A stretch of 64,000 nt of DNA from an uncultured Bacteroidales bacterium (GTDB taxonomy: Bacteria; Bacteroidota; Bacteroidia; Bacteroidales; FEN-979): the NCBI GenBank assembly GCA_903945175.1, contig CAJAUM010000138.1, forward strand, positions 1-64,000. The letters are read 5' to 3'. The position numbers were made by a program, and so were the translations under genes. Below, in pieces: positions 1 through 64,000 of the stretch. Each line of letters starts with the position of its first letter. Position 1 is the stretch's first letter. The notes beneath the pieces were generated by a model. It ran no database searches, was not told where the DNA came from, and saw only the letters and a list, made by a program, of their open reading frames with translations.

Positions 1-161
1 AAGTGGTCAAACGACTTATTAACAAATATCGAAGTTATTGACAAAAAAGAAAAAAGTAGCAAAAAAGAAAAAAGTCAACAAACAACAAAAGAGTTTAATA
101 GTTATTGAAAAAAGTCAACCTATTTCAGTCAACAACAGCTGATGAACTTTAAAGTTTAACT
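1..161. other. A-rich non-coding leader of the window
   Basis: No gene is visible here. The stretch is rich in A and holds short degenerate direct repeats of the form gaaaaaagtcaac (67-79 and 107-119, with a related copy near 49-60). It ends where the first GTCACC/GTTACC array begins. The gene to its left is outside the window, so its role cannot be judged. Confidence 0.5.
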
Positions 162-200
162 TTGTCACACGTCACCCTGTTACCCTGTTACCTTGTCACC
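162..200 (+). repeat. Short tandem repeat array, GTCACC/CTGTTACC type
   Basis: Five degenerate units of 7-9 bases built on GTCACC and CTGTTACC. The array stops 8 bases before the ATG of the first gene, so it occupies the place of a ribosome-binding region. The same family recurs at 14281-14318, 27938-27983 and 48730-48772, always in the same orientation on the given strand. Confidence 0.85.
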
Positions 201-208
201 ATTTTTAT

Positions 209-1408
209 ATGTATCTATCCGAAGTATCCTCCCCGAAATTACGTCGCCAGTTTTTGAATATGGTTGATACCATATACCAGGGAGACCCGAACTACGTGCG
301 TACGTTGGATTCTGAGATCAAATCGATTTTTGATCCTGCACAGAACAGCTTTTTCCAGCATGGAGAGGCCACCTGCTGGATTCTTTTCAATGATGAACAG
401 CAGGTGATTGGTCGTGTTGCTGCGTTTATAAATAAACGAAAGGCCTTCACCTTTCAGCAGCCTACCGGCGGAATGGGCTTCTTTGAATGTATCAATAACC
501 AGGAGGCCGCGTTCATGCTTTTTGACCAGGCCCGCGACTGGCTTGCTGCCCGTGGCATGCTGGCCATGGACGGACCGATCAACTTTGGTGAAAACGATGT
601 AAACTGGGGCTTGCTTGTGGAGGGTTTTATCCACCCCGGATTCGGGATGAACTACAATCCGCCCTATTACAAAGACTTCTTTGAGGCCTATGGTTTCAAG
701 TTTTATTTTGAGCAGGTCTCCAACCACCTCGACCTGACCAAACCCTTTCCCGAACGTTTCTGGAAAATTGCCGAGTGGTGCATGCGCAAGCCGGAACTCT
801 CTTTCCGTCATTTTACCTACGCCACGGCCGATAAATGCATTCACGACATGAAGGAGGTGTATGACGATGCCTGGAAATTTCATGAGAATTTCACCCCCAT
901 GGATGTCGCAACGCTGAAAAAAGGGCTTGAGAAGGCGAAATCGTTTGTTGACCCGGAGATGATCTGGTTTGTTTACCATGAGCAGGAACCCATTGCCTTT
1001 CTGATCCAGTTTCCGGATGTCAACCAGATTCTCAGGCATCTTCACGGAAAACTTCACCTGTGGAATAAATTAAAATTTCTGTGGCTGAAGTACAGGAAAA
1101 CCATCACCCGCACACGCATCGTGATTATGGGCGTAAAACCAAAATACCAGCGGTATGGCGTCGAATCAGGAATTTTCTGGCATCTCAATGAAAAGATGAA
1201 GCATAAGCCCCACATAACTGAACTCGAACTTTCATGGGTGGGCGATTTCAACCCGAAAATGCGCGCACTGCACGAATCGGTGGGGGCCACCTTCGCCAAA
1301 AGACATATCACCTACCGTAAAATATTTTCAGGCGAAGTCGAATTTCAGCGCTCCACCATTATTCCGGTCGACACTAAAGAGAAGGCATTGCGCCAGGAAG
1401 GGGGCTGA
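209..1408 (+). CDS. GNAT-like acyltransferase family protein, function unknown
   Basis: A 399-residue soluble protein with no signal peptide or membrane segment. The C-terminal third (about residues 290-380) has the look of a GNAT acetyltransferase core: a strand ending in VIMGVKPKYQRYGV, which resembles the acetyl-CoA loop region, followed by ELELSWVGDFNPKMRALHESVGA, where the last part resembles the end of a GNAT fold. A conserved-looking GPINFGENDVNWG segment lies near residue 125. Long single-gene proteins of this type occur widely in Bacteroidota with only a general N-acetyltransferase label. The start is the first ATG, right behind a repeat array. Substrate is unknown, and no neighbour suggests one. 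Confidence 0.6.
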   Translation: MYLSEVSSPKLRRQFLNMVDTIYQGDPNYVRTLDSEIKSIFDPAQNSFFQHGEATCWILFNDEQQVIGRVAAFINKRKAFTFQQPTGGMGFFECINNQEAAFMLFDQARDWLAARGMLAMDGPINFGENDVNWGLLVEGFIHPGFGMNYNPPYYKDFFEAYGFKFYFEQVSNHLDLTKPFPERFWKIAEWCMRKPELSFRHFTYATADKCIHDMKEVYDDAWKFHENFTPMDVATLKKGLEKAKSFVDPEMIWFVYHEQEPIAFLIQFPDVNQILRHLHGKLHLWNKLKFLWLKYRKTITRTRIVIMGVKPKYQRYGVESGIFWHLNEKMKHKPHITELELSWVGDFNPKMRALHESVGATFAKRHITYRKIFSGEVEFQRSTIIPVDTKEKALRQEGG

Positions 1409-1450
1409 GATTTTTTTTTTGAACTATTGCAGATTATTATTAATTTTTAA

Positions 1451-1458
1451 TATTTTTG
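1451..1458 (+). promoter_or_regulatory. Putative -7 box (TATTTTTG)
   Basis: It matches the Bacteroidota -7 consensus TAnnTTTG, with an ATTG 21 bases upstream (1426-1429) as a weak -33 element. It lies 74 bases before the likely ATG of the secreted protein at 1532. Confidence 0.5.
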
Positions 1459-1531
1459 TAGTTCTCAAAAACTTTTAATATAAATTTGTATTTATTTAAT
1501 ATTGTTATTGTCAAACCAAAAACCAAAAACC

Positions 1532-3538
1532 ATGAAAAAAATTTTACTGATTAGTCTTGCGTTTATGATTGGCCTGGCGACCATGGCTCAAAGGCCCCAG
1601 ATTAGAAATGGCGTTTTTGTCAAGGATGTTAAAAAGGCACAAATCGTTACCAACGAGCCAGCTTCACCAAACTCCATTTCCCCCGTTAAAACCAAATTTC
1701 CGGGATTGAAAAATGCCGGGAATACGAACATTGTCACCGTTCTTGATATGGGTACCTCTGCCAATGTGCTGGGTTATTCAGGCGGAACAAGAACAATGGT
1801 TTGGGCAGACAATGATCTGAATACCGTTATCAATTTTCACAGAATGGGCCCTGCTACGGCTACAACTCCACCGAGTATTTCAGGTTATCTCGGAATGGAT
1901 ATTGGCGTGAATATGGGCGCAACACAAGCCGACATCACCCCCAATGTTCAGTGTCTTGCCGCCACACTGGCCTCCTCTCCCTATTATTATGATGCCAGCA
2001 GGTACCCATCTGCTGCCATTTACAATCCGGCCGGGAATAAAGATCTTGCCAATGCCTATCTGGCCTATTTTGCACCAAATTTTGCCAACCTCGTACTCAG
2101 CGGTTTTGGCGGATACAGCTATGGTACAGTCAACATGGTTAACTATGCCGATTCAAGCAAGCACCTGAGATGGTATGACAGCAACCCCCCAACCTACATT
2201 CCTGATGGATTTACCATCTCCAAATCGGGCGTTGCCCATATGCTTGATGGCGGAACGCAAGTGTTAGACCTCACCTATATCGATAGCGTTGTCTATGGCA
2301 GGGGAATCTGGAATACAGCCACCACTGATTATGATTACACCTTCCAAACGCTTGCATTTCCTTGTGTTGAATCGTACAACGCTACCGATACGAAAATTGC
2401 TGATTCTCCTGATGGCAACACGATGTGGATGTCGGTATTGACCAGTCTTGTTGGCGCTACCCCGCTGATCAACACCTCCTTTTTTCCCGCCCTCAGAAAA
2501 TCAACCGATGGTGGTGTAACATGGAGTGATCCAATCGCCATTCAGTTGGACGGCCCGGATGGTATTGCCACAATTAAAAATACATTCAGCCAGTATTTTA
2601 TCAATAACTTTTTTGCAGATCCTATCCCAACACGTGATGAGATTCCCTACACAACGGCATTTGACCACTCCCTCACCGTTGATAAATGGGGCAACCCACA
2701 CATCGGAGTAGTTGTCGGAGTTGCATCATCTTCCACCGCCTGGAGTATTTCGACTGGCGTTGACAGCTGTCTGAATGCGTATGATATCTATAGCTTAGAC
2801 GATGGCGCCACCTGGCTTGCCGTTCATCTGGGATCATTGAGCACTTTCCGCGGAACATGGGCTACCTATACAAGTGATAACCGTATGTATGCCTCCAGAA
2901 CTCCTGATGGAGAGAAACTCTTCTTCACCTGGAATGATACGAAAATTGAAGGTGTAACGGATAACCAGAATCCAGAGGTGTATGCCCGCGGATTTGACCT
3001 CGTCAACAATAAACTTACTGCAGACGATGCCGGAGCAGCTCAGCCCGATAACGTGACCTTCCTGTCCGACATCACAACGGAAGCCTATTGGCAATGTACG
3101 GCCCCAACGGTATTTACCGCCAACAACAAATACACGTTACCTATCTGTACCCAATGGTTTGTTGATGCAGCATTGGATTCCAAGTTTAAGTATATTCCTG
3201 ATTTCTGGTATGTTGACGCCGACTTTACCGTTTCCGTTGACAACCCGCCATTCCCTGTTGGAATTGATCAGAAAAACAACGACCTTGCTTCTGTATCAGT
3301 TTATCCTAACCCTGTGAAGGATGTTGCAAAGGTTTCTCTGAATCTGAAGCAGAATGCCAATGTTTCTGTTGGCCTGACCAACCTCGTTGGACAGCAGATC
3401 CTGTCGCTGAACAAAGGAAATATGACTACCGGTTTACAGCAATTTAGCATTGATGCCAGCAGTCTTTCATCAGGCGTATATTTCCTCACCGTAAGAGTAA
3501 ACGGTCAGAAATTTACCCAGAAGATGATTGTTGAATAG
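1532..3538 (+). CDS. Secreted Asp-box (BNR-like) protein with T9SS sorting domain
   Basis: A 668-residue exported protein. The ATG at 1532 is chosen over an upstream TTG because it begins a clean signal peptide (MKKILLISLAFMIGLATMAQ). Two Asp-box-like motifs (STDGGVTW near residue 330 and SLDDGATW near 430) point to a beta-propeller of the sialidase/BNR type, but no catalytic set was identified, so enzyme activity is not claimed. The last 75 residues form a type A T9SS C-terminal domain with the usual SVYPNPVKD opening and a SGVYFLTVRVNGQ ending. It should be exported through the T9SS and attached to the surface or released. A strong hairpin terminator follows at 3561. Confidence 0.8.
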   Translation: MKKILLISLAFMIGLATMAQRPQIRNGVFVKDVKKAQIVTNEPASPNSISPVKTKFPGLKNAGNTNIVTVLDMGTSANVLGYSGGTRTMVWADNDLNTVINFHRMGPATATTPPSISGYLGMDIGVNMGATQADITPNVQCLAATLASSPYYYDASRYPSAAIYNPAGNKDLANAYLAYFAPNFANLVLSGFGGYSYGTVNMVNYADSSKHLRWYDSNPPTYIPDGFTISKSGVAHMLDGGTQVLDLTYIDSVVYGRGIWNTATTDYDYTFQTLAFPCVESYNATDTKIADSPDGNTMWMSVLTSLVGATPLINTSFFPALRKSTDGGVTWSDPIAIQLDGPDGIATIKNTFSQYFINNFFADPIPTRDEIPYTTAFDHSLTVDKWGNPHIGVVVGVASSSTAWSISTGVDSCLNAYDIYSLDDGATWLAVHLGSLSTFRGTWATYTSDNRMYASRTPDGEKLFFTWNDTKIEGVTDNQNPEVYARGFDLVNNKLTADDAGAAQPDNVTFLSDITTEAYWQCTAPTVFTANNKYTLPICTQWFVDAALDSKFKYIPDFWYVDADFTVSVDNPPFPVGIDQKNNDLASVSVYPNPVKDVAKVSLNLKQNANVSVGLTNLVGQQILSLNKGNMTTGLQQFSIDASSLSSGVYFLTVRVNGQKFTQKMIVE

Positions 3539-3560
3539 TTTGTGAATTGTTTCATTTTGA

Positions 3561-3593
3561 AAAACCCCACGGCATTGCCGCGGGGTTTTTTTT
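3561..3593 (+). terminator. Rho-independent terminator
   Basis: A hairpin with AAAACCCC pairing to GGGGTTTT, an A/C mismatch, an inner CGGC/GCCG stem and a 3-base loop, followed by an 8-base T run. It ends the secreted-protein transcript. The TATCTTTG box of the next gene begins on the last T. Confidence 0.9.
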
Positions 3594-3600
3594 ATCTTTG
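3593..3600 (+). promoter_or_regulatory. -7 box of ccmB (TATCTTTG)
   Basis: It matches TAnnTTTG and is placed 22 bases before the ccmB ATG, directly after the terminator T run. No clear -33 TTTG is present at the usual 19-21 base distance. Confidence 0.6.
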
Positions 3601-3622
3601 CAAAAAATTTCACGAACAACAG

Positions 3623-4282
3623 ATGCTCTACCTGGAAATTAAACACCTTGTCGGAAAAGAGATCAGGCTCGAATTGAAGCAGAAATACGTGCTGAACGGC
3701 ATCCTGTTGTACCTTGTTTCAACCATTTACGTCACCTACCTGGCTTTTGAAGATGTCATAACGCCTGAAACCTGGAACTCCCTTTTCTGGATCATCCTGC
3801 TCTTTGTCGCAGTGAACGGGATTTCAAAGAGTTTTGTACAGGAGAGTCCGGCACGCCACCTCTACTATTATACCATTGCCAGTCCGCAGGCGGTGGTCTT
3901 GTCGAAAATTCTGTATAATCTGTTTTTGATGACCATCCTTTCGGTATTGTCGTTTGGTTTTTTCCTTCTGCTGATGGGCAGCCAGGTGGTAAATTTGCCG
4001 TTGTTCCTGGTAACCTTGCTGCTTGGAAGCCTGGGACTGTCATCCGTACTTACCATGGTGGCCGCCATTGCGTCACGTGCAAGCCATAACTTTTCACTGA
4101 TGGCCATCCTCAGTTTCCCAATCGTGCTGCCCCTGCTGGCCACATTGATGAAGGTTTCCCGGTCGGCCATGACCAGCATGGATTGGTCAGGTTTATCAGG
4201 CCTTCTCGTCATTCTGATCGCCATCAACATCGCCGTGGTCGCGCTGGCATATCTGTTATTTCCGTATCTTTGGAAAGATTGA
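3623..4282 (+). CDS. ccmB: Heme exporter membrane protein CcmB
   Basis: 219 residues with about six hydrophobic segments. The N-terminal EIRLELKQKYVLNGILLY, the central VNGISKSFVQE and the RHLYYYTIASP segment are typical of CcmB. CcmB is the membrane subunit of the CcmAB ABC transporter that works with CcmC and CcmE in system I cytochrome c maturation. The start at 3623 (MLYLEIKHL) fits the family, whereas an upstream in-frame extension would run through the terminator. No ccmA is present next to it. ccmC, a ccmD-like gene and ccmE follow in order. Its TGA stop merges into a GGGGATTT array. Confidence 0.9.
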   Translation: MLYLEIKHLVGKEIRLELKQKYVLNGILLYLVSTIYVTYLAFEDVITPETWNSLFWIILLFVAVNGISKSFVQESPARHLYYYTIASPQAVVLSKILYNLFLMTILSVLSFGFFLLLMGSQVVNLPLFLVTLLLGSLGLSSVLTMVAAIASRASHNFSLMAILSFPIVLPLLATLMKVSRSAMTSMDWSGLSGLLVILIAINIAVVALAYLLFPYLWKD

Positions 4283-4414
4283 AAATTTGGGGATTTGGGG
4301 ATTTGGGGATTTGAGGATTTGAGGATTTGAGGATTTGGGGATTTGGGGATTTGAGGATTTGAGGATTTGGAAATGTGGGGATTTGAAAATTTGGGAATTT
4401 GGGAATTTGGAAAT
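4281..4414 (+). repeat. Tandem octamer array, GGGGATTT/GAGGATTT type
   Basis: About 16 units of 8 bases (GGGGATTT, GAGGATTT, later GGGAATTT and GGAAATGT variants) beginning at the last base of the ccmB stop codon. The reverse strand of the same family is found near cinA (17881-17922) and inside the SpoU methyltransferase gene (50371-50463). No promoter-like box was seen in it. Confidence 0.9.
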
Positions 4415-4436
4415 GTCTGTAAATAAAACATAAGTA

Positions 4437-4499
4437 TTGGTCATTGGTAATTGGTCATTGGTAATTGGTCATTGGTAATTGGTAATTGGTCATTGGTAA
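4437..4499 (+). repeat. Tandem heptamer array, GGTCATT/GGTAATT type
   Basis: Nine units of 7 bases, mixing GGTCATT and GGTAATT, ending 14 bases before the ccmC ATG. With the octamer array before it, it fills nearly the whole 231-base gap between ccmB and ccmC. Confidence 0.9.
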
Positions 4500-4513
4500 A
4501 TTGTACTTCATAA

Positions 4514-5170
4514 ATGAAAAAAGATTGGTGGAAATATTTATCCGGAGTTCTGTTGTTGTACGCCATTATAGCAGGCTTCATTGTGGGTGTCCCTGATACG
4601 ATGATTCAGGAGACCATGCGGAATTTGTTTTATCATGTGGGAATGTGGTTTGGGATGATGGCCATGCTGGTTACCGGATTTATTTACAGCCTGCGATATC
4701 TGATGAAATTCAATGAGAGGGAGGATTTATATGCCGTAGAGGCGGTCAATGTAGGCCTCATGTTTGGGTTCCTGGGTATTTTTACAGGGATGATCTGGGC
4801 CAACTTCACCTGGGGAACCCCCTGGGTAAAAGATCCAAAACTCAACGGAGCTGCGGTTGGAATATTCATCTATTTGGCCTACATGATATTACGGGGTTCC
4901 ATTGATGACATCCACAAACGTGCGAAGGTAGCTGCCGTGTATAATATTTTTGCCTTTTTCCTCTGGATTGTCTTTGTCATGGTTATGCCCAGGCTGGCCG
5001 TTGAAAGCATCCACCCGGGGAAAGATTCACCCCCCGTATTACCCATGAATCTCGACCCCTCCATGCGCATCGTGTTTTACCCCGCAATGGTAGGCTGGAT
5101 CCTGCTTGGATTCTGGATCATGAATATCAGGGTGAGAATGCGGAAACTGCAATTGAAAATTGAACAATAA
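4514..5170 (+). CDS. ccmC: Cytochrome c biogenesis heme-handling protein CcmC/CcsA family
   Basis: 218 residues with six predicted membrane helices. The tryptophan-rich heme-handling motif is present as WGTPWVKD at residues 100-107 (family form WGTxWxWD, here with Lys in place of the last Trp). A conserved periplasmic His lies at residue 41 (FYHVGMW) and a second candidate near 167 (SIHPGKD). CcmC binds heme on the outer face of the membrane and passes it to CcmE. It sits between ccmB and a ccmD-like gene, so the assignment to system I is strong. Start is the ATG after the array, and the stop is followed at once by another array. Confidence 0.9.
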   Translation: MKKDWWKYLSGVLLLYAIIAGFIVGVPDTMIQETMRNLFYHVGMWFGMMAMLVTGFIYSLRYLMKFNEREDLYAVEAVNVGLMFGFLGIFTGMIWANFTWGTPWVKDPKLNGAAVGIFIYLAYMILRGSIDDIHKRAKVAAVYNIFAFFLWIVFVMVMPRLAVESIHPGKDSPPVLPMNLDPSMRIVFYPAMVGWILLGFWIMNIRVRMRKLQLKIEQ

Positions 5171-5171
5171 A

Positions 5172-5243
5172 ATTGGTCATTCGTCATTGGTCATTGGTCA
5201 TTGGTCATTGGTCATTGGTCATTCGTAAAACGTAAATCGTAAA
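5172..5243 (+). repeat. Tandem heptamer array, GGTCATT then CGTAAAT
   Basis: It starts 2 bases after the ccmC stop codon: GGTCATT, CGTCATT, then GGTCATT copies, then three CGTAAAA/CGTAAAT units. It ends 10 bases before the next ATG and covers almost the full intergenic gap. Confidence 0.9.
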
Positions 5244-5252
5244 TTTAACACA

Positions 5253-5399
5253 ATGGAATTATACGGAAAAATATTTGTCGTCGTTACTGTCCTTGCAGTT
5301 ATCCTGATCGGTGTATTTGCATATTTATTTTCCATTGACAGGAAATTGAAGCGGCTTGAAAAGGAAGTAGAAGAAAAATTAACCAGAAAAGAAAAATGA
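5253..5399 (+). CDS. Small membrane protein, CcmD-like
   Basis: A 48-residue gene: a short N-terminus (MELYGK), one hydrophobic helix (about residues 7-27), then a strongly charged tail rich in Lys and Glu. CcmD proteins in system I have exactly this form, holding CcmC and CcmE together, and lie between ccmC and ccmE as here. Its stop overlaps the ccmE start (ATGA at 5396-5399), which implies translational coupling. Sequence identity to CcmD cannot be judged by eye because the family is poorly conserved, so the call rests on size, topology and position. Confidence 0.7.
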   Translation: MELYGKIFVVVTVLAVILIGVFAYLFSIDRKLKRLEKEVEEKLTRKEK

Positions 5400-5986
5400 A
5401 AACCATACATATTGTAATCATCCTGATCCTTGTTGTTGCGGTTGCGGTTGTAATCACCACCATGACCGATTCAAGTACCTATTCCGATTTTGCGGAGGCC
5501 TCCCTTAAACAAGGCAAAGAGCTGCACATCATTGGGAAACTGAACCGGGCAAAACCAATGGAATATGATGCACAAAAAAATGCCAACCAGTTCTCCTTCT
5601 ATATGGTAGATGAAAAAGGCGTTGAGAAACAGGTGATCTACAGCAATGCAAAGCCCCAGGATTTTGAGAAATCGGAAAAGGTCGTTGTCATTGGTTCGAT
5701 GAAGGGGGACCAATTTATAGCAAAAAGTCTGCTTTTGAAATGCCCCTCCAAGTACAATGATAAAAAAGCGCCTTCGAAATTCGGCAGCAAAAAATTTAGC
5801 GAAATTCGTCATTCGTCACTGTTCACTGGCAATTCGTCAGTGGTCATTGGTCATTTGTCAATCATAATTTGTACCGCTCCCTCTCACATTTCATTTCTGC
5901 GATCGAATCGGCCGGCGAGCTGGTTCGCATCAAGGGTTTTGTCTCCCCCCACCTGGAGATCACGGAGATTGCTGACCGGATGGTGA
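5396..5986 (+). CDS. ccmE: Cytochrome c-type heme chaperone CcmE, with abnormal C-terminal extension
   Basis: The N-terminal membrane anchor (residues 4-24) is followed by the OB-fold region and a CPSKY motif at residues 116-120. This is the Cys-x3-Tyr form of the heme attachment site rather than His-x3-Tyr. CcmE takes heme from CcmC and delivers it for attachment to apocytochromes. CcmE proteins of this type normally end a few residues after this motif. Here the reading frame has no stop: it runs through KKAPSKFGSKKF, then through a GTCATT-type array (5801-5864), and on for 118 bases inside the next gene in another frame, giving 196 residues. The array seems to have replaced the native stop. 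Product integrity past residue 125 is uncertain. Confidence 0.8.
   Translation: MKTIHIVIILILVVAVAVVITTMTDSSTYSDFAEASLKQGKELHIIGKLNRAKPMEYDAQKNANQFSFYMVDEKGVEKQVIYSNAKPQDFEKSEKVVVIGSMKGDQFIAKSLLLKCPSKYNDKKAPSKFGSKKFSEIRHSSLFTGNSSVVIGHLSIIICTAPSHISFLRSNRPASWFASRVLSPPTWRSRRLLTGW
5801..5864 (+). repeat. Degenerate tandem heptamer array, CGTCATT/GGTCATT type, inside the ccmE frame
   Basis: Units ATTCGTC, ATTCGTC, ACTGTTC, ACTGGCA, ATTCGTC, AGTGGTC, ATTGGTC, ATTTGTC. The array ends just before the TTG start of the UbiD gene. It is the most diverged of the GTCATT arrays and is read as protein at the end of ccmE. Confidence 0.85.
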
Positions 5987-7767
5987 AACATGGCGGCAAG
6001 GCCCTGTTGTTTGAACAAAACGGAACGGATTTCCCCCTGCTGATCAATGCATTTGCTTCCGACCGCCGGATCTGCATGGCGCTTGGGGTGAATCAGCTCA
6101 GCGACATTGAATTGGCCATTGCCGGTCTGTTGAAAGAATTTTTGGGACCCAAAAGGCGCATGCTGGATAAGCTTAAAGTGATTCCGGCCCTGAAGGAGGT
6201 GGCCTCCTGGATGCCGAAATCGGTCCGGGGCCGGGGAGATTGCCAGGAGGTGATCATGGAAAAACCCGATCTCACCCGTTTGCCGGTCCTTACATGCTGG
6301 CCGGCCGATGGCGGACCATTTATCACCCTTCCGGGCGTACACACAAAAGATCCTCACACCGGAAACCGCAATCTTGGCATGTACCGCATGCAGGTTTTTT
6401 CACCCGAGATGACAGGGATGCACTGGCACCTTCACAAAGGATCGGCGAAGCATTATCAACAATATAAGGAATTGGGCAGACGGATGCCGGTGAGCGTTAC
6501 CCTGGGCGGTGATCCCATTTACACCTATGCCGCGACCGCGCCATTGCCGGAGGATCTCGATGAGTACCTGCTTGCCGGCTTTCTTCGCAGGAAAAGGGTT
6601 GAATTGGTCAAATGCATGACCAACGACCTTGAAGTCCCTTCCGACGTGGATTTTGTGATAGAAGGATATATTGATCCAGCTGAAGAGCTGATTCTTGAAG
6701 GTCCCTTCGGTGACCATACCGGCTTTTATTCTCTGGCTGATTACTTCCCGCGGTTTCATGTTACCTGCATCACCCATCGTAAAAATGCAGTGTATCCCGC
6801 CACCATCGTTGGAATCCCTCCCCAGGAGGATGGCTGGATCGGCAAAGCCACAGAACGTATTTTCCTGATGCCCATCAAAATGACCGTTGCCCCCGAAGTG
6901 ACTGACATGCACATGCCGGTCGAGGGCGTTTTTCATAATATAACCCTGGTAAGTCTCAGGAAAGAGTACCCGGGGCAGGCGCTCAAAATCATGAGCTCAT
7001 TGTGGGGGGCAGGCCAGATGATGTTTAATAAAATTCTCGTCGTAACCGGCCACGAAGTCAGCCTGACTGATTACAGGACCCTGGCCCGCATCATCTCCGA
7101 GCGCGTTGATCCGGTGAATGATATCCATTTTTTCCGCGGTCCCGTGGATATCCTCGACCATTCGAGCAGCAAGTATGCCTACGGAAGTAAAGTGGGGATC
7201 GATGTACCCGAAGCTGCCGGAGATCTGCCATCATCCCGCCTTACCTCCGATGCCAAAGTATCTTCTGAGGTTTATCCTGAAAAAATTGGTTTCGCTTACC
7301 CTGAAATCAAAGCCATTCGGTCTGATCTGCCCCATGATGGAATTTCCCTGGTGATCATTTCGGTGAAAAAATCAAAAAAGAGGCATATCCGGCTTATTGC
7401 GGATGAAATCCTGACGAAACAATGGGTGAAAAATGTCAAATTCCTGCTCTTCATGGATGAACAGCCCGATACAGGATCACTGTCACAAATTGTCTGGCTT
7501 GTGGCCAACAACATCGACCCCCTGCGTGACTGTTTTTATATTGATGATGAAACGGGAATGAAACTCCCGACGATGTGCATTGATGGTACCCGCAAAACAA
7601 GGGAGTTTGACGATTTTCAGCGCGACTGGCCCAATGTGATTGTAATGGATGATCAGACCATCAGTAAGGTGGATGAAAAGTGGAGGGATCTCGGACTCGG
7701 ATCATTGATACCATCCCCATCCCGCATTTATAAATCACTGATAATCAGCGATGGAGCTGTAAGTTAG
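5869..7767 (+). CDS. UbiD-family decarboxylase (menaquinone-type)
   Basis: 632 residues matching the UbiD family, which uses prenylated FMN to decarboxylate aromatic or unsaturated acids. Family features seen: LEITEIADRM near the N-terminus, the EGPFGDHTGFYS segment with conserved Glu, Asp and His (about residues 280-290), and VGIPPQEDGWIGKATERIF after it. Bacteroidota homologues are usually annotated as menaquinone biosynthesis decarboxylases. The start is TTG at 5869 (reads MYRSLSHF), which fits the family N-terminus. No ATG lies nearby. No UbiX-type flavin prenyltransferase gene is adjacent. It probably belongs to respiratory quinone synthesis, in line with the cytochrome c genes before it, although other substrates cannot be ruled out. 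Confidence 0.85.
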   Translation: MYRSLSHFISAIESAGELVRIKGFVSPHLEITEIADRMVKHGGKALLFEQNGTDFPLLINAFASDRRICMALGVNQLSDIELAIAGLLKEFLGPKRRMLDKLKVIPALKEVASWMPKSVRGRGDCQEVIMEKPDLTRLPVLTCWPADGGPFITLPGVHTKDPHTGNRNLGMYRMQVFSPEMTGMHWHLHKGSAKHYQQYKELGRRMPVSVTLGGDPIYTYAATAPLPEDLDEYLLAGFLRRKRVELVKCMTNDLEVPSDVDFVIEGYIDPAEELILEGPFGDHTGFYSLADYFPRFHVTCITHRKNAVYPATIVGIPPQEDGWIGKATERIFLMPIKMTVAPEVTDMHMPVEGVFHNITLVSLRKEYPGQALKIMSSLWGAGQMMFNKILVVTGHEVSLTDYRTLARIISERVDPVNDIHFFRGPVDILDHSSSKYAYGSKVGIDVPEAAGDLPSSRLTSDAKVSSEVYPEKIGFAYPEIKAIRSDLPHDGISLVIISVKKSKKRHIRLIADEILTKQWVKNVKFLLFMDEQPDTGSLSQIVWLVANNIDPLRDCFYIDDETGMKLPTMCIDGTRKTREFDDFQRDWPNVIVMDDQTISKVDEKWRDLGLGSLIPSPSRIYKSLIISDGAVS

Positions 7768-7801
7768 CTCATTTACTAGGATAATATTCCATTTCTTTTA
7801 T

Positions 7802-7809
7802 TACCTTTG
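7802..7809 (+). promoter_or_regulatory. -7 box (TACCTTTG) of TonB receptor gene
   Basis: It matches TAnnTTTG and lies 18 bases before the ATG at 7828, giving a short untranslated leader of about 13 bases. Confidence 0.65.
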
Positions 7810-7827
7810 CAAGTTAAAATCATATAG

Positions 7828-10251
7828 ATGAAGCAACCCTTACGATTTTCTATATTTATAACCCTCTTCCTTCTTTTTTCAACAATGACCCAGGCCCAGG
7901 TTTCGGTTATCAGGGGTAGGGTTACAGATGATAAAACCTCAGAACCTTTACCTTACGTAAACATCGGGGTTAAGGGGCAGACAACAGGAACTTTCTCCGA
8001 CAGCAACGGATCCTATCACCTTGAATTACCGAAAGGGGACTACGATCTTTTTATCTCCTCCGTAGGCTACGAAAAGATGGAAAAACACATCCATCTGGAT
8101 GGTAAGAAAATATATACCTTTGATATCAATCTCATAAATTCTTCCCAGGAGCTGAGCACAGTCGTGGTATCTGCCTCCAAATATGCCCAGAAAATTCAGG
8201 AATCCATCTCCTCCATTGAGGTGATGAAGGCCAAAACGATCGAAATCGGGAATCTTTCGAGCGCCGATAAGTTGGTGGACAAGATGCCTGGGATTACCAT
8301 CGTGAACAATGAACCCCAGATCAGGGCGGGTAGCGGATTCAGTTCAGGTCTTGGTTCACGGGTGATGGTGATGGTTGATGAGATACCCCTGCTTCGTGGT
8401 GATGCCGGCCGGCCTGACTGGGCGCTTCTTCCAATCGATGATGTGGAACAGATCGAAGTTGTAAAAGGGGCATCCTCCGTTGTTTTTGGTTCTTCGGCCA
8501 TTAACGGAGCCATCAATGTTAGAACCGCATGGCCTGCTGATGAACCTGTAACCAAGGTTATCACCTTCCTGGGTGCATACAGCAAGCCTGAACGCAAGTA
8601 TTCCACGCCATGGTCGGGAATGAATCCCCTGGTATACGGAATTACTGTGACCCATTCCCAGAAATTTGACAATATTGACCTTGCCGGAGGCGTAAGCTAT
8701 TACAAAGACCAGGGTTATATCGGGGGCACACCGGAAGAAAAGTTAAAGGCAGCGGATACATTTTATAATCAAGGGCAGTTTAACAACAGGGTAAAGTTGT
8801 ATTTCAATTCCAGGGTCCGTTCAAAAAAAGTGGAGGGTCTTTCCTATGGTTTAAATGGGAATTTCATGTTCCAGGAAAATGCTGAAACCTATTTTTGGTA
8901 TGATGCCGATACCAACATCTACCGTTCATTCCCCGGGTCGTTGTCGCGCTTTAAGGCATTTACATTCTACCTTGATCCATTCATAAAATATTATGCAAAG
9001 AACGGCGATGTACATTCATTGAAAAACCGGGTCTATTACCTTAATTCAGAGGGACTTTACAACCAGAGCGCGCTGAGTGTTACTGTTTTCAATGAATACC
9101 AGTATACGCATAAATTTGACTTAAAAAAAGCGGGACAGCTTATGTTAGTAGCTGGGGTAGCGAATACTTATTCGTATGCCTTTGGAAAGGTGTTTTCAGG
9201 AAAACTTGCTCCTGACGGAACTACCACACTTGGTGAAAATGGCACCTATACCGCCGAAAATTTTGCTGTTTATGCCCAATTAGAGGCGAAATTTTTCAAG
9301 CGCTTGTCTGTATTGGTGGGCGGCCGTTTTGAATATTACCAACTGGCCGACCTCACGGAGAGCAAGCCTGTTTTTCGTGCCGGTCTCAATTTTCAGGCTG
9401 CCAAAGCGACCTATCTGCGCTTGTCGGTAGGTCAGGGTTACCGCGTGCCAAGCATTGGGGAGCGTTACATCACCACCACCTCCGGGAATTTTGGTTTTTA
9501 TCCCAACCCCCAGCTGGCTCCTGAGTCCAGCATCTCCTATGAAATCGGCTTCAAGCAGTTGTTCAAATTCGGCAAATTCGCCGGGATGTTTGATGTTGCC
9601 GGTTTTTATGAGAATTACGACAATTATGTTGAATTCAATTTCGGTTATTGGGGGATGAATCCAAATCCGGCCAAAGATGTGGGATTTAAATTTTTCAACA
9701 CCGGTCCTGCCCGGATTTATGGCATCGATGCCTCCATTGCCGGAGAAGGCGACCTGATCAAAAACCTGAACCTGTCAGTCATGGTCGGTTATACCTACTC
9801 AGTGCCGCAGGCCCTCGATCCGAATTATGTATTTTATGTGAATCCGAACAATACCAAAAACTCATTGACCTACCTGACTACCTCCTCCGACACCACAGGT
9901 AATATACTGAAATACAGAGTGCAGAGCCTGCTCAAGGCGGATGTACAGGTAACCTGGAAGCGTTTTTCAACCGGTTTTGGTGGCCGTTATTACGGATTTA
10001 TGAAGAATATCGATAAGTTTTTTTACGAAATTCTTGATGGCCAGATGTTTGGAGTTAAAACAGGAATCAAAAAATACAGGGAAGAGCATAACACGGGGAC
10101 CTTCATTATTGACTACCGGGTAAGCTATGCCTTGAAAAGTTTCAAATTTTCCGTCATCGTAAATAATCTTTTGAACACAGAGTTCTCCCTGAGGCCGCTT
10201 ACAGTTGAACCTCCCCGGATGACCCAGTTGCAGGTGATATATAAAATTTAA
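7828..10251 (+). CDS. TonB-dependent outer membrane receptor with CarboxypepD_reg-like domain
   Basis: 807 residues. Signal peptide 1-23 (ending TQAQ), a carboxypeptidase-regulatory-like beta domain at about 25-110 (RGRVTDDKTSEPLPYVNIGVKG), a TonB plug at about 125-235 (MPGITIVNNEPQIRAGSG, then DDVEQIEVVKGASS and GSSAINGAINVRT), then a long beta-barrel ending in a C-terminal aromatic/hydrophobic strand (LQVIYKI). It should import a ligand across the outer membrane using TonB energy. No SusD partner follows, so it is not a SusCD pair. The ligand cannot be named from the sequence. The next gene, a secreted T9SS protein, starts 48 bases later. Confidence 0.9.
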   Translation: MKQPLRFSIFITLFLLFSTMTQAQVSVIRGRVTDDKTSEPLPYVNIGVKGQTTGTFSDSNGSYHLELPKGDYDLFISSVGYEKMEKHIHLDGKKIYTFDINLINSSQELSTVVVSASKYAQKIQESISSIEVMKAKTIEIGNLSSADKLVDKMPGITIVNNEPQIRAGSGFSSGLGSRVMVMVDEIPLLRGDAGRPDWALLPIDDVEQIEVVKGASSVVFGSSAINGAINVRTAWPADEPVTKVITFLGAYSKPERKYSTPWSGMNPLVYGITVTHSQKFDNIDLAGGVSYYKDQGYIGGTPEEKLKAADTFYNQGQFNNRVKLYFNSRVRSKKVEGLSYGLNGNFMFQENAETYFWYDADTNIYRSFPGSLSRFKAFTFYLDPFIKYYAKNGDVHSLKNRVYYLNSEGLYNQSALSVTVFNEYQYTHKFDLKKAGQLMLVAGVANTYSYAFGKVFSGKLAPDGTTTLGENGTYTAENFAVYAQLEAKFFKRLSVLVGGRFEYYQLADLTESKPVFRAGLNFQAAKATYLRLSVGQGYRVPSIGERYITTTSGNFGFYPNPQLAPESSISYEIGFKQLFKFGKFAGMFDVAGFYENYDNYVEFNFGYWGMNPNPAKDVGFKFFNTGPARIYGIDASIAGEGDLIKNLNLSVMVGYTYSVPQALDPNYVFYVNPNNTKNSLTYLTTSSDTTGNILKYRVQSLLKADVQVTWKRFSTGFGGRYYGFMKNIDKFFYEILDGQMFGVKTGIKKYREEHNTGTFIIDYRVSYALKSFKFSVIVNNLLNTEFSLRPLTVEPPRMTQLQVIYKI

Positions 10252-10299
10252 ACACAAAATAAATAAACATAAACCATTCATTATTTAAATAATCAACCT

Positions 10300-11274
10300 A
10301 TGAAACGATTTTTTACACTTGTTTTACTCGCAGTGGCGCTTAATTCTGCCTATTCCCAATCAAATATTCCCAATGGAGATTTTGAAAACTGGTATAATGT
10401 CGTACTTAGTGCGACCTTGAACTATGATGAATTAGGGACTGGCCCAACTGATAATTGGATATCAACCCTCAATTCACTCGCCGCTGTTCCTCCTACTGCA
10501 GGTGGTCCTGGCCCGGTCACAGTTTTTAAAACAACGGATAAATATTCGGGAACCTATGCTGCAAAGGCTGTATCGGCGAATTTCCCTCTTGGACCTGTTT
10601 CTATATTTATCCCGGGAATGATCGGAACCGCTGTCATGGATATGGTTGGTGTAAAAGCATTGCTTGGCAGACCGTGTGCTGATTGCAAACCCTTGCATTT
10701 AAAAGGATATTACAAATTTGAACCGGTGAACAATGATTCCTGTGCTGCAGTCATTCTGCTCTCAAGATGGAATGCTACTGCTAAAAAGCGCGATACGGTT
10801 GGTTACGGGAGATGGGTCCAGAAAAGCCCGGTTACCCATTACACAGAATTCGATGTTCCGGTCAATTATACCGGTACAGGCGCAGTAGATACCATAACCA
10901 TTCTGGTAGTATCCAGTGCCAACTTTGATGTGGTCAGCTTCGTAGGCAGTCAAGGAGAGGTTGGAAATACCATGTATGTTGATGCACTCTCACTGGAGTA
11001 CAGTGCCGGAATCGAGCAGGCGCTGATGCCGGAAGTTGGGGTATCCCTCTTTCCAAATCCAGCCTCAGATGTTCTGAACATCCGGTTGAGCAAAGAAATC
11101 AGGCATGGTTCGTTTGACATTTACAATGGATCTGGAAAATTAATGGGCTCCTTCAATGCATCCAGTCTCGAAAGTACAATTCCTGTATACAGCCTGGTAA
11201 ACGGAACCTATTATTTCCGTTTGAAGGAAGAGGGAAAGCTTCTGAATACCGGTTCCTTCGTGATTAAAAAGTAA
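10300..11274 (+). CDS. Secreted protein with T9SS sorting domain, PCMD/carbohydrate-binding-like
   Basis: 324 residues. Signal peptide to about residue 20 (AYSQ). The mature part begins [11 protein letters not shown] and holds a jelly-roll-like layout seen in Bacteroidota surface proteins (putative carbohydrate metabolism domain, PCMD-like): a DFENW opening, a central LKGYYKFEP strand and a late [10 protein letters not shown] strand. The last 80 residues are a T9SS type A sorting domain ([14 protein letters not shown] to [19 protein letters not shown]). It lies just after a TonB receptor gene in the same direction and might be co-transcribed with it, so the two could act on the same ligand. 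That link is inference. Confidence 0.75.
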
Positions 11275-11308
11275 CCATTTCTACGAAATAACTCCTAAAA
11301 ATTCTCTT

Positions 11309-12532
11309 ATGATCGAAGTGAAAACCTCGCAGATGGCGATTGAACTCGAAGATAAATACGGGGCACACAATTACCATCCATTGCCGGTCGTACTGGCCAA
11401 AGGAAAAGGTGTCTTTATGTGGGACGTTGAAGGCAAACGTTATTATGATTTTTTATCGGCCTATTCGGCTGTAAACCAGGGGCATTGCCACCCGAAAATT
11501 GTGGGTGCCCTGATTGAACAGGCGCAAACGCTGGAACTTACATCCCGCGCTTTTTACAACAACGTTTTGGGCCCTTATGAAAAGTTCATTACCGAATATT
11601 TTGGATATGAGCGTGTGCTTCCTATGAATTCAGGGGCTGAAGGCGATGAAACGGCATTGAAACTTACCCGTAAATGGGGTTATAAGGTGAAGGGCATTCC
11701 CGAAGATCAGGCTAAAATCATCTGTTGCCAGAATAACTTTCATGGGCGCACCATTTCGGTGATCTCCATGTCGAATGATCCTGATGCCCGCAAGGATTTC
11801 GGTCCGTTTACCCCCGGTTTTATCTCCATCCCCTACAACGATTTACCGGCCCTTGAAAAGGCGCTGGAAGATCCGAATGTGGCTGGTTTTCTGGTCGAGC
11901 CGATCCAGGGCGAAGCAGGTGTTTTTGTTCCGGATGAAGGTTACCTGAAGAAAGCCTTCGATCTCTGCAAGGCAAAGAATGTTCTGTTTATTGCAGATGA
12001 GGTTCAGACAGGGATAGCCCGTACAGGCCGTTTATTGGCTTGCGATTGGGAAGGCTTCAAGCCAGATGTACTTATCCTGGGAAAGGCGCTGTCAGGCGGA
12101 GTATACCCCATATCTGCGGTATTGGCCAATGATCACATCATGCTTTGTATCCATCCGGGAGAGCATGGATCGACCTTTGGAGGCAATCCCGTTGCGGCAA
12201 AAGTGGCCATGGCTGCCCTGGAAGTTGTTCGTGATGAAAAGCTGGCAGAGAATGCCGAAAAGCTGGGTATCCTGTTCAGGGATGAATTGCGCAAGATCAA
12301 CTCTCCCTATATTGAACTCGTACGTGGCAAGGGCTTGCTGAATGCCATTGTGATCAAACCGTTCAATGGAAAGAGCGCCTGGGATGTATGTCTGAAGATG
12401 CGCGACAACGGATTACTTGCCAAGCCAACGCATGATCATATTATCCGTTTTGCCCCGCCTTTGGTAATCACAGAAGCGCAGATCCATGAAGCGGTGGAGA
12501 TCATCCGTAAATCCATCAAGGATCTGGAATAG
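11309..12532 (+). CDS. rocD: Ornithine aminotransferase
   Basis: 407 residues, a class III PLP aminotransferase. It converts ornithine and 2-oxoglutarate to glutamate-5-semialdehyde and glutamate. Seen: the [15 protein letters not shown]-terminal substrate region, [13 protein letters not shown], the cofactor-binding [14 protein letters not shown] with its Asp, and the PLP lysine in LGKALSGG (near residue 258). The full set matches ornithine aminotransferase rather than acetylornithine aminotransferase (long [23 protein letters not shown]-terminus). The product feeds P5C dehydrogenase, whose gene lies at 25281 in this window. The C69 peptidase gene begins 8 bases after its stop, so the two are probably one operon. 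Confidence 0.92.
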
Positions 12533-12539
12533 CCGTTCC

Positions 12540-14276
12540 ATGAAGAAAATACGCACGTTGTCCATCCTGTTGATCGGGATTGTTTTATTTACCCATCCGG
12601 TATTCGCCTGCACCAACCTCATTGTAACCAAAGGCGCCAGCAGAGATGGATCGGTCATGATCACCTACGCTGCCGACAGCCACACGCGTTATGGCGCGCT
12701 GTTCTTTTACCCTGGCGGGAAGCACGACACGCAAAGCATGCTCGATGTGTTCCATTACGAAAACGGCAAACTGCTGGGCCAGATTCCGGAATCGCCGGTT
12801 ACCTTTACCGTGGTTGGGTTCATGAATGAACACCAGGTGGCCATTGGTGAAGATACCTGGGGCGGGCTTGAATCTCTTTCGTCCCAGCCCGGTGCGATCC
12901 TTGATTACGGCTCATTGATGAAAATAGGGCTGCAGCGGTCGAAAACTGCCCGTGAGATGATCCACGTGATGACCGCGCTGGTCGAACAATTTGGTTATGC
13001 AACCAGCGGGGAGTCATTCGCCATTTCCGATGCAAATGAGGCCTGGATCCTGGAATTGATTGGCAAAGGAACATACGAAAAGGGAGCCGTGTGGGTCGCA
13101 CGCCGGGTTCCCGATGGGTATGTGAGCGGCCATGCCAACCAGGCGCGCATTACCCGTTTCCCATTCCAGAAAACGAATGACTGGAATAACCTCAATCAGA
13201 CGTGTTATCATTCACCCGATGTGATCACATTTGCACGCAAACAGGGATTTTTCAAAGGACCCGATGAAACGTTCTCCTTTTCCGATGTCTACAATCCCGT
13301 AAATTTCGGGGGAGCCAGGTTCTGTGATGCCCGTATCTGGTCGTTTTTCAGAAAGGTGAGCAGCGAGATCCGCAATAATCAAACCTATACTGACTATGCC
13401 CTTGGAAAACTCAAGAGGGAAGGGAAATTCATGGATGAATCGCCTAACCCAAACGGTTTTGTCACCAACAGGCTGCCGTTGTGGGTGAAGCCGGATTCGC
13501 TGGTACCACTCCAGTCATTGATGGCAAACATGCGCGACCATTATGAAGATACCCCGCTTGATATGCGTTACGACCTGGGGGCAGGTCCTTATGGCGCTCC
13601 TTATCGCTGGCGACCGATGGAGTTCGTGGTCGACAGTGTTAAATACTTGCATGAACGGGCCATCGCAACCCAGCAAACAGGGTATGTATTCGTGGCGCAG
13701 TCAAGGTCATGGCTACCCGATCCCGTGGGTGGAATCTTCTGGTTTGGTGTCGATGATGCCGATGGCTGTGTTTTTGCTCCGGTCTATTGCGGCATCTCCT
13801 CCATACCAACGTGCTTTGCAGTGGGTAACGGTTCAATGATTGCATGGTCCGAAACTTCTGCTTTCTGGACCTTTAATCAGGTGAATAATTTTGGCTATTC
13901 AAGGTACAATGTCATTCACCCTGAGGTTGAACGGTACCAGCAGGAACTCGAACAAAAATTCCTGAATGAAACGGAAGCGATTGACAAAAATGCAAGCGCG
14001 CAATACAAGATAAAACCTGCAGACGGGATTGCTCAAATCACCGATTATTCTGTCAAAACGGGAACCCAACTGGTTGCAGACTGGCGTGACTTCTATCGCT
14101 ACCTTTTTATGAAATACAAAGATGGCAACATCATGCAAACAGAGGGGTTCAAACTTCTCGACAACGGCAGCGGGAAAGGCATCCCCAAAAAGCCATCACA
14201 ACCAGGCTATGGCAAGGAGTGGGAGCGGCGAATGGTAGAGGGAACAGGGGAGAGGCTGAAAGTGAAGGGGGAATGA
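12540..14276 (+). CDS. Secreted C69-family dipeptidase
   Basis: 578 residues. The ATG at 12540 is preferred to an earlier in-frame start inside rocD because it begins a signal peptide (KIRTLSILLIGIVLFTHPVFA). Cleavage leaves Cys as the first residue of CTNLIVTKGASRDGS, the N-terminal nucleophile expected of this Ntn-hydrolase family (peptidase U34/C69, dipeptidase A type). It should cleave dipeptides outside the inner membrane. The tail GTGERLKVKGE is low-complexity and runs up to the repeat array. It sits 7 bases behind rocD, which suggests joint use in peptide and amino acid uptake. Confidence 0.88.
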   Translation: MKKIRTLSILLIGIVLFTHPVFACTNLIVTKGASRDGSVMITYAADSHTRYGALFFYPGGKHDTQSMLDVFHYENGKLLGQIPESPVTFTVVGFMNEHQVAIGEDTWGGLESLSSQPGAILDYGSLMKIGLQRSKTAREMIHVMTALVEQFGYATSGESFAISDANEAWILELIGKGTYEKGAVWVARRVPDGYVSGHANQARITRFPFQKTNDWNNLNQTCYHSPDVITFARKQGFFKGPDETFSFSDVYNPVNFGGARFCDARIWSFFRKVSSEIRNNQTYTDYALGKLKREGKFMDESPNPNGFVTNRLPLWVKPDSLVPLQSLMANMRDHYEDTPLDMRYDLGAGPYGAPYRWRPMEFVVDSVKYLHERAIATQQTGYVFVAQSRSWLPDPVGGIFWFGVDDADGCVFAPVYCGISSIPTCFAVGNGSMIAWSETSAFWTFNQVNNFGYSRYNVIHPEVERYQQELEQKFLNETEAIDKNASAQYKIKPADGIAQITDYSVKTGTQLVADWRDFYRYLFMKYKDGNIMQTEGFKLLDNGSGKGIPKKPSQPGYGKEWERRMVEGTGERLKVKGE

Positions 14277-14280
14277 CGAA

Positions 14281-14318
14281 TTACCCTGTTACCTTGTTAC
14301 TTTGTCACCTTGTCACCT
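14281..14318 (+). repeat. Tandem array, CTGTTACC/TTGTCACC type, between convergent genes
   Basis: Five 8-base-like units (TTACCCTG, TTACCTTG, TTACTTTG, TCACCTTG, TCACC). It fills the 42-base space between the stop codons of the C69 peptidase and the convergent TonB receptor. No hairpin terminator is present there. Confidence 0.88.
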
Positions 14319-16745
14319 CTAAAACTGCGCAATGATTTTCAGGTTGATCATCCTCGGAGTGAGGTAATTCGGCACAGCGTATTCTTTTCCATTGATGTCG
14401 GTGACCCATTGATACGAAACGGTATTGTCAATCTGCAGCAGGTTGAAAATTTCGAGTGAAACCCACAAAGATTTAAAGGCACGCAACGGATTTTTAGCAG
14501 AGAACCTGGTTTGAGCGCCGATCACCTGTTTTGATAACCCGATATCTACCCGACGGTAAGGAGGAATGCGCAGCGTCTGGTCTTTCCTGGGTGAGTCAGG
14601 CGGCCCGAAAGGAAGTCCGGTACCATAAACCAGCGTGAGATTCATTTTCCATGTCGGGAATTTTGGGATATAATCCTGGAAGAAAATAGCCACACTCATC
14701 CTTTGATCTGTTGGCCGCGGAATCCATGATCCCTCAAAGTATTCCTCTGTTTTCATAAAAGAGAGGCTGGCCCAGGACTCAGCTCCCTTCACAAATTCCC
14801 CGTTCACCCTGAAATCAATCCCTGTGGCATAACCATGTGCATCATTGGTTCCATAATACCTGATCTTCATGTTGTCGATTTCATAGGGGATCAGGTTCTG
14901 AATATTTTTATAATAGGCCTCTGCCACAAATTTGAAGGGACGGCCCCAGGCTTTGAAATAGTAATCAGATCCTGCAACAACCTGGATGGAAGTTTGTGCC
15001 TTCAACCCGGGAACAACATCGCCCCGGAGGTTGGTCATTTCGCGGAACGTGGGGGGCTGTGAATACACCCCGGCTGAAAGCCTGAAAACCGTTTCGTGTT
15101 TCCAGTGTGGCTTGAACGAGACATTGATCCTTGGATTCAGTGACAGCTGACCGTTGTAATCATAATAAATGGCGCGCAATCCTGCGGTAAGTGAAATGTC
15201 ATTTGATTCGTTTTTAAAGGTCCAGGTGTCCTGGATGAAGGCCGAATAGCGGTTGGTATTTACGGTGCTGTTGGTTTGAATAAAATTATAAAGAACGAGA
15301 TCATCCTTTGGAGGATTGAGTGAACCCAGCGAATCGTGCGGATGGGGAAGCGAATACCCTGCCGAATCCTGCAATTCCCATTCATTGACATTATAGATAA
15401 AATATTCGTGCTGGTACTTTATTCCCCAGCTCAGGCTGCTTTTATCCTTATCCCATGCACCGCGGTGTTCAATGTTAAAAACAGTGCCATCCAGATAATT
15501 CCGTGCATGTTGCAGGTAGGCGCCGATACCCATCACTTCGGTGATTTGACCCTCATTGCTTCCCTGGAATACTTCCAGTTTGCCAAGCCAGTATTCTCCG
15601 GATATATCATAGGTTTCAGCCTCGTAGGTCTGAAAGGCGGATGAAATCAGCTTTAAGCGGATATTGCTCACCGGCCGGTAGGTGAGGGTTACGGCCGATA
15701 GCCAGTTCTGGTAACGGTCGACCTCCTGGCCATCAAAGTAAATCTTGATCTTATAGGCCTCATCGAGGGTTCCAAAGCTCGTCTCACGTGTTTCGGGAAT
15801 GAGCTTGTAGTTGTTGTTGGTGAAGGTTCCCAGAATGGAAATCTCCCATTTCTTATTGATCTCATAATTGACCATTCCCTGGATGTCGAAGAAACGGGGT
15901 TTGTAATTCCCTTTGGTATCAAGACCTTTGAGCAGATAGGCGTTGGTTTTGTAGCGGGCGCCCAGGAGATATGAAAAACGTTTTGCAATGGTTCCCTCCA
16001 CATGGCCTGAAGCGCCCATGAGGCTTACATCGAATGATGCAGCGAATTCCGTCGGCTTTTTGTACCTGATATCAAGCACCGAGGACATTTTATCACCGTA
16101 TTTTGCATCAAATCCCCCTGCAGAAAAGGAGATGCCGGAAACCAGATCGGGGTTCAGAAAACTTTGCCCCTCCTGCTGCCCTGAGCGGACAAGGAATGGC
16201 CGGTATATCTCGATGTCGTTGACAAAAACCAGGTTCTCATCAAAATTGCCGCCACGCACCGAATACTGTGAACTCAATTCATTTCGGGATGAAACCCCCG
16301 GCATGGTTTTGATCAGATCCTCCACACTGGCATTGATGGTGGGGATAAAGGTGACCACCTTGGGATCGAGGCGGCTGAAGCTGTTGGTGCGCAGTTGCTG
16401 GTCTTTGACTTCAATGGATTCAAGCTGCGTGGCACTTGGAGTCATCGTCAGGTTGAGGATTTTGCGCTCCTGGTTTTGAACCCTTACCGATACCGAATCG
16501 GTTACATATCCGACGTAAGAAAATAAAATGACCAGGTTGGAATCTCCGGGCACCTTCATCTCAAACCTGCCCGCTTTGTCTGTGGTCGCCCCAATGGTTG
16601 TTCCCTTCACCGCGAGATTGACAAACTGAAGGGGCTGTTTTGATCCTGACAGGGTCACATATCCTGAAAGGGTGGATTGCTGGGCGTAGGTCGCCGAGGT
16701 GATTAAACTTAAAAGAAAAACATATATGAGAAGCAGCTTTTTCAA
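14319..16745 (-). CDS. TonB-dependent outer membrane receptor with CarboxypepD_reg-like domain
   Basis: 808 residues: signal peptide 1-21, carboxypeptidase-regulatory-like domain about 23-105 (LSGYVTLSGSKQPLQFVNLAV), plug about 130-240 (FIPTINASVEDLIKTMPGV, then SVRGGNFDENLVFVNDIEIYRP) and a beta-barrel with the closing strand MINLKIIAQF. The only plausible start is TTG at 16745, giving the signal MKKLLLIYVFLLSLITSATYAQ. No ATG lies in frame nearby. It follows the gene at 16753-17418 with a 7-base gap, so both are one operon. Ligand unknown, and no SusD homologue is adjacent. Confidence 0.9.
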   Translation of the reverse strand: MKKLLLIYVFLLSLITSATYAQQSTLSGYVTLSGSKQPLQFVNLAVKGTTIGATTDKAGRFEMKVPGDSNLVILFSYVGYVTDSVSVRVQNQERKILNLTMTPSATQLESIEVKDQQLRTNSFSRLDPKVVTFIPTINASVEDLIKTMPGVSSRNELSSQYSVRGGNFDENLVFVNDIEIYRPFLVRSGQQEGQSFLNPDLVSGISFSAGGFDAKYGDKMSSVLDIRYKKPTEFAASFDVSLMGASGHVEGTIAKRFSYLLGARYKTNAYLLKGLDTKGNYKPRFFDIQGMVNYEINKKWEISILGTFTNNNYKLIPETRETSFGTLDEAYKIKIYFDGQEVDRYQNWLSAVTLTYRPVSNIRLKLISSAFQTYEAETYDISGEYWLGKLEVFQGSNEGQITEVMGIGAYLQHARNYLDGTVFNIEHRGAWDKDKSSLSWGIKYQHEYFIYNVNEWELQDSAGYSLPHPHDSLGSLNPPKDDLVLYNFIQTNSTVNTNRYSAFIQDTWTFKNESNDISLTAGLRAIYYDYNGQLSLNPRINVSFKPHWKHETVFRLSAGVYSQPPTFREMTNLRGDVVPGLKAQTSIQVVAGSDYYFKAWGRPFKFVAEAYYKNIQNLIPYEIDNMKIRYYGTNDAHGYATGIDFRVNGEFVKGAESWASLSFMKTEEYFEGSWIPRPTDQRMSVAIFFQDYIPKFPTWKMNLTLVYGTGLPFGPPDSPRKDQTLRIPPYRRVDIGLSKQVIGAQTRFSAKNPLRAFKSLWVSLEIFNLLQIDNTVSYQWVTDINGKEYAVPNYLTPRMINLKIIAQF

Positions 16746-16752
16746 ATCGATG

Positions 16753-17418
16753 TTATTTTAATCGTTCCTGTTGCGATTTGAACTTCCCGTCCTTCCATGC
16801 TTTGATGAATTTCGCCCACGCAAAGGGGTTGAAAATATTGAAAGGTTGTTGCTGCCCAAAGTAATATAATTTACTAGTTTGATTGTCGATATAATTCCGG
16901 TAATTCATGTTTGCATCCATGGGATATTCTTCAGCCCGCATCCGGATGTCGGCAGACAAAAGATTCTTTCGGGCAATCTCCAGGTCATCGTCGGGAATCT
17001 TTAACTCTACAAAAGCCCGCTTGAAATCTTCCAGCGTGGGCCATGGGAATATGTAGGCCGCTGCCAGGGTCAGCGTATCCGACGACATCAGCTGGATCAG
17101 TGAATACCGTTGCTTGGTGATGGTATCGGGAATGATAAAGGAGGCCGGTTTAAAGCCAAGCGCCGTAAACAGGACTGTGTCATTTTTATGCGACACGAAC
17201 GAAAAGTACCCGTTAATATCGCTGGTCGTTCCGCGGTGGGTTTTGACATCAACAATCCTGACATAGGGGACCGGGTTGAGGCTGTCGGCCGTGATGGTCA
17301 TGCCCGAAAATTGCACAAGGTGTTCGTTGTCCTCTTGCTCCTGCAACTGCTGTGCACTTCCATAAAAAGGGAAAGACAGTAAAAGAAGAAAACAGTACAA
17401 ACTTTTTTTCATTCGCAA
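16753..17418 (-). CDS. Exported CarboxypepD_reg-like domain protein
   Basis: 221 residues with a signal peptide (to about residue 22, GSAQ), then a carboxypeptidase-regulatory-like beta domain at about 35-115 (FSGMTITADSLNPVPYVRIVDVKTHRGTTS with DINGYFSFV). The C-terminal half is helical and charged, ends FINPFAW-like (here FNIFNPFAWAKFIKAWKDGKF), and is of unknown role. Such short proteins often precede a TonB receptor in Bacteroidota. This one is 7 bases upstream of the receptor at 14319-16745 and is likely translated from the same mRNA. It may assist the receptor or the cell envelope, but there is no direct evidence. Confidence 0.7.
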   Translation of the reverse strand: MRMKKSLYCFLLLLSFPFYGSAQQLQEQEDNEHLVQFSGMTITADSLNPVPYVRIVDVKTHRGTTSDINGYFSFVSHKNDTVLFTALGFKPASFIIPDTITKQRYSLIQLMSSDTLTLAAAYIFPWPTLEDFKRAFVELKIPDDDLEIARKNLLSADIRMRAEEYPMDANMNYRNYIDNQTSKLYYFGQQQPFNIFNPFAWAKFIKAWKDGKFKSQQERLK

Positions 17419-17482
17419 AAGGGGCTCCTTAATCAGTTAAAACGCTTAATTCAGTCATTTATTTCCTGGTGGGGCGGGCAAA

Positions 17483-17513
17483 AAAAATGCTGTTACAGCG
17501 TAACAGCATTTTT
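17483..17513 (-). terminator. Terminator of rpmB
   Basis: A perfect 14-bp stem (AAAAAATGCTGTTAC pairing with GTAACAGCATTTTT) and a 3-base loop, A-rich on one side and T-rich on the other, so it could work in both directions. It lies between rpmB and the gene at 17418. Confidence 0.9.
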
Positions 17514-17530
17514 ACCCATGAAAAAAAAAC

Positions 17531-17770
17531 TTACTTAGTAAGATATCCCTTTTCCCTTGCCTCTTTGATGCAGACATACACGCCTTTTTTATTCATGTGG
17601 CGTAAGCCTTCAGCAGATACTCTCAGCTTAATATCGCGGTTCTCTTCCTGCACAAAGAAGGTTTTGGTCTGAATGTTGGGGCTGAACCAACGTTTTGATT
17701 TTTTATTGGAGTGAGAGACTTTATGTCCCTTGATTGCTATCTTTCCAGTGATTTCACAAATCCTTGCCAT
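17531..17770 (-). CDS. rpmB: 50S ribosomal protein L28
   Basis: 79 residues, full length for L28. The N-terminus ARICEITGKIAIKGHKVSHSN and the later FSPNIQTKTF and VSAEGLRHMNKKG segments are diagnostic. L28 is part of the large ribosomal subunit. In many Bacteroidota rpmB is followed by rpmG (L33) and a small ORF. Here a strong terminator follows directly and no rpmG is seen, so it is a single-gene unit. Confidence 0.95.
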   Translation of the reverse strand: MARICEITGKIAIKGHKVSHSNKKSKRWFSPNIQTKTFFVQEENRDIKLRVSAEGLRHMNKKGVYVCIKEAREKGYLTK

Positions 17771-17805
17771 GGTTGTTCTTGTTAAAGGTATTTCAAAACG
17801 GAGTG

Positions 17806-17813
17806 CAAAAATA
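17806..17813 (-). promoter_or_regulatory. -7 box of rpmB (TATTTTTG on the minus strand)
   Basis: It reads CAAAAATA on the given strand, 36 bases before the rpmB start codon, and matches TAnnTTTG. Confidence 0.55.
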
Positions 17814-17880
17814 GGGAATATATTTTAAACTACCAAGGAAAAAACCGAAAGATCAGAATCAAACCGAAATTTGAAAAAAA

Positions 17881-17922
17881 ATCCCAAATCTTCAAATCTT
17901 CAAATTTTCAAATCTTCAAATT
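17881..17922 (-). repeat. Tandem octamer array, GAAGATTT type, over the cinA stop
   Basis: Units of AAATCTTC and AAATTTTC on the given strand. The last four codons and the TGA stop of cinA (17908-17910) lie inside the array, so the repeat supplies the stop codon. Confidence 0.85.
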
Positions 17923-19161
17923 CTTTCTCAACATATTCAGCGCCTGCAGCGCCGTTCTTCGTATGTTCCGGTCACGGCTGTCGCCGAATGCGTATTGTTT
18001 GGCGATTACCTCCTGCGGTGTGGCAATGGCAATCCAGGTTGTTCCCACAGGTTTTTCAGGAGTACCCCCGTCGGGACCTGCAATACCGGAGGTTGCAACG
18101 ACATAGTCCACATTAAACATGGTTTGTGCTGCAAGTGCCATTTCGGTAACCACCTCCCTGCTTACAGCGCCATGTTTTTCGAGAAGATCATCGGGGATGT
18201 GCAGGATGTTCTGCTTGATTTCATTGGCGTAGGGGACGAGAGACCCTTTGAAATAGGCGGAACTTCCCGGAATGCTGGTAATCAGGTGCGCAATGTAGCC
18301 GCCGGTACAACTTTCGACTGTTGCCAGTGTGGCATTCTTCTTCTTTAATAATTGACCTACGATCTCTTCCAGGGTCTCTTCATCATGTCCGAACAGGTAT
18401 TCTGCGATAAGGATTTCCAGCCTGGCAACTTCTGCATCCACCTGCGCCCGGATAATATCTTCCTCCTTGCCTGTCCCTGATAACCGAAGCCTGACAATGC
18501 CCGGCTGGGGGAGGTAAGCCAGTTTAATTTGCGGTGGAAGCGCCGACTCCCATTCCTCAATCTGCGCCGCCAGAAATGATTCGCCGATACCCTGTGTCAG
18601 CAAGGTCTTGTGATAGATGAATGGGGTGTGAAATAGCTCTTTCAGCTTTGGAATGATGTACCCGGTCATCATCCCCTTCATCTCGAAGGGGACCCCTGGC
18701 ATAGAGACAAAAACTGTTTTCCCGCCTCCGGGGCGGTCCTTCTCAAACCACATGCCCCTGGCGGTACCCGCTTTATTCGGAATGCCTGTACAATGTTCAG
18801 GCAGTTCAGCCTGCTGCCGGTTGAGTTCGGTGACCGCATAGCCCCGCCTGGCAAAGATCTCTTCAACATCGCGGTAGGCCGCTTCATTAAAAACCAACCG
18901 GCTCCCGAAGAATTCACAAAGTGTATGTTTGGTGATATCATCTTTGGTAGGACCGATCCCTCCCGAGATAAGTACGATACCGGCGCGCATCTCTGCCCCG
19001 GACAGCGACGCAAGGATATCCCCCCGGTCGTCGCGGATCACCGTGACCTGACTGACTGAGAATCCCGAAAGGTTTAACTGTTCTGCCATCCAGGAAGCAT
19101 TGGTGTTGATGACCTGCCCGATCAGCAATTCATCGCCTATATTGATTATTTCTACGTTCAT
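17908..19161 (-). CDS. cinA: CinA: competence/damage-inducible protein A, nicotinamide-nucleotide amidase type
   Basis: 417 residues with both CinA parts. Residues 1-170 form a molybdopterin-binding-like (COG1058) domain (EIINIGDELLIGQVINTNASWMA, SGGIGPTKDDITK). Residues 255-415 form the amidase domain (TLATVESCTGGYIAHLITSIPGSSAYF and TSGIAGPDGGTPEKPVGT). The family removes nicotinamide from NMN or hydrolyses ADP-ribose in pyridine nucleotide repair. The start ATG lies 5 bases from a TAATTTTG box, so the mRNA may be nearly leaderless. The stop codon and the residues before it come from the tandem octamer array. Confidence 0.93.
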   Translation of the reverse strand: MNVEIINIGDELLIGQVINTNASWMAEQLNLSGFSVSQVTVIRDDRGDILASLSGAEMRAGIVLISGGIGPTKDDITKHTLCEFFGSRLVFNEAAYRDVEEIFARRGYAVTELNRQQAELPEHCTGIPNKAGTARGMWFEKDRPGGGKTVFVSMPGVPFEMKGMMTGYIIPKLKELFHTPFIYHKTLLTQGIGESFLAAQIEEWESALPPQIKLAYLPQPGIVRLRLSGTGKEEDIIRAQVDAEVARLEILIAEYLFGHDEETLEEIVGQLLKKKNATLATVESCTGGYIAHLITSIPGSSAYFKGSLVPYANEIKQNILHIPDDLLEKHGAVSREVVTEMALAAQTMFNVDYVVATSGIAGPDGGTPEKPVGTTWIAIATPQEVIAKQYAFGDSRDRNIRRTALQALNMLRKNLKI

Positions 19162-19165
19162 AATG

Positions 19166-19173
19166 CAAAATTA
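19166..19173 (-). promoter_or_regulatory. -7 box of cinA (TAATTTTG on the minus strand)
   Basis: It reads CAAAATTA on the given strand, only 4 bases from the cinA ATG. Transcription would start at or next to the start codon. Confidence 0.55.
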
Positions 19174-19239
19174 GTGAATTATGGTTGCGATAGGAATGAG
19201 TTTGATCTCAGAATCCGGGCCTGTGATCGGGTTATTTTG

Positions 19240-19247
19240 TACTTTTG
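19240..19247 (+). promoter_or_regulatory. -7 box of the phosphorylase gene (TACTTTTG)
   Basis: It matches TAnnTTTG, 15 bases before the ATG at 19263, and rules out the upstream TTG at 19245 (inside the box) as the start. Confidence 0.65.
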
Positions 19248-19262
19248 TTAAAAAATTGGACT

Positions 19263-20135
19263 ATGCCCTCACTCGCAGAACCTGATCTGATCGTAAATCC
19301 TGATGGAAGTGTTTACCATATCTGTATGAGGCCTGAAGACCTCGCCGATACTGTAATTGTTGTTGGAGATCCCCAGCGGGTTCATGAAATTTCGGACCAT
19401 TTTACAGCGATCGACCATCGTGCCTCCAACCGCGAATTTATATCCCACACAGGTTATTACAACGGGAAGCGGATCACCGCCCTCTCTACAGGTATTGGAA
19501 CCGACAACTGCGATATCGTCATGCATGAACTGGATGCCCTGGCCAATTTCGATTTGCAAACCAGGATGCAGAAACCGGTGCTGCGTTCACTGAGCATCGT
19601 TCGTATCGGGACCTCCGGCTCCATCCAGGCCGATGTACCCGTAAATACCTTTGGTTTATCGACCCATGCCCTGGGATTGGATAATCTGCTTCATTTTTAC
19701 AAAGGATCGGCGGGGATCATCGATCAGCAGATGACTGCTGCGTTTGCCGCCCATGCTTCCTGGCCCAAAGACCTTTCAAAACCCTATTTTATCAAGGGTT
19801 CCGACAGGCTGATTGATCTTTTCAAGCCCTATTCTGTGGCAGGAATCACAGCCACTGCACCCGGGTTTTATGGCCCGCAGGGACGTTTTCTCAGGTTGCC
19901 GCTCGCCGATCCCGATATGATGAAAAAGCTGCAGAGTTTCAGGCATGAAGGGCACCGCATTGTGAATTTTGAGATGGAAACCTCGGCACTGTATGGACTC
20001 GGCGCACTCATGGGTCACGAAATGGTCACCATCTGCACCCTGATTGCCAACAGGGCCACCGGTGATTACAATCAGGATCATAAAAAAATCGTGATGGAGC
20101 TGATCACACTTGTACTAAATAAAATTACGAGTTAA
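19263..20135 (+). CDS. Nucleoside (uridine-type) phosphorylase
   Basis: 290 residues of the PNP/UDP phosphorylase family. Seen: VIVVGDPQRVHEIS (phosphate-binding GDPxR), an STGIGTDNCDIVMHEL loop, SIVRIGTSGSIQADV, and the nucleoside-binding end NFEMETSALYGLGALMGHE. The enzyme splits a nucleoside with phosphate to give base and sugar-1-phosphate. The FEMET sequence and overall form fit uridine phosphorylase more than purine types. The stop is followed after one base by the TTG start of the next gene, so the three genes up to 22109 are a tight operon. Confidence 0.88.
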   Translation: MPSLAEPDLIVNPDGSVYHICMRPEDLADTVIVVGDPQRVHEISDHFTAIDHRASNREFISHTGYYNGKRITALSTGIGTDNCDIVMHELDALANFDLQTRMQKPVLRSLSIVRIGTSGSIQADVPVNTFGLSTHALGLDNLLHFYKGSAGIIDQQMTAAFAAHASWPKDLSKPYFIKGSDRLIDLFKPYSVAGITATAPGFYGPQGRFLRLPLADPDMMKKLQSFRHEGHRIVNFEMETSALYGLGALMGHEMVTICTLIANRATGDYNQDHKKIVMELITLVLNKITS

Positions 20136-20136
20136 A

Positions 20137-20997
20137 TTGCCAGAAGCATCTAACATACCTGCCTTGATCAAATTGCTGGATGAACCGGATGAAACCGCGT
20201 TCGGCCTGATCCGGAATCAGATTTTTTCCATCGGACCAGATGCATTGGCTCCTCTTGAGAAGGCGCTGGAGAATACCTTCGACAACCTTGTTCAGGAACG
20301 CATCCAGGAGATCATCAGGAAACTGAACCAGGAAAATCTTTACGTTGATTTCGTAAACTGGCTTAACCTCGGTTCCGACGACCTTCTGAAGGGATTTATC
20401 CTCGTTACCAAAACACAATATCCGGCACTGGATGAAGAGGAGATCAGGATCACGATTGAACAATTGAAAATGGATGTATGGATTGAACTGCATGAAAACC
20501 TTACGGCGCTTGAAAACGTTAAGGTCCTTAACCATGTGCTGTACGACCTGCATCATTTTGATGGGAATAAAAGCGACATGAATGCACCCCAAAATTCCTA
20601 CGTGAACACCTTCCTTGAAACCCACAAGGGAGGTCCGTTGTCGCTTGGTATCCTGTTCATTATTCTGGCACAGAAACTTGGAATGCCGGTATACGGGGTC
20701 AACCTGCCGCAACATTTTATCCTTGCCTATCTTACAGATTCGGGACTCAAAAATGCTGGTGAAGATGATGTGTTGTTCTACATCAATCCATTTAACAAAG
20801 GGGCAGTTTTCACCCGTCGTGAAATAGAATTGTTTATCCGGGAGATGAAACTCAATCCCGAGAGATCATTTTTTGCCCCCTGTTCCAATCCCGACATTAT
20901 CCGCCGGCTGATCCATAGTTTAATCAATTCTTACAATCAATATGGATACCCTGATAAAATCGAAGAATTAGAAAACCTGCTTAATGCCTTTGAATGA
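20137..20997 (+). CDS. SirB1/transglutaminase-like family protein
   Basis: 286 residues. Residues 100-200 match the transglutaminase-like core of the SirB1 type: LNHVLYDLHHFDGNK, NSYVNTFLETHKGGPLSLGILFIILAQKLGMPVYGVNLPQHFILAYL. The usual Cys of true transglutaminases is not at the GGPLSL position, so catalysis is doubtful. The N-terminal 90 residues are helical, HEAT-like. The start is TTG at 20137, one base after the previous stop, and no ATG occurs until mid-protein. It overlaps the next gene by 4 bases (ATGA). The family is common in bacteria and its exact role is unknown. Confidence 0.75.
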   Translation: MPEASNIPALIKLLDEPDETAFGLIRNQIFSIGPDALAPLEKALENTFDNLVQERIQEIIRKLNQENLYVDFVNWLNLGSDDLLKGFILVTKTQYPALDEEEIRITIEQLKMDVWIELHENLTALENVKVLNHVLYDLHHFDGNKSDMNAPQNSYVNTFLETHKGGPLSLGILFIILAQKLGMPVYGVNLPQHFILAYLTDSGLKNAGEDDVLFYINPFNKGAVFTRREIELFIREMKLNPERSFFAPCSNPDIIRRLIHSLINSYNQYGYPDKIEELENLLNAFE

Positions 20998-22109
20998 AAA
21001 AAATATGTTACCCCGTCTCTCTTATACTGCTCTGCCTCATGCTTTCGGGCTGGGGGTCGAAGGGCCATAAGAAAATCAGTCAGAATTTTAGCGCAGATTT
21101 GCCACCGCAATTGTCATTTCTTAAACCGACATGGACGAACTTTGTGGTAAACCATGCCTCTGATGCCGATTACCGTAAAAATCAGGATCCTGATGAATCT
21201 CCGCGCCATTATATTGATATTGATAATTATCCCGAATTTGTCCAAACGGGCAGGATAACGCAGGATTATGATTCAGCAATCGCACAGCATGGTTATAATT
21301 TCGTGATCGGGCAGGGGATACTCCCATGGGTGATCCGGATTACATTTGATTCTTTGAAAAGTTGTTTTCAGCGTGGAGATTGGAACCGTTCATCCCTGTA
21401 TGCCGCAGACCTTGGCCATTATGTTGGCGATGGACATATGCCGCTGCATATTACCAACAATTATAACGGGCAGATAACCGGGCAAAGTGGCATTCATTCC
21501 AGATACGAGTCATCGCTGGTTGCCAAGTATGAAACGCTGATTGTTTATCCTTCTGATTCCGCACAACTTATCCAGGATGTTCCAGCATTTATCTTTGGAT
21601 TCTTATATGAAAATTATGTTTACGTCGATAGTTTGCTGCTGGCTGATGCCTATGCCAAACTCCAGGCAGGAAATAACACCTCCACCGAATATTACCAGGC
21701 TTTATGGGCCAGGTCGGGTGGCTTTACCATCCGATTGATGCGTCATGCCTCAAAAGCCCTGGCAAGCCTGATTTATACAGCATGGGTACAGGCAGGCAGC
21801 CCACTGCTCTATCCCAACGCCATTGATGAGCCGGAGGCCCTTGGCCAGCCGTTGATTTTTCAGATTTTTCCCAACCCGGCCATTGATTTCGCCTGGTTCA
21901 GCGTGGTGATCCCCAATCATCCTGCACCCTTTACCATCAGGATCTTTGATTCGCTGGGAAATTTGAAAGATACAATTGCAGCCCAGTCCACAGATGATGG
22001 ACTCAGTAAGGTCCGGTGGGACTTCCGGAATCTTGCACCCGGAACCTATGTGTGTGTGTTACAGTCAGGAACCTACCGTGATTCCAAGAAATTCATCATC
22101 GGAAAATAA
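20994..22109 (+). CDS. Secreted S1/P1-nuclease or phospholipase C-like protein with T9SS sorting domain
   Basis: 371 residues. After a signal peptide (residues 1-19) the mature chain begins at or near WGSKGHKKI, like the Trp and His that bind zinc at the start of S1/P1 nucleases. Other metal-ligand-like motifs follow: NHASDADYRK (near residue 53), ESPRHYIDID (near 68) and LGHYVGDGHMPLHI (near 140), where S1/P1 has HxxxDxHQPLH. This suggests a three-zinc phosphodiesterase fold. Residues 290-371 form a T9SS type A sorting domain (IFQIFPNPAIDFAWFS to YRDSKKFIIGK). It could degrade nucleic acid or phospholipid outside the cell. It overlaps the SirB1-like gene by 4 bases. Confidence 0.75.
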   Translation: MKKICYPVSLILLCLMLSGWGSKGHKKISQNFSADLPPQLSFLKPTWTNFVVNHASDADYRKNQDPDESPRHYIDIDNYPEFVQTGRITQDYDSAIAQHGYNFVIGQGILPWVIRITFDSLKSCFQRGDWNRSSLYAADLGHYVGDGHMPLHITNNYNGQITGQSGIHSRYESSLVAKYETLIVYPSDSAQLIQDVPAFIFGFLYENYVYVDSLLLADAYAKLQAGNNTSTEYYQALWARSGGFTIRLMRHASKALASLIYTAWVQAGSPLLYPNAIDEPEALGQPLIFQIFPNPAIDFAWFSVVIPNHPAPFTIRIFDSLGNLKDTIAAQSTDDGLSKVRWDFRNLAPGTYVCVLQSGTYRDSKKFIIGK

Positions 22110-22121
22110 AAAGTTTTTTTT

Positions 22122-22148
22122 GTCACGCGTCATGCGTCACGTGTCACG
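22122..22148 (+). repeat. Tandem heptamer array, GTCACGC type, over the sugar transferase stop
   Basis: Four units (GTCACGC, GTCATGC, GTCACGT, GTCACG) between convergent genes. The TGA stop of the minus-strand sugar transferase (22137-22139) and its last codons (Arg-Asp-Thr) are inside the array. A T run (22114-22121) lies just before it. Confidence 0.88.
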
Positions 22149-22769
22149 TTTTTTCCTCGGCCTGAACAAGCTGGCAAAGGTCAGAAACAGAATCTGAACG
22201 TACGCTCCCAGCCCCTGGTTTTCGATGTAGCGCATGTTAAGCTGGATTTTGGCCGGCATCACCTCTTCAATATAGGTTTTTTCAGGATCTGAGGATCTTC
22301 CGAGAATCTCATTTTCTGATATAAATTCAATGGATGCGTGGTCGGTAATCCCTGGTCTGACGGTCAGGATAATCCGCTGTTCGGGGGTATAGCAATCAAC
22401 GTATTTGCGGATTTCCGGTCGCGGACCGACCAGGCTCATCTCTCCCTTTAAAACATTGATCAGTTGAGGAAGTTCGTCCAGTTTTAATGTCCTAAGAAAA
22501 AATCCGATGCGGGTGATCCGGCTGTCACGGGCTCCAACAGTCAGCCCTCCATGCTTTTCAGCGCCCATAGCCATCGTCCGGAATTTGATCAGCCTGAAAT
22601 CTTTACCGTTTTTACCAACCCGTATCTGAAAATAGAAAATTCCACCCCTGGAATCAATGGAAATTAACAGTGCGATCACAATAAAAAGGGGAAAAAGGAC
22701 CAGCAGCCCTGCAAATGAAAGTAGTATGTCAAAAAATCGGATCAAAACTTCGTCATTTAAAATCGTCAC
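22137..22769 (-). CDS. Initiating sugar (glycosyl-1-phosphate) transferase, monotopic PglC/WcaJ type
   Basis: 210 residues with one N-terminal hydrophobic segment (about 15-35) and the conserved core: GGIFYFQIRVGKNGKDFRLIKFRTM, LKLDELPQLINVLKGEMSLVGPRPE, PGITDHASIEF. These enzymes move a sugar-1-phosphate from a UDP-sugar to undecaprenyl phosphate and start glycan assembly at the inner membrane. The start is GTG at 22769, located inside a tandem heptamer array. The next gene upstream on this strand is a DegT aminotransferase that probably makes the amino-sugar. The pair looks like part of a surface-glycan or lipid-linked oligosaccharide route. The tail KKRDT and stop are formed by the repeat at 22122-22148. 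Confidence 0.9.
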   Translation of the reverse strand: MTILNDEVLIRFFDILLSFAGLLVLFPLFIVIALLISIDSRGGIFYFQIRVGKNGKDFRLIKFRTMAMGAEKHGGLTVGARDSRITRIGFFLRTLKLDELPQLINVLKGEMSLVGPRPEIRKYVDCYTPEQRIILTVRPGITDHASIEFISENEILGRSSDPEKTYIEEVMPAKIQLNMRYIENQGLGAYVQILFLTFASLFRPRKKRDT

Positions 22770-22861
22770 TCGTCACTCGTCACTCGTCACTCGTCATTGG
22801 TCATTGGTCATTGGTCATTGGTCATTGGTCATTGGTCATTGGTCATTGGTCATTGGTCATT
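22764..22861 (+). repeat. Tandem heptamer array: 4 CGTCACT, 1 CGTCATT, 9 GGTCATT
   Basis: Fourteen units of exactly 7 bases with no indels. The GGTCATT part (22799-22861) is perfect. The aminotransferase stop (22864-22866) and the sugar transferase GTG (22767-22769) border it, so the entire gap of 94 bases between these two minus-strand genes is repeat. Confidence 0.97.
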
Positions 22862-22863
22862 GG

Positions 22864-24078
22864 TCATACTCCAATGATGGTCATGACTGACGCTTCTACC
22901 GCCTCCACCACCGTATCTGCCATTTCATCGGTCAGATCATAATACACTGGTAAACTGATCTCTCTGGAAAAATTATCATAGGCCACAGGATAATCCTTGA
23001 TCTGATATCCTTCATTGCGGTAGTACGTCATCATGGGCAGGGGTACGAAATGAACATTCACAGCAACTTCACGCGAAAAAATCTCACGGATGACCTGGTC
23101 TCGCTGCGCTTCGGAAATTCCGCGGATGCGCAATAAAAACACATGATAGGATGATCTTTTATTGTGAGATTCGTATTCGGGAACCTGTGCCCATTTATAA
23201 GATGAAAATGCGGAGGCATAACGGTCGAAAATCTGTTTGCGTCTTACCAGCATGTCTCCTTCGTACCGCGAAAGTTCTACCAGTCCGATAGAGGCCTGGA
23301 TATCAGTCATGTTGAACTTGTAGCCCGGTTCGATGATGTCGTAACGCCATCCCCCGACCTGTGTTTTCGCAAGGGCATCCTTGGTTTGTCCGTGCAGCGA
23401 CTTGGCGTTCAGGGCACGGTAAATGGCATCGTGATCGAATGGTTCAGGCAAATTCAGGCAAACAGCGCCTCCTTCAGCCGTGGTAAGGTTTTTTACAGCG
23501 TGGAAGGAGTAAACAGTGATGTCCGTAAGATTCCCGACCCGCTTGCCATGATATTGTCCGCCAATTGAGTGCGCTGCATCTGACAGAACCAGTATCCTGT
23601 TCAGTATGTGCTGTTCCTTCGATTCTGCTTGGAAAAGATGCTGTATCTCTGGTTTTTTAACAAGGGCATTGATGGAATCGTAATCACAGGGCCATCCTGC
23701 AATATCCACCGGCATGATGACTTTGGTGCGTGGGGTAATGGCTTTCTCAATGGATTCAAGGGAGATGTTAAAGTCTGCCCCCACATCCACAAAAACTACC
23801 TTTGCACCGCAGTGCACCACCACATTGGCTGTGGCTGAATAGGTATAGGCGGGTACAATGACCTCATCGCCCGCCTTCACGCCATACCAGCGAAGCATCA
23901 GCTCAAGGCCGGCTGAAGCTGAACTGACACACAGGGTGATTCGCTGTCCGCCATAGGCCGATAAAAGCTTCTCAAACTTCTTCGTCTTCGGCCCGGTGGT
24001 GATCCACCCTGAATAGAGTGTGTCGACGACCTCATCGACGATACGCTGGTCCATACGGGGCGGGGAGAATGGAATCAC
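22864..24078 (-). CDS. DegT/DnrJ/EryC1/StrS family nucleotide-sugar aminotransferase
   Basis: 404 residues. PLP-dependent sugar aminotransferase features: the N-terminal IPFSPPRMDQRIVDEVVDTLYSGWITTGPKTKKFE, a VIVPAYTYSATANVV loop, the PLP lysine in YSFHAVKNLTTAEGG (SxHxxK near residue 215) and the GYKFNMTDIQASIG tail motif. It should transfer an amino group to a 4-keto nucleotide sugar. The start is GTG at 24078 (reads MIPFSPP), which matches the family. It is followed by the sugar transferase, with only a repeat array between, so the two probably supply an amino-sugar glycan. purC lies upstream on the same strand. Confidence 0.9.
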   Translation of the reverse strand: MIPFSPPRMDQRIVDEVVDTLYSGWITTGPKTKKFEKLLSAYGGQRITLCVSSASAGLELMLRWYGVKAGDEVIVPAYTYSATANVVVHCGAKVVFVDVGADFNISLESIEKAITPRTKVIMPVDIAGWPCDYDSINALVKKPEIQHLFQAESKEQHILNRILVLSDAAHSIGGQYHGKRVGNLTDITVYSFHAVKNLTTAEGGAVCLNLPEPFDHDAIYRALNAKSLHGQTKDALAKTQVGGWRYDIIEPGYKFNMTDIQASIGLVELSRYEGDMLVRRKQIFDRYASAFSSYKWAQVPEYESHNKRSSYHVFLLRIRGISEAQRDQVIREIFSREVAVNVHFVPLPMMTYYRNEGYQIKDYPVAYDNFSREISLPVYYDLTDEMADTVVEAVEASVMTIIGV

Positions 24079-24080
24079 GT

Positions 24081-24101
24081 TGAATTACGAATTACGAATT
24101 G
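24081..24101 (-). repeat. Short tandem array, AATTACG type, over the purC stop
   Basis: Three AATTACG-like heptamers. The purC TAA (24092-24094) lies within it, and the array ends 2 bases before the GTG of the aminotransferase. Confidence 0.75.
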
Positions 24102-25042
24102 TTCAGGAAGTTTAGGATGTTGGATTCGATGCGCTGAAGGATATTGGTGGATTCAGCACGGATGAATTTTTCGCCGGTGATTCCTTCGTAAAGTTCGATA
24201 TAGCGATCGGAGATCTCCTTGATCCATGCATCGCTCATCTCAGGAACCTGCTGCCCCTCTTTTCCCATAAAGCCATTTGCCATAAGCCATTCGCGGACAA
24301 ATTCCTTCGAAAGCTGGCGCTGCTGCTGCCCGGTTGCCTGGCGCTCCTCATATCCTTCAAGATAGAAATAGCGGGATGAATCTGGTGTATGAATCTCATC
24401 ACACAGGTAGATTTTTCCATCATGGCCCTTGCCGAATTCATATTTGGTGTCAACAAGGATCAACCCTTTTTGTGCAGCCATCTCTGTTCCACGTTGAAAG
24501 ATGGCATGGGTGAATTTTTTGATCAGATCATAGTCCTCTTTTGGAATCAGGCCCTGGGCAAGGATTTCAGCTTCAGTGATGTCTTCATCATGTCCCTCGG
24601 CTGCTTTCGTGGTCGGGGTGATGATCGGATGAGCAAACCGCTGGTGCTCCTTCATGCCATCCGGAACCGCGACGCCACAGATTACCCTCGATCCCTTCTG
24701 GTACGAACGCCATGAACTGCCTGTAAGATAACCCCGGATGATCATTTCAACCGGATAAATCTTGCAGAACCGGCCGATGGTGACGTTGGGATCGGGACTG
24801 GCGATTTTCCAGTTTGGACAAATATCATTGGTGGCATCCAGGAACTTTGAGGCTATCTGATTCAATACCTGTCCTTTGTATGGAATTCCCTTGGGTAAAA
24901 CCACATCAAAGGCAGAGATCCGGTCACTCGCAATCATCACAAGAAATTTATCGCTGATGTTGTAAACATCGCGGACTTTCCCGGTATACAGGCTTTTTTG
25001 CCCAGGGAAGAGGAAGCTGGTCTTCATTAGAACGTTTGCCAT
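24092..25042 (-). CDS. purC: SAICAR synthetase (phosphoribosylaminoimidazolesuccinocarboxamide synthase)
   Basis: 316 residues, the usual length for the Bacteroidota type. It joins CAIR and aspartate to form SAICAR in purine synthesis. Seen: [12 protein letters not shown] (nucleotide binding), [39 protein letters not shown], and [30 protein letters not shown]. The start at 25042 ([10 protein letters not shown]) agrees with a promoter box at 25060-25067. Its stop codon lies within a short AATTACG array. Confidence 0.95.
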
Positions 25043-25059
25043 AAACTGATTTTAACGGA

Positions 25060-25067
25060 CAAAGATA
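25060..25067 (-). promoter_or_regulatory. -7 box of purC (TATCTTTG on the minus strand)
   Basis: It reads CAAAGATA on the given strand, 17 bases before the purC ATG at 25042. Confidence 0.65.
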
Positions 25068-25095
25068 GGGCAAATTGAGATAGGTTGAACCCATC

Positions 25096-25142
25096 AAACT
25101 TGAAACCAATGCCTATTGCCCATAGGTGAATTTCAAGTTTTT
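25096..25142. promoter_or_regulatory. Perfect 10-bp inverted repeat with inner stem, between divergent promoters
   Basis: Arms AAACTTGAAA (25096-25105) and TTTCAAGTTT (25131-25140), with an inner CCTAT/ATAGG stem (25112-25126), followed by Ts. It lies between the purC box and the pruA box and follows no gene end, so an operator or leader structure is more likely than a terminator. Confidence 0.6.
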
Positions 25143-25194
25143 GCTTGAATGGTCCATTTGGGCATTTAATTTAGAATGAATACAAATAATATCA

Positions 25195-25202
25195 TACCTT
25201 TG
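25195..25202 (+). promoter_or_regulatory. -7 box of pruA (TACCTTTG)
   Basis: It matches TAnnTTTG, with TTTA 21 bases upstream (25170-25173). It lies 78 bases before the pruA ATG. Confidence 0.6.
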
Positions 25203-25280
25203 CAGTGAGTAAATATTAACGATATGCAAAAATAAACATATCGATAAAAATCATAATTTTGATGAATAAAATTGACCCAT

Positions 25281-26921
25281 ATGAATAACGCAATTTTTAA
25301 CGTAGAGCGTCCCCTGAACGAGCATACCCTGAGCTATGCACCTGGATGCAAGGAGAGGAAATCATTGAATGCAGAGCTGGACAGGCTCAGTTCAGAAGTG
25401 CAGGACATTCCGCTGATCATTGGTGGTAAGGAGATCCGAACCGGTAAAACCGGGAAAGTGGTTATGCCGCATGATCATCAGCATGTACTGGCCACTTACC
25501 ACATGGCCGGTGAGGCTGAGGTCAGAATGGCGATTGAAGCCGCATTGAAAGCCCATAAGGAATGGGAATCATTTCCCTGGGTCGACCGGGTTTCAATCAC
25601 ACTGAAGGCTGCCGAGCTGATCGCCAAGAAATACAGGTTCCTGATAAATGCTGCAACCATGCTTGGGCAGGGAAAGAGCGCCTTCCAGGCTGAGATCGAT
25701 GCCGCATGCGAAACCATCGACTTTCTGAATTTCAACGCCTATTTTATTACGGAGATCTACAAAGAACAGCCCCATTCGCAGCCGGGGATCATCAATCGCA
25801 TCGAATACAGACCCCTTGAAGGATTTGTATTTACGGTTTCGCCATTCAACTTTACCGCCATTGCATCAAATCTGAACATGGCCCCGGCCCTGATGGGCAA
25901 TACCTCCGTGTGGAAGCCGGCCACCACATCGCTCCTTTCAAACTATTTCCTGATGCAGATATTCAGGGAGGCGGGCCTTCCCGATGGGGTGATTAACTTC
26001 ATTCCGGGTCCCGGAAGCCTGATCGGTAAGACCGCCATGGGGCACCGCGACATGACCGGTGTTCACTTTACCGGTTCAAACAGTACATTTAACAGCCTCT
26101 GGTCAATGGCTGCGCAGAATATAGCCAGCTACCGTTCCTATCCACGGATTGTGGGAGAAACAGGAGGGAAGGATTTTATTTTTGTTCATCCCTCATCCGA
26201 TCCGCAGGAGGTGTCGGTTGCCATCGTGCGCGGCGCTTTTGAATATCAGGGACAGAAATGTTCAGCAGCCTCAAGGGCCTATATTCCCGAATCGCTGTGG
26301 CCTGAGGTAAAATCAAGGATCGGCGATATGATAGGCCAGATTACGGTAGGCGATGTGCGCGAGTTCAGCCATTTTATGAACGCCGTGATCGATGAGGCCA
26401 GTTTTGATAATATCATGGATTATATTGGCTTTGCAAAACAATCAACCGATGCCGAAGTGGTCTTTGGAGGGACCGGGGATAAAACGAAGGGATATTTTGT
26501 TCAGCCTACCGTGATCAAAACGACCAATCCCCATTTTAAAACCATGGAGGAGGAAATTTTTGGGCCGGTGATGACAATTTTCGTTTATAAGGATAAAGAT
26601 TTCGAAGAGACCCTGCACATCTGTGACCAGACCTCTCCTTACGGACTCACCGGTTCGGTGTTTTCAAAGGACCGTGAAGCCATCAACAAAGCCTGCCGCA
26701 TCCTCCGTTATGCCGCCGGGAATTTCTATTTCAACGATAAACCATCCGGCGCAGTAGTAGGACAGCAGCCATTTGGCGGTGCCCGCGGATCGGGAACCAA
26801 TGATAAATCAGGAAGTCATTTGAATCTGCTTCGGTGGACAAATCCGCGAACCATCAAGGAGACACTGATTCCATCCACGGAATTTACCTATCCCTATATG
26901 AAAACAGACAAGTGCCATTAA
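25281..26921 (+). CDS. pruA: 1-pyrroline-5-carboxylate (L-glutamate gamma-semialdehyde) dehydrogenase
   Basis: 546 residues of the aldehyde dehydrogenase superfamily. It oxidises glutamate semialdehyde to glutamate with NAD, the last step of proline and arginine/ornithine breakdown. Seen: FTVSPFNFTAIASNL, the Glu in IVGETGGKDFIFVH, and the catalytic Cys in FEYQGQKCSAASRAYIP (about residue 320). Start at ATG 25281 rather than an earlier TTG. Its substrate is the product of RocD (11309-12532). Its stop overlaps the stop of the convergent Rieske gene by 3 bases, and no terminator lies between. Confidence 0.95.
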   Translation: MNNAIFNVERPLNEHTLSYAPGCKERKSLNAELDRLSSEVQDIPLIIGGKEIRTGKTGKVVMPHDHQHVLATYHMAGEAEVRMAIEAALKAHKEWESFPWVDRVSITLKAAELIAKKYRFLINAATMLGQGKSAFQAEIDAACETIDFLNFNAYFITEIYKEQPHSQPGIINRIEYRPLEGFVFTVSPFNFTAIASNLNMAPALMGNTSVWKPATTSLLSNYFLMQIFREAGLPDGVINFIPGPGSLIGKTAMGHRDMTGVHFTGSNSTFNSLWSMAAQNIASYRSYPRIVGETGGKDFIFVHPSSDPQEVSVAIVRGAFEYQGQKCSAASRAYIPESLWPEVKSRIGDMIGQITVGDVREFSHFMNAVIDEASFDNIMDYIGFAKQSTDAEVVFGGTGDKTKGYFVQPTVIKTTNPHFKTMEEEIFGPVMTIFVYKDKDFEETLHICDQTSPYGLTGSVFSKDREAINKACRILRYAAGNFYFNDKPSGAVVGQQPFGGARGSGTNDKSGSHLNLLRWTNPRTIKETLIPSTEFTYPYMKTDKCH

Positions 26922-27910
26922 ACGTTCTTTAGCTCTTCCCTTTTTTTCCGATAGAGAATAATGGGGTAATCGCCTGCAATGAGGTTCTCCTCCATCTTGA
27001 GCTGCGAAGCCTTCGGCTGATGGGTTTCCACAACCCGCCTGTCCTGGCCCAGCACGATGAGATTGAAAATTTTGGTAACAGCAAAGTAAATATCTTTCAG
27101 CAGCGGGACCTTCACCATCTTCTGGTAGGTGCGAAGATAAAAAATGGTATTCTCTTCATCAACAGGAACGAACGCCACAACAATCCGCATGGAGTCCATG
27201 ATGTGATTCTGCCAAAGGTTCGGAAAAATAAAGGTTAGATAAGTGGAACTCTTTTCCGGCTTTGTCATCTTGGCAGGAGGCACCGGGGTTTGCCCGTTAT
27301 CCTGTTCGTTGGATGGCCAGAATGATATGCTGTTGCCATTGGTCTCCGTATAGGGCCCATTTACCAATGGGCCGATCCCCCTTCCAATGGTCGAATGATG
27401 GATAAAGGGCACATGAACGATGTCGAGTTGATTTTCGATGGCCCGCGAATAGTGCGCTTTCCAGTGATCGGTGAAACCTTTCCAAACCAAATCAGCTCCC
27501 AGATCGGAGAACCAGGGAACAGGGGGCAGTGCTGCAATGATCGAAGAATCTATTCTTCCTGGATCGGCGGTATGCCATAGATAGATAAAGCCGTTTTGTT
27601 CTGAAACAGGATATGCTGCAGCACGGATATGATCCGGCACCACCGCGCTCTTTCCGTTGGCAGGAATCAATTTGCAGCGGCCAGTCGCATCATATTCAAA
27701 TCCATGGAACGGGCACTGAAGATGATTGTCCTTGATTTTCCCAAGGCTGAGTTTTATGCCACGGTGCGGGCATTTATCCCTGGCTGCACCAGGCTTCCCT
27801 TCACTGTCGCGCCATACAACGATGTTTTCACCCAGTCGTTTTACTCCGAGAATCTGGTTTTTCTTTACCTCGTTCGATGCAAGAATTACATACCATTGAT
27901 TATATATCAT
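26918..27910 (-). CDS. Rieske [2Fe-2S] aromatic-ring-oxygenase-like protein
   Basis: 330 residues. The Rieske cluster motif is complete: CPHRG (Cys-x-His, near residue 47) and CPFHGFEY (Cys-x2-His, near residue 66). The mononuclear iron site is recognisable as ENQLDIVHVPFIHHSTIG, with Asp and two His (about 160-175). Such enzymes add oxygen to rings or demethylate substrates, and need O2 and a reductase, which is not adjacent. The substrate is unknown. The ATG at 27910 is clear. It lies 69 bases downstream of the AOR gene on the same strand. Confidence 0.85.
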   Translation of the reverse strand: MIYNQWYVILASNEVKKNQILGVKRLGENIVVWRDSEGKPGAARDKCPHRGIKLSLGKIKDNHLQCPFHGFEYDATGRCKLIPANGKSAVVPDHIRAAAYPVSEQNGFIYLWHTADPGRIDSSIIAALPPVPWFSDLGADLVWKGFTDHWKAHYSRAIENQLDIVHVPFIHHSTIGRGIGPLVNGPYTETNGNSISFWPSNEQDNGQTPVPPAKMTKPEKSSTYLTFIFPNLWQNHIMDSMRIVVAFVPVDEENTIFYLRTYQKMVKVPLLKDIYFAVTKIFNLIVLGQDRRVVETHQPKASQLKMEENLIAGDYPIILYRKKREELKNV

Positions 27911-27937
27911 TTCTCCCTGTCGCTGGTTTACCTCCTC

Positions 27938-27983
27938 TAATACCCTGCCAATCTGTTACTTTGTCACTCCATCACTTCATCAC
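27938..27983 (+). repeat. Degenerate array, CTGTTACT/TTGTCACT type, over the AOR stop
   Basis: Diverged units of 7-9 bases (TACCCTGCCAATCTG, TTACTTTG, TCACTCCA, TCACTTCA, TCACTG). The AOR stop codon (27980-27982) is inside it. It shows the same strand sense as the 162, 14281 and 48730 arrays. Confidence 0.6.
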
Positions 27984-30139
27984 TGCAAAGGCATCACCAC
28001 CTCCAGCAATTCCGGCAAATCCATACCGAGTTTTTTCAGATGTTCAATCCTGGGTACCCCGTTTTTTGTCCAGCCACGGCGTTCGTAAACGGCGTCAAGC
28101 AGCTGTTCATATCGGTTCTCCCGATATACACGCAACGCTTTCATTTTCTCCTCGGTGCTTTTTCCGGCCGGGTCAAAACCAACCTGCTCAAGCAGCTGTT
28201 TATCGTAACGTTCGGCGCGCGATTCATATTCCTCAATTGTAACCGGACCGCATGCACGGTATGGCTGGGCATCGTGAATACGCAATCCTTTACCCTGGCG
28301 GATGTTGAAGATTCGCTGGAAATTATATACACGTTCCGACATCGTGATGAGGTCCTGCTTTACGATGCTGGAGCCGGTAACGGCATTGAAAATGGTTACA
28401 TAGTTGTCGACATGCTGGGGAACTTTCGCCGGCTCAGCAGTTTGCGCATTGTCTTCTGGTTCCACGTCGTTCCAGGGGAGCTTGCAGAATCCTGCCAGGC
28501 CAAACCAGGTGCGGAACATGGGAAAATAATGGAGCGCTTCAGCCTTCTTTTCAAAGGTAGGAATCTGGTTGTTCACCATGTCCATGAAGATCAGCCAGGC
28601 TTCGTCGTGCTGTGGCCCCTTGTTGGTCATGGCATAGCCGCCCTGTTGTGCCAGCGATTCCTTTGAGACGTATTGCGAATATTCAAGTCCTTTGTTTTCC
28701 ATGCCGATATCCTGCATGAAGGCCGCGTCGCCCCAGCCGTTTTTTGCAAACAATGCCTTCATTTTGTGAACACCCTGGCCTGCAATGATCCCGAATCCTT
28801 CGCCGCGCGACAACTGGTGGAGTAATTCCATGGCCGTGTCAGCGTTGCCGAAATTGAGTTTCAGTCCACCTGTGCGTTCTTCGTTGAGAATGCCGTTTTC
28901 GTAACACTCCATTACAAAACCAAGAATACTGCCCCAGCTGATGGTGCAGACGCCATAGGTATCACAATAGAAATTGGCTTCGATGGTGAAATCGGGATTG
29001 AAGATCCCTGCAATGGAACCCAATGAAGAGGTCGTTTCATATTCCGGTCCGTCAACAATCACCTTATCCCCTTTGTAGGGGCCAGAGCGGAGTTCATAAT
29101 TGTCAACCCCTTTTGCACAGGCCATATTGCATCCAACCCAGCAACCATCGGGAACATTCTGCGTGAAATAGGATTTCCACACATCACCGCTGATTTTAAC
29201 GGCATCGGGATGGCTGCCGAACTTGAAATTGTTGACCGGGAGGAGGTCGTAGTCGTTCATGACGAGGGTGAGGTGGGCCGTTCCCTTCGACCGCATTTCA
29301 CATTGCTTGTCATCCAGATCACGCATCTCCTTGTTGAAGGTGCGGCCCCGCTCCTGGATGGCCTCCATGTTCACTACATTGTTGCGGTTTCCGCCAATGG
29401 TCTTCACATGGGCCACCACGGCCTTGATTTTCTTATCGCGCAATACGGTGCCAATGCCGCCACGGCCGGCCTGCTTCAGGCGTACTTTCTTGCGTTTGAT
29501 ATCGTAAAAACTGAAGTTCAGCATCCCGATCAGCGAGTGCTCCGCAGCAGTACCGGCCGAAACGACCGATACGTTGTATTTGTCTTTTTCATTTCCGGGA
29601 ACGGCCAGCATATCATGCAACGCTTCGGCCAGCACATGGCTGTCGGAGGGGAGGTCGCCTGCTTCGTAAATTTCGATCACTGCACGTTCTTCTTCGAATA
29701 CAATCATGATCTCCTGGTCTGATTTTCCCTGGATTTCAAGTGCATCAAATCCGCAGAACTTAAGAAAAGGTCCAAAAAAACCACCCACATTGGAGTCAAC
29801 CACGATGTCGGTTTGAGGACTGATGGCACAACAAATGGCCTTTCCGCTTCCGGAATACTGGGTAATTCCACAACAGGGTCCTCCCGAAATAACAATTTCA
29901 TTCTCAGGATCATCCCATCTCGTTTCAGGTTTGGTGGCATCCCACAGAAGCCGCAAATCAAAACCCTTTCCCCCAATGAATTTTTCCTTCATTTGCGAGG
30001 TTACGGGTTTCTCTTTGATGGTCAAATCCCCGACGTTGATGTAAACAGATCTGTTGTTATAACCCTTGTCAATCGGAGCCCAGGTATACTTGTACTGAGC
30101 CAGCAGTTTATGGGTTGACTTAAAATCTTCAAATGTCAT
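27980..30139 (-). CDS. Aldehyde ferredoxin oxidoreductase family (tungsten/molybdopterin) protein
   Basis: 719 residues. The AOR N-terminal domain is seen in KFIGGKGFDLRLLWDA and VISGGPCCGITQYSGSGKA (pterin binding), with a GRGGIGTVLRDKKIKAVV motif near residue 225. A Cys cluster GCWVGCNMACAKG (C-x3-C-x3-C) stands where the [4Fe-4S] ligands are expected, and later Cys residues could provide the fourth ligand. Such enzymes oxidise aldehydes to acids or, as in BamB-type complexes, reduce aromatic acyl-CoA. The substrate is not defined. A promoter box precedes it. The nearby pyruvate/oxaloacetate carboxyltransferase and ThiF/ThiS pair could be linked by metabolism or cofactor supply. Confidence 0.88.
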   Translation of the reverse strand: MTFEDFKSTHKLLAQYKYTWAPIDKGYNNRSVYINVGDLTIKEKPVTSQMKEKFIGGKGFDLRLLWDATKPETRWDDPENEIVISGGPCCGITQYSGSGKAICCAISPQTDIVVDSNVGGFFGPFLKFCGFDALEIQGKSDQEIMIVFEEERAVIEIYEAGDLPSDSHVLAEALHDMLAVPGNEKDKYNVSVVSAGTAAEHSLIGMLNFSFYDIKRKKVRLKQAGRGGIGTVLRDKKIKAVVAHVKTIGGNRNNVVNMEAIQERGRTFNKEMRDLDDKQCEMRSKGTAHLTLVMNDYDLLPVNNFKFGSHPDAVKISGDVWKSYFTQNVPDGCWVGCNMACAKGVDNYELRSGPYKGDKVIVDGPEYETTSSLGSIAGIFNPDFTIEANFYCDTYGVCTISWGSILGFVMECYENGILNEERTGGLKLNFGNADTAMELLHQLSRGEGFGIIAGQGVHKMKALFAKNGWGDAAFMQDIGMENKGLEYSQYVSKESLAQQGGYAMTNKGPQHDEAWLIFMDMVNNQIPTFEKKAEALHYFPMFRTWFGLAGFCKLPWNDVEPEDNAQTAEPAKVPQHVDNYVTIFNAVTGSSIVKQDLITMSERVYNFQRIFNIRQGKGLRIHDAQPYRACGPVTIEEYESRAERYDKQLLEQVGFDPAGKSTEEKMKALRVYRENRYEQLLDAVYERRGWTKNGVPRIEHLKKLGMDLPELLEVVMPLQ

Positions 30140-30174
30140 ACAATTGATATTTGTTTGTGAATTTTTTAACCAAG

Positions 30175-30182
30175 CAAATATA
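30175..30182 (-). promoter_or_regulatory. -7 box of the AOR gene (TATATTTG on the minus strand)
   Basis: It reads CAAATATA on the given strand, 35 bases before the ATG at 30139. Confidence 0.5.
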
Positions 30183-30261
30183 ATAAAAAATATGATGTAA
30201 ATGCCCGTAAATCAAAAAGTTCGATAGGTATAACGCTGCATATCGGCATCCATTTTTTTCT

Positions 30262-30282
30262 CGTCACGCGTCACGCGTCACG
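30262..30282 (+). repeat. Three perfect CGTCACG heptamers after pycB
   Basis: Exactly three tandem copies of CGTCACG, beginning one base after the pycB stop (30284-30286, minus strand). Confidence 0.92.
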
Positions 30283-30283
30283 T

Positions 30284-32020
30284 TCAAGACCTCCCGAGAT
30301 CCTCCTCCTCTGGCTGCGAAACCTCGTGCCAGGTGTAAAGACCCTGAAGCAGCCGATCCTTTTTTTCCTGCGGACTTAACCGGTCATAGGCTTCACGGGC
30401 TTCACGTGCTTTGCGTCGTTTTTCCTCCTCAATGTGATGGATGTTTTCCGTGTATCTTTCCTCCACACACGTTTGCAGAAAATCCCGGGCAACAGTCGGG
30501 AACAATTCAAGCAGCAAGGCATCCTTCTCATTGTCGGCCAGCTTCATGTCGCCATACTCCTCAAAGATCGTATTCTCCTGCTTCTTGTAGTTTTTGGTAT
30601 CATAAGGGGTCTCTTCCCTTACCCCGGTGAGTTGTTCCCTGAAATCAGGATCCACAGGGATCGGCGTCCTTCCATAGATGCCTTTTACCAGATTAACAAA
30701 CTGGATCGACTTGGTGGTGAAGTAGGGGAGCTCCTTGTTTTCGTCGATCACGCAGTTCACTGCCTGTACGCCAACAATCTGGCTGGTTGGCGTTACCAGG
30801 GGCGGACATCCTGATTTGATGCGTACCAGCGGAACAAGTTCGAGTACACGGGGAAGAAGATGATCCAGCTTAAGTTGCTTGAGCTGGGCATACATGTTGG
30901 TGTACATCCCGCCGGGAATTTCAGCCTTTTTTACAGCTTCATCCGGTTCAGGAAAATTAAAGTGTTTTTCAATGGCAAGACAGGCTTCCAGAAGCTCCAC
31001 CTCCCGATCATGCTTGGCCATATATATAGCCTTGATAAACAGCGTATTGATCTCCTTTGGCAATTTGTCTTTTGTAAAATCAAACGCAATAGGGAGCACC
31101 GTGCAAGTATCGAATTCTGACAGCTCTTCTCTGATGGTTTTCAACTCCTTATTGATGGCCACGACGGCTTCAGGATTAACCCCCGTATCGATGCCCATTT
31201 TATCGCAGAAGATATGAATCAGCTCATAAGCCGGGGCAGCAGGCCCTCCTGCAAAATTCCAGATACTTGTGTCCACGATATCCACACCGTTTACAATCGC
31301 AGATAAAACGGATGCAAGGCCAAATCCTGGCGTGCAGTGGGTATGAAAATCAATTGGCACCCTGACCTCCGATTTTAGCCGCCTGATCAGCTTCCCGGTC
31401 TGAGATGGCGTGATGAGTCCGGCCATGTCCTTGATGGAGATCATATCAGCGCCCAATGCTTCCAGCTGGCGCGCTTTTTCAACAAAGTAATCAATGGTGA
31501 AAATATCGTGCGGAAGCGCTTTGAAATGGATCCATGAGCGGAACTTTTGCCTGGTCGAAAATTTCGGGTCAACAGTAAAACTGATGGCGCAATCAGCTAT
31601 TCCTCCATTTTGTTTTACATATTTGATCGTGGATTTCATGTTTTCCACATCGTTGAGCGCGTCAAAAATTCGCATGATGCCGATACCCGATTGAACGGCA
31701 AGGCGGTTGAACCCCTCAATTACCTCCTCCGGATATGGGTTGTACCCGAATAAATTACGTCCCCTTGACAACGCAGTAAGGAGCGACACATCACCCATAG
31801 CATCCTTGATCTTTTCAAGGCGCTCCCAGGGATTTTCTGACAGGTACCGCATGATTGAGTCGGGAACAGCGCCCCCCCATACCTCCATGGCATAAAAACG
31901 GGCATCCTTAAAATAGGGCAACACCCGGTCAACCTGATCCTGGGTCATCCGGGTTGCAAAGAGGGATTGCTGACCATCACGTAACGTCAAATCTCTGATT
32001 AGCAGCTTTTTTCTGGACAT
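30284..32020 (-). CDS. Pyruvate carboxylase subunit B / oxaloacetate decarboxylase alpha-type carboxyltransferase
   Basis: 578 residues from ATG 32020 (MSRKKLLIRDLTLRDGQQS), the usual N-terminus of this family. An earlier in-frame start is possible but unlike the family. Seen: the TIM-barrel carboxyltransferase motifs LRDGQQS, MEVWGGAVPDS, DMISIKDMAGLITP (with the biotin-carboxylation lysine) and DFHTHCTPG. The conserved C-terminal region (about 310-500) is present, but the end (KDRLLQGLYTWHEV) has no biotinyl AMKM motif, so a separate biotin carrier must exist elsewhere. The enzyme moves CO2 between biotin and pyruvate/oxaloacetate. Confidence 0.88.
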   Translation of the reverse strand: MSRKKLLIRDLTLRDGQQSLFATRMTQDQVDRVLPYFKDARFYAMEVWGGAVPDSIMRYLSENPWERLEKIKDAMGDVSLLTALSRGRNLFGYNPYPEEVIEGFNRLAVQSGIGIMRIFDALNDVENMKSTIKYVKQNGGIADCAISFTVDPKFSTRQKFRSWIHFKALPHDIFTIDYFVEKARQLEALGADMISIKDMAGLITPSQTGKLIRRLKSEVRVPIDFHTHCTPGFGLASVLSAIVNGVDIVDTSIWNFAGGPAAPAYELIHIFCDKMGIDTGVNPEAVVAINKELKTIREELSEFDTCTVLPIAFDFTKDKLPKEINTLFIKAIYMAKHDREVELLEACLAIEKHFNFPEPDEAVKKAEIPGGMYTNMYAQLKQLKLDHLLPRVLELVPLVRIKSGCPPLVTPTSQIVGVQAVNCVIDENKELPYFTTKSIQFVNLVKGIYGRTPIPVDPDFREQLTGVREETPYDTKNYKKQENTIFEEYGDMKLADNEKDALLLELFPTVARDFLQTCVEERYTENIHHIEEEKRRKAREAREAYDRLSPQEKKDRLLQGLYTWHEVSQPEEEDLGRS

Positions 32021-32140
32021 ATCTGAAAAATTAGCAATGACAAGTAAACGAAAAACAGGTGCAGTGTTTTGTAGCCTTCTTTTATTTGTTAATAAAATAA
32101 CAGTAAGCAAAAGTAATGAATTCGGAGATTCAAATTTTGT

Positions 32141-32148
32141 TATTTTTG
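32141..32148 (+). promoter_or_regulatory. -7 box of thiF (TATTTTTG)
   Basis: It matches TAnnTTTG and lies 79 bases before the thiF ATG at 32228. No strong -33 box was found. Confidence 0.5.
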
Positions 32149-32227
32149 TTGCAGAAATAAATATTCATGCCGATCCTGTTCGGCGAACCTTGAAAGATTC
32201 TATGAATGATTACCTTACATTGAGAAG

Positions 32228-32812
32228 ATGAAGGCTGAAGAGATTACAAAAATACTTAGCCGAAAAACGGTAGGCATTGCAGGCTGTGGCGGATTGGGCT
32301 CCAATTGCGCTGTAGCCCTTGCCAGGGTTGGTATAGGTACTTTAATCATCGCCGATTTCGATGTAATTACCGTGGGCAACCTGAACCGACAATATTATTT
32401 CTTCGATCAGGTCGGCCGTAAGAAAGTAACCTCCCTGAAGGAAAATATTGCCAGGATTAACCCTGATGTGAACGTTATTGCGTGTGATTTGCGGCTAATA
32501 CCGGAAAATATTCCATCCATCTTTGGAGGATGCGATGTGATTGTTGAAGCATTCGATCTCGCCGGTCAGAAAGAGATGTTTCTCGAATCGGTGCTCGGCG
32601 CCATGCCCTCGATTCCGGTTGTGGCTGGTCTGGGAATGGCTGGATGGGGCATGAATGATACCATCCATTGCCGCCAGGTTGACAATTTATTTATTTGTGG
32701 CGACGAAATTTCAGAAATCAGCCCGGAAATGCCCCCCATCGCGCCAAGGGTCGGCATGGTGGCAAATATGCAAGCCAATGTTGTCCTGGAGATCTTGTTA
32801 AAAAATGAATGA
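32228..32812 (+). CDS. thiF: ThiF-family sulfur carrier adenylyltransferase
   Basis: 194 residues. The Rossmann and adenylation features are clear: VGIAGCGGLGSNCAVALARVG (ATP-binding GxGGxGS), DFDVITVGNLNRQYYF (the Asp and NRQ motif) and a later GGCDVIVEAFD. It activates the C-terminal Gly of a small sulfur carrier by adenylation. It is shorter than MoeB and lacks the zinc-binding CxxC pairs, like the short ThiF proteins. The stop overlaps the thiS ATG (ATGA), so the two are coupled. No other thiamine gene is near. Confidence 0.88.
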   Translation: MKAEEITKILSRKTVGIAGCGGLGSNCAVALARVGIGTLIIADFDVITVGNLNRQYYFFDQVGRKKVTSLKENIARINPDVNVIACDLRLIPENIPSIFGGCDVIVEAFDLAGQKEMFLESVLGAMPSIPVVAGLGMAGWGMNDTIHCRQVDNLFICGDEISEISPEMPPIAPRVGMVANMQANVVLEILLKNE

Positions 32813-33015
32813 TGAAAATTCTGTTAAATAATAACCCGGAAGAAATTCCCGGTGATTCAATATCGGTCAACGCATTGTTAAAGTTTAAAAACTTTACATT
32901 TAAAATGCTGATTATCAAGATTAATGGATCGCTTGTAAAGAAGAGTGATTACGAATCTGCCTTGGTCCGCGATGGAGATGACGTCCATGTGCTGCACCTG
33001 ATTTCCGGAGGATGA
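32809..33015 (+). CDS. thiS: Sulfur carrier protein ThiS/MoaD-like
   Basis: 68 residues with a beta-grasp layout (MKILLNN, IIKINGSLVKKSDY, DDVHVLHLISGG) and the obligatory C-terminal Gly-Gly. The ThiS family receives sulfur on its C-terminus as a thiocarboxylate. ATG at 32809 or 32812 (tandem ATGs). It is translationally coupled to thiF. The KING and GG elements fit ThiS, but use in thiamine synthesis is not certain because thiG, thiH and thiC are not nearby. Confidence 0.82.
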   Translation: MMKILLNNNPEEIPGDSISVNALLKFKNFTFKMLIIKINGSLVKKSDYESALVRDGDDVHVLHLISGG

Positions 33016-33020
33016 GATGA

Positions 33021-34316
33021 CTACAATGATTCGGCCACGACAAAGGTACTGCCGCTGATAAAAATCAGATCCTTTTCGCCTGCCGACTGGTTGGCAGCCT
33101 CCAGTGCTGATTTTACCGACCCGTAGCATTCCCCTTTCAGCCCGGCATTCAAGGCCTGATGCATTAATTCATGGGCATCCAGTCCCCTGGGAATATCTGG
33201 TTTACAAAAATAGTAGGTTGCATTTTTTGGCAGCAGTGAGAGGATCGGAGGAAGGTGCTTGTCATTCACCACCCCGAAAACGAAGTGGAGATGCGCATGC
33301 GGCGTCATGTCAATCTGGTGGATAACTTCACGCAATCCTCCTTCGTTATGACCTGTATCACAAATGGTTAAAGGCCGACGGCTCAATATTTGCCAGCGTC
33401 CCATCAATCCTGTGTTCCTGATTACATTTTTTATACCATTCCGAATGATCGTTGGGGTTAAATCGTAACCCAGCTGGTTGAGTTTCATGCAAATTCCAAC
33501 TACGGTAACAATGTTTTTCAGTTGATATATTCCCGTAAGTGGACTGCTTAAATTCTTGATAATGAGATGGCTGCTGCGGAAAATGTCCATGACCAGTATA
33601 TTGTGTTCCCCCTCCTGCAGCCGACTATTTTTTATGTGGAAATTCTGATCTGCAAAAATGAATTTTGATTCGCCGGAGAGCGCTTTTTCGCGAAACAGAT
33701 CTTTCGAGTCGTATTGGGTTTCTCCTATTACTACCGGGATCCCGGGCTTAATAATCCCTGCCTTTTCAGCGGCGATCTTTTCAAGGGTATTTCCGAGAAA
33801 TTGCATGTGATCAAAACTCACATTGGTGATGACCGACAGCATCGGGGTAATGACATTTGTCGAATCCAACCGTCCGCCGAGTCCAACTTCAATAACCGCA
33901 ATATCAACCTGTTGCTCCCTGAAATAGGAAAAGGCCATGCCGACCGTGAGTTCGAAAAATGAAGGATCGATTTTTTCAAAATCCATCCGGTGATTCCGGA
34001 TAAACGAGGTAACATAACTTTTTTGGATCATCGTCCCGTTTACCCTGATTCGTTCGCGGAAATCCTTCAGGTGAGGGGAGGTGTACAATCCGGTCCGGAA
34101 GCCTGCAGTTTGAAGAATGGAGGCCAGCATGTGTGAAACGGATCCCTTCCCGTTTGTTCCGGCTACATGAATGGATTTGAACGAATGCTGAGGATGATCA
34201 AGCAGGTTGCAGAGCGCGATGGTATTGTCCAGGTTGGCTTTGTAAGCCGATGCGCCTACCCTGTGATACATGGGCAGCCTGGCGAAAAGGTAATCGATGG
34301 TCTGGGAATAGGTCAT
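33021..34316 (-). CDS. folC: Folylpolyglutamate synthase/dihydrofolate synthase
   Basis: 431 residues. Seen: the ATP-binding HVAGTNGKGSVSHML, HLKDFRERIRVNG (folate binding), VGLGGRLDSTNVI, NVSFDHMQFLGNT and the C-terminal CDTGHNEGGL. Adds glutamate to dihydropteroate and folates. The start is the ATG at 34316, preceded by a TACCTTTG box at 34357-34364. Its stop is 5 bases from the convergent thiS stop. Confidence 0.94.
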   Translation of the reverse strand: MTYSQTIDYLFARLPMYHRVGASAYKANLDNTIALCNLLDHPQHSFKSIHVAGTNGKGSVSHMLASILQTAGFRTGLYTSPHLKDFRERIRVNGTMIQKSYVTSFIRNHRMDFEKIDPSFFELTVGMAFSYFREQQVDIAVIEVGLGGRLDSTNVITPMLSVITNVSFDHMQFLGNTLEKIAAEKAGIIKPGIPVVIGETQYDSKDLFREKALSGESKFIFADQNFHIKNSRLQEGEHNILVMDIFRSSHLIIKNLSSPLTGIYQLKNIVTVVGICMKLNQLGYDLTPTIIRNGIKNVIRNTGLMGRWQILSRRPLTICDTGHNEGGLREVIHQIDMTPHAHLHFVFGVVNDKHLPPILSLLPKNATYYFCKPDIPRGLDAHELMHQALNAGLKGECYGSVKSALEAANQSAGEKDLIFISGSTFVVAESL

Positions 34317-34356
34317 GCAGTAAAAACATCCACGTTGTTATTTTCGGCTTTCACAA

Positions 34357-34364
34357 CAAAGGTA
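34357..34364 (-). promoter_or_regulatory. -7 box of folC (TACCTTTG on the minus strand)
   Basis: It reads CAAAGGTA on the given strand, 40 bases before the folC ATG. Confidence 0.55.
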
Positions 34365-34394
34365 CGATAAAAAACAGGAAAAGATTTTAACGGT

Positions 34395-35453
34395 TCAATT
34401 AACAGCGCCCCCGGCAGAATCCGTTACCGCCCCGGTAACGCTCTTCAGGCAGTTTACTTCATTTCTCCACCGCAATACACCGAGGAATGCAAAGATCAGC
34501 GCCTCTTTATAATTGATGGTAAGGATGTCGGGAAGAATGATCTGGACACCAATGTGTTCCCGGATCCGCCCGATCAGATAGGTATTAAAGGCACCCCCTC
34601 CGGTTATCAGCAATTTTTTCATCCGGCTGCCGGGCACAACATGTGCCACCTGGAGGGCTATGTGTTCACAAAATGTAGCAAGTAATTCATTTACAGTATA
34701 TTTATCGAGGTCAAGCAAGGGTAAAACTGCCTCAATCACCCACTCTTTTCCCAGTGATTTTGGAGGAAGCTTCTGGTAAAAAGAAAGTGAATTGAGCCGG
34801 TCAAGCAATTGGCGGTCAACGCTTCCTCGACTTGCATATTGCCCGTCGGGATCAAAGGCAAGACCATGTTCGCTGGCCAGCTTATTCAATACAATATTGA
34901 CAGGGCAGATATCAAATGCAATCCGGTTTCCATCCTGTTCAAATGAGATGTTTGCAAAACCACCAAGATTAAGACAAAAGGCATAATCAGGAAACAATAA
35001 CCGGTCGCCGATGGGCACCAGCGGGGCTCCCTGTCCGCCCAGCGCTACATCGAGCGATCTGAAATCGCTCACCACATGGATCCCGGTTTCGGCGGCTATG
35101 GCAGCGCCTTTCCCTATCTGTGTCGTAAACCTGTTTTGCGGTTGATGAAAAATGGTGTGCCCGTGTGAGGCAATAAAATCTGGTTTGAGATGGTGACGCT
35201 CCATAAACTCCCTGGTGTACTTGCCAATGAGATGTCCGTAAGCAGCATCCGTTGAAGCAAATTCAAGCGCTGTTCCCGATTCCAACGTAGATAAACGTGT
35301 ATGCCACTCCTTGGGGTAAGGAATCGTTTCAGCCTGGAGGATATGGTAGTCCCACCCGTTTTCTGTTTTCTGAAACGCACAATATGCGAGATCCAGGCCA
35401 TCCAGGCTGGTTCCCGACATTAACCCGATTACGCAATACCGTTCCAAAGTCAT
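34395..35453 (-). CDS. anmK: Anhydro-N-acetylmuramic acid kinase
   Basis: 352 residues. Seen: the N-terminal VIGLMSGTSLDGLDLAYC (ATP loop), HGHTIFHQPQ, GGFANISF, and a GGGAFNTYLIGRI ATP motif. It phosphorylates and opens anhydroMurNAc during cell wall recycling. It begins 14 bases after murF, with gldJ ahead of that, so gldJ-murF-anmK appear as one operon. Confidence 0.93.
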   Translation of the reverse strand: MTLERYCVIGLMSGTSLDGLDLAYCAFQKTENGWDYHILQAETIPYPKEWHTRLSTLESGTALEFASTDAAYGHLIGKYTREFMERHHLKPDFIASHGHTIFHQPQNRFTTQIGKGAAIAAETGIHVVSDFRSLDVALGGQGAPLVPIGDRLLFPDYAFCLNLGGFANISFEQDGNRIAFDICPVNIVLNKLASEHGLAFDPDGQYASRGSVDRQLLDRLNSLSFYQKLPPKSLGKEWVIEAVLPLLDLDKYTVNELLATFCEHIALQVAHVVPGSRMKKLLITGGGAFNTYLIGRIREHIGVQIILPDILTINYKEALIFAFLGVLRWRNEVNCLKSVTGAVTDSAGGAVN

Positions 35454-35467
35454 TTACACAAAAATTT

Positions 35468-36763
35468 TCAGAGGGTTTCGATCAGTTTCTCAAGTTTTAT
35501 TCCCCTTGATCCTTTGATCAGGATGGTTGCATTTTCAAGCTTGTGATGCAGCAGCCAAAGGCTTGCCAATGCTGCATCGGTAAAACAGATGAATTCCCGT
35601 GTGGTGTTAAGCCGGGTGAACCGCGGACCAACAAGGTAAACCTGGTCCAGGTTTATGTCATGCAGAAGTTGAAGTATCTTTAGGTGCTCCTCATCGGATT
35701 CTGCTCCCAGTTCCAGCATGTCGCCGAGAATAGCTGTCTTTGCAGGGTAGGAGGCCTCTGAAAATGCCTTCAGGGCAGCCTCCATGCTGCTGGGGTTTGC
35801 ATTGTAAGCATCAAGGATCAAGAGATTATGGCCAGATTGCATTACCTGCGACCGGTTGTTGGTCGGCTGGTAAATTTCAATGGCTGATTTGATCAGGCCG
35901 GCAGGAACCCCGAAAAATTGTCCGACACACGCCGCGGCGCGTATATTGTCCGCATTGTACCGGCCATAAAGGCTGGATTGGATCACGACCCCCTTCTTCT
36001 CTTTGAAATCCAATGTTACAGAAACCATCGGATCGGCCTCGATGGAAATGGTTTCAACGTCAGCCGGTGGATCTCCGTAGGTAACCACGCGCAACCCGGA
36101 GGCCTTTTCTTTAAGCAAAGTATCATTGATATTCAGAAAGGCAACGCCCTCTGAACCAAGAAGAAACCGGTAGAGTTCGGTTTTTGTAGCAACCACCCCG
36201 TCAAAGCCTCCAAATCCCTCCAGATGCGCCCTTCCGATGTTCGTGATGAGGCCATGGTCAGGTTTGGCTATCTGGCAGAGAAAATCAATTTCACCCCTGT
36301 GATTGGCCCCCATTTCAATGACGGCAATCTCAGTACGGTCGGTAAGTTTTAACAGGGTGAGGGGAACGCCGATGTGATTGTTAAGGTTCCCTTCCGTGGC
36401 GAGGGTTTTGAATGATTGGGATAACACGGCCTGCATCAGCTCCTTGGTAGTGGTTTTTCCATTTGTACCCGTGATGGCAATAACCGGGATGTTAAATCGC
36501 ATCCTGTGATGGTGCGCCAGCTGCTGAAGGGTTAAAAGCACATCATTTACAACGAGGGTGCGTTCATGTGTTGCACATCCGGGATCATCCACGATGGCAT
36601 AGGATGCGCCACGCTCCAAAGCCAGGGAGGCAAATTCATTCCCGTTAAATGAATCTCCCTTTAATGCAAAAAACAGGGATCCGGGCTGAATGTGACGACT
36701 GTCGGTAGAAACGACAGGGTGCTCCAAAAAAATGGGATAAATTCTTTCAATCGAAGATTCCAT
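35468..36763 (-). CDS. murF: UDP-N-acetylmuramoyl-tripeptide--D-alanyl-D-alanine ligase
   Basis: 431 residues. Mur ligase features: VVSTDSRHIQPGSLFFALKGDSFNGNEF, the P-loop ITGTNGKTTTKELM, IEMGANHRGEIDFL, and DAYNANPSSMEAAL in the C-terminal domain. It adds D-Ala-D-Ala to the muropeptide precursor in the cytoplasm. It follows gldJ with an 18-base gap, a linkage of cell wall synthesis with a T9SS/gliding lipoprotein. Confidence 0.95.
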   Translation of the reverse strand: MESSIERIYPIFLEHPVVSTDSRHIQPGSLFFALKGDSFNGNEFASLALERGASYAIVDDPGCATHERTLVVNDVLLTLQQLAHHHRMRFNIPVIAITGTNGKTTTKELMQAVLSQSFKTLATEGNLNNHIGVPLTLLKLTDRTEIAVIEMGANHRGEIDFLCQIAKPDHGLITNIGRAHLEGFGGFDGVVATKTELYRFLLGSEGVAFLNINDTLLKEKASGLRVVTYGDPPADVETISIEADPMVSVTLDFKEKKGVVIQSSLYGRYNADNIRAAACVGQFFGVPAGLIKSAIEIYQPTNNRSQVMQSGHNLLILDAYNANPSSMEAALKAFSEASYPAKTAILGDMLELGAESDEEHLKILQLLHDINLDQVYLVGPRFTRLNTTREFICFTDAALASLWLLHHKLENATILIKGSRGIKLEKLIETL

Positions 36764-36781
36764 AGCGGGGTAAAACCCTCT

Positions 36782-38257
36782 CTATTTCCCGCCAACTGAA
36801 CCGCCGACGCGGGTCATGGCACAGCGAAACCCAATGGCATCAGAGGCATCACTTTCATCAAGATAACGCCGTGTTCCCGGACTCAGATAATAAGCCTGAT
36901 CTGTCCAGTTTCCACCTTTGTAAACACGCGCATGGTCACTGATCAGGGAACTCATTCCATACTGATACATCTGGTTGGTTGCAGATGAATCTTTCCCTGT
37001 CTCTTTCCATAAGTTGTTGTCCACATTCGAAGCAAAGTCGCCATCAAGATAGTTGATGTTGTCTGCCTGACGGTAATTTTTGCGGTTCATCGCTTCGGCC
37101 GTGGTAATATCACGGTATTTTATACGCCCGAGACTATCTTTCTCAGCAAGGAAGCCCTCTGCATCACGAACCGGCGTTTTAAACACATTTCCACGAAACG
37201 GACGAAGGTCAGATACTTCATAGGAGCTCAGCGGACGATACACATCAAGCACCCACTCACTTACGTTCCCCGCCATGTTATAAAGGCCATAATCATTCGG
37301 GAAGTAGGATCCGCAGGGTGAAGGAATGTCAGCGCCGTCGTTCAGGTTGCCGGCAACACCCATATAGTCTCCCTTGCCACGTTTGAAGTTGTCCATGAAA
37401 CTTCCGTAATACCGTGATTCATTGGTACGCACATAATTGCCATTCCAGGGATAATTTTTCCGCTCAACAACCCTTTCGTATAGCGTATTGCCAACAAGGC
37501 CAAGGGCGGCATATTCCCACTCAGCTTCGGTCGGAAGTCGATATTTCGGTAGCATAATCCCATCTTCCATTTTTACCTTGCGGGTACCGGTCCCATTGGG
37601 ATTCAGATCAGGCAATGGCTTGTCGACCAATCCCTCATATTGTCCGGCCAGATAGGCTTCGGTGTTAAAGTTGTTTTCGTTCTTTTGCGCCGGATCCATG
37701 GCAAGAATGCCCCGTTTGATCAGCATCATTTCGTTGACACGGTCGGTGCGCCACTGGCAGTAATCGTTGGCTTGAACCCAGGTTACCCCAACCACAGGAT
37801 AATTGCGGTAAGCAGGATGGCGGAAATAGTACTCTAAAAGCGGTTCATTGTAAGCAAGTTTATCACGCCATACCAGGGTGTCGGGAAGGGCCTTGCGGTA
37901 AACACCCGGATAGTCTGTGGCATATACCCGGCTCAACCAATAAAGATATTCAAGATAATCAAGGTTGCGTACCTCGGTCTCATCCATATAAAAACTGGCC
38001 ACGGTCACCCTGCGCGGACTGTTATTCCATTCGAATATCACATCATCCTGGGTATTTCCCATGGTGAAGGTGCCACCTTCAATAAAAACCAATCCGGGTC
38101 CGGTCTCCTGAGAGGCATACCCGCGGATTTCAAATCCGCCGTTTTTAGGATTGTTGTATTCCCATCCAGTCGATCGGGAGGCCTCTTTCTTACAGGCTCC
38201 CAACATGAGAATAGCACCAACAAGGGCGCTTAACTGAAATAACTTGTTAATTTTCAT
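36782..38257 (-). CDS. gldJ: GldJ, SUMF1-like gliding/T9SS lipoprotein
   Basis: 491 residues. The start is ATG at 38257, giving a lipoprotein signal (FQLSALVGAILMLGACKKE, Cys near residue 22). The rest is a formylglycine-generating-enzyme-like (SUMF1) fold: FIEGGTFTMGNTQDD, YRLPTEAEWEYAALG, NMAGNVSEWVLDVYRPLS, ARVYKGGNWTD and DAIGFRCAMTRVG. The order and inserts (DYLEYLYWLSRVY, DNINYLDGDF) match GldJ rather than GldK. GldJ is needed for gliding and stabilises the T9SS components in Flavobacterium. A good promoter (TTTG-N20-TAGGTTTG) precedes it. murF and anmK follow. Confidence 0.93.
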   Translation of the reverse strand: MKINKLFQLSALVGAILMLGACKKEASRSTGWEYNNPKNGGFEIRGYASQETGPGLVFIEGGTFTMGNTQDDVIFEWNNSPRRVTVASFYMDETEVRNLDYLEYLYWLSRVYATDYPGVYRKALPDTLVWRDKLAYNEPLLEYYFRHPAYRNYPVVGVTWVQANDYCQWRTDRVNEMMLIKRGILAMDPAQKNENNFNTEAYLAGQYEGLVDKPLPDLNPNGTGTRKVKMEDGIMLPKYRLPTEAEWEYAALGLVGNTLYERVVERKNYPWNGNYVRTNESRYYGSFMDNFKRGKGDYMGVAGNLNDGADIPSPCGSYFPNDYGLYNMAGNVSEWVLDVYRPLSSYEVSDLRPFRGNVFKTPVRDAEGFLAEKDSLGRIKYRDITTAEAMNRKNYRQADNINYLDGDFASNVDNNLWKETGKDSSATNQMYQYGMSSLISDHARVYKGGNWTDQAYYLSPGTRRYLDESDASDAIGFRCAMTRVGGSVGGK

Positions 38258-38272
38258 CGTTGAAAATTTTTG

Positions 38273-38304
38273 CAAACCTACGTGAATTACTCAAATTTTG
38301 CAAA
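38273..38304 (-). promoter_or_regulatory. Promoter of the gldJ-murF-anmK operon
   Basis: On the minus strand, -33 TTTG (38301-38304), 20-base spacer, -7 TAGGTTTG (38273-38280). Both elements and spacing fit the Bacteroidota consensus. The box is 16 bases before the ATG. Confidence 0.75.
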
Positions 38305-38374
38305 TATTTATAAGCGTTTAAATGGGTTTCCGATGACCGATAAACGCGAAATTAAACCCATCGAAAATATATAA

Positions 38375-39340
38375 CTAAAATCGGGGGCATTTTATTGCCT
38401 TGATGCGTCTACTTTTTTCAGCGACTGTAAATTGCCAGGAGACGGAAACCTCATGTGCACCTCCCGAAATGTTGATCAGCCTGCTTAAGGTATAATCATA
38501 ACTGTATGCAACACGCAGACCCTTATAATGGAAGCCCAGCATTGGAATAATAGCATCCGCATTTTCAAAATTATGGCGAAACCACAATCCGCCCACGAAG
38601 GGATCAATGGTCAGGTATAAGCCAATATTCAACTGGTGAAATTGAAACTGCTGCTGATATAAGATATTCGGAGAGAGGGAAAATTCCCGGTCTCCATCCG
38701 CCCCGCCATTTTTATTCAGGTTGATGACCGAACCGATATGCGCCGTGTACTTCATATACAACTGATCATTGGTGCTGGAAGAGAATCCGATGTTGGGCTG
38801 TGTCAGGTGATCAACCGCGAAACCACCATATATAAATTCATCATAGGCCATAAAAATTCCGGCTGAAAAATCAGGAACACCAATCTTGGTATAATCCGGC
38901 ATTGGTTCAGGGGGTGTGTTTTGAGCAAAGATCAGTTTCTCCCAGTCAATACTCCGTTGGTAATATCCGGCCCTTACGGCGCCACTGGCCTGCAACCGTG
39001 ACGTAATGTTAAATTTATACGCGTAACTCAGGCTGATCATCGTCGTGTTGAGGGTGCCTCCGCCTGCCCTGTCGGCAGTCACCAGCAACCCGACCCCGCC
39101 ATGCAAAAAGCCAACATATTGGTCATAGGAAAAATTGTAGGTGTTAAAAGCCTTGCCCATGCCGGGCCACTGGTTGCGGTAGTTGGCTATCAAACGCGGA
39201 TTTAACGTCACTCCGGCGAGGGCCGGGTTCAGATAGAGCGGGTTGGCGTAAAACTGTGAAAATGCAGGATCCTGTGCAAATATTTCACCGGTCAGAAATG
39301 GAATGGTGAACAATAAGATAACTGCCAATCGCCTGGTCAT
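38375..39340 (-). CDS. PorP/SprF family T9SS outer membrane protein
   Basis: 321 residues with a signal peptide (ending IFAQ) and the typical opening DPAFSQFYANPLYLNPALAGV, then GLLVTADRAGGGTL and a beta-strand-rich body ending in SYDYTLSRLINISGGAHEVSVSW. PorP-type proteins sit in the outer membrane and interact with the secretion machine. Paralogues are numerous, and many are tied to a specific cargo, so this one could be core or cargo-specific. It is transcribed away from porU in a divergent arrangement. Confidence 0.88.
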   Translation of the reverse strand: MTRRLAVILLFTIPFLTGEIFAQDPAFSQFYANPLYLNPALAGVTLNPRLIANYRNQWPGMGKAFNTYNFSYDQYVGFLHGGVGLLVTADRAGGGTLNTTMISLSYAYKFNITSRLQASGAVRAGYYQRSIDWEKLIFAQNTPPEPMPDYTKIGVPDFSAGIFMAYDEFIYGGFAVDHLTQPNIGFSSSTNDQLYMKYTAHIGSVINLNKNGGADGDREFSLSPNILYQQQFQFHQLNIGLYLTIDPFVGGLWFRHNFENADAIIPMLGFHYKGLRVAYSYDYTLSRLINISGGAHEVSVSWQFTVAEKSRRIKAIKCPRF

Positions 39341-39458
39341 GAATGCAAGGTTTCTCCTGATTAATTAAGGTTTACAATGTTACAAAATATTATCATAGCC
39401 TGAAACGACAATGACAATAATTGACCAGGAGATAACGTTTATTCAGGCAATAACATTT

Positions 39459-39466
39459 TAGCTTTG
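39459..39466 (+). promoter_or_regulatory. -7 box of porU (TAGCTTTG)
   Basis: It matches TAnnTTTG, with TTTA 17 bases upstream. It lies 55 bases before the ATG at 39522. Confidence 0.55.
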
Positions 39467-39521
39467 TAAATTATTTTTTTCCGGCTGCAACCTTTTTGCC
39501 AAAGTGGGTGTCCTTATATTT

Positions 39522-42500
39522 ATGAAAAGTTCCCGAAACATATATATGAAGAATCGGTTTATTCTGTTCATCACTGGTGTATTGCTGGCCATCGTCCCGG
39601 TTATTTCCGGCATGGCACAGGACCTTCATCTCGAAAGCAAACATGATATCTCATGGAATCCCCTTCAGGTTTATAGCAACCCTGAATCGCAGCCCACGGG
39701 AATTATCTCTTTCCGGGGATCTGTTCTGAACCAGGAATTCGGCATGTTGCCGGTGTTTTTCAAAACCATTCCTTTGACCGCGGAAAACGATTCAGCGGTC
39801 AACGTTCAGATTGAAAACCTGGTTTATGCGCCAATTTCTGAATCCGAACTCCGGCATGTGAAAGGATTGGAAAACATTCCCCCTGACGTTGCCATCCGTT
39901 ACCAGACGACCTTTGACAAACAGAGACCATTTCTGGAAATCAGCTTGCTTCCCCTGCGAAGGAATTTATCTTCTGGTGCGATTGAACGCCTTACATCCTT
40001 TTCGCTTTCTATTGATTTGGTCAGCAGCAGGGCCCCCCGCCGGTTGAAATCTGCAGAGGTATATGTCCCGAATTCTGTGCTGGCTGCCGGCATATGGTAT
40101 AAATTTGCCGTAGCAGCCGATGGTATACACCAGCTTTCGTATGAGGATCTGAAAAAGGCCGGAATTGATGTGGCGTCTATCAATCCGCGAAACCTGAGAA
40201 TCTATGGCAATGGCGGCGGAATGCTCCCTGAAGCCAATGCTGCAAAGCGAATCGATGATCTTAAGGAAAACACCATCGTGGTTTTCGGGGAGGAGGATGG
40301 CCGTTTTGATCCGGGTGATTATCTCCTGTTTTATGGACAGGGCCCCGACAGATGGGTTAGCAGCAAAGTTGACAAGTTGTTTCATCATCAGAAAAATGTC
40401 TATTCCGACCGGATGTACTACTTCCTGAACTATGATCAGGGGCCTGGCAAGCGGGTAGGAACTGAATCTTCAACTACCCGGCCTGCATCCCTTTTTATCG
40501 ACCGCTTTGATGATTATGCCTTTTATGAAAAAGATGACCTGAATATGATCAAGTCGGGTCGCGAATGGTGGGACAAGCAGAATTTTGACATCACCACGGC
40601 CCGGAATTATGCCTTCAGCTTCCCCAATATTGACAATGTGGCTCCGGTGACCATTGTGGCTGATGTTGCAGCCAGGTCGACGGTGGGCAGCAGCTCATTT
40701 TCAGTTTCCGCACAGGGAAGTCCCCTGATTTCGATCAGCATACCGGGAACCTCAGGCAGCTACGAAAGCGAATATGCCGTTGAAAAATCAGGCAAAGCAA
40801 CCTTCGTTACCTCAAATCCTGTCATCGATGTCAGCCTGAATTATAAAAAAAGTTCAGCCAGTTCGGTCGGCTGGCTCAATTACCTGGAGATAAACGTTTC
40901 ACGTTATTTGACGATGTACGGTGCGCAAATGCTTTTCCGTTCTGCTGTCAGCGCTTCACCCGGAGCCGTGTCGGAATTCAGTGTGAATGGAAATGGACAG
41001 AATATACAAATTTGGGATGTAACCGATGGAGGCAACATCCTGAATATTCAGGCCTCAAAATCGGGAAATAATTATATTTACCGGGTTGCCACAGATACAC
41101 TGCGGGAGTTCCTGGCATTTGACGGGAGCTCTTTTCCTGCCCCGGAATTTATCAGCCAGGTCGAAAATCAAAATCTTCATGCCATGAAGGCTGTTGATTA
41201 CCTGATTGTCAGCCATCCGGCTTTTTTGGCTGAGGCTGAACGCCTGGCGAATTTTCACCGGCAAAAGAGCAATTTTTCTGTGTTTATCACAACCTCTGAA
41301 AAGATTTACAACGAATTTTCCTCCGGAGCGCAGGATGTCACCGCCATCCGCGACTTTGTTAGGATGCTGTACAACAAGGCCCAGCCGGGTGGGGAGCTTA
41401 GGTATGTGTTGCTTTTCGGAGATGCATCCTATGATTATAAAAACCGGATTCAAAACAATACCAATTTTATTCCCACCTATGAATCTGCCAACTCGCTTTC
41501 ACCCATCAATTCATTTGTGTCAGATGATTATTTTGGTCTGCTGGATCCCAACGAAGGGCAGGGGGCCAACGGCACACTCAACCTGGGTGTGGGGCGGTTT
41601 CCGGTCTCTTCAGCCGAGCAGGCAAAGACCGCTGTGGATAAGGTGACCCATTATGGCTCGAATGATGAAACTGTAAAAAATGACTGGCGAAATGTGGTGA
41701 CCTTCGTCGCCGACGACCGGAATAAAGATGAGGGAAATTTGTTTATTGACTATTCTGAAGAGCTTGCCGACGCGATAGAAAAGAACCATCAGAATTACAA
41801 CATTGATAAAATCTATTCCGATGCCTATACCATTGTATCTACACCCGGAGGAGCCCGATATCCGGAGGTGAATGAGGCGATTAACAAGCGGGTGGAAAAG
41901 GGCTCCCTGATCATGAATTACATTGGTCACGGCGGTGAAGTTGGCTGGGCGCACGAACGAATCCTGGAGGTCCCGGATATCAAAGCCTGGCGCAATTTCA
42001 ATAACATGCCGGTATTTCTTACGGCCACCTGTGAGTTCAGCCGGTTTGATGATCCCGAACGTGTCTCGGCAGGCGAATGGGTCTTTCTGAATGAAAAGGG
42101 GGGAGGCGTTGCGCTGTTTACCACCTCCCGGCTCACCTATGCCGGCCCCAACCAAACACTCCTCGTCAACTTCTTCAACAGTGTATTTAAAAAAACAACA
42201 GGATCTTATCTGAGATTGGGCGATTTGCTGATGGCTGCCAAGGTGGGTATGTCAAGCTCCCCCAACGTACATGCATTTGTTTTGCTCGGCGACCCGGCCA
42301 TGCAGATGGCCTATCCCAACCTGAATGTGGTTACCACCACCATCAATGCCAGTGTGGCAACGGATGTGCCCGATACCTTGAAAGCCCTTGCAGAGGTCAC
42401 CATCACCGGTGAGGTGCAGGATGCTTCAGGACAAAAGGATGTCAGCTTTACCGGGACCGTTTTTCCAACGGTATTTGATAAATCCTCCGAAATATGGACC

Positions 42501-43400
42501 AAAGCAAATCAGGGATCTGCCCCCTCCGTGCAATTTTTCCTGCGCAAAAACCCGGTTTATAAAGGTAAAGTCAAGGTGGTCGATGGGGATTTTTCCTTTT
42601 CCTTCATTGTTCCAAAAGATATAGCCTATAAATATGGGATGGGCAAAATCAGCTATTATGCCCGAAGTTCTCAAACCGATGCCACCGGCTACGATGAAGG
42701 TATTCAGGTGGGCGGATATAACTTCCATGCTCCTCCCGATGATCAAGGCCCTGAAATTGCCCTGTATCTCAACAACCGGCAGTTCCTTCCGGGCGGGATA
42801 ACCAATCAAAACCCCACACTCCTGGCCGATGTGAGCGATACCTCCGGAGTGAATACCGTAGGCAACGGCATTGGCCACGACATTACGGCGGTGCTTGATG
42901 GCAAAACCACAACCCCCATCATCCTCAATGACTACTACGTTTCCGATCTCAACACCTTTAAAAGCGGGGCCATCAGCTATCCGTTGAGTTCATTGTCCGA
43001 CGGGCCGCATCAGATCACCATGAAGGTGTGGGACGTATACAACAATTCGTCGGATGCCACCCTCGATTTTATCGTGGTATCTTCTGCCGAATTTGCCCTG
43101 CAGCATCTGCTCAACTACCCCAATCCCATGCGTGATCAAACAACATTCTCATGGGAGACAAACCAGGTAAATCAACCTGTGGAGGTTGAAATCCGGATAT
43201 TTACCATCACCGGAAACCTGATTAAAACCATCAGGGAGACAATTTATTCACAAGGCTACCGTGCCAATTCCATTGAATGGGATGGCACACAGGACAATGG
43301 CCGGAAAATCAGCTCCGGCATGTATGTTTACCAGCTTCAACTGATGATCCCGGACGGGACTGCGAAACGGCAATCCTCAAAGTTGGTGGTGATCCGTTAA
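39522..43400 (+). CDS. porU: T9SS sortase PorU, first copy (long form)
   Basis: 1292 residues from ATG 39522 (an ATG at 39546 would give a shorter signal peptide and is equally possible). After the signal peptide comes an N-terminal domain of about 150 residues, then the region NSVLAAGIWYKFAV and the C25 gingipain-like peptidase domain. The catalytic His is in YIGHGGEVGW (about residue 803) and the Cys in TATCEFSRFD (about residue 837). The end is a FlgD-like/T9SS-type domain (LNYPNPMRDQTTF to YVYQLQL). PorU cuts the sorting domain from cargo and joins it to lipopolysaccharide. A second copy follows, and PorV after that. Confidence 0.92.
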   Translation: MKSSRNIYMKNRFILFITGVLLAIVPVISGMAQDLHLESKHDISWNPLQVYSNPESQPTGIISFRGSVLNQEFGMLPVFFKTIPLTAENDSAVNVQIENLVYAPISESELRHVKGLENIPPDVAIRYQTTFDKQRPFLEISLLPLRRNLSSGAIERLTSFSLSIDLVSSRAPRRLKSAEVYVPNSVLAAGIWYKFAVAADGIHQLSYEDLKKAGIDVASINPRNLRIYGNGGGMLPEANAAKRIDDLKENTIVVFGEEDGRFDPGDYLLFYGQGPDRWVSSKVDKLFHHQKNVYSDRMYYFLNYDQGPGKRVGTESSTTRPASLFIDRFDDYAFYEKDDLNMIKSGREWWDKQNFDITTARNYAFSFPNIDNVAPVTIVADVAARSTVGSSSFSVSAQGSPLISISIPGTSGSYESEYAVEKSGKATFVTSNPVIDVSLNYKKSSASSVGWLNYLEINVSRYLTMYGAQMLFRSAVSASPGAVSEFSVNGNGQNIQIWDVTDGGNILNIQASKSGNNYIYRVATDTLREFLAFDGSSFPAPEFISQVENQNLHAMKAVDYLIVSHPAFLAEAERLANFHRQKSNFSVFITTSEKIYNEFSSGAQDVTAIRDFVRMLYNKAQPGGELRYVLLFGDASYDYKNRIQNNTNFIPTYESANSLSPINSFVSDDYFGLLDPNEGQGANGTLNLGVGRFPVSSAEQAKTAVDKVTHYGSNDETVKNDWRNVVTFVADDRNKDEGNLFIDYSEELADAIEKNHQNYNIDKIYSDAYTIVSTPGGARYPEVNEAINKRVEKGSLIMNYIGHGGEVGWAHERILEVPDIKAWRNFNNMPVFLTATCEFSRFDDPERVSAGEWVFLNEKGGGVALFTTSRLTYAGPNQTLLVNFFNSVFKKTTGSYLRLGDLLMAAKVGMSSSPNVHAFVLLGDPAMQMAYPNLNVVTTTINASVATDVPDTLKALAEVTITGEVQDASGQKDVSFTGTVFPTVFDKSSEIWTKANQGSAPSVQFFLRKNPVYKGKVKVVDGDFSFSFIVPKDIAYKYGMGKISYYARSSQTDATGYDEGIQVGGYNFHAPPDDQGPEIALYLNNRQFLPGGITNQNPTLLADVSDTSGVNTVGNGIGHDITAVLDGKTTTPIILNDYYVSDLNTFKSGAISYPLSSLSDGPHQITMKVWDVYNNSSDATLDFIVVSSAEFALQHLLNYPNPMRDQTTFSWETNQVNQPVEVEIRIFTITGNLIKTIRETIYSQGYRANSIEWDGTQDNGRKISSGMYVYQLQLMIPDGTAKRQSSKLVVIR

Positions 43401-43404
43401 TTGC

Positions 43405-43412
43405 TAACTTTG
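43405..43412 (+). promoter_or_regulatory. -7 box within the porU-porU gap (TAACTTTG)
   Basis: It matches TAnnTTTG, 4 bases after the stop of the first porU and 15 bases before the ATG of the second, suggesting separate expression of the second copy. Confidence 0.6.
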
Positions 43413-43427
43413 CAAATCATGTGCGCC

Positions 43428-46400
43428 ATGCCTCGAAAAAAGATATTCCTCCTGCTGGTTTTCCTTCTGCCCCTTGCTGTTTGGGCAGGATTACCGCATA
43501 AGAATACCTCCGTCCTTGCCGCCGGCCGTTGGTTTAAACTGGCCGTTAGCGAAACAGGTATTCATCAGATAACCTTCAGCGACCTCAATGCCCTGGGCAT
43601 CGACCCCGCCACCATCGAGGTTGAAAAGATTAGACTCTATGGAAATGGGTCAGGCATGCTCCCTGAAATAAATTCCAGCCCCCGTATTGATGATCTGAGG
43701 GAAATTGCCATCCAGGTTGAAGATGGCGGCGATGGCCATCTCGATGCCTCTGATTACATCCTGTTCTATGGCGAAGGCGCCGATCAGGGAAGTTTCGAGC
43801 CGATAACCCGCTTTTTTGTGCACCAGCGCAACCTTTACTCCGATACCACCTACTATTTTCTTAATTTCGACCAGGGTCCCGGAAAACGGGTTCAACCCTT
43901 GCAGCCCCCATCCGGAGCCACAACGACCTTTTCAAAACGTTTCGACGATTTTCTCCTCCACGAACTTGATCAGCGGAACCTGCTCCGCTCAGGACGAGAG
44001 TGGTATGGCGAGGTGTTTGACAATACCAAAAACGCATGGGACTTCCCCTTCTATGTTCCCTACATCGACTCAGTTTTGCCGGTGAGGGTCCGGTGGTATG
44101 TCGCCGCAAAATGTGAAGTTCCCAGTTATTTCATCCTGTCGCAGAATGGATTGAAAATCGATTCATTGAAAGTTGATTCTTCCGACCCTGCAGATAATAA
44201 CCGAATGGGACGATCAAAATACAAACTGTCAACCATCCAAAAACCCAAAACGGATCAATCGCTTACCCTTACTTACAATATGCCGACCTCAAATGCAATG
44301 GGCTGGCTGAATTATTTGGAATTGAGCTTTTCACGACACCTGAACTGGGTTAAATCGCAAATGAGATTCAGGGATGCCACATCTGTCGGTTCCGGAAAAA
44401 TTACGGAATTTGAGATGAAAAATGCAACCGCACAGGTGAAGGTGTGGGATGTAACCAACCCGTCATCGATCGGCTTACTTGCAACCACCCTGTTAAACGA
44501 CAAGCTCAAATTTAAACGGGAAACCGACACGCTGCGTGAATTAATCGCATTCGACGGCTCTTTTTACTATCCGGTACGGGTGGTCGGGGAGGTGCAAAAT
44601 CAGAACCTTCACGCCAGGGAACCCGCCACCTTGATCATCGTGACCCATCCCTTATTTAACTCTCAGGCTGAATATCTGGCATCGTTTCATAAGGATCACA
44701 ATGGAATTTCAACACAGGTGGTTTTAACCGACCAGATTTTTAATGAGTTTGCATGCGGACAAAGCGATCCCACCGCCATCCGCGATTACATGAAATTGTT
44801 GTACGACAGGGGATCTGCAGAAACCCGGCCGAAATACCTCCTGCTGCTTGGTGATGGCTCTTACGACCCCAAAAACCGGGTGCCGGGAAATAACAACCTG
44901 ATTCCGACGTTTCAATCGGTCGAATCGCTCACCGCCATGGCCTCCTACGTCACCGACGACTATTTTGGCATCATGGCCGATAATTCAGGAATGGAAGCCA
45001 ATGGCATCATCGATATCGGAATAGGCAGGTTGCCTGTTTCAAATATTAAGGAAGCCAGTATCATGGTGGATAAGATCATACGTTATTCATCAAAAAACTA
45101 TCCTGTGCGATCAGAGTGGCGCAATACGATCACCTTTGTTGCCGATGACGAAAATGGCAATATGCACCTCAACCAGGCCGAAGAGGTTACCGCCATTGTC
45201 GCAAAAAAGTACCCCTTGTTTAATGTGGACAAAATCTATTTTGATGCATATAAATTGCAGGAGATCCCCGGAGGAAGCCGCTTTCCCGATGCCAACGCAG
45301 CGCTCAACGAGGCGGTTGAAAAGGGTTCGCTCATCATTAATTATACAGGACACGGCGGCGAAACCGGCTGGAGCTTTGAAAAGGTCCTGACAACAGCCGA
45401 TATTGAGCGCTGGAAAAATGCAGATAAACTGCCGGTATTTGTTACAGCAACCTGTGAATTCAGCAGGTTCGATAACCCCGAGCGTTTTACCGCCGGGGAG
45501 ATGACCATCCTGCACCCCGACGGCGGGGCCATCGCACTCTACTCAACATCGCGTCTCGCCTTTGCAGGAGAGAATATCAAACTTGACACCAGCTTCTTTC
45601 ATCACCTCATGGACCGCGATGAACAGGGTGAATATGTAAAAATGGGCGACCTGATCAGGATTTCAAAGAATAACAACAACAACAAAACCTCACTGCGCAA
45701 TTTTGTGCTCCTTGGCGATCCGGCTCAGAGCATCGCTTTTTCCAACAACAAGGTCAGAACTACCGCAATCAACAGTCAGCCGGTCGACAATACAGTAACG
45801 GTCGAAGGACTTTCAACTGTCACTGTCAATGGGATCATCGAAGATGGCGCCGGCGAAAAAATTTCTTCGTTCAATGGCGTGGTGAACTGCAAGGTGTTTG
45901 ACAAGCCGGTGACCTATACCACCTTGGGAAATCTCCCTCCAACAGCCTCCTATCCTCAGAATTTTAAAGTACAGAACAGCCTGCTCTTTAAAGGAGATGT
46001 TCCGGTGAGTTCGGGGGATTTTCAGTTTTCCTTTACAGTGCCAAAAAGTATCGCATTGCAGTTCGGAAACGGAAAATTGAGTTACTATGCCTATAGCGAT
46101 GACAACGACGCAGTTGGATATTCACAACAGATGATCATCGGAGGCCGGGATAATACCATCGACCCAGGGAACCAAGGGCCCGACATTCGTTTGTATATGG
46201 ATACCCGCAATTTTATTGCCGGAGGAAAAACAGGAAATACCCCTATGTTGTTAGCCGATCTTTTCGACACCAACGGAATCAACAGCCTCGGGCTCGGAAT
46301 TGGTCACGAAATTGAAATGGTGCTTGATCAGGATCGGGCGCATTCGGTGGTTCTGAACGACTTTTTTAAGGCGGCCTTTAATTCTCCTTCCCGCGGCAGC

Positions 46401-46838
46401 ATTGCGTTTCAGCTTCCGGAACTTACAGTTGGCTCACATACCCTGACCCTGAAGGCGTTCGATATGTTCGACAACTCTTCGGAGAAAACAATCTCCTTCT
46501 ATGTTACCGGCTATCCGCCGCTGACGGTTAAAAATGTGGTGAATGCCCCAAATCCCATGTCCGACTGGACCAGTTTTCTTTTTCAGCCGCAGCAATCTTA
46601 CGGGGGTTCCATGGAGGTTCAGATCCGCATTTATAACCTGAATGGCATCCTGGTTCGGACCCTCTCATCCAATTACAATGAATCATTGATCTCCTCGGTC
46701 ATGCCACCCTTGTCATGGGATGGAACCGATGCAAACGGTAAAAAACTAAACAATGGGATCTATCCCTATAAAATTATCTTCAGAGGCAAGAACGGGGCAT
46801 ACAATGAAACAAGCCAGAAACTTGTGATTTTGAGATAG
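43428..46838 (+). CDS. T9SS sortase PorU paralogue, second copy (short form)
   Basis: 1136 residues from ATG 43428 (ATG 43419 is also possible). It is clearly related to the first copy along its length: LAAGRWFKLAVSETGIHQITF, IRLYGNGSGMLPE, DASDYILFYGEG, the His in YTGHGGETGW (about residue 642), the Cys in TATCEFSRFDNPE (about residue 676), and the VVNAPNPMSDWTSF to KIIFRGKNGAY end domain. It has no counterpart of the first copy's N-terminal 150 residues, and its signal peptide leads directly into the first shared segment. Because the catalytic pair is kept it may be an active sortase with another cargo or an earlier-acting form. It may instead be a cargo-specific duplicate. Confidence 0.88.
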   Translation: MPRKKIFLLLVFLLPLAVWAGLPHKNTSVLAAGRWFKLAVSETGIHQITFSDLNALGIDPATIEVEKIRLYGNGSGMLPEINSSPRIDDLREIAIQVEDGGDGHLDASDYILFYGEGADQGSFEPITRFFVHQRNLYSDTTYYFLNFDQGPGKRVQPLQPPSGATTTFSKRFDDFLLHELDQRNLLRSGREWYGEVFDNTKNAWDFPFYVPYIDSVLPVRVRWYVAAKCEVPSYFILSQNGLKIDSLKVDSSDPADNNRMGRSKYKLSTIQKPKTDQSLTLTYNMPTSNAMGWLNYLELSFSRHLNWVKSQMRFRDATSVGSGKITEFEMKNATAQVKVWDVTNPSSIGLLATTLLNDKLKFKRETDTLRELIAFDGSFYYPVRVVGEVQNQNLHAREPATLIIVTHPLFNSQAEYLASFHKDHNGISTQVVLTDQIFNEFACGQSDPTAIRDYMKLLYDRGSAETRPKYLLLLGDGSYDPKNRVPGNNNLIPTFQSVESLTAMASYVTDDYFGIMADNSGMEANGIIDIGIGRLPVSNIKEASIMVDKIIRYSSKNYPVRSEWRNTITFVADDENGNMHLNQAEEVTAIVAKKYPLFNVDKIYFDAYKLQEIPGGSRFPDANAALNEAVEKGSLIINYTGHGGETGWSFEKVLTTADIERWKNADKLPVFVTATCEFSRFDNPERFTAGEMTILHPDGGAIALYSTSRLAFAGENIKLDTSFFHHLMDRDEQGEYVKMGDLIRISKNNNNNKTSLRNFVLLGDPAQSIAFSNNKVRTTAINSQPVDNTVTVEGLSTVTVNGIIEDGAGEKISSFNGVVNCKVFDKPVTYTTLGNLPPTASYPQNFKVQNSLLFKGDVPVSSGDFQFSFTVPKSIALQFGNGKLSYYAYSDDNDAVGYSQQMIIGGRDNTIDPGNQGPDIRLYMDTRNFIAGGKTGNTPMLLADLFDTNGINSLGLGIGHEIEMVLDQDRAHSVVLNDFFKAAFNSPSRGSIAFQLPELTVGSHTLTLKAFDMFDNSSEKTISFYVTGYPPLTVKNVVNAPNPMSDWTSFLFQPQQSYGGSMEVQIRIYNLNGILVRTLSSNYNESLISSVMPPLSWDGTDANGKKLNNGIYPYKIIFRGKNGAYNETSQKLVILR

Positions 46839-46942
46839 ATGTCGCATGAATCTCCTCAAAATTCCTGATGAAACAATAACTGAAATGGAATCGCGTTATT
46901 TTTCCTGCATTATCATAGTTGATCATATAATTATATTTTAAT

Positions 46943-48154
46943 ATGAAGATCCGGTTAATTTTACTTTTTTTCTTTGCGCTGATGATTACCAGAACCTTTG
47001 CACAACTTCCTCCGGAGCCTACCGACGGATCGCGTGTGATCTCTACAGCCGTGCCTTTTTTGACGATCTCTCCGGATGCCCGTTCAGGGGGTATGGGTGA
47101 TGTGGGCGTCTCTTCTAGTCCCGACGCCTATTCCATGTTTTGGAATCCTGCAAAATATGCCTTTAGCGATAAAGCGTTTGGATTTGGAATCGGGTATGTG
47201 CCCTGGCTGCGCGGACTGGTCAATGATATTGGACTGGCCTCTGTGGTCGGTTTTGGTAAAATAGGTGATAAACAGGCCATTGCAGCATCACTTCGCTTCT
47301 TTTCCATGGGCGCAGTGATGTTTACGAATGATGTAGGACAGGAGCTGGGTGAAGTAAAGCCCAACGAGTGGACCATTGATGCAACCTATGCACGGAAGTT
47401 TTCAAGGGAGTTTTCAGGTGCGGTCGCCGCCCGGTTTATCTACTCAAACCTGGTGCCGGTAAATTATGGACCTGTTGACGTCAGGCCCGGAACATCGATT
47501 GCCGCGGATGTCGCTTTGTATTATCACCATGAAATGGAGATCAAGGGGCTTTCAAATGCATCCATCGATTTCGGGCTCAACATCTCCAACATCGGTGCAA
47601 AAATGTCGTACAGCAGCTCCTCTATCGTACGCGACTTTATTCCGACCACCCTGCGTTTTGGCCCCTCCTTTACCATGGATATCGATGATTACAACCGCGT
47701 AAGCATAGCGGTCGACTTTGCAAAGCTGCTGGTGCCTACTCCCCCCGTCTACTATAATGATTCAACCGGATCCGACGGGAAAAAGGTGATTCAGGCAGGA
47801 TATGATCCCGATGTATCCGTAGTGAAAGGAATGATCCAGTCATTTTATGATGCGCCTTATGGTTTTAAGGAAGAGATCCAGGAGATCAACCTGGCTGTGG
47901 CAGCTGAATATTGGTACAATAAGCTGTTTTCGATCCGCGCCGGATATTTTTATGAATCGAAATACAAGGGGAACCGCCAGTTCTTTACATTGGGAGCCGG
48001 TTTGCGGTACAATGTGTTTGGACTTGATTTCTCCTACCTGATTCCCATTCAGCAGAACAACCCGCTGCAAAATACCCTGCAGTTTACCCTGCTGTTCAAT
48101 TTCGACAACGCCAAAAAGGGAGTCGCCGAAAAAGAGGCCGCCGGAGCAAACTAA
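46943..48154 (+). CDS. porV: T9SS outer membrane protein PorV
   Basis: 403 residues. Signal peptide to about residue 20 (TFAQ), then the family opening with AVPFLTISPDARSGGMGDVGVSSSPD and SMFWNPAKYAF. The rest is a FadL-like 14-strand barrel pattern ending FNFDNAKKG. PorV shuttles cargo from the translocon to PorU. It lies 104 bases after the second porU in the same direction. Its stop is followed by a GCTGCCTC array. Confidence 0.93.
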   Translation: MKIRLILLFFFALMITRTFAQLPPEPTDGSRVISTAVPFLTISPDARSGGMGDVGVSSSPDAYSMFWNPAKYAFSDKAFGFGIGYVPWLRGLVNDIGLASVVGFGKIGDKQAIAASLRFFSMGAVMFTNDVGQELGEVKPNEWTIDATYARKFSREFSGAVAARFIYSNLVPVNYGPVDVRPGTSIAADVALYYHHEMEIKGLSNASIDFGLNISNIGAKMSYSSSSIVRDFIPTTLRFGPSFTMDIDDYNRVSIAVDFAKLLVPTPPVYYNDSTGSDGKKVIQAGYDPDVSVVKGMIQSFYDAPYGFKEEIQEINLAVAAEYWYNKLFSIRAGYFYESKYKGNRQFFTLGAGLRYNVFGLDFSYLIPIQQNNPLQNTLQFTLLFNFDNAKKGVAEKEAAGAN

Positions 48155-48156
48155 AT

Positions 48157-48237
48157 TCGCTGCTTCGCTGCTTTGCTGCCTCGCTGCCTCGCTGCCTCGC
48201 TATTCGATGCCCATACCTCGCTAGTTCGCCACCTTGC
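48157..48237 (+). repeat. Tandem octamer array, GCTGCCTC type
   Basis: Units TCGCTGCT, TCGCTGCT, TTGCTGCC, TCGCTGCC repeated, then degenerate copies. It fills the gap between porV and ispF. A similar GCTGCC family was not found elsewhere in the window. Confidence 0.85.
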
Positions 48238-48242
48238 AACCT

Positions 48243-48722
48243 ATGATGAAAATCGGTTTCGGCTTCGACACCCATAAGTTAGAAGATAACCGCCAACTCT
48301 GGCTCGGCGGAATCCTTATTCCCCATCCCAAAGGATCTGTCGGTCATTCGGATGCCGATGTATTGATTCATGCCATCATCGATGCCCTGTTGGGCGCCGC
48401 CGGTCTCCCCGACATCGGGAACCAGTTCCCCGATACAGCGGAAGAATTTAAGGGAATCGACAGTAAAGTACTTCTTGCCCGCACCATGGAAATGATTCAA
48501 AACAAAGGATTTTCCATCGGAAATATTGATTCTGTCATCGTGCTGCAGCGTCCGAAAATCAGCAGCCACATTCCGGAAATGATCAAAACCCTCTCCGGAA
48601 TATTGAAAATAGGAGAGGAGCAACTCTCGATCAAAGCCAAGACCAGCGAAAATCTCGGCTTTATCGGCCGCGAAGAAGGAGTCTCAGCTTATGCAACTGT
48701 CCTCCTTGAAAAATCCTCCTGA
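48243..48722 (+). CDS. ispF: 2-C-methyl-D-erythritol 2,4-cyclodiphosphate synthase
   Basis: 159 residues. Metal-binding DxH seen in GFGFDTHKL near residue 10 (MKIGFGFDTH start, ATG at 48243 or 48246). GHSDADVLIHAIIDALLGAAGLPDIGNQFPD follows, with the conserved GHSDADV motif and HA. IGREEGVSAYATVLL closes the protein. It cyclises CDP-ME phosphate in the MEP isoprenoid route. The gene stands between porV and a GTCACC/GTTACC array. Confidence 0.94.
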   Translation: MMKIGFGFDTHKLEDNRQLWLGGILIPHPKGSVGHSDADVLIHAIIDALLGAAGLPDIGNQFPDTAEEFKGIDSKVLLARTMEMIQNKGFSIGNIDSVIVLQRPKISSHIPEMIKTLSGILKIGEEQLSIKAKTSENLGFIGREEGVSAYATVLLEKSS

Positions 48723-48729
48723 AACTATT

Positions 48730-48772
48730 CACCCTGTCACCTTGTCACCCTGTTACCCTGTTACCCTGTTAC
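48730..48772 (+). repeat. Tandem octamer array, CTGTCACC/CTGTTACC type
   Basis: Five units (ACCCTGTC, ACCTTGTC, ACCCTGTT three times), starting 7 bases after the ispF stop. The family matches the 162-200 array. Confidence 0.92.
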
Positions 48773-48794
48773 TTGATTTCTTTATTCCCTTTCT

Positions 48795-48826
48795 TTTGGT
48801 AGTGTGAAATATTCTTCCTACTTTTG
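48795..48826 (+). promoter_or_regulatory. Promoter of the rpsF-rpsR-rplI operon
   Basis: TTTG (48795-48798), 20-base spacer, TACTTTTG (48819-48826). This is a full match to the Bacteroidota sigma-ABfr consensus, 43 bases before the rpsF ATG. Confidence 0.85.
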
Positions 48827-48869
48827 CAGTCCTTTTTAAAAATCATAAATCAATTAAAATCAACGAGAA

Positions 48870-49223
48870 ATGTTAAAACAGTACGAAACCGTTTTCATTA
48901 TGACTCCCGTTTTGTCTGATGAACAGATGAAGGAAGCGGTAGAAAAGTATCAGAAATTCCTCGTCAGCAAAGGTGCTGAGATAGTTCACGAGGATCATTG
49001 GGGGTTGCGAAAGCTCGCCTATCCCATCCAGAAAAAATCGACCGGGTTTTATCACCTGATTGAATTCAAAGCGGAGCCTACCCTGATCCGCGAATGGGAA
49101 GTGACCTTTAAACGCGATGAGCGGATCCTCCGCTTTTTAACGGTAGTTTTTGACAAGCACATGCTCGCCTACAGCGAAAAGAAGCGCAACAAGTCAAAGG
49201 CTGCGAAGGAAGTAAAAGAGTAG
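48870..49223 (+). CDS. rpsF: 30S ribosomal protein S6
   Basis: 117 residues with the S6 sequence: YETVFIMTPVLSDEQMKEAVEKY, HWGLRKLAYPIQKKSTGFYHLIEF and FKRDERILRFL. First gene of the conserved S6-S18-L9 operon, with a lysine-rich tail typical of Bacteroidota S6. Confidence 0.97.
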   Translation: MLKQYETVFIMTPVLSDEQMKEAVEKYQKFLVSKGAEIVHEDHWGLRKLAYPIQKKSTGFYHLIEFKAEPTLIREWEVTFKRDERILRFLTVVFDKHMLAYSEKKRNKSKAAKEVKE

Positions 49224-49247
49224 TAACCACCCAAAATCAGTTAGATC

Positions 49248-49520
49248 ATGGCAACACAACAACAAGGTGAAATAAAGTATCTGACCCCGATTGCGGTCGA
49301 TACCAAGAGAAAAAAATATTGCCGCTTCAAAAAGAGCGGTATCAAATACATCGATTACAAAGACGCTGATTTTTTGCTCAAATTCGTCAATGAACAGGGC
49401 AAATTGCTTCCCCGCCGTATTACCGGTACATCTACCAAATACCAGCGGAAAGTGGCACAGGCAGTTAAACGGGCCCGGCACATTGCCTTGATGCCCTATG
49501 TTGGAGACTTATTAAAATAA
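49248..49520 (+). CDS. rpsR: 30S ribosomal protein S18
   Basis: 90 residues. The segments [50 protein letters not shown] are diagnostic. It follows S6 by 24 bases and precedes L9 by 12 bases. Confidence 0.97.
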
Positions 49521-49532
49521 GGAGGCGGAACC

Positions 49533-49982
49533 ATGGAAGTAATTTTAAAACAAGACGTCCTTAACCTGGGCTATACGAACGAAAAGGTAAACGTAAAGCC
49601 CGGTTATGCCAGGAATTATCTGATTCCCCAGGGCTTCGCCATTCTCGCCACCGAATCCAACAAAAAGATTTTGGCCGAGACCCTGAAGCAAAAAGCGCAC
49701 AAAGAATCAAAAATCCGTAAATCTGCCGAAGATCTTTCCGAAGGATTGAAAAATCTGACAGTAAGAATCGGTGCAAAAGCCGCCGAAAGTGGAAAAATCT
49801 TCGGATCGGTGAATGCCATCCAGATCGCCCAGGCGCTTAAAGAGCAGTTCGACTTTGAGGTGGACCGCAAAAAGATCCATGTCGACCACGAACACATCAA
49901 AGAATTGGGTACCTACAAAGCAAAGATTCACCTGCACAAGGATGTTCAGGTTGAAATTAACTTTGAAGTTTTTGCCGAGTAG
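49533..49982 (+). CDS. rplI: 50S ribosomal protein L9
   Basis: 149 residues. The N-terminus MEVILKQDVLNLGYTNEKVNVKPGYARNYLIPQGFA is typical of L9, with the C-terminal KIFGSVNAIQIAQAL domain. Ends the operon, followed by a strong hairpin. Confidence 0.97.
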   Translation: MEVILKQDVLNLGYTNEKVNVKPGYARNYLIPQGFAILATESNKKILAETLKQKAHKESKIRKSAEDLSEGLKNLTVRIGAKAAESGKIFGSVNAIQIAQALKEQFDFEVDRKKIHVDHEHIKELGTYKAKIHLHKDVQVEINFEVFAE

Positions 49983-50044
49983 TCAGGTATTTACTGATTG
50001 GTCAGGTATCTGCTGAACAGTCATACTGAAAAATTCGTAATTTT

Positions 50045-50077
50045 ATCCCGGGATCCTGACGATTCCGGGATTTTTTT
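50045..50077 (+). terminator. Terminator of the S6-S18-L9 operon
   Basis: An 11-bp stem (ATCCCGGGATC with GATTCCGGGAT, one G-T pair), 5-base loop and 7 Ts. The next gene's ATG starts at the base after the T run. Confidence 0.92.
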
Positions 50078-50923
50078 ATGCTGTCGCAAAATCAACTCAA
50101 ACATATCTCCGCCCTCAAGGTAAAAAAGTACCGCGAGGAGTTCAGTCAATTCATCGCCGAAGGCCACAAGCTGGTGATGGATCTGATCAACAGCGAATTC
50201 AGCATTGCCGGCATCTATGCCTCGGCCGACTGGATCGTTACAAATCTTTCTGTGATCAGGGAAAAGGATATTCCCGTTTTTGAAACGTTACCCCGCGAAA
50301 TGGAACGGATCTCAGCCCTCTCCACCCCAAGCCCCGTCCTCGCCGTCGTAAAAATCCCTGCAGAACAATCTTCACATCCCCAAATCCCCACATCCTCAAA
50401 TTCCCAAATCCCCAAATCTTCACATTTTCAAATCCCCACATCTTCACATCCCCAAATCCCCAAATTATTTTTAGCCCTCGACGACATCCGCGATCCCGGA
50501 AACCTCGGAACCATCATCCGCATCGCCGACTGGTTTGGCATGGCCACCGTGCTCTGCTCCGAAAATTGTGTCGATCTCTATAACCCGAAGGTCGTTCAGG
50601 CAACCATGGGCTCCATTGCCCGTGTCAGCGTGATCCGTTGCAACCTTGCCGAAACCCTTGCCACCCTGTCAGAGTCTTCTGGCGGTTTTCCTGTTTATGG
50701 TGCACTGCTGGAAGGAGAATCCATCTTTTCACAAACGCTTACCGACCATGGAATCATCCTGATCGGCAACGAATCCCGCGGAATTTCGCCTGAATTGATC
50801 CCGTTTATCACCCAAAAGATTTTTATTCCCTCGTTCGGCAGTTCCGAATTGGGCAAGGCCGAATCACTCAATGCCTCCATCGCTACCGCCATCATCTGCG
50901 CCGAATTCCGGAAAAAAACCTGA
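50078..50923 (+). CDS. SpoU/TrmH family RNA methyltransferase with repeat-derived linker
   Basis: 281 residues. N-terminal substrate-binding domain (about 1-95: MLSQNQLKHISALKVKKYREEF with AEGHKLV), then a linker, then the SpoU knot domain: ALDDIRDPGNLGTIIRIADWFG (motif 1), GIILIGNESRGISPEL (motif 2) and ELGKAESLNASIATAII (motif 3). The methyl donor is S-adenosylmethionine and the target is 2'-OH of an rRNA or tRNA ribose. Residues about 98-129 are four 8-residue repeats (SSHPQIPT, SSNSQIPK, SSHFQIPT, SSHPQIPK) encoded by an octamer array of the GGGGATTT family on the reverse strand (50371-50463). The start ATG follows the terminator T run directly. Confidence 0.9.
   Translation: MLSQNQLKHISALKVKKYREEFSQFIAEGHKLVMDLINSEFSIAGIYASADWIVTNLSVIREKDIPVFETLPREMERISALSTPSPVLAVVKIPAEQSSHPQIPTSSNSQIPKSSHFQIPTSSHPQIPKLFLALDDIRDPGNLGTIIRIADWFGMATVLCSENCVDLYNPKVVQATMGSIARVSVIRCNLAETLATLSESSGGFPVYGALLEGESIFSQTLTDHGIILIGNESRGISPELIPFITQKIFIPSFGSSELGKAESLNASIATAIICAEFRKKT
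50371..50463 (+). repeat. Octamer array inside the SpoU methyltransferase gene
   Basis: About 11 units of CCCAAATC/CCCACATC/CTCAAATT/TTCACATT. The frame stays open. Three units of 8 bases make 8 codons, which produces the SxxPQIPx octapeptide repeats. It is the reverse complement of the 4281-4414 family. Confidence 0.93.
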
Positions 50924-50936
50924 AAATTAGTTATCA

Positions 50937-52277
50937 ATGTCCCTCGTCCCTCGTCATTCGTCCCTCGTCATTGGTCATTGGTCATTGGTTATTGGTCATT
51001 GGCCATTGGTCATTCGTCTAACACTTATCCTTCTGGCCTCCCTCTTCTCCTTCGTCTCTTTCGCAATCGGAATTTCCACCGGCAACCATTGCTACGACCC
51101 CTCCATAAAAACCGTCCAGCTCTTCAAGGCGGGTTTCGAGCTATCGTCACCCATCATTCAGCTTAACTCATCTGAACGGCTATCCATATCTTTCGACGAT
51201 CTTGATCCGGAGATCAAACGGTATAAGTTCACCATCCTGCATTGTACGTCGGACTGGCAAATCTCCGCCGACCTTACTGTTTCGGATTACATAGATGGCT
51301 ACACCGAAGAAAACATCGATCATTTCGAGTATTCTTACAATACCACCGTAAAATTCACCCATTTTTCGGCCTCCTTCCCCACGGATAATATGCGACCGAA
51401 AATATCGGGCAATTACCTGCTTATTGTGTATGAAGATGATCCATCCGTCATGGCCTTTACGGCCCGCTTCATGGTGGTGGAAGCCTCTCCTGTGGTGGCG
51501 GAGGGAACCATTGCGCAGAGCTCCGTGATCGAAGACCGCCAAACACGCCAGCAGATCGACTTTGTGGTCAGGCTCAACGGATTCCAGGTACGTGATGTGG
51601 AGCGCGAAATCAGGGTCGTACTGCAGCAAAATGGTCGTTGGGACAATGCCATCGGGATATCCAAACCACGCTTTTCCCGGCCTGATGAGCTTGATTACCG
51701 GTACGATGCAGCGATCGCCTTTAACGGAGGCAATCAGTTTCGCTATTTCGACATCAAAAGTTTGATTTATCAGTCGGAACGCATTGCAAAGATCAGGTAC
51801 GATACCCTGAACCAGGTGGTTTTACTCTATGATCAACCCCGCACCTTCAAACAATACACCTTTGAGAAAGATCTGAACGGGCGTTTTTACATAAAAAATG
51901 AGGAACACGCCCAAAGCAGTCAAACGGAAGCGGATTATGCCCTCGTTCATTTTTTCCTGCCCTATCCGACGCTCAATACCCTTGGGGAATTTCATATCGT
52001 AGGCGAACTCACCGGCTGGCAGCTGGATGAGGGAAGCCTGATGAAATTCAACCCCACCCGGAGAGGATACGAGTTGAACCTGCTCCTCAAGCAAGGATAT
52101 TATAATTATATATATATCCTGAAAGAAAAAAACAGACCGGCCGGCGATGAAACCCTCATCGAAGGAAGCCACTGGGAAACCGAAAACGAATATACGGTTT
52201 ATGTCTACTTTCATGAAACCGGCTCCCTGTACGACCGGCTCATTGCCGTAAACTTCATCAATGCCTTGCAGCCCTAG
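50937..52277 (+). CDS. T9SS plug protein (DUF5103 family) with repeat-derived leader
   Basis: 446 residues in the longest form. The N-terminal 25 residues (MSLVPRHSSLVIGHWSLVIG...) are just the translation of a tandem GGTCATT array. The real signal peptide likely begins at a TTG at 51006 (VIRLTLILLASLFSFVSFAIG), also within the array. The mature part fits the family: ISTGNHCYDPSIKTVQLFKAGFELSSPIIQLNSSERL, then ILHCTSDWQISADLTVSDYIDGY, and an Ig-like end with FHIVGELTGWQLDE. Plug proteins close the outer membrane pore of the T9SS translocon. It follows the methyltransferase by 13 bases. Confidence 0.82.
   Translation: MSLVPRHSSLVIGHWSLVIGHWPLVIRLTLILLASLFSFVSFAIGISTGNHCYDPSIKTVQLFKAGFELSSPIIQLNSSERLSISFDDLDPEIKRYKFTILHCTSDWQISADLTVSDYIDGYTEENIDHFEYSYNTTVKFTHFSASFPTDNMRPKISGNYLLIVYEDDPSVMAFTARFMVVEASPVVAEGTIAQSSVIEDRQTRQQIDFVVRLNGFQVRDVEREIRVVLQQNGRWDNAIGISKPRFSRPDELDYRYDAAIAFNGGNQFRYFDIKSLIYQSERIAKIRYDTLNQVVLLYDQPRTFKQYTFEKDLNGRFYIKNEEHAQSSQTEADYALVHFFLPYPTLNTLGEFHIVGELTGWQLDEGSLMKFNPTRRGYELNLLLKQGYYNYIYILKEKNRPAGDETLIEGSHWETENEYTVYVYFHETGSLYDRLIAVNFINALQP
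50940..51016 (+). repeat. Tandem heptamer array, CGTCCCT/CGTCATT/GGTCATT type, read as leader
   Basis: Units CGTCCCT, CGTCATT, CGTCCCT, CGTCATT, then GGTCATT (with GGTTATT and GGCCATT variants). It overlaps the annotated start of the plug protein and ends in its signal peptide. Confidence 0.9.
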
Positions 52278-52546
52278 CAGAGTTTAATGCAGCAAAACAT
52301 CGCGCTGCAAAACCGGGTAACAAATACATTCGATTTTGTTACACTTACTTACTCAAAGAGCACGTTTACTTATTCATGCTTGACAGGCGGGATTTTATAC
52401 CATAGCTTTGTCACATTAAATCCATTCATCTGCAAAATGAAAACACAAATTAACACCCTTTTGCAATTTTCAGGAGATGAAAAACATCCCGAATATCACA
52501 CTTACGAAGAAATTAGCAACACTTACGAAAAAAATACTAACAAACG
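52278..52546. other. Intergenic region, weak secondary structure only
   Basis: No convincing gene is seen. An inverted repeat GTAACAAA/TTTGTTAC (52317-52342) with a 10-base loop lies 40 bases after the plug-protein stop but has no T run after it. A 107-residue open frame at 52287-52610 looks unlike a protein. The promoter of the next gene follows at 52547. Confidence 0.5.
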
Positions 52547-52577
52547 CTTGCATATTGAAATATTTGTATTACTTTTG
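52547..52577 (+). promoter_or_regulatory. Promoter of the ten-domain T9SS protein
   Basis: CTTG (52547-52550), 19-base spacer, TACTTTTG (52570-52577). Close to the consensus, 106 bases before the ATG at 52684. Confidence 0.65.
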
Positions 52578-52683
52578 TATAATGCTAAAAGAATGAAAAG
52601 TTTAGTATGATCTCTATTTATACATATTTATAATGAAACCCAAGACCCTCAAATAGTAAAATAACAATCTCAATCTATTGCAT

Positions 52684-55600
52684 ATGAAAAAGCTATTCTA
52701 TCTATTCTTGTTAATCACCGCCCTGACAGGTTTGTCAAACCTTGCGTTCGCCGACAACGGGGTGATTACCATCTATAATCCTGCGGCCGGTGTTACCTGG
52801 GTGAGGGGTGAGACTTATAGTATCACATTTTATTATAACCATCCCGAATACAATGTGAAAATTGAGTTGTTAAGAGCGGGATACCCTGATTTGCTCCTTG
52901 TAAATGATTTGGATGTTCCGCTGGGAGGCAATGGAAGTTATACTTGGACAATATCCGGTACCCAAGCCCCTGACAACTATCAAATAAAAATTACAAGTAT
53001 GCATAATCCGGGAACGCGTACGACGACTGGTTTTTTCACCATCTCCGCCTCCGCTCCCGGCCAGGTAATTACGGTCTATAACCCTGCAGCGGGTGTTACC
53101 TGGGTTCAAGGTACAATGTACAATGTTACTTGGACTCAAACCAGCGGAGTGGCGCCTGTCAAAGTAGAGTTGTATGACGATTGGGGAGGTGTTCTAGAAA
53201 ATCCAATAGTTGCTGGAACCACGACGGGTACTACCTGTACCTTTAATCCATCAACTTATCCTGTCGGTGATCGCTATAAAATAAAAGTTACCAGCCTCGC
53301 GAACGATCAGGTTTATGGTTGGAGCGGAGTATTTACCATTGCTGCTTCTGCACCCAACAGTTATATTACGGTCTATAATCCGGCATCAGGCGTCACCTGG
53401 ATCAACGGACAAAATTACAATGTGACATGGACCGACAATCTTCCTGGAACTGAGCATGTTCGGATTGACCTGTTTAAAAATTATGGAGCTGACTCTGTGA
53501 AACAACTTGCAACTGGAATTTTGGCCAGTGCTGACACGTGGACATGGAGTGGTATCAGTGAATCAGTTCGCAATGACTATAGAATAAAGATAACCAGTGT
53601 CGAGCACCCTTCAATTTATGCCTGGAGTGGATATTTTATTATCTCCTCTACTACCCCCGGCGGAGCAATTACAGTCTATAATCCTGCGGCAGGAGTTACC
53701 TGGGTTAAGGGTACGGTTTACAATATAACCTGGACTCTAAGCGGCATTTCAGGTGATGTCACAGTAGGGTTGTATGATAACTGGGGCAGTGTTCTTGAGT
53801 ATGCATTTCCTGGTACATACACTACGACCTGTTCGTTTGATCCATTGACGCTGGGTATACCTGTCGGTGATCGGTATAAAATAAAGGTAACCAGTGTAAC
53901 TAACCCTTCTATTGTTGGCGAGAGCGGCGTTTTCACCATCTCTGATTACAACCCCAACAGCTATATTACAGTCTACAATCCTGCAGCGGGAGTTACCTGG
54001 ATTAAAGGACAAAACTACAATATAACATGGAACGACAATCTCCCCGCTGGCGAGTTTGTCAGGATAGACCTGTTTAAAAATTATGGAGCTGACTCTGTGA
54101 AACAACTCGCAAATAATGTTTTGGCGAGTGCAGACACCTGGGCTTGGCTCAGTACTAACCTTGAAACTGTTGGTAATGACTATAAAATTAAAATAACCAG
54201 TGTCTTGCACCCTTCAGTGTATGCATGGAGCGGTTACTTTATTATTTCAGCTTCTGCTCCCGGCGGAGCAATCACGGTCTATAACCCTGCAGCGGGAGTT
54301 ACCTGGGTTAAGGGTACGATTTACGACATAACATGGACCAAAAGCAACATCACTGGTGATGTCACAGTGGGACTGTATGATAATTGGGGAGGCGTGTTAG
54401 AGTATGCTTTCTCTGGTACCTTTACTGGCACCACCTGTACGTTTGATCCTGGCACGCTTGGTATTCCTATTGGTGATCGTTATAAAATCAAGGTTACCAG
54501 TGTAGATAACCCTTCAGTTGTTGGCGAGAGTGGTGTCTTCACCATTACTGATTACAATCCCAATAGTTATATTACAGTCTATAATCCGGCGGCGGGAGTT
54601 ACCTGGATTCAGGGTCAAAATTACAATATAACCTGGCAGGACAATATCCCCGATGGCGAGAATGTACGCATTGACTTGTTTAAAAATTATGGAGCCGACT
54701 CTGTGCGTCAACTCACAGCAGGTACTCCGGCCAATGGTACCTTTGCATGGAATGCTATCTCTGATGTTGCTGGAAATGAATATAAAATAAAGATAACCAG
54801 CGTCGATCACCCTGCGATATATGCCTGGAGTGGTTACTTCAAAATTGCAGCTAACGCTACCGGTGGTGAATTCGTTAAGATAAACTCACCTGCAGCTGGA
54901 GTAACCTGGGTAAAGGGTACCAATTATTCGATATCGTGGGAAGACAACATTGCAGGTAATCTTGATATTGAACTGTGGGATCTTTATGGCTCACACCGTG
55001 TGGATTTGATTGCTACTACAAATGGTGGAACCTGTTCCTTAACAACATCCATCTACCCTGCCCGTGACGATTATAAAATAAAAATATTCAAGAACGGTGA
55101 TCCCAATACGGTTTTGGCGGAGACGTACTTTATACTTTCTAATTACGATCCAAGCAGTGTCATTACAATCTGGAAACCCGAAGCGGGAGTTACTTTGGCT
55201 TGGAATGCACCTTACGAGATAAATTGGTGGACGAACATCACTGTTCCCGTCAAAATTGAACTCTATAATAATTATGGTGCAACACAGGTGGATGTTTTGA
55301 CAGCTACCACTAGCGGCAGTACCTTCTCCTTTACAGCAAATTACCCTGCACGTGACGACTATAAAATAAAAATATCCAGTACTACTGACCCCGATAAGGT
55401 CTTTACATGGAGCAGCTATTTCAAAATTTCTAACATCGTCCCTGGCGAAATAATTACGGTATATTCTCCGGCTGCGGGAGTGACGTGGTATGAAGATGAT
55501 ACCTACAATATAACATGGGTTGACAATATATCCGACAATGTTGACATTGAACTGTATAAAGATTGGGGAACAACCAAAGTGGAAGGGATGGGACTTGTAC

Positions 55601-56022
55601 TTCCCACAAATATTCCAAGTAATGGCACCGCCTCCTTCCATATACCTGCATCACCACCCTTTGCTACCGGGAATGATTTTAAAATTAAGATAGTTAGTAC
55701 CACCAGGCCTGAAATGGTTGGCTGGAGCAGTACCTTCAATATCAGCCTGAACGGTAAAAAATCTGTTGATCCTGATTCGCAAAATCCTGATGCACTCAGC
55801 GTTAATGTTTATCCGAACCCGGCCAGTGTTAACCTGAATATCTCATCCAAACAAACCATGAATCGTATCTGGGTGATGAACAATCTGGGCAATACGGTGC
55901 TTGAAGCGGTTGCTAATTCGACCCAGGCACAACTGGATATCAGCCGATTGAATACCGGACTCTATTTCATCAAAATTGAAACGGAAGGCACGATGACCAT
56001 ACGTAAATTCCTGAAACAATAA
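52684..56022 (+). CDS. Large secreted T9SS protein with ten tandem Ser-Thr-rich GPI-like (Kre9/KNH-like) repeats
   Basis: 1112 residues. A signal peptide (to about residue 24, LAFA) is followed by ten domains of about 100 residues, each opening with a variant of ITVYNPAAGVTW and closing with YKIKVTS or YKIKITS and a FTIS strand. The pattern fits the Kre9/KNH-like beta-sandwich family (PF10342). Domains 2, 4 and 6 (VGLYDNWG type) and 3, 5 and 7 (RIDLFKNYGADSV type) alternate, with a two-domain period near 600 bases. Residues about 1040-1112 are a T9SS type A sorting domain (VNVYPNPASVNLNI to TIRKFLKQ). It is probably a cell-surface adhesin or matrix protein. Confidence 0.85.
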   Translation: MKKLFYLFLLITALTGLSNLAFADNGVITIYNPAAGVTWVRGETYSITFYYNHPEYNVKIELLRAGYPDLLLVNDLDVPLGGNGSYTWTISGTQAPDNYQIKITSMHNPGTRTTTGFFTISASAPGQVITVYNPAAGVTWVQGTMYNVTWTQTSGVAPVKVELYDDWGGVLENPIVAGTTTGTTCTFNPSTYPVGDRYKIKVTSLANDQVYGWSGVFTIAASAPNSYITVYNPASGVTWINGQNYNVTWTDNLPGTEHVRIDLFKNYGADSVKQLATGILASADTWTWSGISESVRNDYRIKITSVEHPSIYAWSGYFIISSTTPGGAITVYNPAAGVTWVKGTVYNITWTLSGISGDVTVGLYDNWGSVLEYAFPGTYTTTCSFDPLTLGIPVGDRYKIKVTSVTNPSIVGESGVFTISDYNPNSYITVYNPAAGVTWIKGQNYNITWNDNLPAGEFVRIDLFKNYGADSVKQLANNVLASADTWAWLSTNLETVGNDYKIKITSVLHPSVYAWSGYFIISASAPGGAITVYNPAAGVTWVKGTIYDITWTKSNITGDVTVGLYDNWGGVLEYAFSGTFTGTTCTFDPGTLGIPIGDRYKIKVTSVDNPSVVGESGVFTITDYNPNSYITVYNPAAGVTWIQGQNYNITWQDNIPDGENVRIDLFKNYGADSVRQLTAGTPANGTFAWNAISDVAGNEYKIKITSVDHPAIYAWSGYFKIAANATGGEFVKINSPAAGVTWVKGTNYSISWEDNIAGNLDIELWDLYGSHRVDLIATTNGGTCSLTTSIYPARDDYKIKIFKNGDPNTVLAETYFILSNYDPSSVITIWKPEAGVTLAWNAPYEINWWTNITVPVKIELYNNYGATQVDVLTATTSGSTFSFTANYPARDDYKIKISSTTDPDKVFTWSSYFKISNIVPGEIITVYSPAAGVTWYEDDTYNITWVDNISDNVDIELYKDWGTTKVEGMGLVLPTNIPSNGTASFHIPASPPFATGNDFKIKIVSTTRPEMVGWSSTFNISLNGKKSVDPDSQNPDALSVNVYPNPASVNLNISSKQTMNRIWVMNNLGNTVLEAVANSTQAQLDISRLNTGLYFIKIETEGTMTIRKFLKQ

Positions 56023-56043
56023 ACCTTCATTGGTAAAAACAGA

Positions 56044-56073
56044 AGAGGCTGTCTCAAAAGGACGGCCTCTTTT
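56044..56073 (+). terminator. Terminator of the ten-domain protein gene
   Basis: Stem AGAGGC/GCCTCT with an inner TGTC/GACG part, 7-base loop, then TTTT. It lies 22 bases after the stop. Confidence 0.85.
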
Positions 56074-56078
56074 GTTTT

Positions 56079-56279
56079 ATGCCCCATCCTGAAACAGAAC
56101 AAGTAATCAATCATATCAAAAAAACCCGAAACAGGTACATTAACGAAGCCTTGGATTGTCATAATAAAGTTCAAAGAAGAGAATTATTTGCGACCAAGTT
56201 GGCAATGGGATCCAAGCCCATGAAGGATGAGTCTTTGAAAGTATTACATGAATTTGAAATGATTGATTATGAAAGCTAA
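56079..56279 (+). CDS. Putative antitoxin of a MazF-type pair
   Basis: 66 residues, charged and helical (QVINHIKKTRNRYINEALDCHNKVQRREL), with no signal peptide. It overlaps the start of the mazF-like gene by 11 bases, the usual arrangement for antitoxin and toxin. It resembles small DNA-binding antitoxins in size and charge, but the family cannot be named with confidence. Its partner is broken, so it may now be an orphan. Confidence 0.6.
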   Translation: MPHPETEQVINHIKKTRNRYINEALDCHNKVQRRELFATKLAMGSKPMKDESLKVLHEFEMIDYES

Positions 56280-56523
56280 ACAATACGAAATCTGGATTGC
56301 TGATCTAAATCCAACAATTGGGACAGCGCCTGGGAAAATCATACCGGTATTAGCGCTTCAGACAGATCGTTTAAATAAGTACCACTCATTTTCCATTATT
56401 TGTCCGGCAACCTCGAACATCCAAAAGGAAAGTGAGTTTTTAAGGATTCATTTATAAAAAGAAAGTAGTGGGTTAAATGAAAGTTGTGATATTATGATTG
56501 ACCAAGTTTCGGGCGATATATAA
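56269..56523 (+). pseudogene. MazF/PemK-like toxin, broken by a nonsense codon
   Basis: The frame begins MKAKQYEIWIADLNPTIGTAPGKIIPVL, a clear MazF/PemK start, and continues through ICPATSNIQKESEFLRIHL to a TAA at 56455-56457. In the same frame it goes on with KESSGLNESCDIMIDQV, which matches the next MazF segment, then reaches a second stop at 56521 with no further homology. So a single nonsense change and a lost 3' end have inactivated it. MazF proteins are sequence-specific ribonucleases. Confidence 0.75.
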
Positions 56524-56631
56524 TTAAGGGCTAACAAAAAAATGGCTTTGCTACGAATGATTAATCGGCATTACACCCTACACGTAAGCATCCTCAGGCT
56601 TGAGTAAACGAAAAGATAGTTTTAATAGATG

Positions 56632-56743
56632 GAATGACAGTACCCAATGAGCAGCCTTAGGCTGGAGCGGTCTTTCTGAAAAGGTGAACGCAATGAATAC
56701 TTTCGAGTGACAGACGCAGATGCTTATTTGGGTACTGTTATTC
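56632..56743. repeat. Imperfect inverted repeat, about 22 bases each arm
   Basis: Left arm GAATGACAGTACCCAATGAG (56632-56651, extends to 56653), right arm 56721-56743 with a core TTGGGTACTGT (56728-56738). The arms pair except for three mismatches and one bulge. The 67-base loop contains a palindrome AGCCTTAGGCT (56653-56663). No open frame. The structure may be a remnant of a mobile element or a small RNA. Confidence 0.55.
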
Positions 56744-56759
56744 TGAGAAGTATTGCTGT

Positions 56760-57770
56760 CTAATCCTTGATGCAGCGCACCGAAATACTGTTAGTTTTGT
56801 CCACAGCGCCGCGATACACCTCTCCGGTGGTATTGTACAGAACGCGGCTCCAGGCATACCCGGGACCAGCGGTTTCTTCAGAGGAAGATCCGAAAAAAGC
56901 AAGAAGCATCACCTTATCAAACCCATCGGCAGTATGGCTCCCCCCCGCAAAGGCAGTAAATCTGCTGCTGTTGGTGGCTTCAGCATTCGGAGTAGCCCAG
57001 TTGTTCAACCCGGCCTCCTTCATTTTCCCTCCGGCCACAGCTTCACCGCCAAGATAATCAGTCAGGATGGTCCAGTCAAAATCTGATGGAAGATGCCATT
57101 CGGCCGGACAAATGCCCCTGGCTCCTTTGGTTGTGACATATTGCATCATCTCGTCCCACTGATACAATGCGCCATAAAAATCGCAATTTGATTCTTCATC
57201 GTTGTAACAATGCTTTTCGAGGATGCCGTTGTTGGTTTGATTCTGGCTTCCATTAATCAGTAGGCCAACATTCAGGTTGTTCTTGAACCAGCACTGGGTG
57301 CTTATCAGCACGGTGTGATATGTTTTTCCTTCGTAGATAAGCGAATCACCGCAGAGAAAATGAGAGGCCAGGGTGGTAAAGGTAAGCGTGGCGCCATACG
57401 CTGTTCCGCCTTTATTGGTGGCATAAGCCCGAATAAAATAGGTGGTATTTTGGGTCAGATCGGTCAGATTGCTGGTAAAAGCGGCGGTTCCGGTTCCGTC
57501 ATGCGTATGGAAACCGGTGGTGTCGGGGTTTTCAGATGTACCCCAGCAAACGCCCTTGGCAGTGACATCCGTACCGCCCTTCGCGGATATAATACCTCCC
57601 GAAACTGCTGTTGTTGCAGTAATATTGATAACAGTCGATGTAATGACTGTTGGTTTCGTTTGATCAACAGGTGGTTCATCGTCAGACTTTGAACAACCAA
57701 CCTGAAACAGGAGAGCCGTAAGGAATACGGCTATCATTGACATTGACCTGAAAGAGCTAAGTTTTTTCAT
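56760..57770 (-). CDS. FISUMP-domain lipoprotein
   Basis: 336 residues from ATG 57770, chosen for its lipoprotein signal (FLTALLFQVGCSKSDDE, Cys near residue 26). A fibronectin type III-like region (about 40-140) precedes a Fibrobacter succinogenes major paralogous (FISUMP) domain with TVLISTQCWFKNNLNVG, YQWDEMMQY, GICPAEWHLPSDFDWTIL and ISVRCIKD. Such proteins are exported surface lipoproteins of unknown role. It is convergent with the mazF pseudogene, with the inverted repeat between. Confidence 0.82.
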   Translation of the reverse strand: MKKLSSFRSMSMIAVFLTALLFQVGCSKSDDEPPVDQTKPTVITSTVINITATTAVSGGIISAKGGTDVTAKGVCWGTSENPDTTGFHTHDGTGTAAFTSNLTDLTQNTTYFIRAYATNKGGTAYGATLTFTTLASHFLCGDSLIYEGKTYHTVLISTQCWFKNNLNVGLLINGSQNQTNNGILEKHCYNDEESNCDFYGALYQWDEMMQYVTTKGARGICPAEWHLPSDFDWTILTDYLGGEAVAGGKMKEAGLNNWATPNAEATNSSRFTAFAGGSHTADGFDKVMLLAFFGSSSEETAGPGYAWSRVLYNTTGEVYRGAVDKTNSISVRCIKD

Positions 57771-57917
57771 AGTATGGTTTTTGAATTGTAAATATAATTT
57801 ATTTTTGACATTCATACTCAAATAGTGCAAAAAAAAGTCCAAATTTGTAATTGATTTTTTCCTGCTGATGTTCGGCGTTGTAATGAGCCTATATTGAACC
57901 ATTAAAATCGTAAGCGA

Positions 57918-59525
57918 ATGATAAAAGTTTGTATTTCAATTTTGACTGTTCTTCTGTTGGTTTCAGGAGCCTTTTCCCAGCGAAACGGCTCGCTTGATAA
58001 GACTAAGATTACGGTGAAGTTTGTGTCAGCGCCCGGAACCCCTGTTGTAACAAAAGCCCCGCTCAAATACAACAAGCTGTTTGCATTTAGTTGTCAGCTC
58101 GACGATGGGCTGGAGGACATCTATACGCATGGCTTTCCATTTTTGAATGGAGGCGCTGTTGGCGGAATCACTTACCCCGGATTGAGCTATACCGATGGGT
58201 GCGGACACGACATCAAATTCAAGATGAGCAGTTCGATCTTTTCGATGGATTCATCACAAACGGTTGATGTTCATGACCCTGCAACAGGATGGGCGTTTTT
58301 GATTAAATGGCCGCAACTGAATGGGATTTATCAAAATGGTTGGGGTATAAGTAATCACGGACTTACAAATCAATCGGGTGATTATGAATATTCCACGGCC
58401 AGAAACCACAGCTATGTCAAACGTATGACCCAACCGGCCACGCCGGAGGGCGTTCATATGGGAATTTTTGTCAACCCCAATGGGGACCCGGCCTTTACGC
58501 CGTTTGCTGCTCAAAATGGTTATCGTGTCTGCTTCAGGGAGGGCGTTTATTTTGGAAAGCCCAGTTTCAATGTATCTTCAACCTGGCCTCAGGGGCCGGT
58601 CGATATGGGCAGGACCAATTTTTATACCGGCATTGACATTGCAAAACTGGTGGATAATATTGCCAATGCAAGCGTTAACGATGAGCATCATTGGGGCGTA
58701 GCCTTTTCCCATTCCATCACCAATGGTACATGGGGCTATGACTTCGACACCTTCAAATTGAAGATGACCACGATTGCAACCAAATATGGAAAGGCGGGGG
58801 GTGATAACATCTGGATGACTACGGAGGAGGAGGTGCTCGATTATTTCTTACTTAGTCCCTATCTTACGGTGCATACGCTGACAACAGGCAATGAGATGGT
58901 CATCAGTTTTTCGGGGAGCCTGCCAACGGATTTTCGTTTTTATGCCGTTTCATTGTTGGTTGATGCAGCGGTCAACATCCAGTCGATCGCAATGCAGGGT
59001 CCGGGGGCCATCACCTTTAACGGGGTAGGCACCAATAAGTCGCTGATCAACCTTACCTGGGATAAAGCAGCGCTATTACCCGATACCATTGATCCGGCGG
59101 TGAAGGATGCCGAAACATGGGTATCCAAAACTGAAAAGGCAAGAACACAAAAGAACGCCAATATTGCAGTAGATTATGTAAATATACTTCCCAATGGGCC
59201 AACCAGGGATGGATTCAGGAGCAGGTTATGTGCGATAAGCGGGATTAAATATCCGCCTTACTTTTGTGCATTATCCGTTGAGGATGGCCTTCCCGGAAGT
59301 TTTGATATCTTTCCAAACCCGGCCAGAGAAGAACTTTTCATAAAAGCCGGTATCATCATTGAAAAAATCACGATGCTGAATGTGATAGGCGAAACAGTGC
59401 TTGAGCAGGCTGTCAAAAGCCGGGATGTTCAAATCAACGTAAGCAGCGTTCGACCAGGAATCTATTTTCTGAAAATTGATGCTGGAGGTAAAACTTTTCT
59501 GAGAAAGGTACTGGTCAACCCCTAA
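57918..59525 (+). CDS. Secreted polysaccharide-deacetylase-like protein with T9SS sorting domain
   Basis: 535 residues. Signal peptide to about 20 (GAFSQ). The segment FAFSCQLDDGLEDIYTHGFPFL (about 50-70) resembles the DDG motif of NodB-type deacetylases, and WGISNHGLTNQSGDY (about 140) resembles the motif with a metal-binding His, but the second His of the usual H-x3-H is not at the expected place. The last 80 residues are a T9SS type A domain (SFDIFPNPAREELFIKA to FLRKVLVNP). A carbohydrate esterase-like role is possible, with catalysis unproven. Confidence 0.7.
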   Translation: MIKVCISILTVLLLVSGAFSQRNGSLDKTKITVKFVSAPGTPVVTKAPLKYNKLFAFSCQLDDGLEDIYTHGFPFLNGGAVGGITYPGLSYTDGCGHDIKFKMSSSIFSMDSSQTVDVHDPATGWAFLIKWPQLNGIYQNGWGISNHGLTNQSGDYEYSTARNHSYVKRMTQPATPEGVHMGIFVNPNGDPAFTPFAAQNGYRVCFREGVYFGKPSFNVSSTWPQGPVDMGRTNFYTGIDIAKLVDNIANASVNDEHHWGVAFSHSITNGTWGYDFDTFKLKMTTIATKYGKAGGDNIWMTTEEEVLDYFLLSPYLTVHTLTTGNEMVISFSGSLPTDFRFYAVSLLVDAAVNIQSIAMQGPGAITFNGVGTNKSLINLTWDKAALLPDTIDPAVKDAETWVSKTEKARTQKNANIAVDYVNILPNGPTRDGFRSRLCAISGIKYPPYFCALSVEDGLPGSFDIFPNPAREELFIKAGIIIEKITMLNVIGETVLEQAVKSRDVQINVSSVRPGIYFLKIDAGGKTFLRKVLVNP

Positions 59526-59558
59526 CCCGATTTCATACGCGAAACTGCCGGTAATTTT

Positions 59559-61937
59559 TCAGAACGGATACCCGATCCCGAAATTCCAGATGATATCTGT
59601 CAGTTGCAACTTGTTGAAATTCCATCGGTCATTAGAGGGGTAGGAGGGAACACGTATCGGAATCGCCGGGTCGAGGCGGAAAATAAAGAAATCAAAATCA
59701 AGTCGGATCCCAATGCCGGCATCCATGGCGATCTGACCAAAAAATTCAGGAAAGGTGAACTTCCCACCAGGCAAATCGGGGGAGTCCTTCAACAACCAGA
59801 TATTTCCTGCATCGACAAACAGCGCACCCCTGATCCAATTGTAAACTGGGAAACGATATTCAATGTTGGCCTCCAACTGCATATCCCCGATCTGGTTAAA
59901 GGAATTCGAAGATCCTGTGGTGTTTGAATAGGTCCCGGGGCCAAGACTGTACATCCTCCACCCCCGCATGCCATTCGCCCCTCCGGAAAAAAAGGCTTTT
60001 TCAAAGGGGAGCAGGGTCGAATTGCCATAGGGGATGCCAATACCGGTGTAAATACGGTAAACCATCGAATATTTTTTCCCGAGCACATTGTAATATCTGA
60101 AATCAACGTCGGGCCTTACATATTGTGAATAGGGCAGGCCAAACAAGGTATAGGAGAACCCTGAATCCCTGGGCGTTTTGAAGAGTTTATTAAAAAGGTA
60201 GATCATGTTGCCCCCGGTTTCAAAATTGGCCCGGATGTATATGAAATCCTTCACTTTGGTGAATTTCTGATTGCTGAATGTAAAGGTGTATTTTAATCCG
60301 GCAACCATGTGATCGGTGTACTGGTTTTTCAACCGGGCATCCTGCTCCGATTCAATCACCGAATCAAAATAGGCATCTTTAAATATTTTAACCAATGAAA
60401 TTTCTATCGGGTTAACCACATGTTTTATTCTTTCGTTCTGAAGCCAGGTATAGCCAAAGGTAATATTGGAGATGTGGCGGTTATAGTGTTCCTGGAGCTG
60501 AAAATTGTAACCCACGCTGATGGTGGTTTTTGGCTTAAAATTTTTCGGCATGGTTTCGGGACGGATGGGTATCAGAAACTGAGGGAAGGTAATTCCGGCA
60601 TTGGCGCCCAGTTCGATGGTATTAAAGAAGGCGCCCCCCGATGTCCCATCAGAAGCCTGCATCTGCAGTGATCCGCTTATATTGATCCTGAATAACTGCG
60701 CCCCCCTGAAGATGTTCCGGTTTTGATAACCCAGGCTACCCTGCACCCCAAAAGCTCCTCCAGAATTGGTGCCATCGGTGGTAACTGAAAAAGAGTTTGC
60801 CGGTGAACGGGAAAGCTCGACATGGCAGTCAACCAGGTTTTTATTGTGCAGCTGCAGTTCCTGCTGAACTTCCGGCTCTTTGAATTGAATGTTCATATAC
60901 TTGAATACCTGCAAACTGGAGAGCTGTCCATAACTTTGATTTACATCCTTCAGGTTGTAATTGGACTGCGGTGTGATAAAAATGGCTTGGGCAATGGTAC
61001 GGGGCTTCACCCTGAAGTAATCCTTATACAGAAAATAATAGGTATTCGGAGGCTGCCCCTTCACCGGGCTCTGGTAGCTTTTATCCAGGGTGTCGTAGGT
61101 GATTTCTTGTGTCTGAAGGTGGTCAAACTCCGGATAAACATAAATCTTGTTGATGAAATATCGTTTATGCGGCACTTGCATTACGGTTGTGAAATTGTCG
61201 AAGGAGGGGACGACCGGGTTGATGATCTCAACGGTGATGTCCATTTGCCTTTGTTGGAAATTGGAATCGACCTGGTATTTGACATAGGCTGTTGAAAAGC
61301 GCAGGAAACCATGGTTGAGCAAATTATCCTTGATCCGGTTGCGCTCGTTATCCATCAGGTACGAATCGAAGTTCTCGCCCCTGCGGATCAGGCATTTAGT
61401 GGTGTCCTTAAATACAAAAAAGGCCACCTGGGTGTCTGAAATCGAATAGGTCAATCTCCTGATTTTATAGGGTTTAGAGGCCTGAATGTGATATATTACG
61501 GTTGCTTTTTTCTTCCTGATGATGATTGAATCGGTCAAAACCGATTGATAATAACCTTTGTTACCCAGGTAGATGTTCATTTGCTTGAGAGAAACAGAGA
61601 TAAGGCTGGTATCAAGAATCACGGGTTCGCTGCCAACTTTCGTCTTGAGCCACTTTTTGAATTTTGTCTCTTTGCCGCTATTCCCCATGTTGTAAATGGC
61701 AATGTTGGTCCGAAACAAGCCGAAAAGCTTTTTATTGGGTTGTTGCTGCAGGTAGGGATCCAGGTCTTCAGGGGGAATATGACGGTCTGAAATCTGAATT
61801 TTATTCTTGATGAGCAGATATTCCTTTGGACCAAGATTTTTTGTGACCTTGCATCCGGTCATGAAAAACACAATCAGAAATAGAAGGAATAAGCTGAATA
61901 TAGATTTCTTATTCAATGAAAAGCGCCATTTTATCAA
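59559..61937 (-). CDS. tamL: TamL, BamA/TamA-type outer membrane assembly lipoprotein
   Basis: 792 residues from TTG 61937. A later TTG at 61916 would start MNKKSIFSLFLLF and is equally possible. The lipobox is FFMTGCKVTKN (Cys near residue 29). POTRA-like repeats follow (about 35-340), then a 16-strand BamA-type barrel (GVQGSLGYQNRNIFRGAQLF, GGANGMRGWRMYSLGPG) ending RDNWNFNKLQL and a terminal IIWNFGIGYPF. In Bacteroidota this is the lipoprotein form of TamA (TamL), used with TamB in outer membrane protein assembly or export. Confidence 0.85.
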   Translation of the reverse strand: MIKWRFSLNKKSIFSLFLLFLIVFFMTGCKVTKNLGPKEYLLIKNKIQISDRHIPPEDLDPYLQQQPNKKLFGLFRTNIAIYNMGNSGKETKFKKWLKTKVGSEPVILDTSLISVSLKQMNIYLGNKGYYQSVLTDSIIIRKKKATVIYHIQASKPYKIRRLTYSISDTQVAFFVFKDTTKCLIRRGENFDSYLMDNERNRIKDNLLNHGFLRFSTAYVKYQVDSNFQQRQMDITVEIINPVVPSFDNFTTVMQVPHKRYFINKIYVYPEFDHLQTQEITYDTLDKSYQSPVKGQPPNTYYFLYKDYFRVKPRTIAQAIFITPQSNYNLKDVNQSYGQLSSLQVFKYMNIQFKEPEVQQELQLHNKNLVDCHVELSRSPANSFSVTTDGTNSGGAFGVQGSLGYQNRNIFRGAQLFRINISGSLQMQASDGTSGGAFFNTIELGANAGITFPQFLIPIRPETMPKNFKPKTTISVGYNFQLQEHYNRHISNITFGYTWLQNERIKHVVNPIEISLVKIFKDAYFDSVIESEQDARLKNQYTDHMVAGLKYTFTFSNQKFTKVKDFIYIRANFETGGNMIYLFNKLFKTPRDSGFSYTLFGLPYSQYVRPDVDFRYYNVLGKKYSMVYRIYTGIGIPYGNSTLLPFEKAFFSGGANGMRGWRMYSLGPGTYSNTTGSSNSFNQIGDMQLEANIEYRFPVYNWIRGALFVDAGNIWLLKDSPDLPGGKFTFPEFFGQIAMDAGIGIRLDFDFFIFRLDPAIPIRVPSYPSNDRWNFNKLQLTDIIWNFGIGYPF

Positions 61938-61942
61938 TGCGA

Positions 61943-61950
61943 CAAAAATA
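61943..61950 (-). promoter_or_regulatory. -7 box of tamL (TATTTTTG on the minus strand)
   Basis: It reads CAAAAATA on the given strand, 5 bases before the TTG at 61937. If used, that start is nearly leaderless and the TTG at 61916 is favoured. Confidence 0.5.
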
Positions 61951-62053
61951 GGGATAAAATAGGCATGTGCATAAAAAAAGTCTCCTCTGTTATGATTGTG
62001 TCATATCTTTATCTATTTTTAGCAGCGAATTAGGGGTTGTAAATCAGGAGATC

Positions 62054-64000
62054 ATGCCAACAAGAGACCTGAAGGAAAAAATCCGGATACTATTTGCTGA
62101 AGATGTCTTGATTCATCACCGGATGAGTGTCGAGATCCTGCGCAAGGAAAACATCATATTCGATTTTGCTTTGGTTGAAACCAGAGAAGATTTCATTGCG
62201 GCGCTGGGTGATTTCAACCCCGACCTCGTGATTACCGATTATCAGATGCCATCATTCACTGGCATGGAAGCGCTGCAATTGACCCTGGCCTATGACCCGA
62301 GCATTCCGGTTATCATTTTAACTGCTTCCATCAGCGAAGATGTAGCGGTAGAATGTATGCGGCTTGGCGCCACAAACTATGTGTTGAAGGAGAATCTGAT
62401 TCGTCTGCCGTTTTCGGTGAATGAAGCAATCAAGAAGAAGCTGGCCCAGATAGAGAATAACAAAGCCATTCTGGCGCTGATGGAAAGTGAATCAAAGCTT
62501 CACACCATTACCACCGCGGCTGGCGATGCCATTGTGATGATGGATAACCAAGGGTTGATTTCGTTCTGGAATCCGGCTGCGACATTGATTTTTGGTTACA
62601 CAGAACAGGAGGCGATCGGGAAGGCCTTGCACACCCTCATTACTCCGCCGGAATTCTACCAGCAATTTGCTGATAATTTTCCGAAGTTTCAGGTCACAGG
62701 ACAAGGAAATGCCATTGGTCAAACCCAGGAACTCGAGGCCATGCGCAAAGACGGCAGCCGGCTTTATATATCACTGAACCTCTCGGCCGTGAAAATCAAG
62801 AGCCAGTGGCATGCGGTGGGGCTGATTGCCGATATTACGACGCGGAAAAAAGCAGCCCGGGAACTGATTGCGGCGAAGCAAAAGGCGGAATCAAGCGACA
62901 GGCTGAAGTCAGCCTTTATCAATAACATATCGCATGAAGTACGGACTCCCCTGAACGGAATCATTGGCTTTGCCGACCTGGTCACAAAACCCGACATCTC
63001 CGATGAAGAAAAATTGAGTTTCATCACCATGATCAAGGCGAGCAGCAAACGACTTCTTGATACCATGACAAGCTATATGGATATTTCGATGATTGTTACA
63101 GGAAATATGCAGGTGCAGCAAAAACCATTTGATCTGCATCATTTTCTGAAACGGATGTTCGATCAACACATACCCATGTGTGATATCAAGAATCTTAAAC
63201 TGAATTTACAGCTCCCAAATCTCTCCGATTCGCTGGTGATCAACGACGACAAGTCTATTTACACGAAAGTCTTTTCCCACCTGCTCGACAATGCTGTGAA
63301 ATTTACAAGGGAGGGGGCCATCTCATTTGGGTATACCCGGCAGGGGGATCAGAACCATTTTTTTGTCACCGATACCGGCGTTGGCATCCGTGACGAAATA
63401 CAGCCAGTGATTTTTGAACAATTTATGCAGGAAGAGGAGACAAATACGCGTGCGTTCGATGGCAGTGGCCTGGGATTATCGATCGTTCAGGGATTGGTCA
63501 GGCTGCTTGGCGGTGAGGTTGGGCTAGCGTCGGAAAAGGGGCGGGGTACGACCTTCTTCTTTCATATTCCCTGTGAAGAAGTTTTTGAGAAGAACATACA
63601 GGCAGCGCCCATTCCAAGCCAGGAGAAACGGGCTGGGAAGCCTGTTATATTGGTTGCGGAAGACGATGAGGCAAATTATCTCTTTTTGAAAACTGTTTTA
63701 AGGCGGTTGGGGTATGAAGTCATCTGGGCTTCAGATGGCCATGTGGCGGTTCAAATGGCAGAAGAACATCCAGAGCTCAGCCTGATACTCATGGACATTA
63801 AAATGCCTGAAATGGATGGATTTACGGCAACAAAGCTGATTAAATCGACCAGGCCCGATTTACCCATCATTGCAGTTACGGCTTTTGCCATGAGTGGTGA
63901 TGAACAAAAGGCAACGGATGCTGGGTGTAATGACTATATAGCCAAACCCATCATGGAAGATAGACTTATTCAAAAAATTTCTTCTTTTTTGAAACCCTGA
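62054..64000 (+). CDS. Hybrid histidine kinase: REC-PAS-HisKA-HATPase-REC
   Basis: 648 residues from ATG 62054, preceded by AGGAG, a rare Shine-Dalgarno-like site in this window. Domains: receiver (about 8-130; EDVLIHH and phospho-Asp in LVITDYQMPSF), PAS (about 150-265; MDNQGLISFWNPAATLIFGYT), HisKA (about 285-350; NNISHEVRTPLNGIIGF with the phospho-His), HATPase (about 395-515; LLDNAVKF, DTGVGI, GSGLGLSIVQGLV) and a second receiver (about 530-648; LVAEDDEANY and LILMDIKMPEMDGF). No sensor membrane segment is present, so it is a cytoplasmic kinase in a phosphorelay. The stop is the last codon of the window. Confidence 0.93.
   Translation: MPTRDLKEKIRILFAEDVLIHHRMSVEILRKENIIFDFALVETREDFIAALGDFNPDLVITDYQMPSFTGMEALQLTLAYDPSIPVIILTASISEDVAVECMRLGATNYVLKENLIRLPFSVNEAIKKKLAQIENNKAILALMESESKLHTITTAAGDAIVMMDNQGLISFWNPAATLIFGYTEQEAIGKALHTLITPPEFYQQFADNFPKFQVTGQGNAIGQTQELEAMRKDGSRLYISLNLSAVKIKSQWHAVGLIADITTRKKAARELIAAKQKAESSDRLKSAFINNISHEVRTPLNGIIGFADLVTKPDISDEEKLSFITMIKASSKRLLDTMTSYMDISMIVTGNMQVQQKPFDLHHFLKRMFDQHIPMCDIKNLKLNLQLPNLSDSLVINDDKSIYTKVFSHLLDNAVKFTREGAISFGYTRQGDQNHFFVTDTGVGIRDEIQPVIFEQFMQEEETNTRAFDGSGLGLSIVQGLVRLLGGEVGLASEKGRGTTFFFHIPCEEVFEKNIQAAPIPSQEKRAGKPVILVAEDDEANYLFLKTVLRRLGYEVIWASDGHVAVQMAEEHPELSLILMDIKMPEMDGFTATKLIKSTRPDLPIIAVTAFAMSGDEQKATDAGCNDYIAKPIMEDRLIQKISSFLKP

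Follow-up and report, generated by a model that had tools for sequence, protein, structure and literature searches.

How do short tandem arrays come to lie at so many separate places in one 64-kb stretch of DNA (hereafter the window)? Heptamer arrays have been noted for decades in scattered bacteria, and we know of no explanation of their origin or spread. In the window, TRF, inspection of the raw sequence and an autocorrelation scan together located 16 sites with period 7 or 8 between positions 174 and 51018, which bears out the count of at least 16 arrays given by the first-pass annotation. The lowest TRF scores (35-42) belong to the three sites at 24082, 27964 and 30262, and beyond 51.1 kb there are weak matches only, namely CAATGTA at 53107-53126 (TRF score 33, coding) and a period-21 stretch at 52498. 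The arrays at 4285 and 4436 together occupy most of the ccmB-ccmC gap, and 52 bp of the irregular unit order of the second recur, inverted, at L116:9858. By eye, the hydrophobic stretch that follows the array at 50939 resembles a signal peptide.

Table. Tandem arrays of period 7 or 8 in the 64-kb window.
Positions	Strand	Period	Unit	Setting	Evidence
174..200	+	8	type ACCCTGTT		TRF, autocorrelation scan
4285..4414	+	8	ATTTGGGG/ATTTGGAA	starts 3 nt past ccmB stop (4282)	TRF, raw sequence, autocorrelation scan, Pfam
4436..4499	+	7	ATTGGTC/ATTGGTA		autocorrelation scan
5172..5244	+	7, composite	GGTCATT then CGTAAAT	directly past ccmC stop (5170)	TRF, raw sequence, autocorrelation scan
5804..5860	+	7, degenerate		3' part of ccmE reading frame, past CcmE domain	TRF, raw sequence, Pfam
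14281..14318	+	8	TTACCTTG	38 of the 42 nt separating convergent stops (14276, 14319)	raw sequence, autocorrelation scan
17885..17921	+	8	CAAATCTT	overlaps 3' end of cinA-like gene 17908-19161 (-)	TRF, autocorrelation scan
22122..22149	+	7	GTCACGC		TRF, autocorrelation scan
22763..22867	+	7, composite	CGTCACT then GGTCATT	spans entire 94-nt gap of two minus-strand genes	TRF, raw sequence, autocorrelation scan
24082..24100	+	7, short	GAATTAC	overlaps 3' end of SAICAR synthetase gene 24092-25042 (-)	TRF, autocorrelation scan
27964..27984	+	8, degenerate	TCACTCCA		TRF (score 35), raw sequence
30262..30282	+	7	CGTCACG		TRF, autocorrelation scan
48156..48201	+	8	TTCGCTGC	porV-ispF gap	autocorrelation scan, locus comparison
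48729..48772	+	8	TCACCCTG	past ispF, upstream of rpsF	autocorrelation scan, locus comparison
50368..50462	+	8		within rRNA methylase gene 50078-50923, linker of two Pfam domains, in frame	autocorrelation scan
50939..51018	+	7	GTCCCTC/GTCATTG	opening of T9SS plug reading frame	TRF, raw sequence, autocorrelation scan

The window's own genome (G000, 4.41 Mb) was sampled over 859 kb, in a first set of 20 stretches plus the window (464 kb, 78 arrays; the stretches were partly chosen by GGTCATT matches) and a second set of 395 kb with 35 arrays. Eighty-seven of the 113 arrays have period 7 and 26 have period 8, in lists that merge periods 14, 21, 16 and 24 into 7 and 8 and thus include a few period-21 and period-24 coding stretches, probably protein repeats (L113:2337, L120:12801). 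Segments of other periods are rare in the 859 kb. Among segments scoring at least 14 in the first 464 kb, 43 had period 7 and 14 had period 8, whereas none had a period of 2-6 and each period from 9 to 13 had 0-2, and one composition-preserving shuffle of the same DNA yielded none at any period; with 43 and 14 segments versus 0 shuffled, these arrays, whose units lie within 5-11 nt, are longer than chance. Periods 7 and 8 also characterize family relatives of this genome, with different words, and occur in many MAGs from different projects; the window's PorV has its best named relatives in Bacteroidales MAGs. Eight-mers dominate in G003 (21 of 32 arrays), period 10 occurs in G060, a member of another family, and period 4 is present in G010. 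Decayed arrays were considered as the source of most intergenic DNA and rejected, the residual lag-7/8 signal being weak once arrays are masked.

The words themselves are many. Two word classes in G000 comprise 23 and 22 of the 113 arrays, and three copies of GGTCATT, with at most two mismatches, gave 327 overlapping matches in this genome, compared with 0 for the reversed word. The same triple was present in 7 of the 149 genomes searched (own included); it is abundant in a single species from a different genus and missing from 15 of 19 own-genus genomes. On viral contigs it matched 27 stretches versus 12, 9 and 15 for three other letter orders, and a rotation of one of these three reordered words matched 7. 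Of 395 Bacteroidota genomes, counting the window's own, 10 contained four copies of xGTCATT and 21 contained the reversed pattern. Privileged words were rejected on these grounds, given that the reversed pattern is found in more genomes and that reordered GGTCATT words also match; word preference is mild at most. None of the 113 arrays sampled from G000 is a TAACTGA array.

A fixed order of unit types was likewise rejected for the first G000 set, where CGTC and GGTC orders differ from site to site. The first-pass annotation had described CGTCAYT units followed by GGTCATT units in the same order at three sites, which unit-by-unit reading contradicts: the array at 22763 runs from CGTC to GGTC, that at 50939 does so and then returns to CGTC, and that at 5172 begins GGTC-CGTC-GGTC and ends in CGTA units. 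The order from GGTC to CGTC occurs at L114:85-167, L126:1-161 and L116:18313-18472 (other strand). Register is kept across word changes at L116:18313-18472, L114:1-167 and L126:1-161.

Some arrays nevertheless share long irregular unit orders. Four G000 arrays on different contigs have a common irregular order of two units, with 78 bp identical in two of them, and no flank homology was detected among the four. These four were chosen after the word classes had been listed. An unselected set of 58 arrays contained 7 pairs with at least four common unit switches (shuffled mean 1.66, with 3 of 400 shuffles reaching 7) and 4 pairs with at least five (mean 0.37, 2 of 400); the result was not significant at three or more switches (8 versus 6.3, 127 of 400) or at six or more. 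G019 had 0 pairs with at least three common switches versus a shuffled mean of 6.5, and it carries a 52-nt composite copy in inverted orientation at a distance of 675 nt; its stretches, like those of G008, were also chosen by word matches. Shared unit order could instead reflect an older common origin.

We compared the sister genomes G010 and G006 (~95% identical) across the five array-richest of 20 G010 stretches and the PorV locus. Among 42 gaps compared, 16 held an array in either genome and 15 of these held one in both, yet the consensus unit was identical in only 4 of the 15. Mean gap identity was 0.82 for array gaps (14 aligned) and 0.97 for array-free gaps (25 aligned; p 9e-6), and gap length differed by at least 10 nt in 12 of 16 array gaps versus 4 of 26 array-free gaps (p 2e-4). 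One pair of array copies differs by 7 bp. A genome-wide concerted word change was rejected: TGAGTGA and TGATTGA words are both present in both sisters, so that the shift observed at three sites does not extend across the genome. Two gene blocks of 5.9 and 8.1 kb, one of them the rnf operon, occupy their site in just one of the sisters and have arrays at both edges; another sister difference, of 1.8 kb, has no arrays (L010:11759-11938). No array birth at an empty site was caught in these comparisons.

Over longer times, arrays occupy the porV-ispF gap at 15 of the 36 loci that could be read and are missing from the other 21. Those 15 loci carry 20 distinct units, which are 19 in substance, given that the 16-mer of L072 and the 8-mer of L027 are one homologous array. 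Other units at one site in relatives, as had been predicted, are thus what this gap displays. Between relatives at 86% identity, array copies differ by exactly 8 bp.

Gene calls, made with a simple hexamer model, place 58 of the 78 arrays of the first G000 set in intergenic DNA, with 10 overlapping a gene end and 10 in coding sequence; unrelated arrays also occur in one protein linker, in frame. In tandem gaps, arrays begin within 10 nt of the upstream stop more often than under uniform placement in G000 (76 vs 36%), the PorV loci (67 vs 28%), G033/36 (73 vs 23%), G003 (75 vs 50%) and G019 (65 vs 30%). This adjacency was not seen in G010 (14 vs 22% expected), and was non-significant or barely significant in G025, G018 and the second G000 set, where it came to 65 vs 47%, a value reached by 69 of 2000 randomizations. 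For the main word families of the first G000 set, 30 of 44 tandem-gap arrays are closer to the upstream stop, and both orientations relative to the gene occur. Arrays were found in 2/50 divergent, 37/180 tandem and 15/31 convergent gaps of G000 and in 1/39, 30/183 and 9/16, respectively, at the PorV loci; divergent gaps carried arrays in 3/13 cases in G003, 4/25 in G010 and 6/22 in G019, and the convergent excess was not repeated in the second G000 set (1/13). Divergent-gap avoidance and convergent excess hold in some genomes only.

Close pairs of the same family (<100 bp) are inverted in 11 of 15 cases (e.g., L131:7455-7524 and L126:3047-3161), a count that excludes doubly counted arrays. An inverted partner within 100 bp was present for 26 of 225 arrays (null mean 14.1, maximum 24), a figure that includes some arrays twice (L027 in the G036 stretches, L017 partly in G018, L031 in G019). 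Where two arrays of one family stand over 1.5 kb from each other within a stretch, their directions agree in 53 of 77 pairs, mostly in G000 (30 of 37), with pairs that are not independent of one another. A link with the replication strand as judged by GC skew was rejected, with nothing clear in the counts (28 leading/14 lagging at weak skew, 7/16 at strong skew).

The arrays are real, and we favor slippage plus copying between arrays as their mode of spread. The best fit, which we regard as somewhat probable, is that they are lineage-specific microsatellites with a 7/8-nt unit, shaped by slippage and by block copying from array to array. Arrays would grow and shrink by unit-sized slippage, as the unit-sized differences suggest, with the period kept where the word changes. 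Blocks would pass as copies from one array to another at unrelated places, with template switching or gene conversion across short array homology as the probable route; the common irregular order in one genome and the inverted composite copy in another point to such copying. Array sites stay in place as their units are rapidly replaced, which is seen in the sister pair and, on a longer scale, in the porV-ispF gap. Selection may set where arrays survive, leaving few in coding sequence save in flexible linkers and protein ends, many directly past stop codons and few in divergent (promoter) gaps, in several genomes though not all. The two array-edged blocks suggest that an array may mark the edge of gene-block gain or loss. 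Because the words keep changing, no sequence-specific function of the arrays is needed. Presumably it is the replication machinery that fixes the step at 7/8; slippage alone leaves the missing periods 5, 6, 9 and 10 unaccounted for.

Slippage acting independently at each site on a seed that arose by chance, certain words returning since they slip better, appears rather unlikely. It accommodates the mild word preference on viral contigs, the 8-bp and 7-bp differences and the lack of shared unit order in G019, but not the concentration of two word classes in one genome, the presence of GGTCATT triples in another genus when most own-genus genomes lack them, the shared irregular order in G000 or the inverted composite copy in G019. 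A dedicated enzyme, for instance a polymerase or a reverse transcriptase, copying from a short template or slipping in constant steps and seeding arrays anew at gene ends, would explain a period of nearly always 7 or 8 with free sequence, arrays often flush with stop codons and quick unit replacement at a fixed site in G010/G006; we consider it distinctly unlikely. The sole enzyme family searched for, reverse transcriptase PF00078, matched in 27 of 41 genomes and had no match in 14, including G010, G011, G013 and G020, the non-matching ones being MAGs of ~95% completeness. Reverse transcriptase was rejected as the array maker given that the array-rich G010 has no PF00078 match, which weakens the enzyme explanation for reverse transcriptase only. 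A broader proposal, which we think unlikely, is a sequence-agnostic array writer with a 7-8-nt step, family-wide in intergenic DNA, that would seed at gene ends, rewrite words in place, move blocks in both orientations and supply homology for gene-block gain and loss; if so, it would in effect be a self-renewing recombination scaffold.

The arrays are also distinctly unlikely to be mRNA regulatory or processing signals (terminators or binding sites, for instance) that selection maintains. Placement past stop codons in several genomes would suit such a role and inverted close pairs could form hairpins, but porV-ispF words differ by species and most of those loci have no array, the sister genomes differ in words, inverted partners within 100 bp are confined to the minority of arrays counted above and arrays lie in both orientations to the gene. 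An assembly artefact of repetitive short reads is virtually out of the question. Contigs L114 and L126 of G000 begin inside arrays at base 1, and therefore arrays do break assemblies; however, arrays also lie within contigs with unique flanks, the two separately named sister MAGs have array sites in common at 15 orthologous gaps, and the 7/8 periods are not confined to one project. The arrays are thus real DNA, as the first-pass annotation had supposed.

Cyanobacterial STRR sequences are intergenic head-to-tail 7-mers with several families per genome. The Bacteroidales arrays are like them in being tandem, intergenic (58/78) and of many unit families per genome, so that the likeness proposed in the first-pass annotation holds in form; the host is not a cyanobacterium, and the heptanucleotide label fits inexactly because 8-mers are a large minority (26/113 in G000 and the majority in G003). 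The Bacteroidales family offers many related genomes, persistent sites with changing units and a 95% sister pair, and therefore step size, spread between sites and effects on gene gain or loss are testable by comparison and, given a cultured relative, by experiment, which makes these arrays a good place for studying the origin and spread of such repeats. No description of this 7/8-base family was found in the open-access papers searched. The first-pass annotation, which knew of no general account in Bacteroidota, overlooked the TAACTGA heptamer arrays reported in five Bacteroidetes (PMC4679880); published heptamer arrays extend to cyanobacteria, Xanthomonas, Beggiatoaceae and these five (PMC4679880, PMC4692102), and STRR of Calothrix comprise three heptanucleotides (PMC4692102). 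TAACTGA arrays (MacGregor, 2015; PMC4679880) are described as mostly intergenic but also at protein ends, with other heptamers mixed in and with differences of whole 7-nt steps when close Cyanothece strains are compared; a role in rearrangement was suggested for them, and in Beggiatoaceae most lie directly before start codons. The Bacteroidales arrays share the intergenic bias, the protein ends and the unit-step differences; unlike that one-word family, they include no TAACTGA array in the G000 sample and lie more often past stop codons. For simple repeats of 5-11 nt, Mrazek et al. (2007), as relayed in PMC4679880 and PMC4692102, found heptanucleotides to be the commonest class in most genomes and proposed that slippage occurs at the 7-nt length of polymerase contact. 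Compared with that class as relayed, the Bacteroidales arrays have units of 7 and 8 with other periods nearly excluded, and our guess is that they were not treated there. The GGGAATC and GGGGAYT arrays of Xanthomonas and Nostoc (PMC4692102) are many per genome with heterogeneous units, and those of prominent length lie at different genes in two species; they form one G-rich class with quadruplex potential, whereas the Bacteroidales words are diverse and mostly otherwise. New here relative to STRR is word turnover measured at orthologous gaps.

Repeat arrays are found at the same sites in related genomes and are built there from different units. The gap between porV and ispF was readable in 36 of 39 PorV loci (the regions around porV in relatives) and held an array in 15 of these 36, made of 20 distinct units by script and 19 in substance, with a single unit class common to two related loci. 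The neighbouring rRNA methylase has two domains, whose linker carries an 8-mer array in the window and arrays of unrelated words in other species. The inter-domain spacer measured 30-114 nt and was a multiple of three in 54 of 54 rows with both domains found, a set that includes some genomes twice (one genome via two collections).

Arrays in the rRNA methylase two-domain linker of other species
Feature	Stretch	Word	Remark
rRNA methylase linker array	L012/L080	CACATCAG	
rRNA methylase linker array	L013/L089	CGAATGCA and TTACCACA	
rRNA methylase linker array	L082	ATGTGATG	written on other strand

The sister genomes G010 and G006 (~95% identity, aligned pieces totalling 83.5 kb) were compared over stretches picked for array richness in G010, where 16 of 42 orthologous gaps held an array in either sister: 15 in both and one in G006 only, with a short degenerate remnant in G010. 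Mean gap identity was 0.82 for array gaps (14 aligned) versus 0.97 for array-free gaps (25 aligned; p 9e-6), and a length difference of at least 10 nt was seen in 12/16 versus 4/26 (p 2e-4). The consensus unit was identical in only four of the 15 gaps with arrays in both sisters, one of the four (L010/L035) being a period-21 stretch with no clear 7-mer array. In six alignments that we inspected, the flanks were mostly near-identical up to the array edge and the units inside altered, and in one of them, L257:10150-10420, divergence extends past the array. Array sites thus persist while their units turn over.

Two gene blocks, each with arrays at both edges, are at their sites in G006 only: a four-gene block of 5.9 kb and an 8.1-kb block comprising the rnf operon and its neighbours (L292:5793-13730 in G006, L242:5553-5762 in G010). 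Pfam matches in the latter are two Rnf-Nqr membrane subunits, an FMN-binding protein, RnfD/E, RnfC and iron-sulphur proteins, followed by a dihydroorotate dehydrogenase-like protein, RseC and ApbE. For RnfC, G006 gives a full match and the whole G010 assembly only short weak ones; the operon is therefore absent from G010 as assembled, by gain or loss and not by a move, which makes its presence or absence a large metabolic difference between the sister species. The sisters also differ by 1.8 kb at L010:11759-11938, and this third case is free of arrays. These cases are suggestive, without amounting to proof, of arrays as edges of gene-block gain and loss.

Within the window, 16 sites from 174 to 51018 carry tandem units of 7 or 8 bases. 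The window covers the first 64 kb of C138, a contig in an assembly of 4,407,724 bases and 155 contigs; among named relatives, those nearest to its PorV are MAGs that bear the label Bacteroidales or Bacteroidetes, plus a few odd labels. In the window plus 40 further stretches of its genome, 859 kb in all, we counted 113 arrays, with period 7 in 87 and period 8 in 26; the first set of stretches was placed partly on GGTCATT hits, and the second set (395 kb) gave 35 of the arrays. At a score of at least 14 and with no period filter, the same 859 kb yielded 61 segments of period 7, 16 of period 8, and 0-5 for each of the periods up to 24 other than multiples of 7 or 8. When the first 464 kb were shuffled once with their composition kept, no segment of any period was left. 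The 39 PorV loci of close relatives gave 44 segments of period 7 and 18 of period 8. Both periods are present in G003, G018, G019, G008 and G010, the last additionally having periods 4 and 12 from TGAT-like words, and G025 and G033 reached the score threshold at period 7, not at period 8. Samples of 79-80 kb from genomes of four further families in the order (G038, G039, G057, G059) held 0-2 arrays each, and G060, of another family, has period-10 arrays alongside period 7 (L152-L155). Near the same conserved genes lie repeats of period 15, 9 and 18 (L003:13634-13662, L012:11816-11909, L007:15462-15510), perhaps protein repeats.

Array words differ between relatives. Three tandem copies of GGTCATT were present in 7 of 149 searched genomes, a count that includes the window's genome, and in only 4 of the 19 genomes of its genus; the window's genome had 124 matches, and a single species from another genus had 60. 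The triplet also occurs in 27 stretches of viral-labelled contigs (L175-L201). Because several of these combine a G+C of 0.62-0.69 with several further 7-mer arrays, either high-GC organisms have similar arrays or bacterial DNA was mislabelled as viral. TAACTGA arrays are reported from Beggiatoaceae, cyanobacteria and five Bacteroidetes (MacGregor 2015, PMC4679880) and heptamer repeats from Xanthomonas and Nostoc (PMC4692102), both papers citing Mrazek 2007. A search of open papers found no description of the 7/8-base arrays of this Bacteroidales family, and we class them as a new form of an already known repeat kind.

Using gap classes from a simple gene caller, we found arrays in 15/31 convergent, 37/180 tandem and 2/50 divergent gaps of the first sample of the window's genome, in 1/13, 20/144 and 2/37 of the second, and in 9/16, 30/183 and 1/39 at the PorV loci. 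Promoter avoidance is not general, since divergent gaps carry arrays in G003 (3/13), G010 (4/25) and G019 (6/22). In tandem gaps of the window's genome, 76% of arrays start no more than 10 nt from the upstream stop, versus 36% expected under uniform placement (0/2000 simulations). The excess was similar in the PorV loci and G033/G036, smaller in G003, clear in G019 and weak in the second sample; tandem gaps of G010 showed none. At window 50937-51050 the reading frame of a T9SS plug gene begins within an array, which may be the source of its N-terminus or start codon. Another array (24082-24100) overlaps the SAICAR synthetase (PurC) gene at its 3′ end; a TAACTGA pair is reported close to the purC end in Flexibacter litoralis by MacGregor 2015 (PMC4679880), perhaps a coincidence.

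We favor a mechanism in which arrays would change by unit-sized slippage steps plus template switching or gene conversion between arrays. Differences of 8 bp and 7 bp, each the size of a unit, separate relatives, and the periods and the turnover at fixed sites are observed, as are a unit order shared by arrays of one genome and one inverted composite copy. What we infer are the enzymes involved, any RecA requirement, the part played by selection and what sets the 7/8 limit. A reverse transcriptase was matched in 27 of 41 genomes searched, with no match in array-rich G010; G013 and G020, also lacking a match, are array-bearing if L014 and L033 are theirs, as identical linker sequences suggest.

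As to unit order, four arrays on different contigs of the window's genome have CGAATGA/CGAGTGA units in one common irregular order, two of them identical over 78 bases, and their flanks showed no mutual homology. In an unselected test on 58 heterogeneous arrays of this genome, run against 400 unit-order shuffles, seven pairs had common blocks of at least four unit switches (shuffled mean 1.66; 3/400 reach this) and four pairs of at least five (0.37; 2/400); at three or more there was no excess (8 versus 6.3). The same test was negative in G019. The inverted copy lies in G019 (L222:4387-5165), where a 52-nt composite array of 7-mers and 8-mers recurs inverted at a distance of 675 nt; read by eye, the copies enclose an apparent decayed VOC/PhnB-type gene. 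Same-family array pairs less than 100 bp apart were inverted in 11/15 cases versus 24/77 for pairs more than 1.5 kb apart (p 0.003, the pairs not being independent), and G019 supplied three of the four near pairs in direct orientation, which look there like breaks inside one array.
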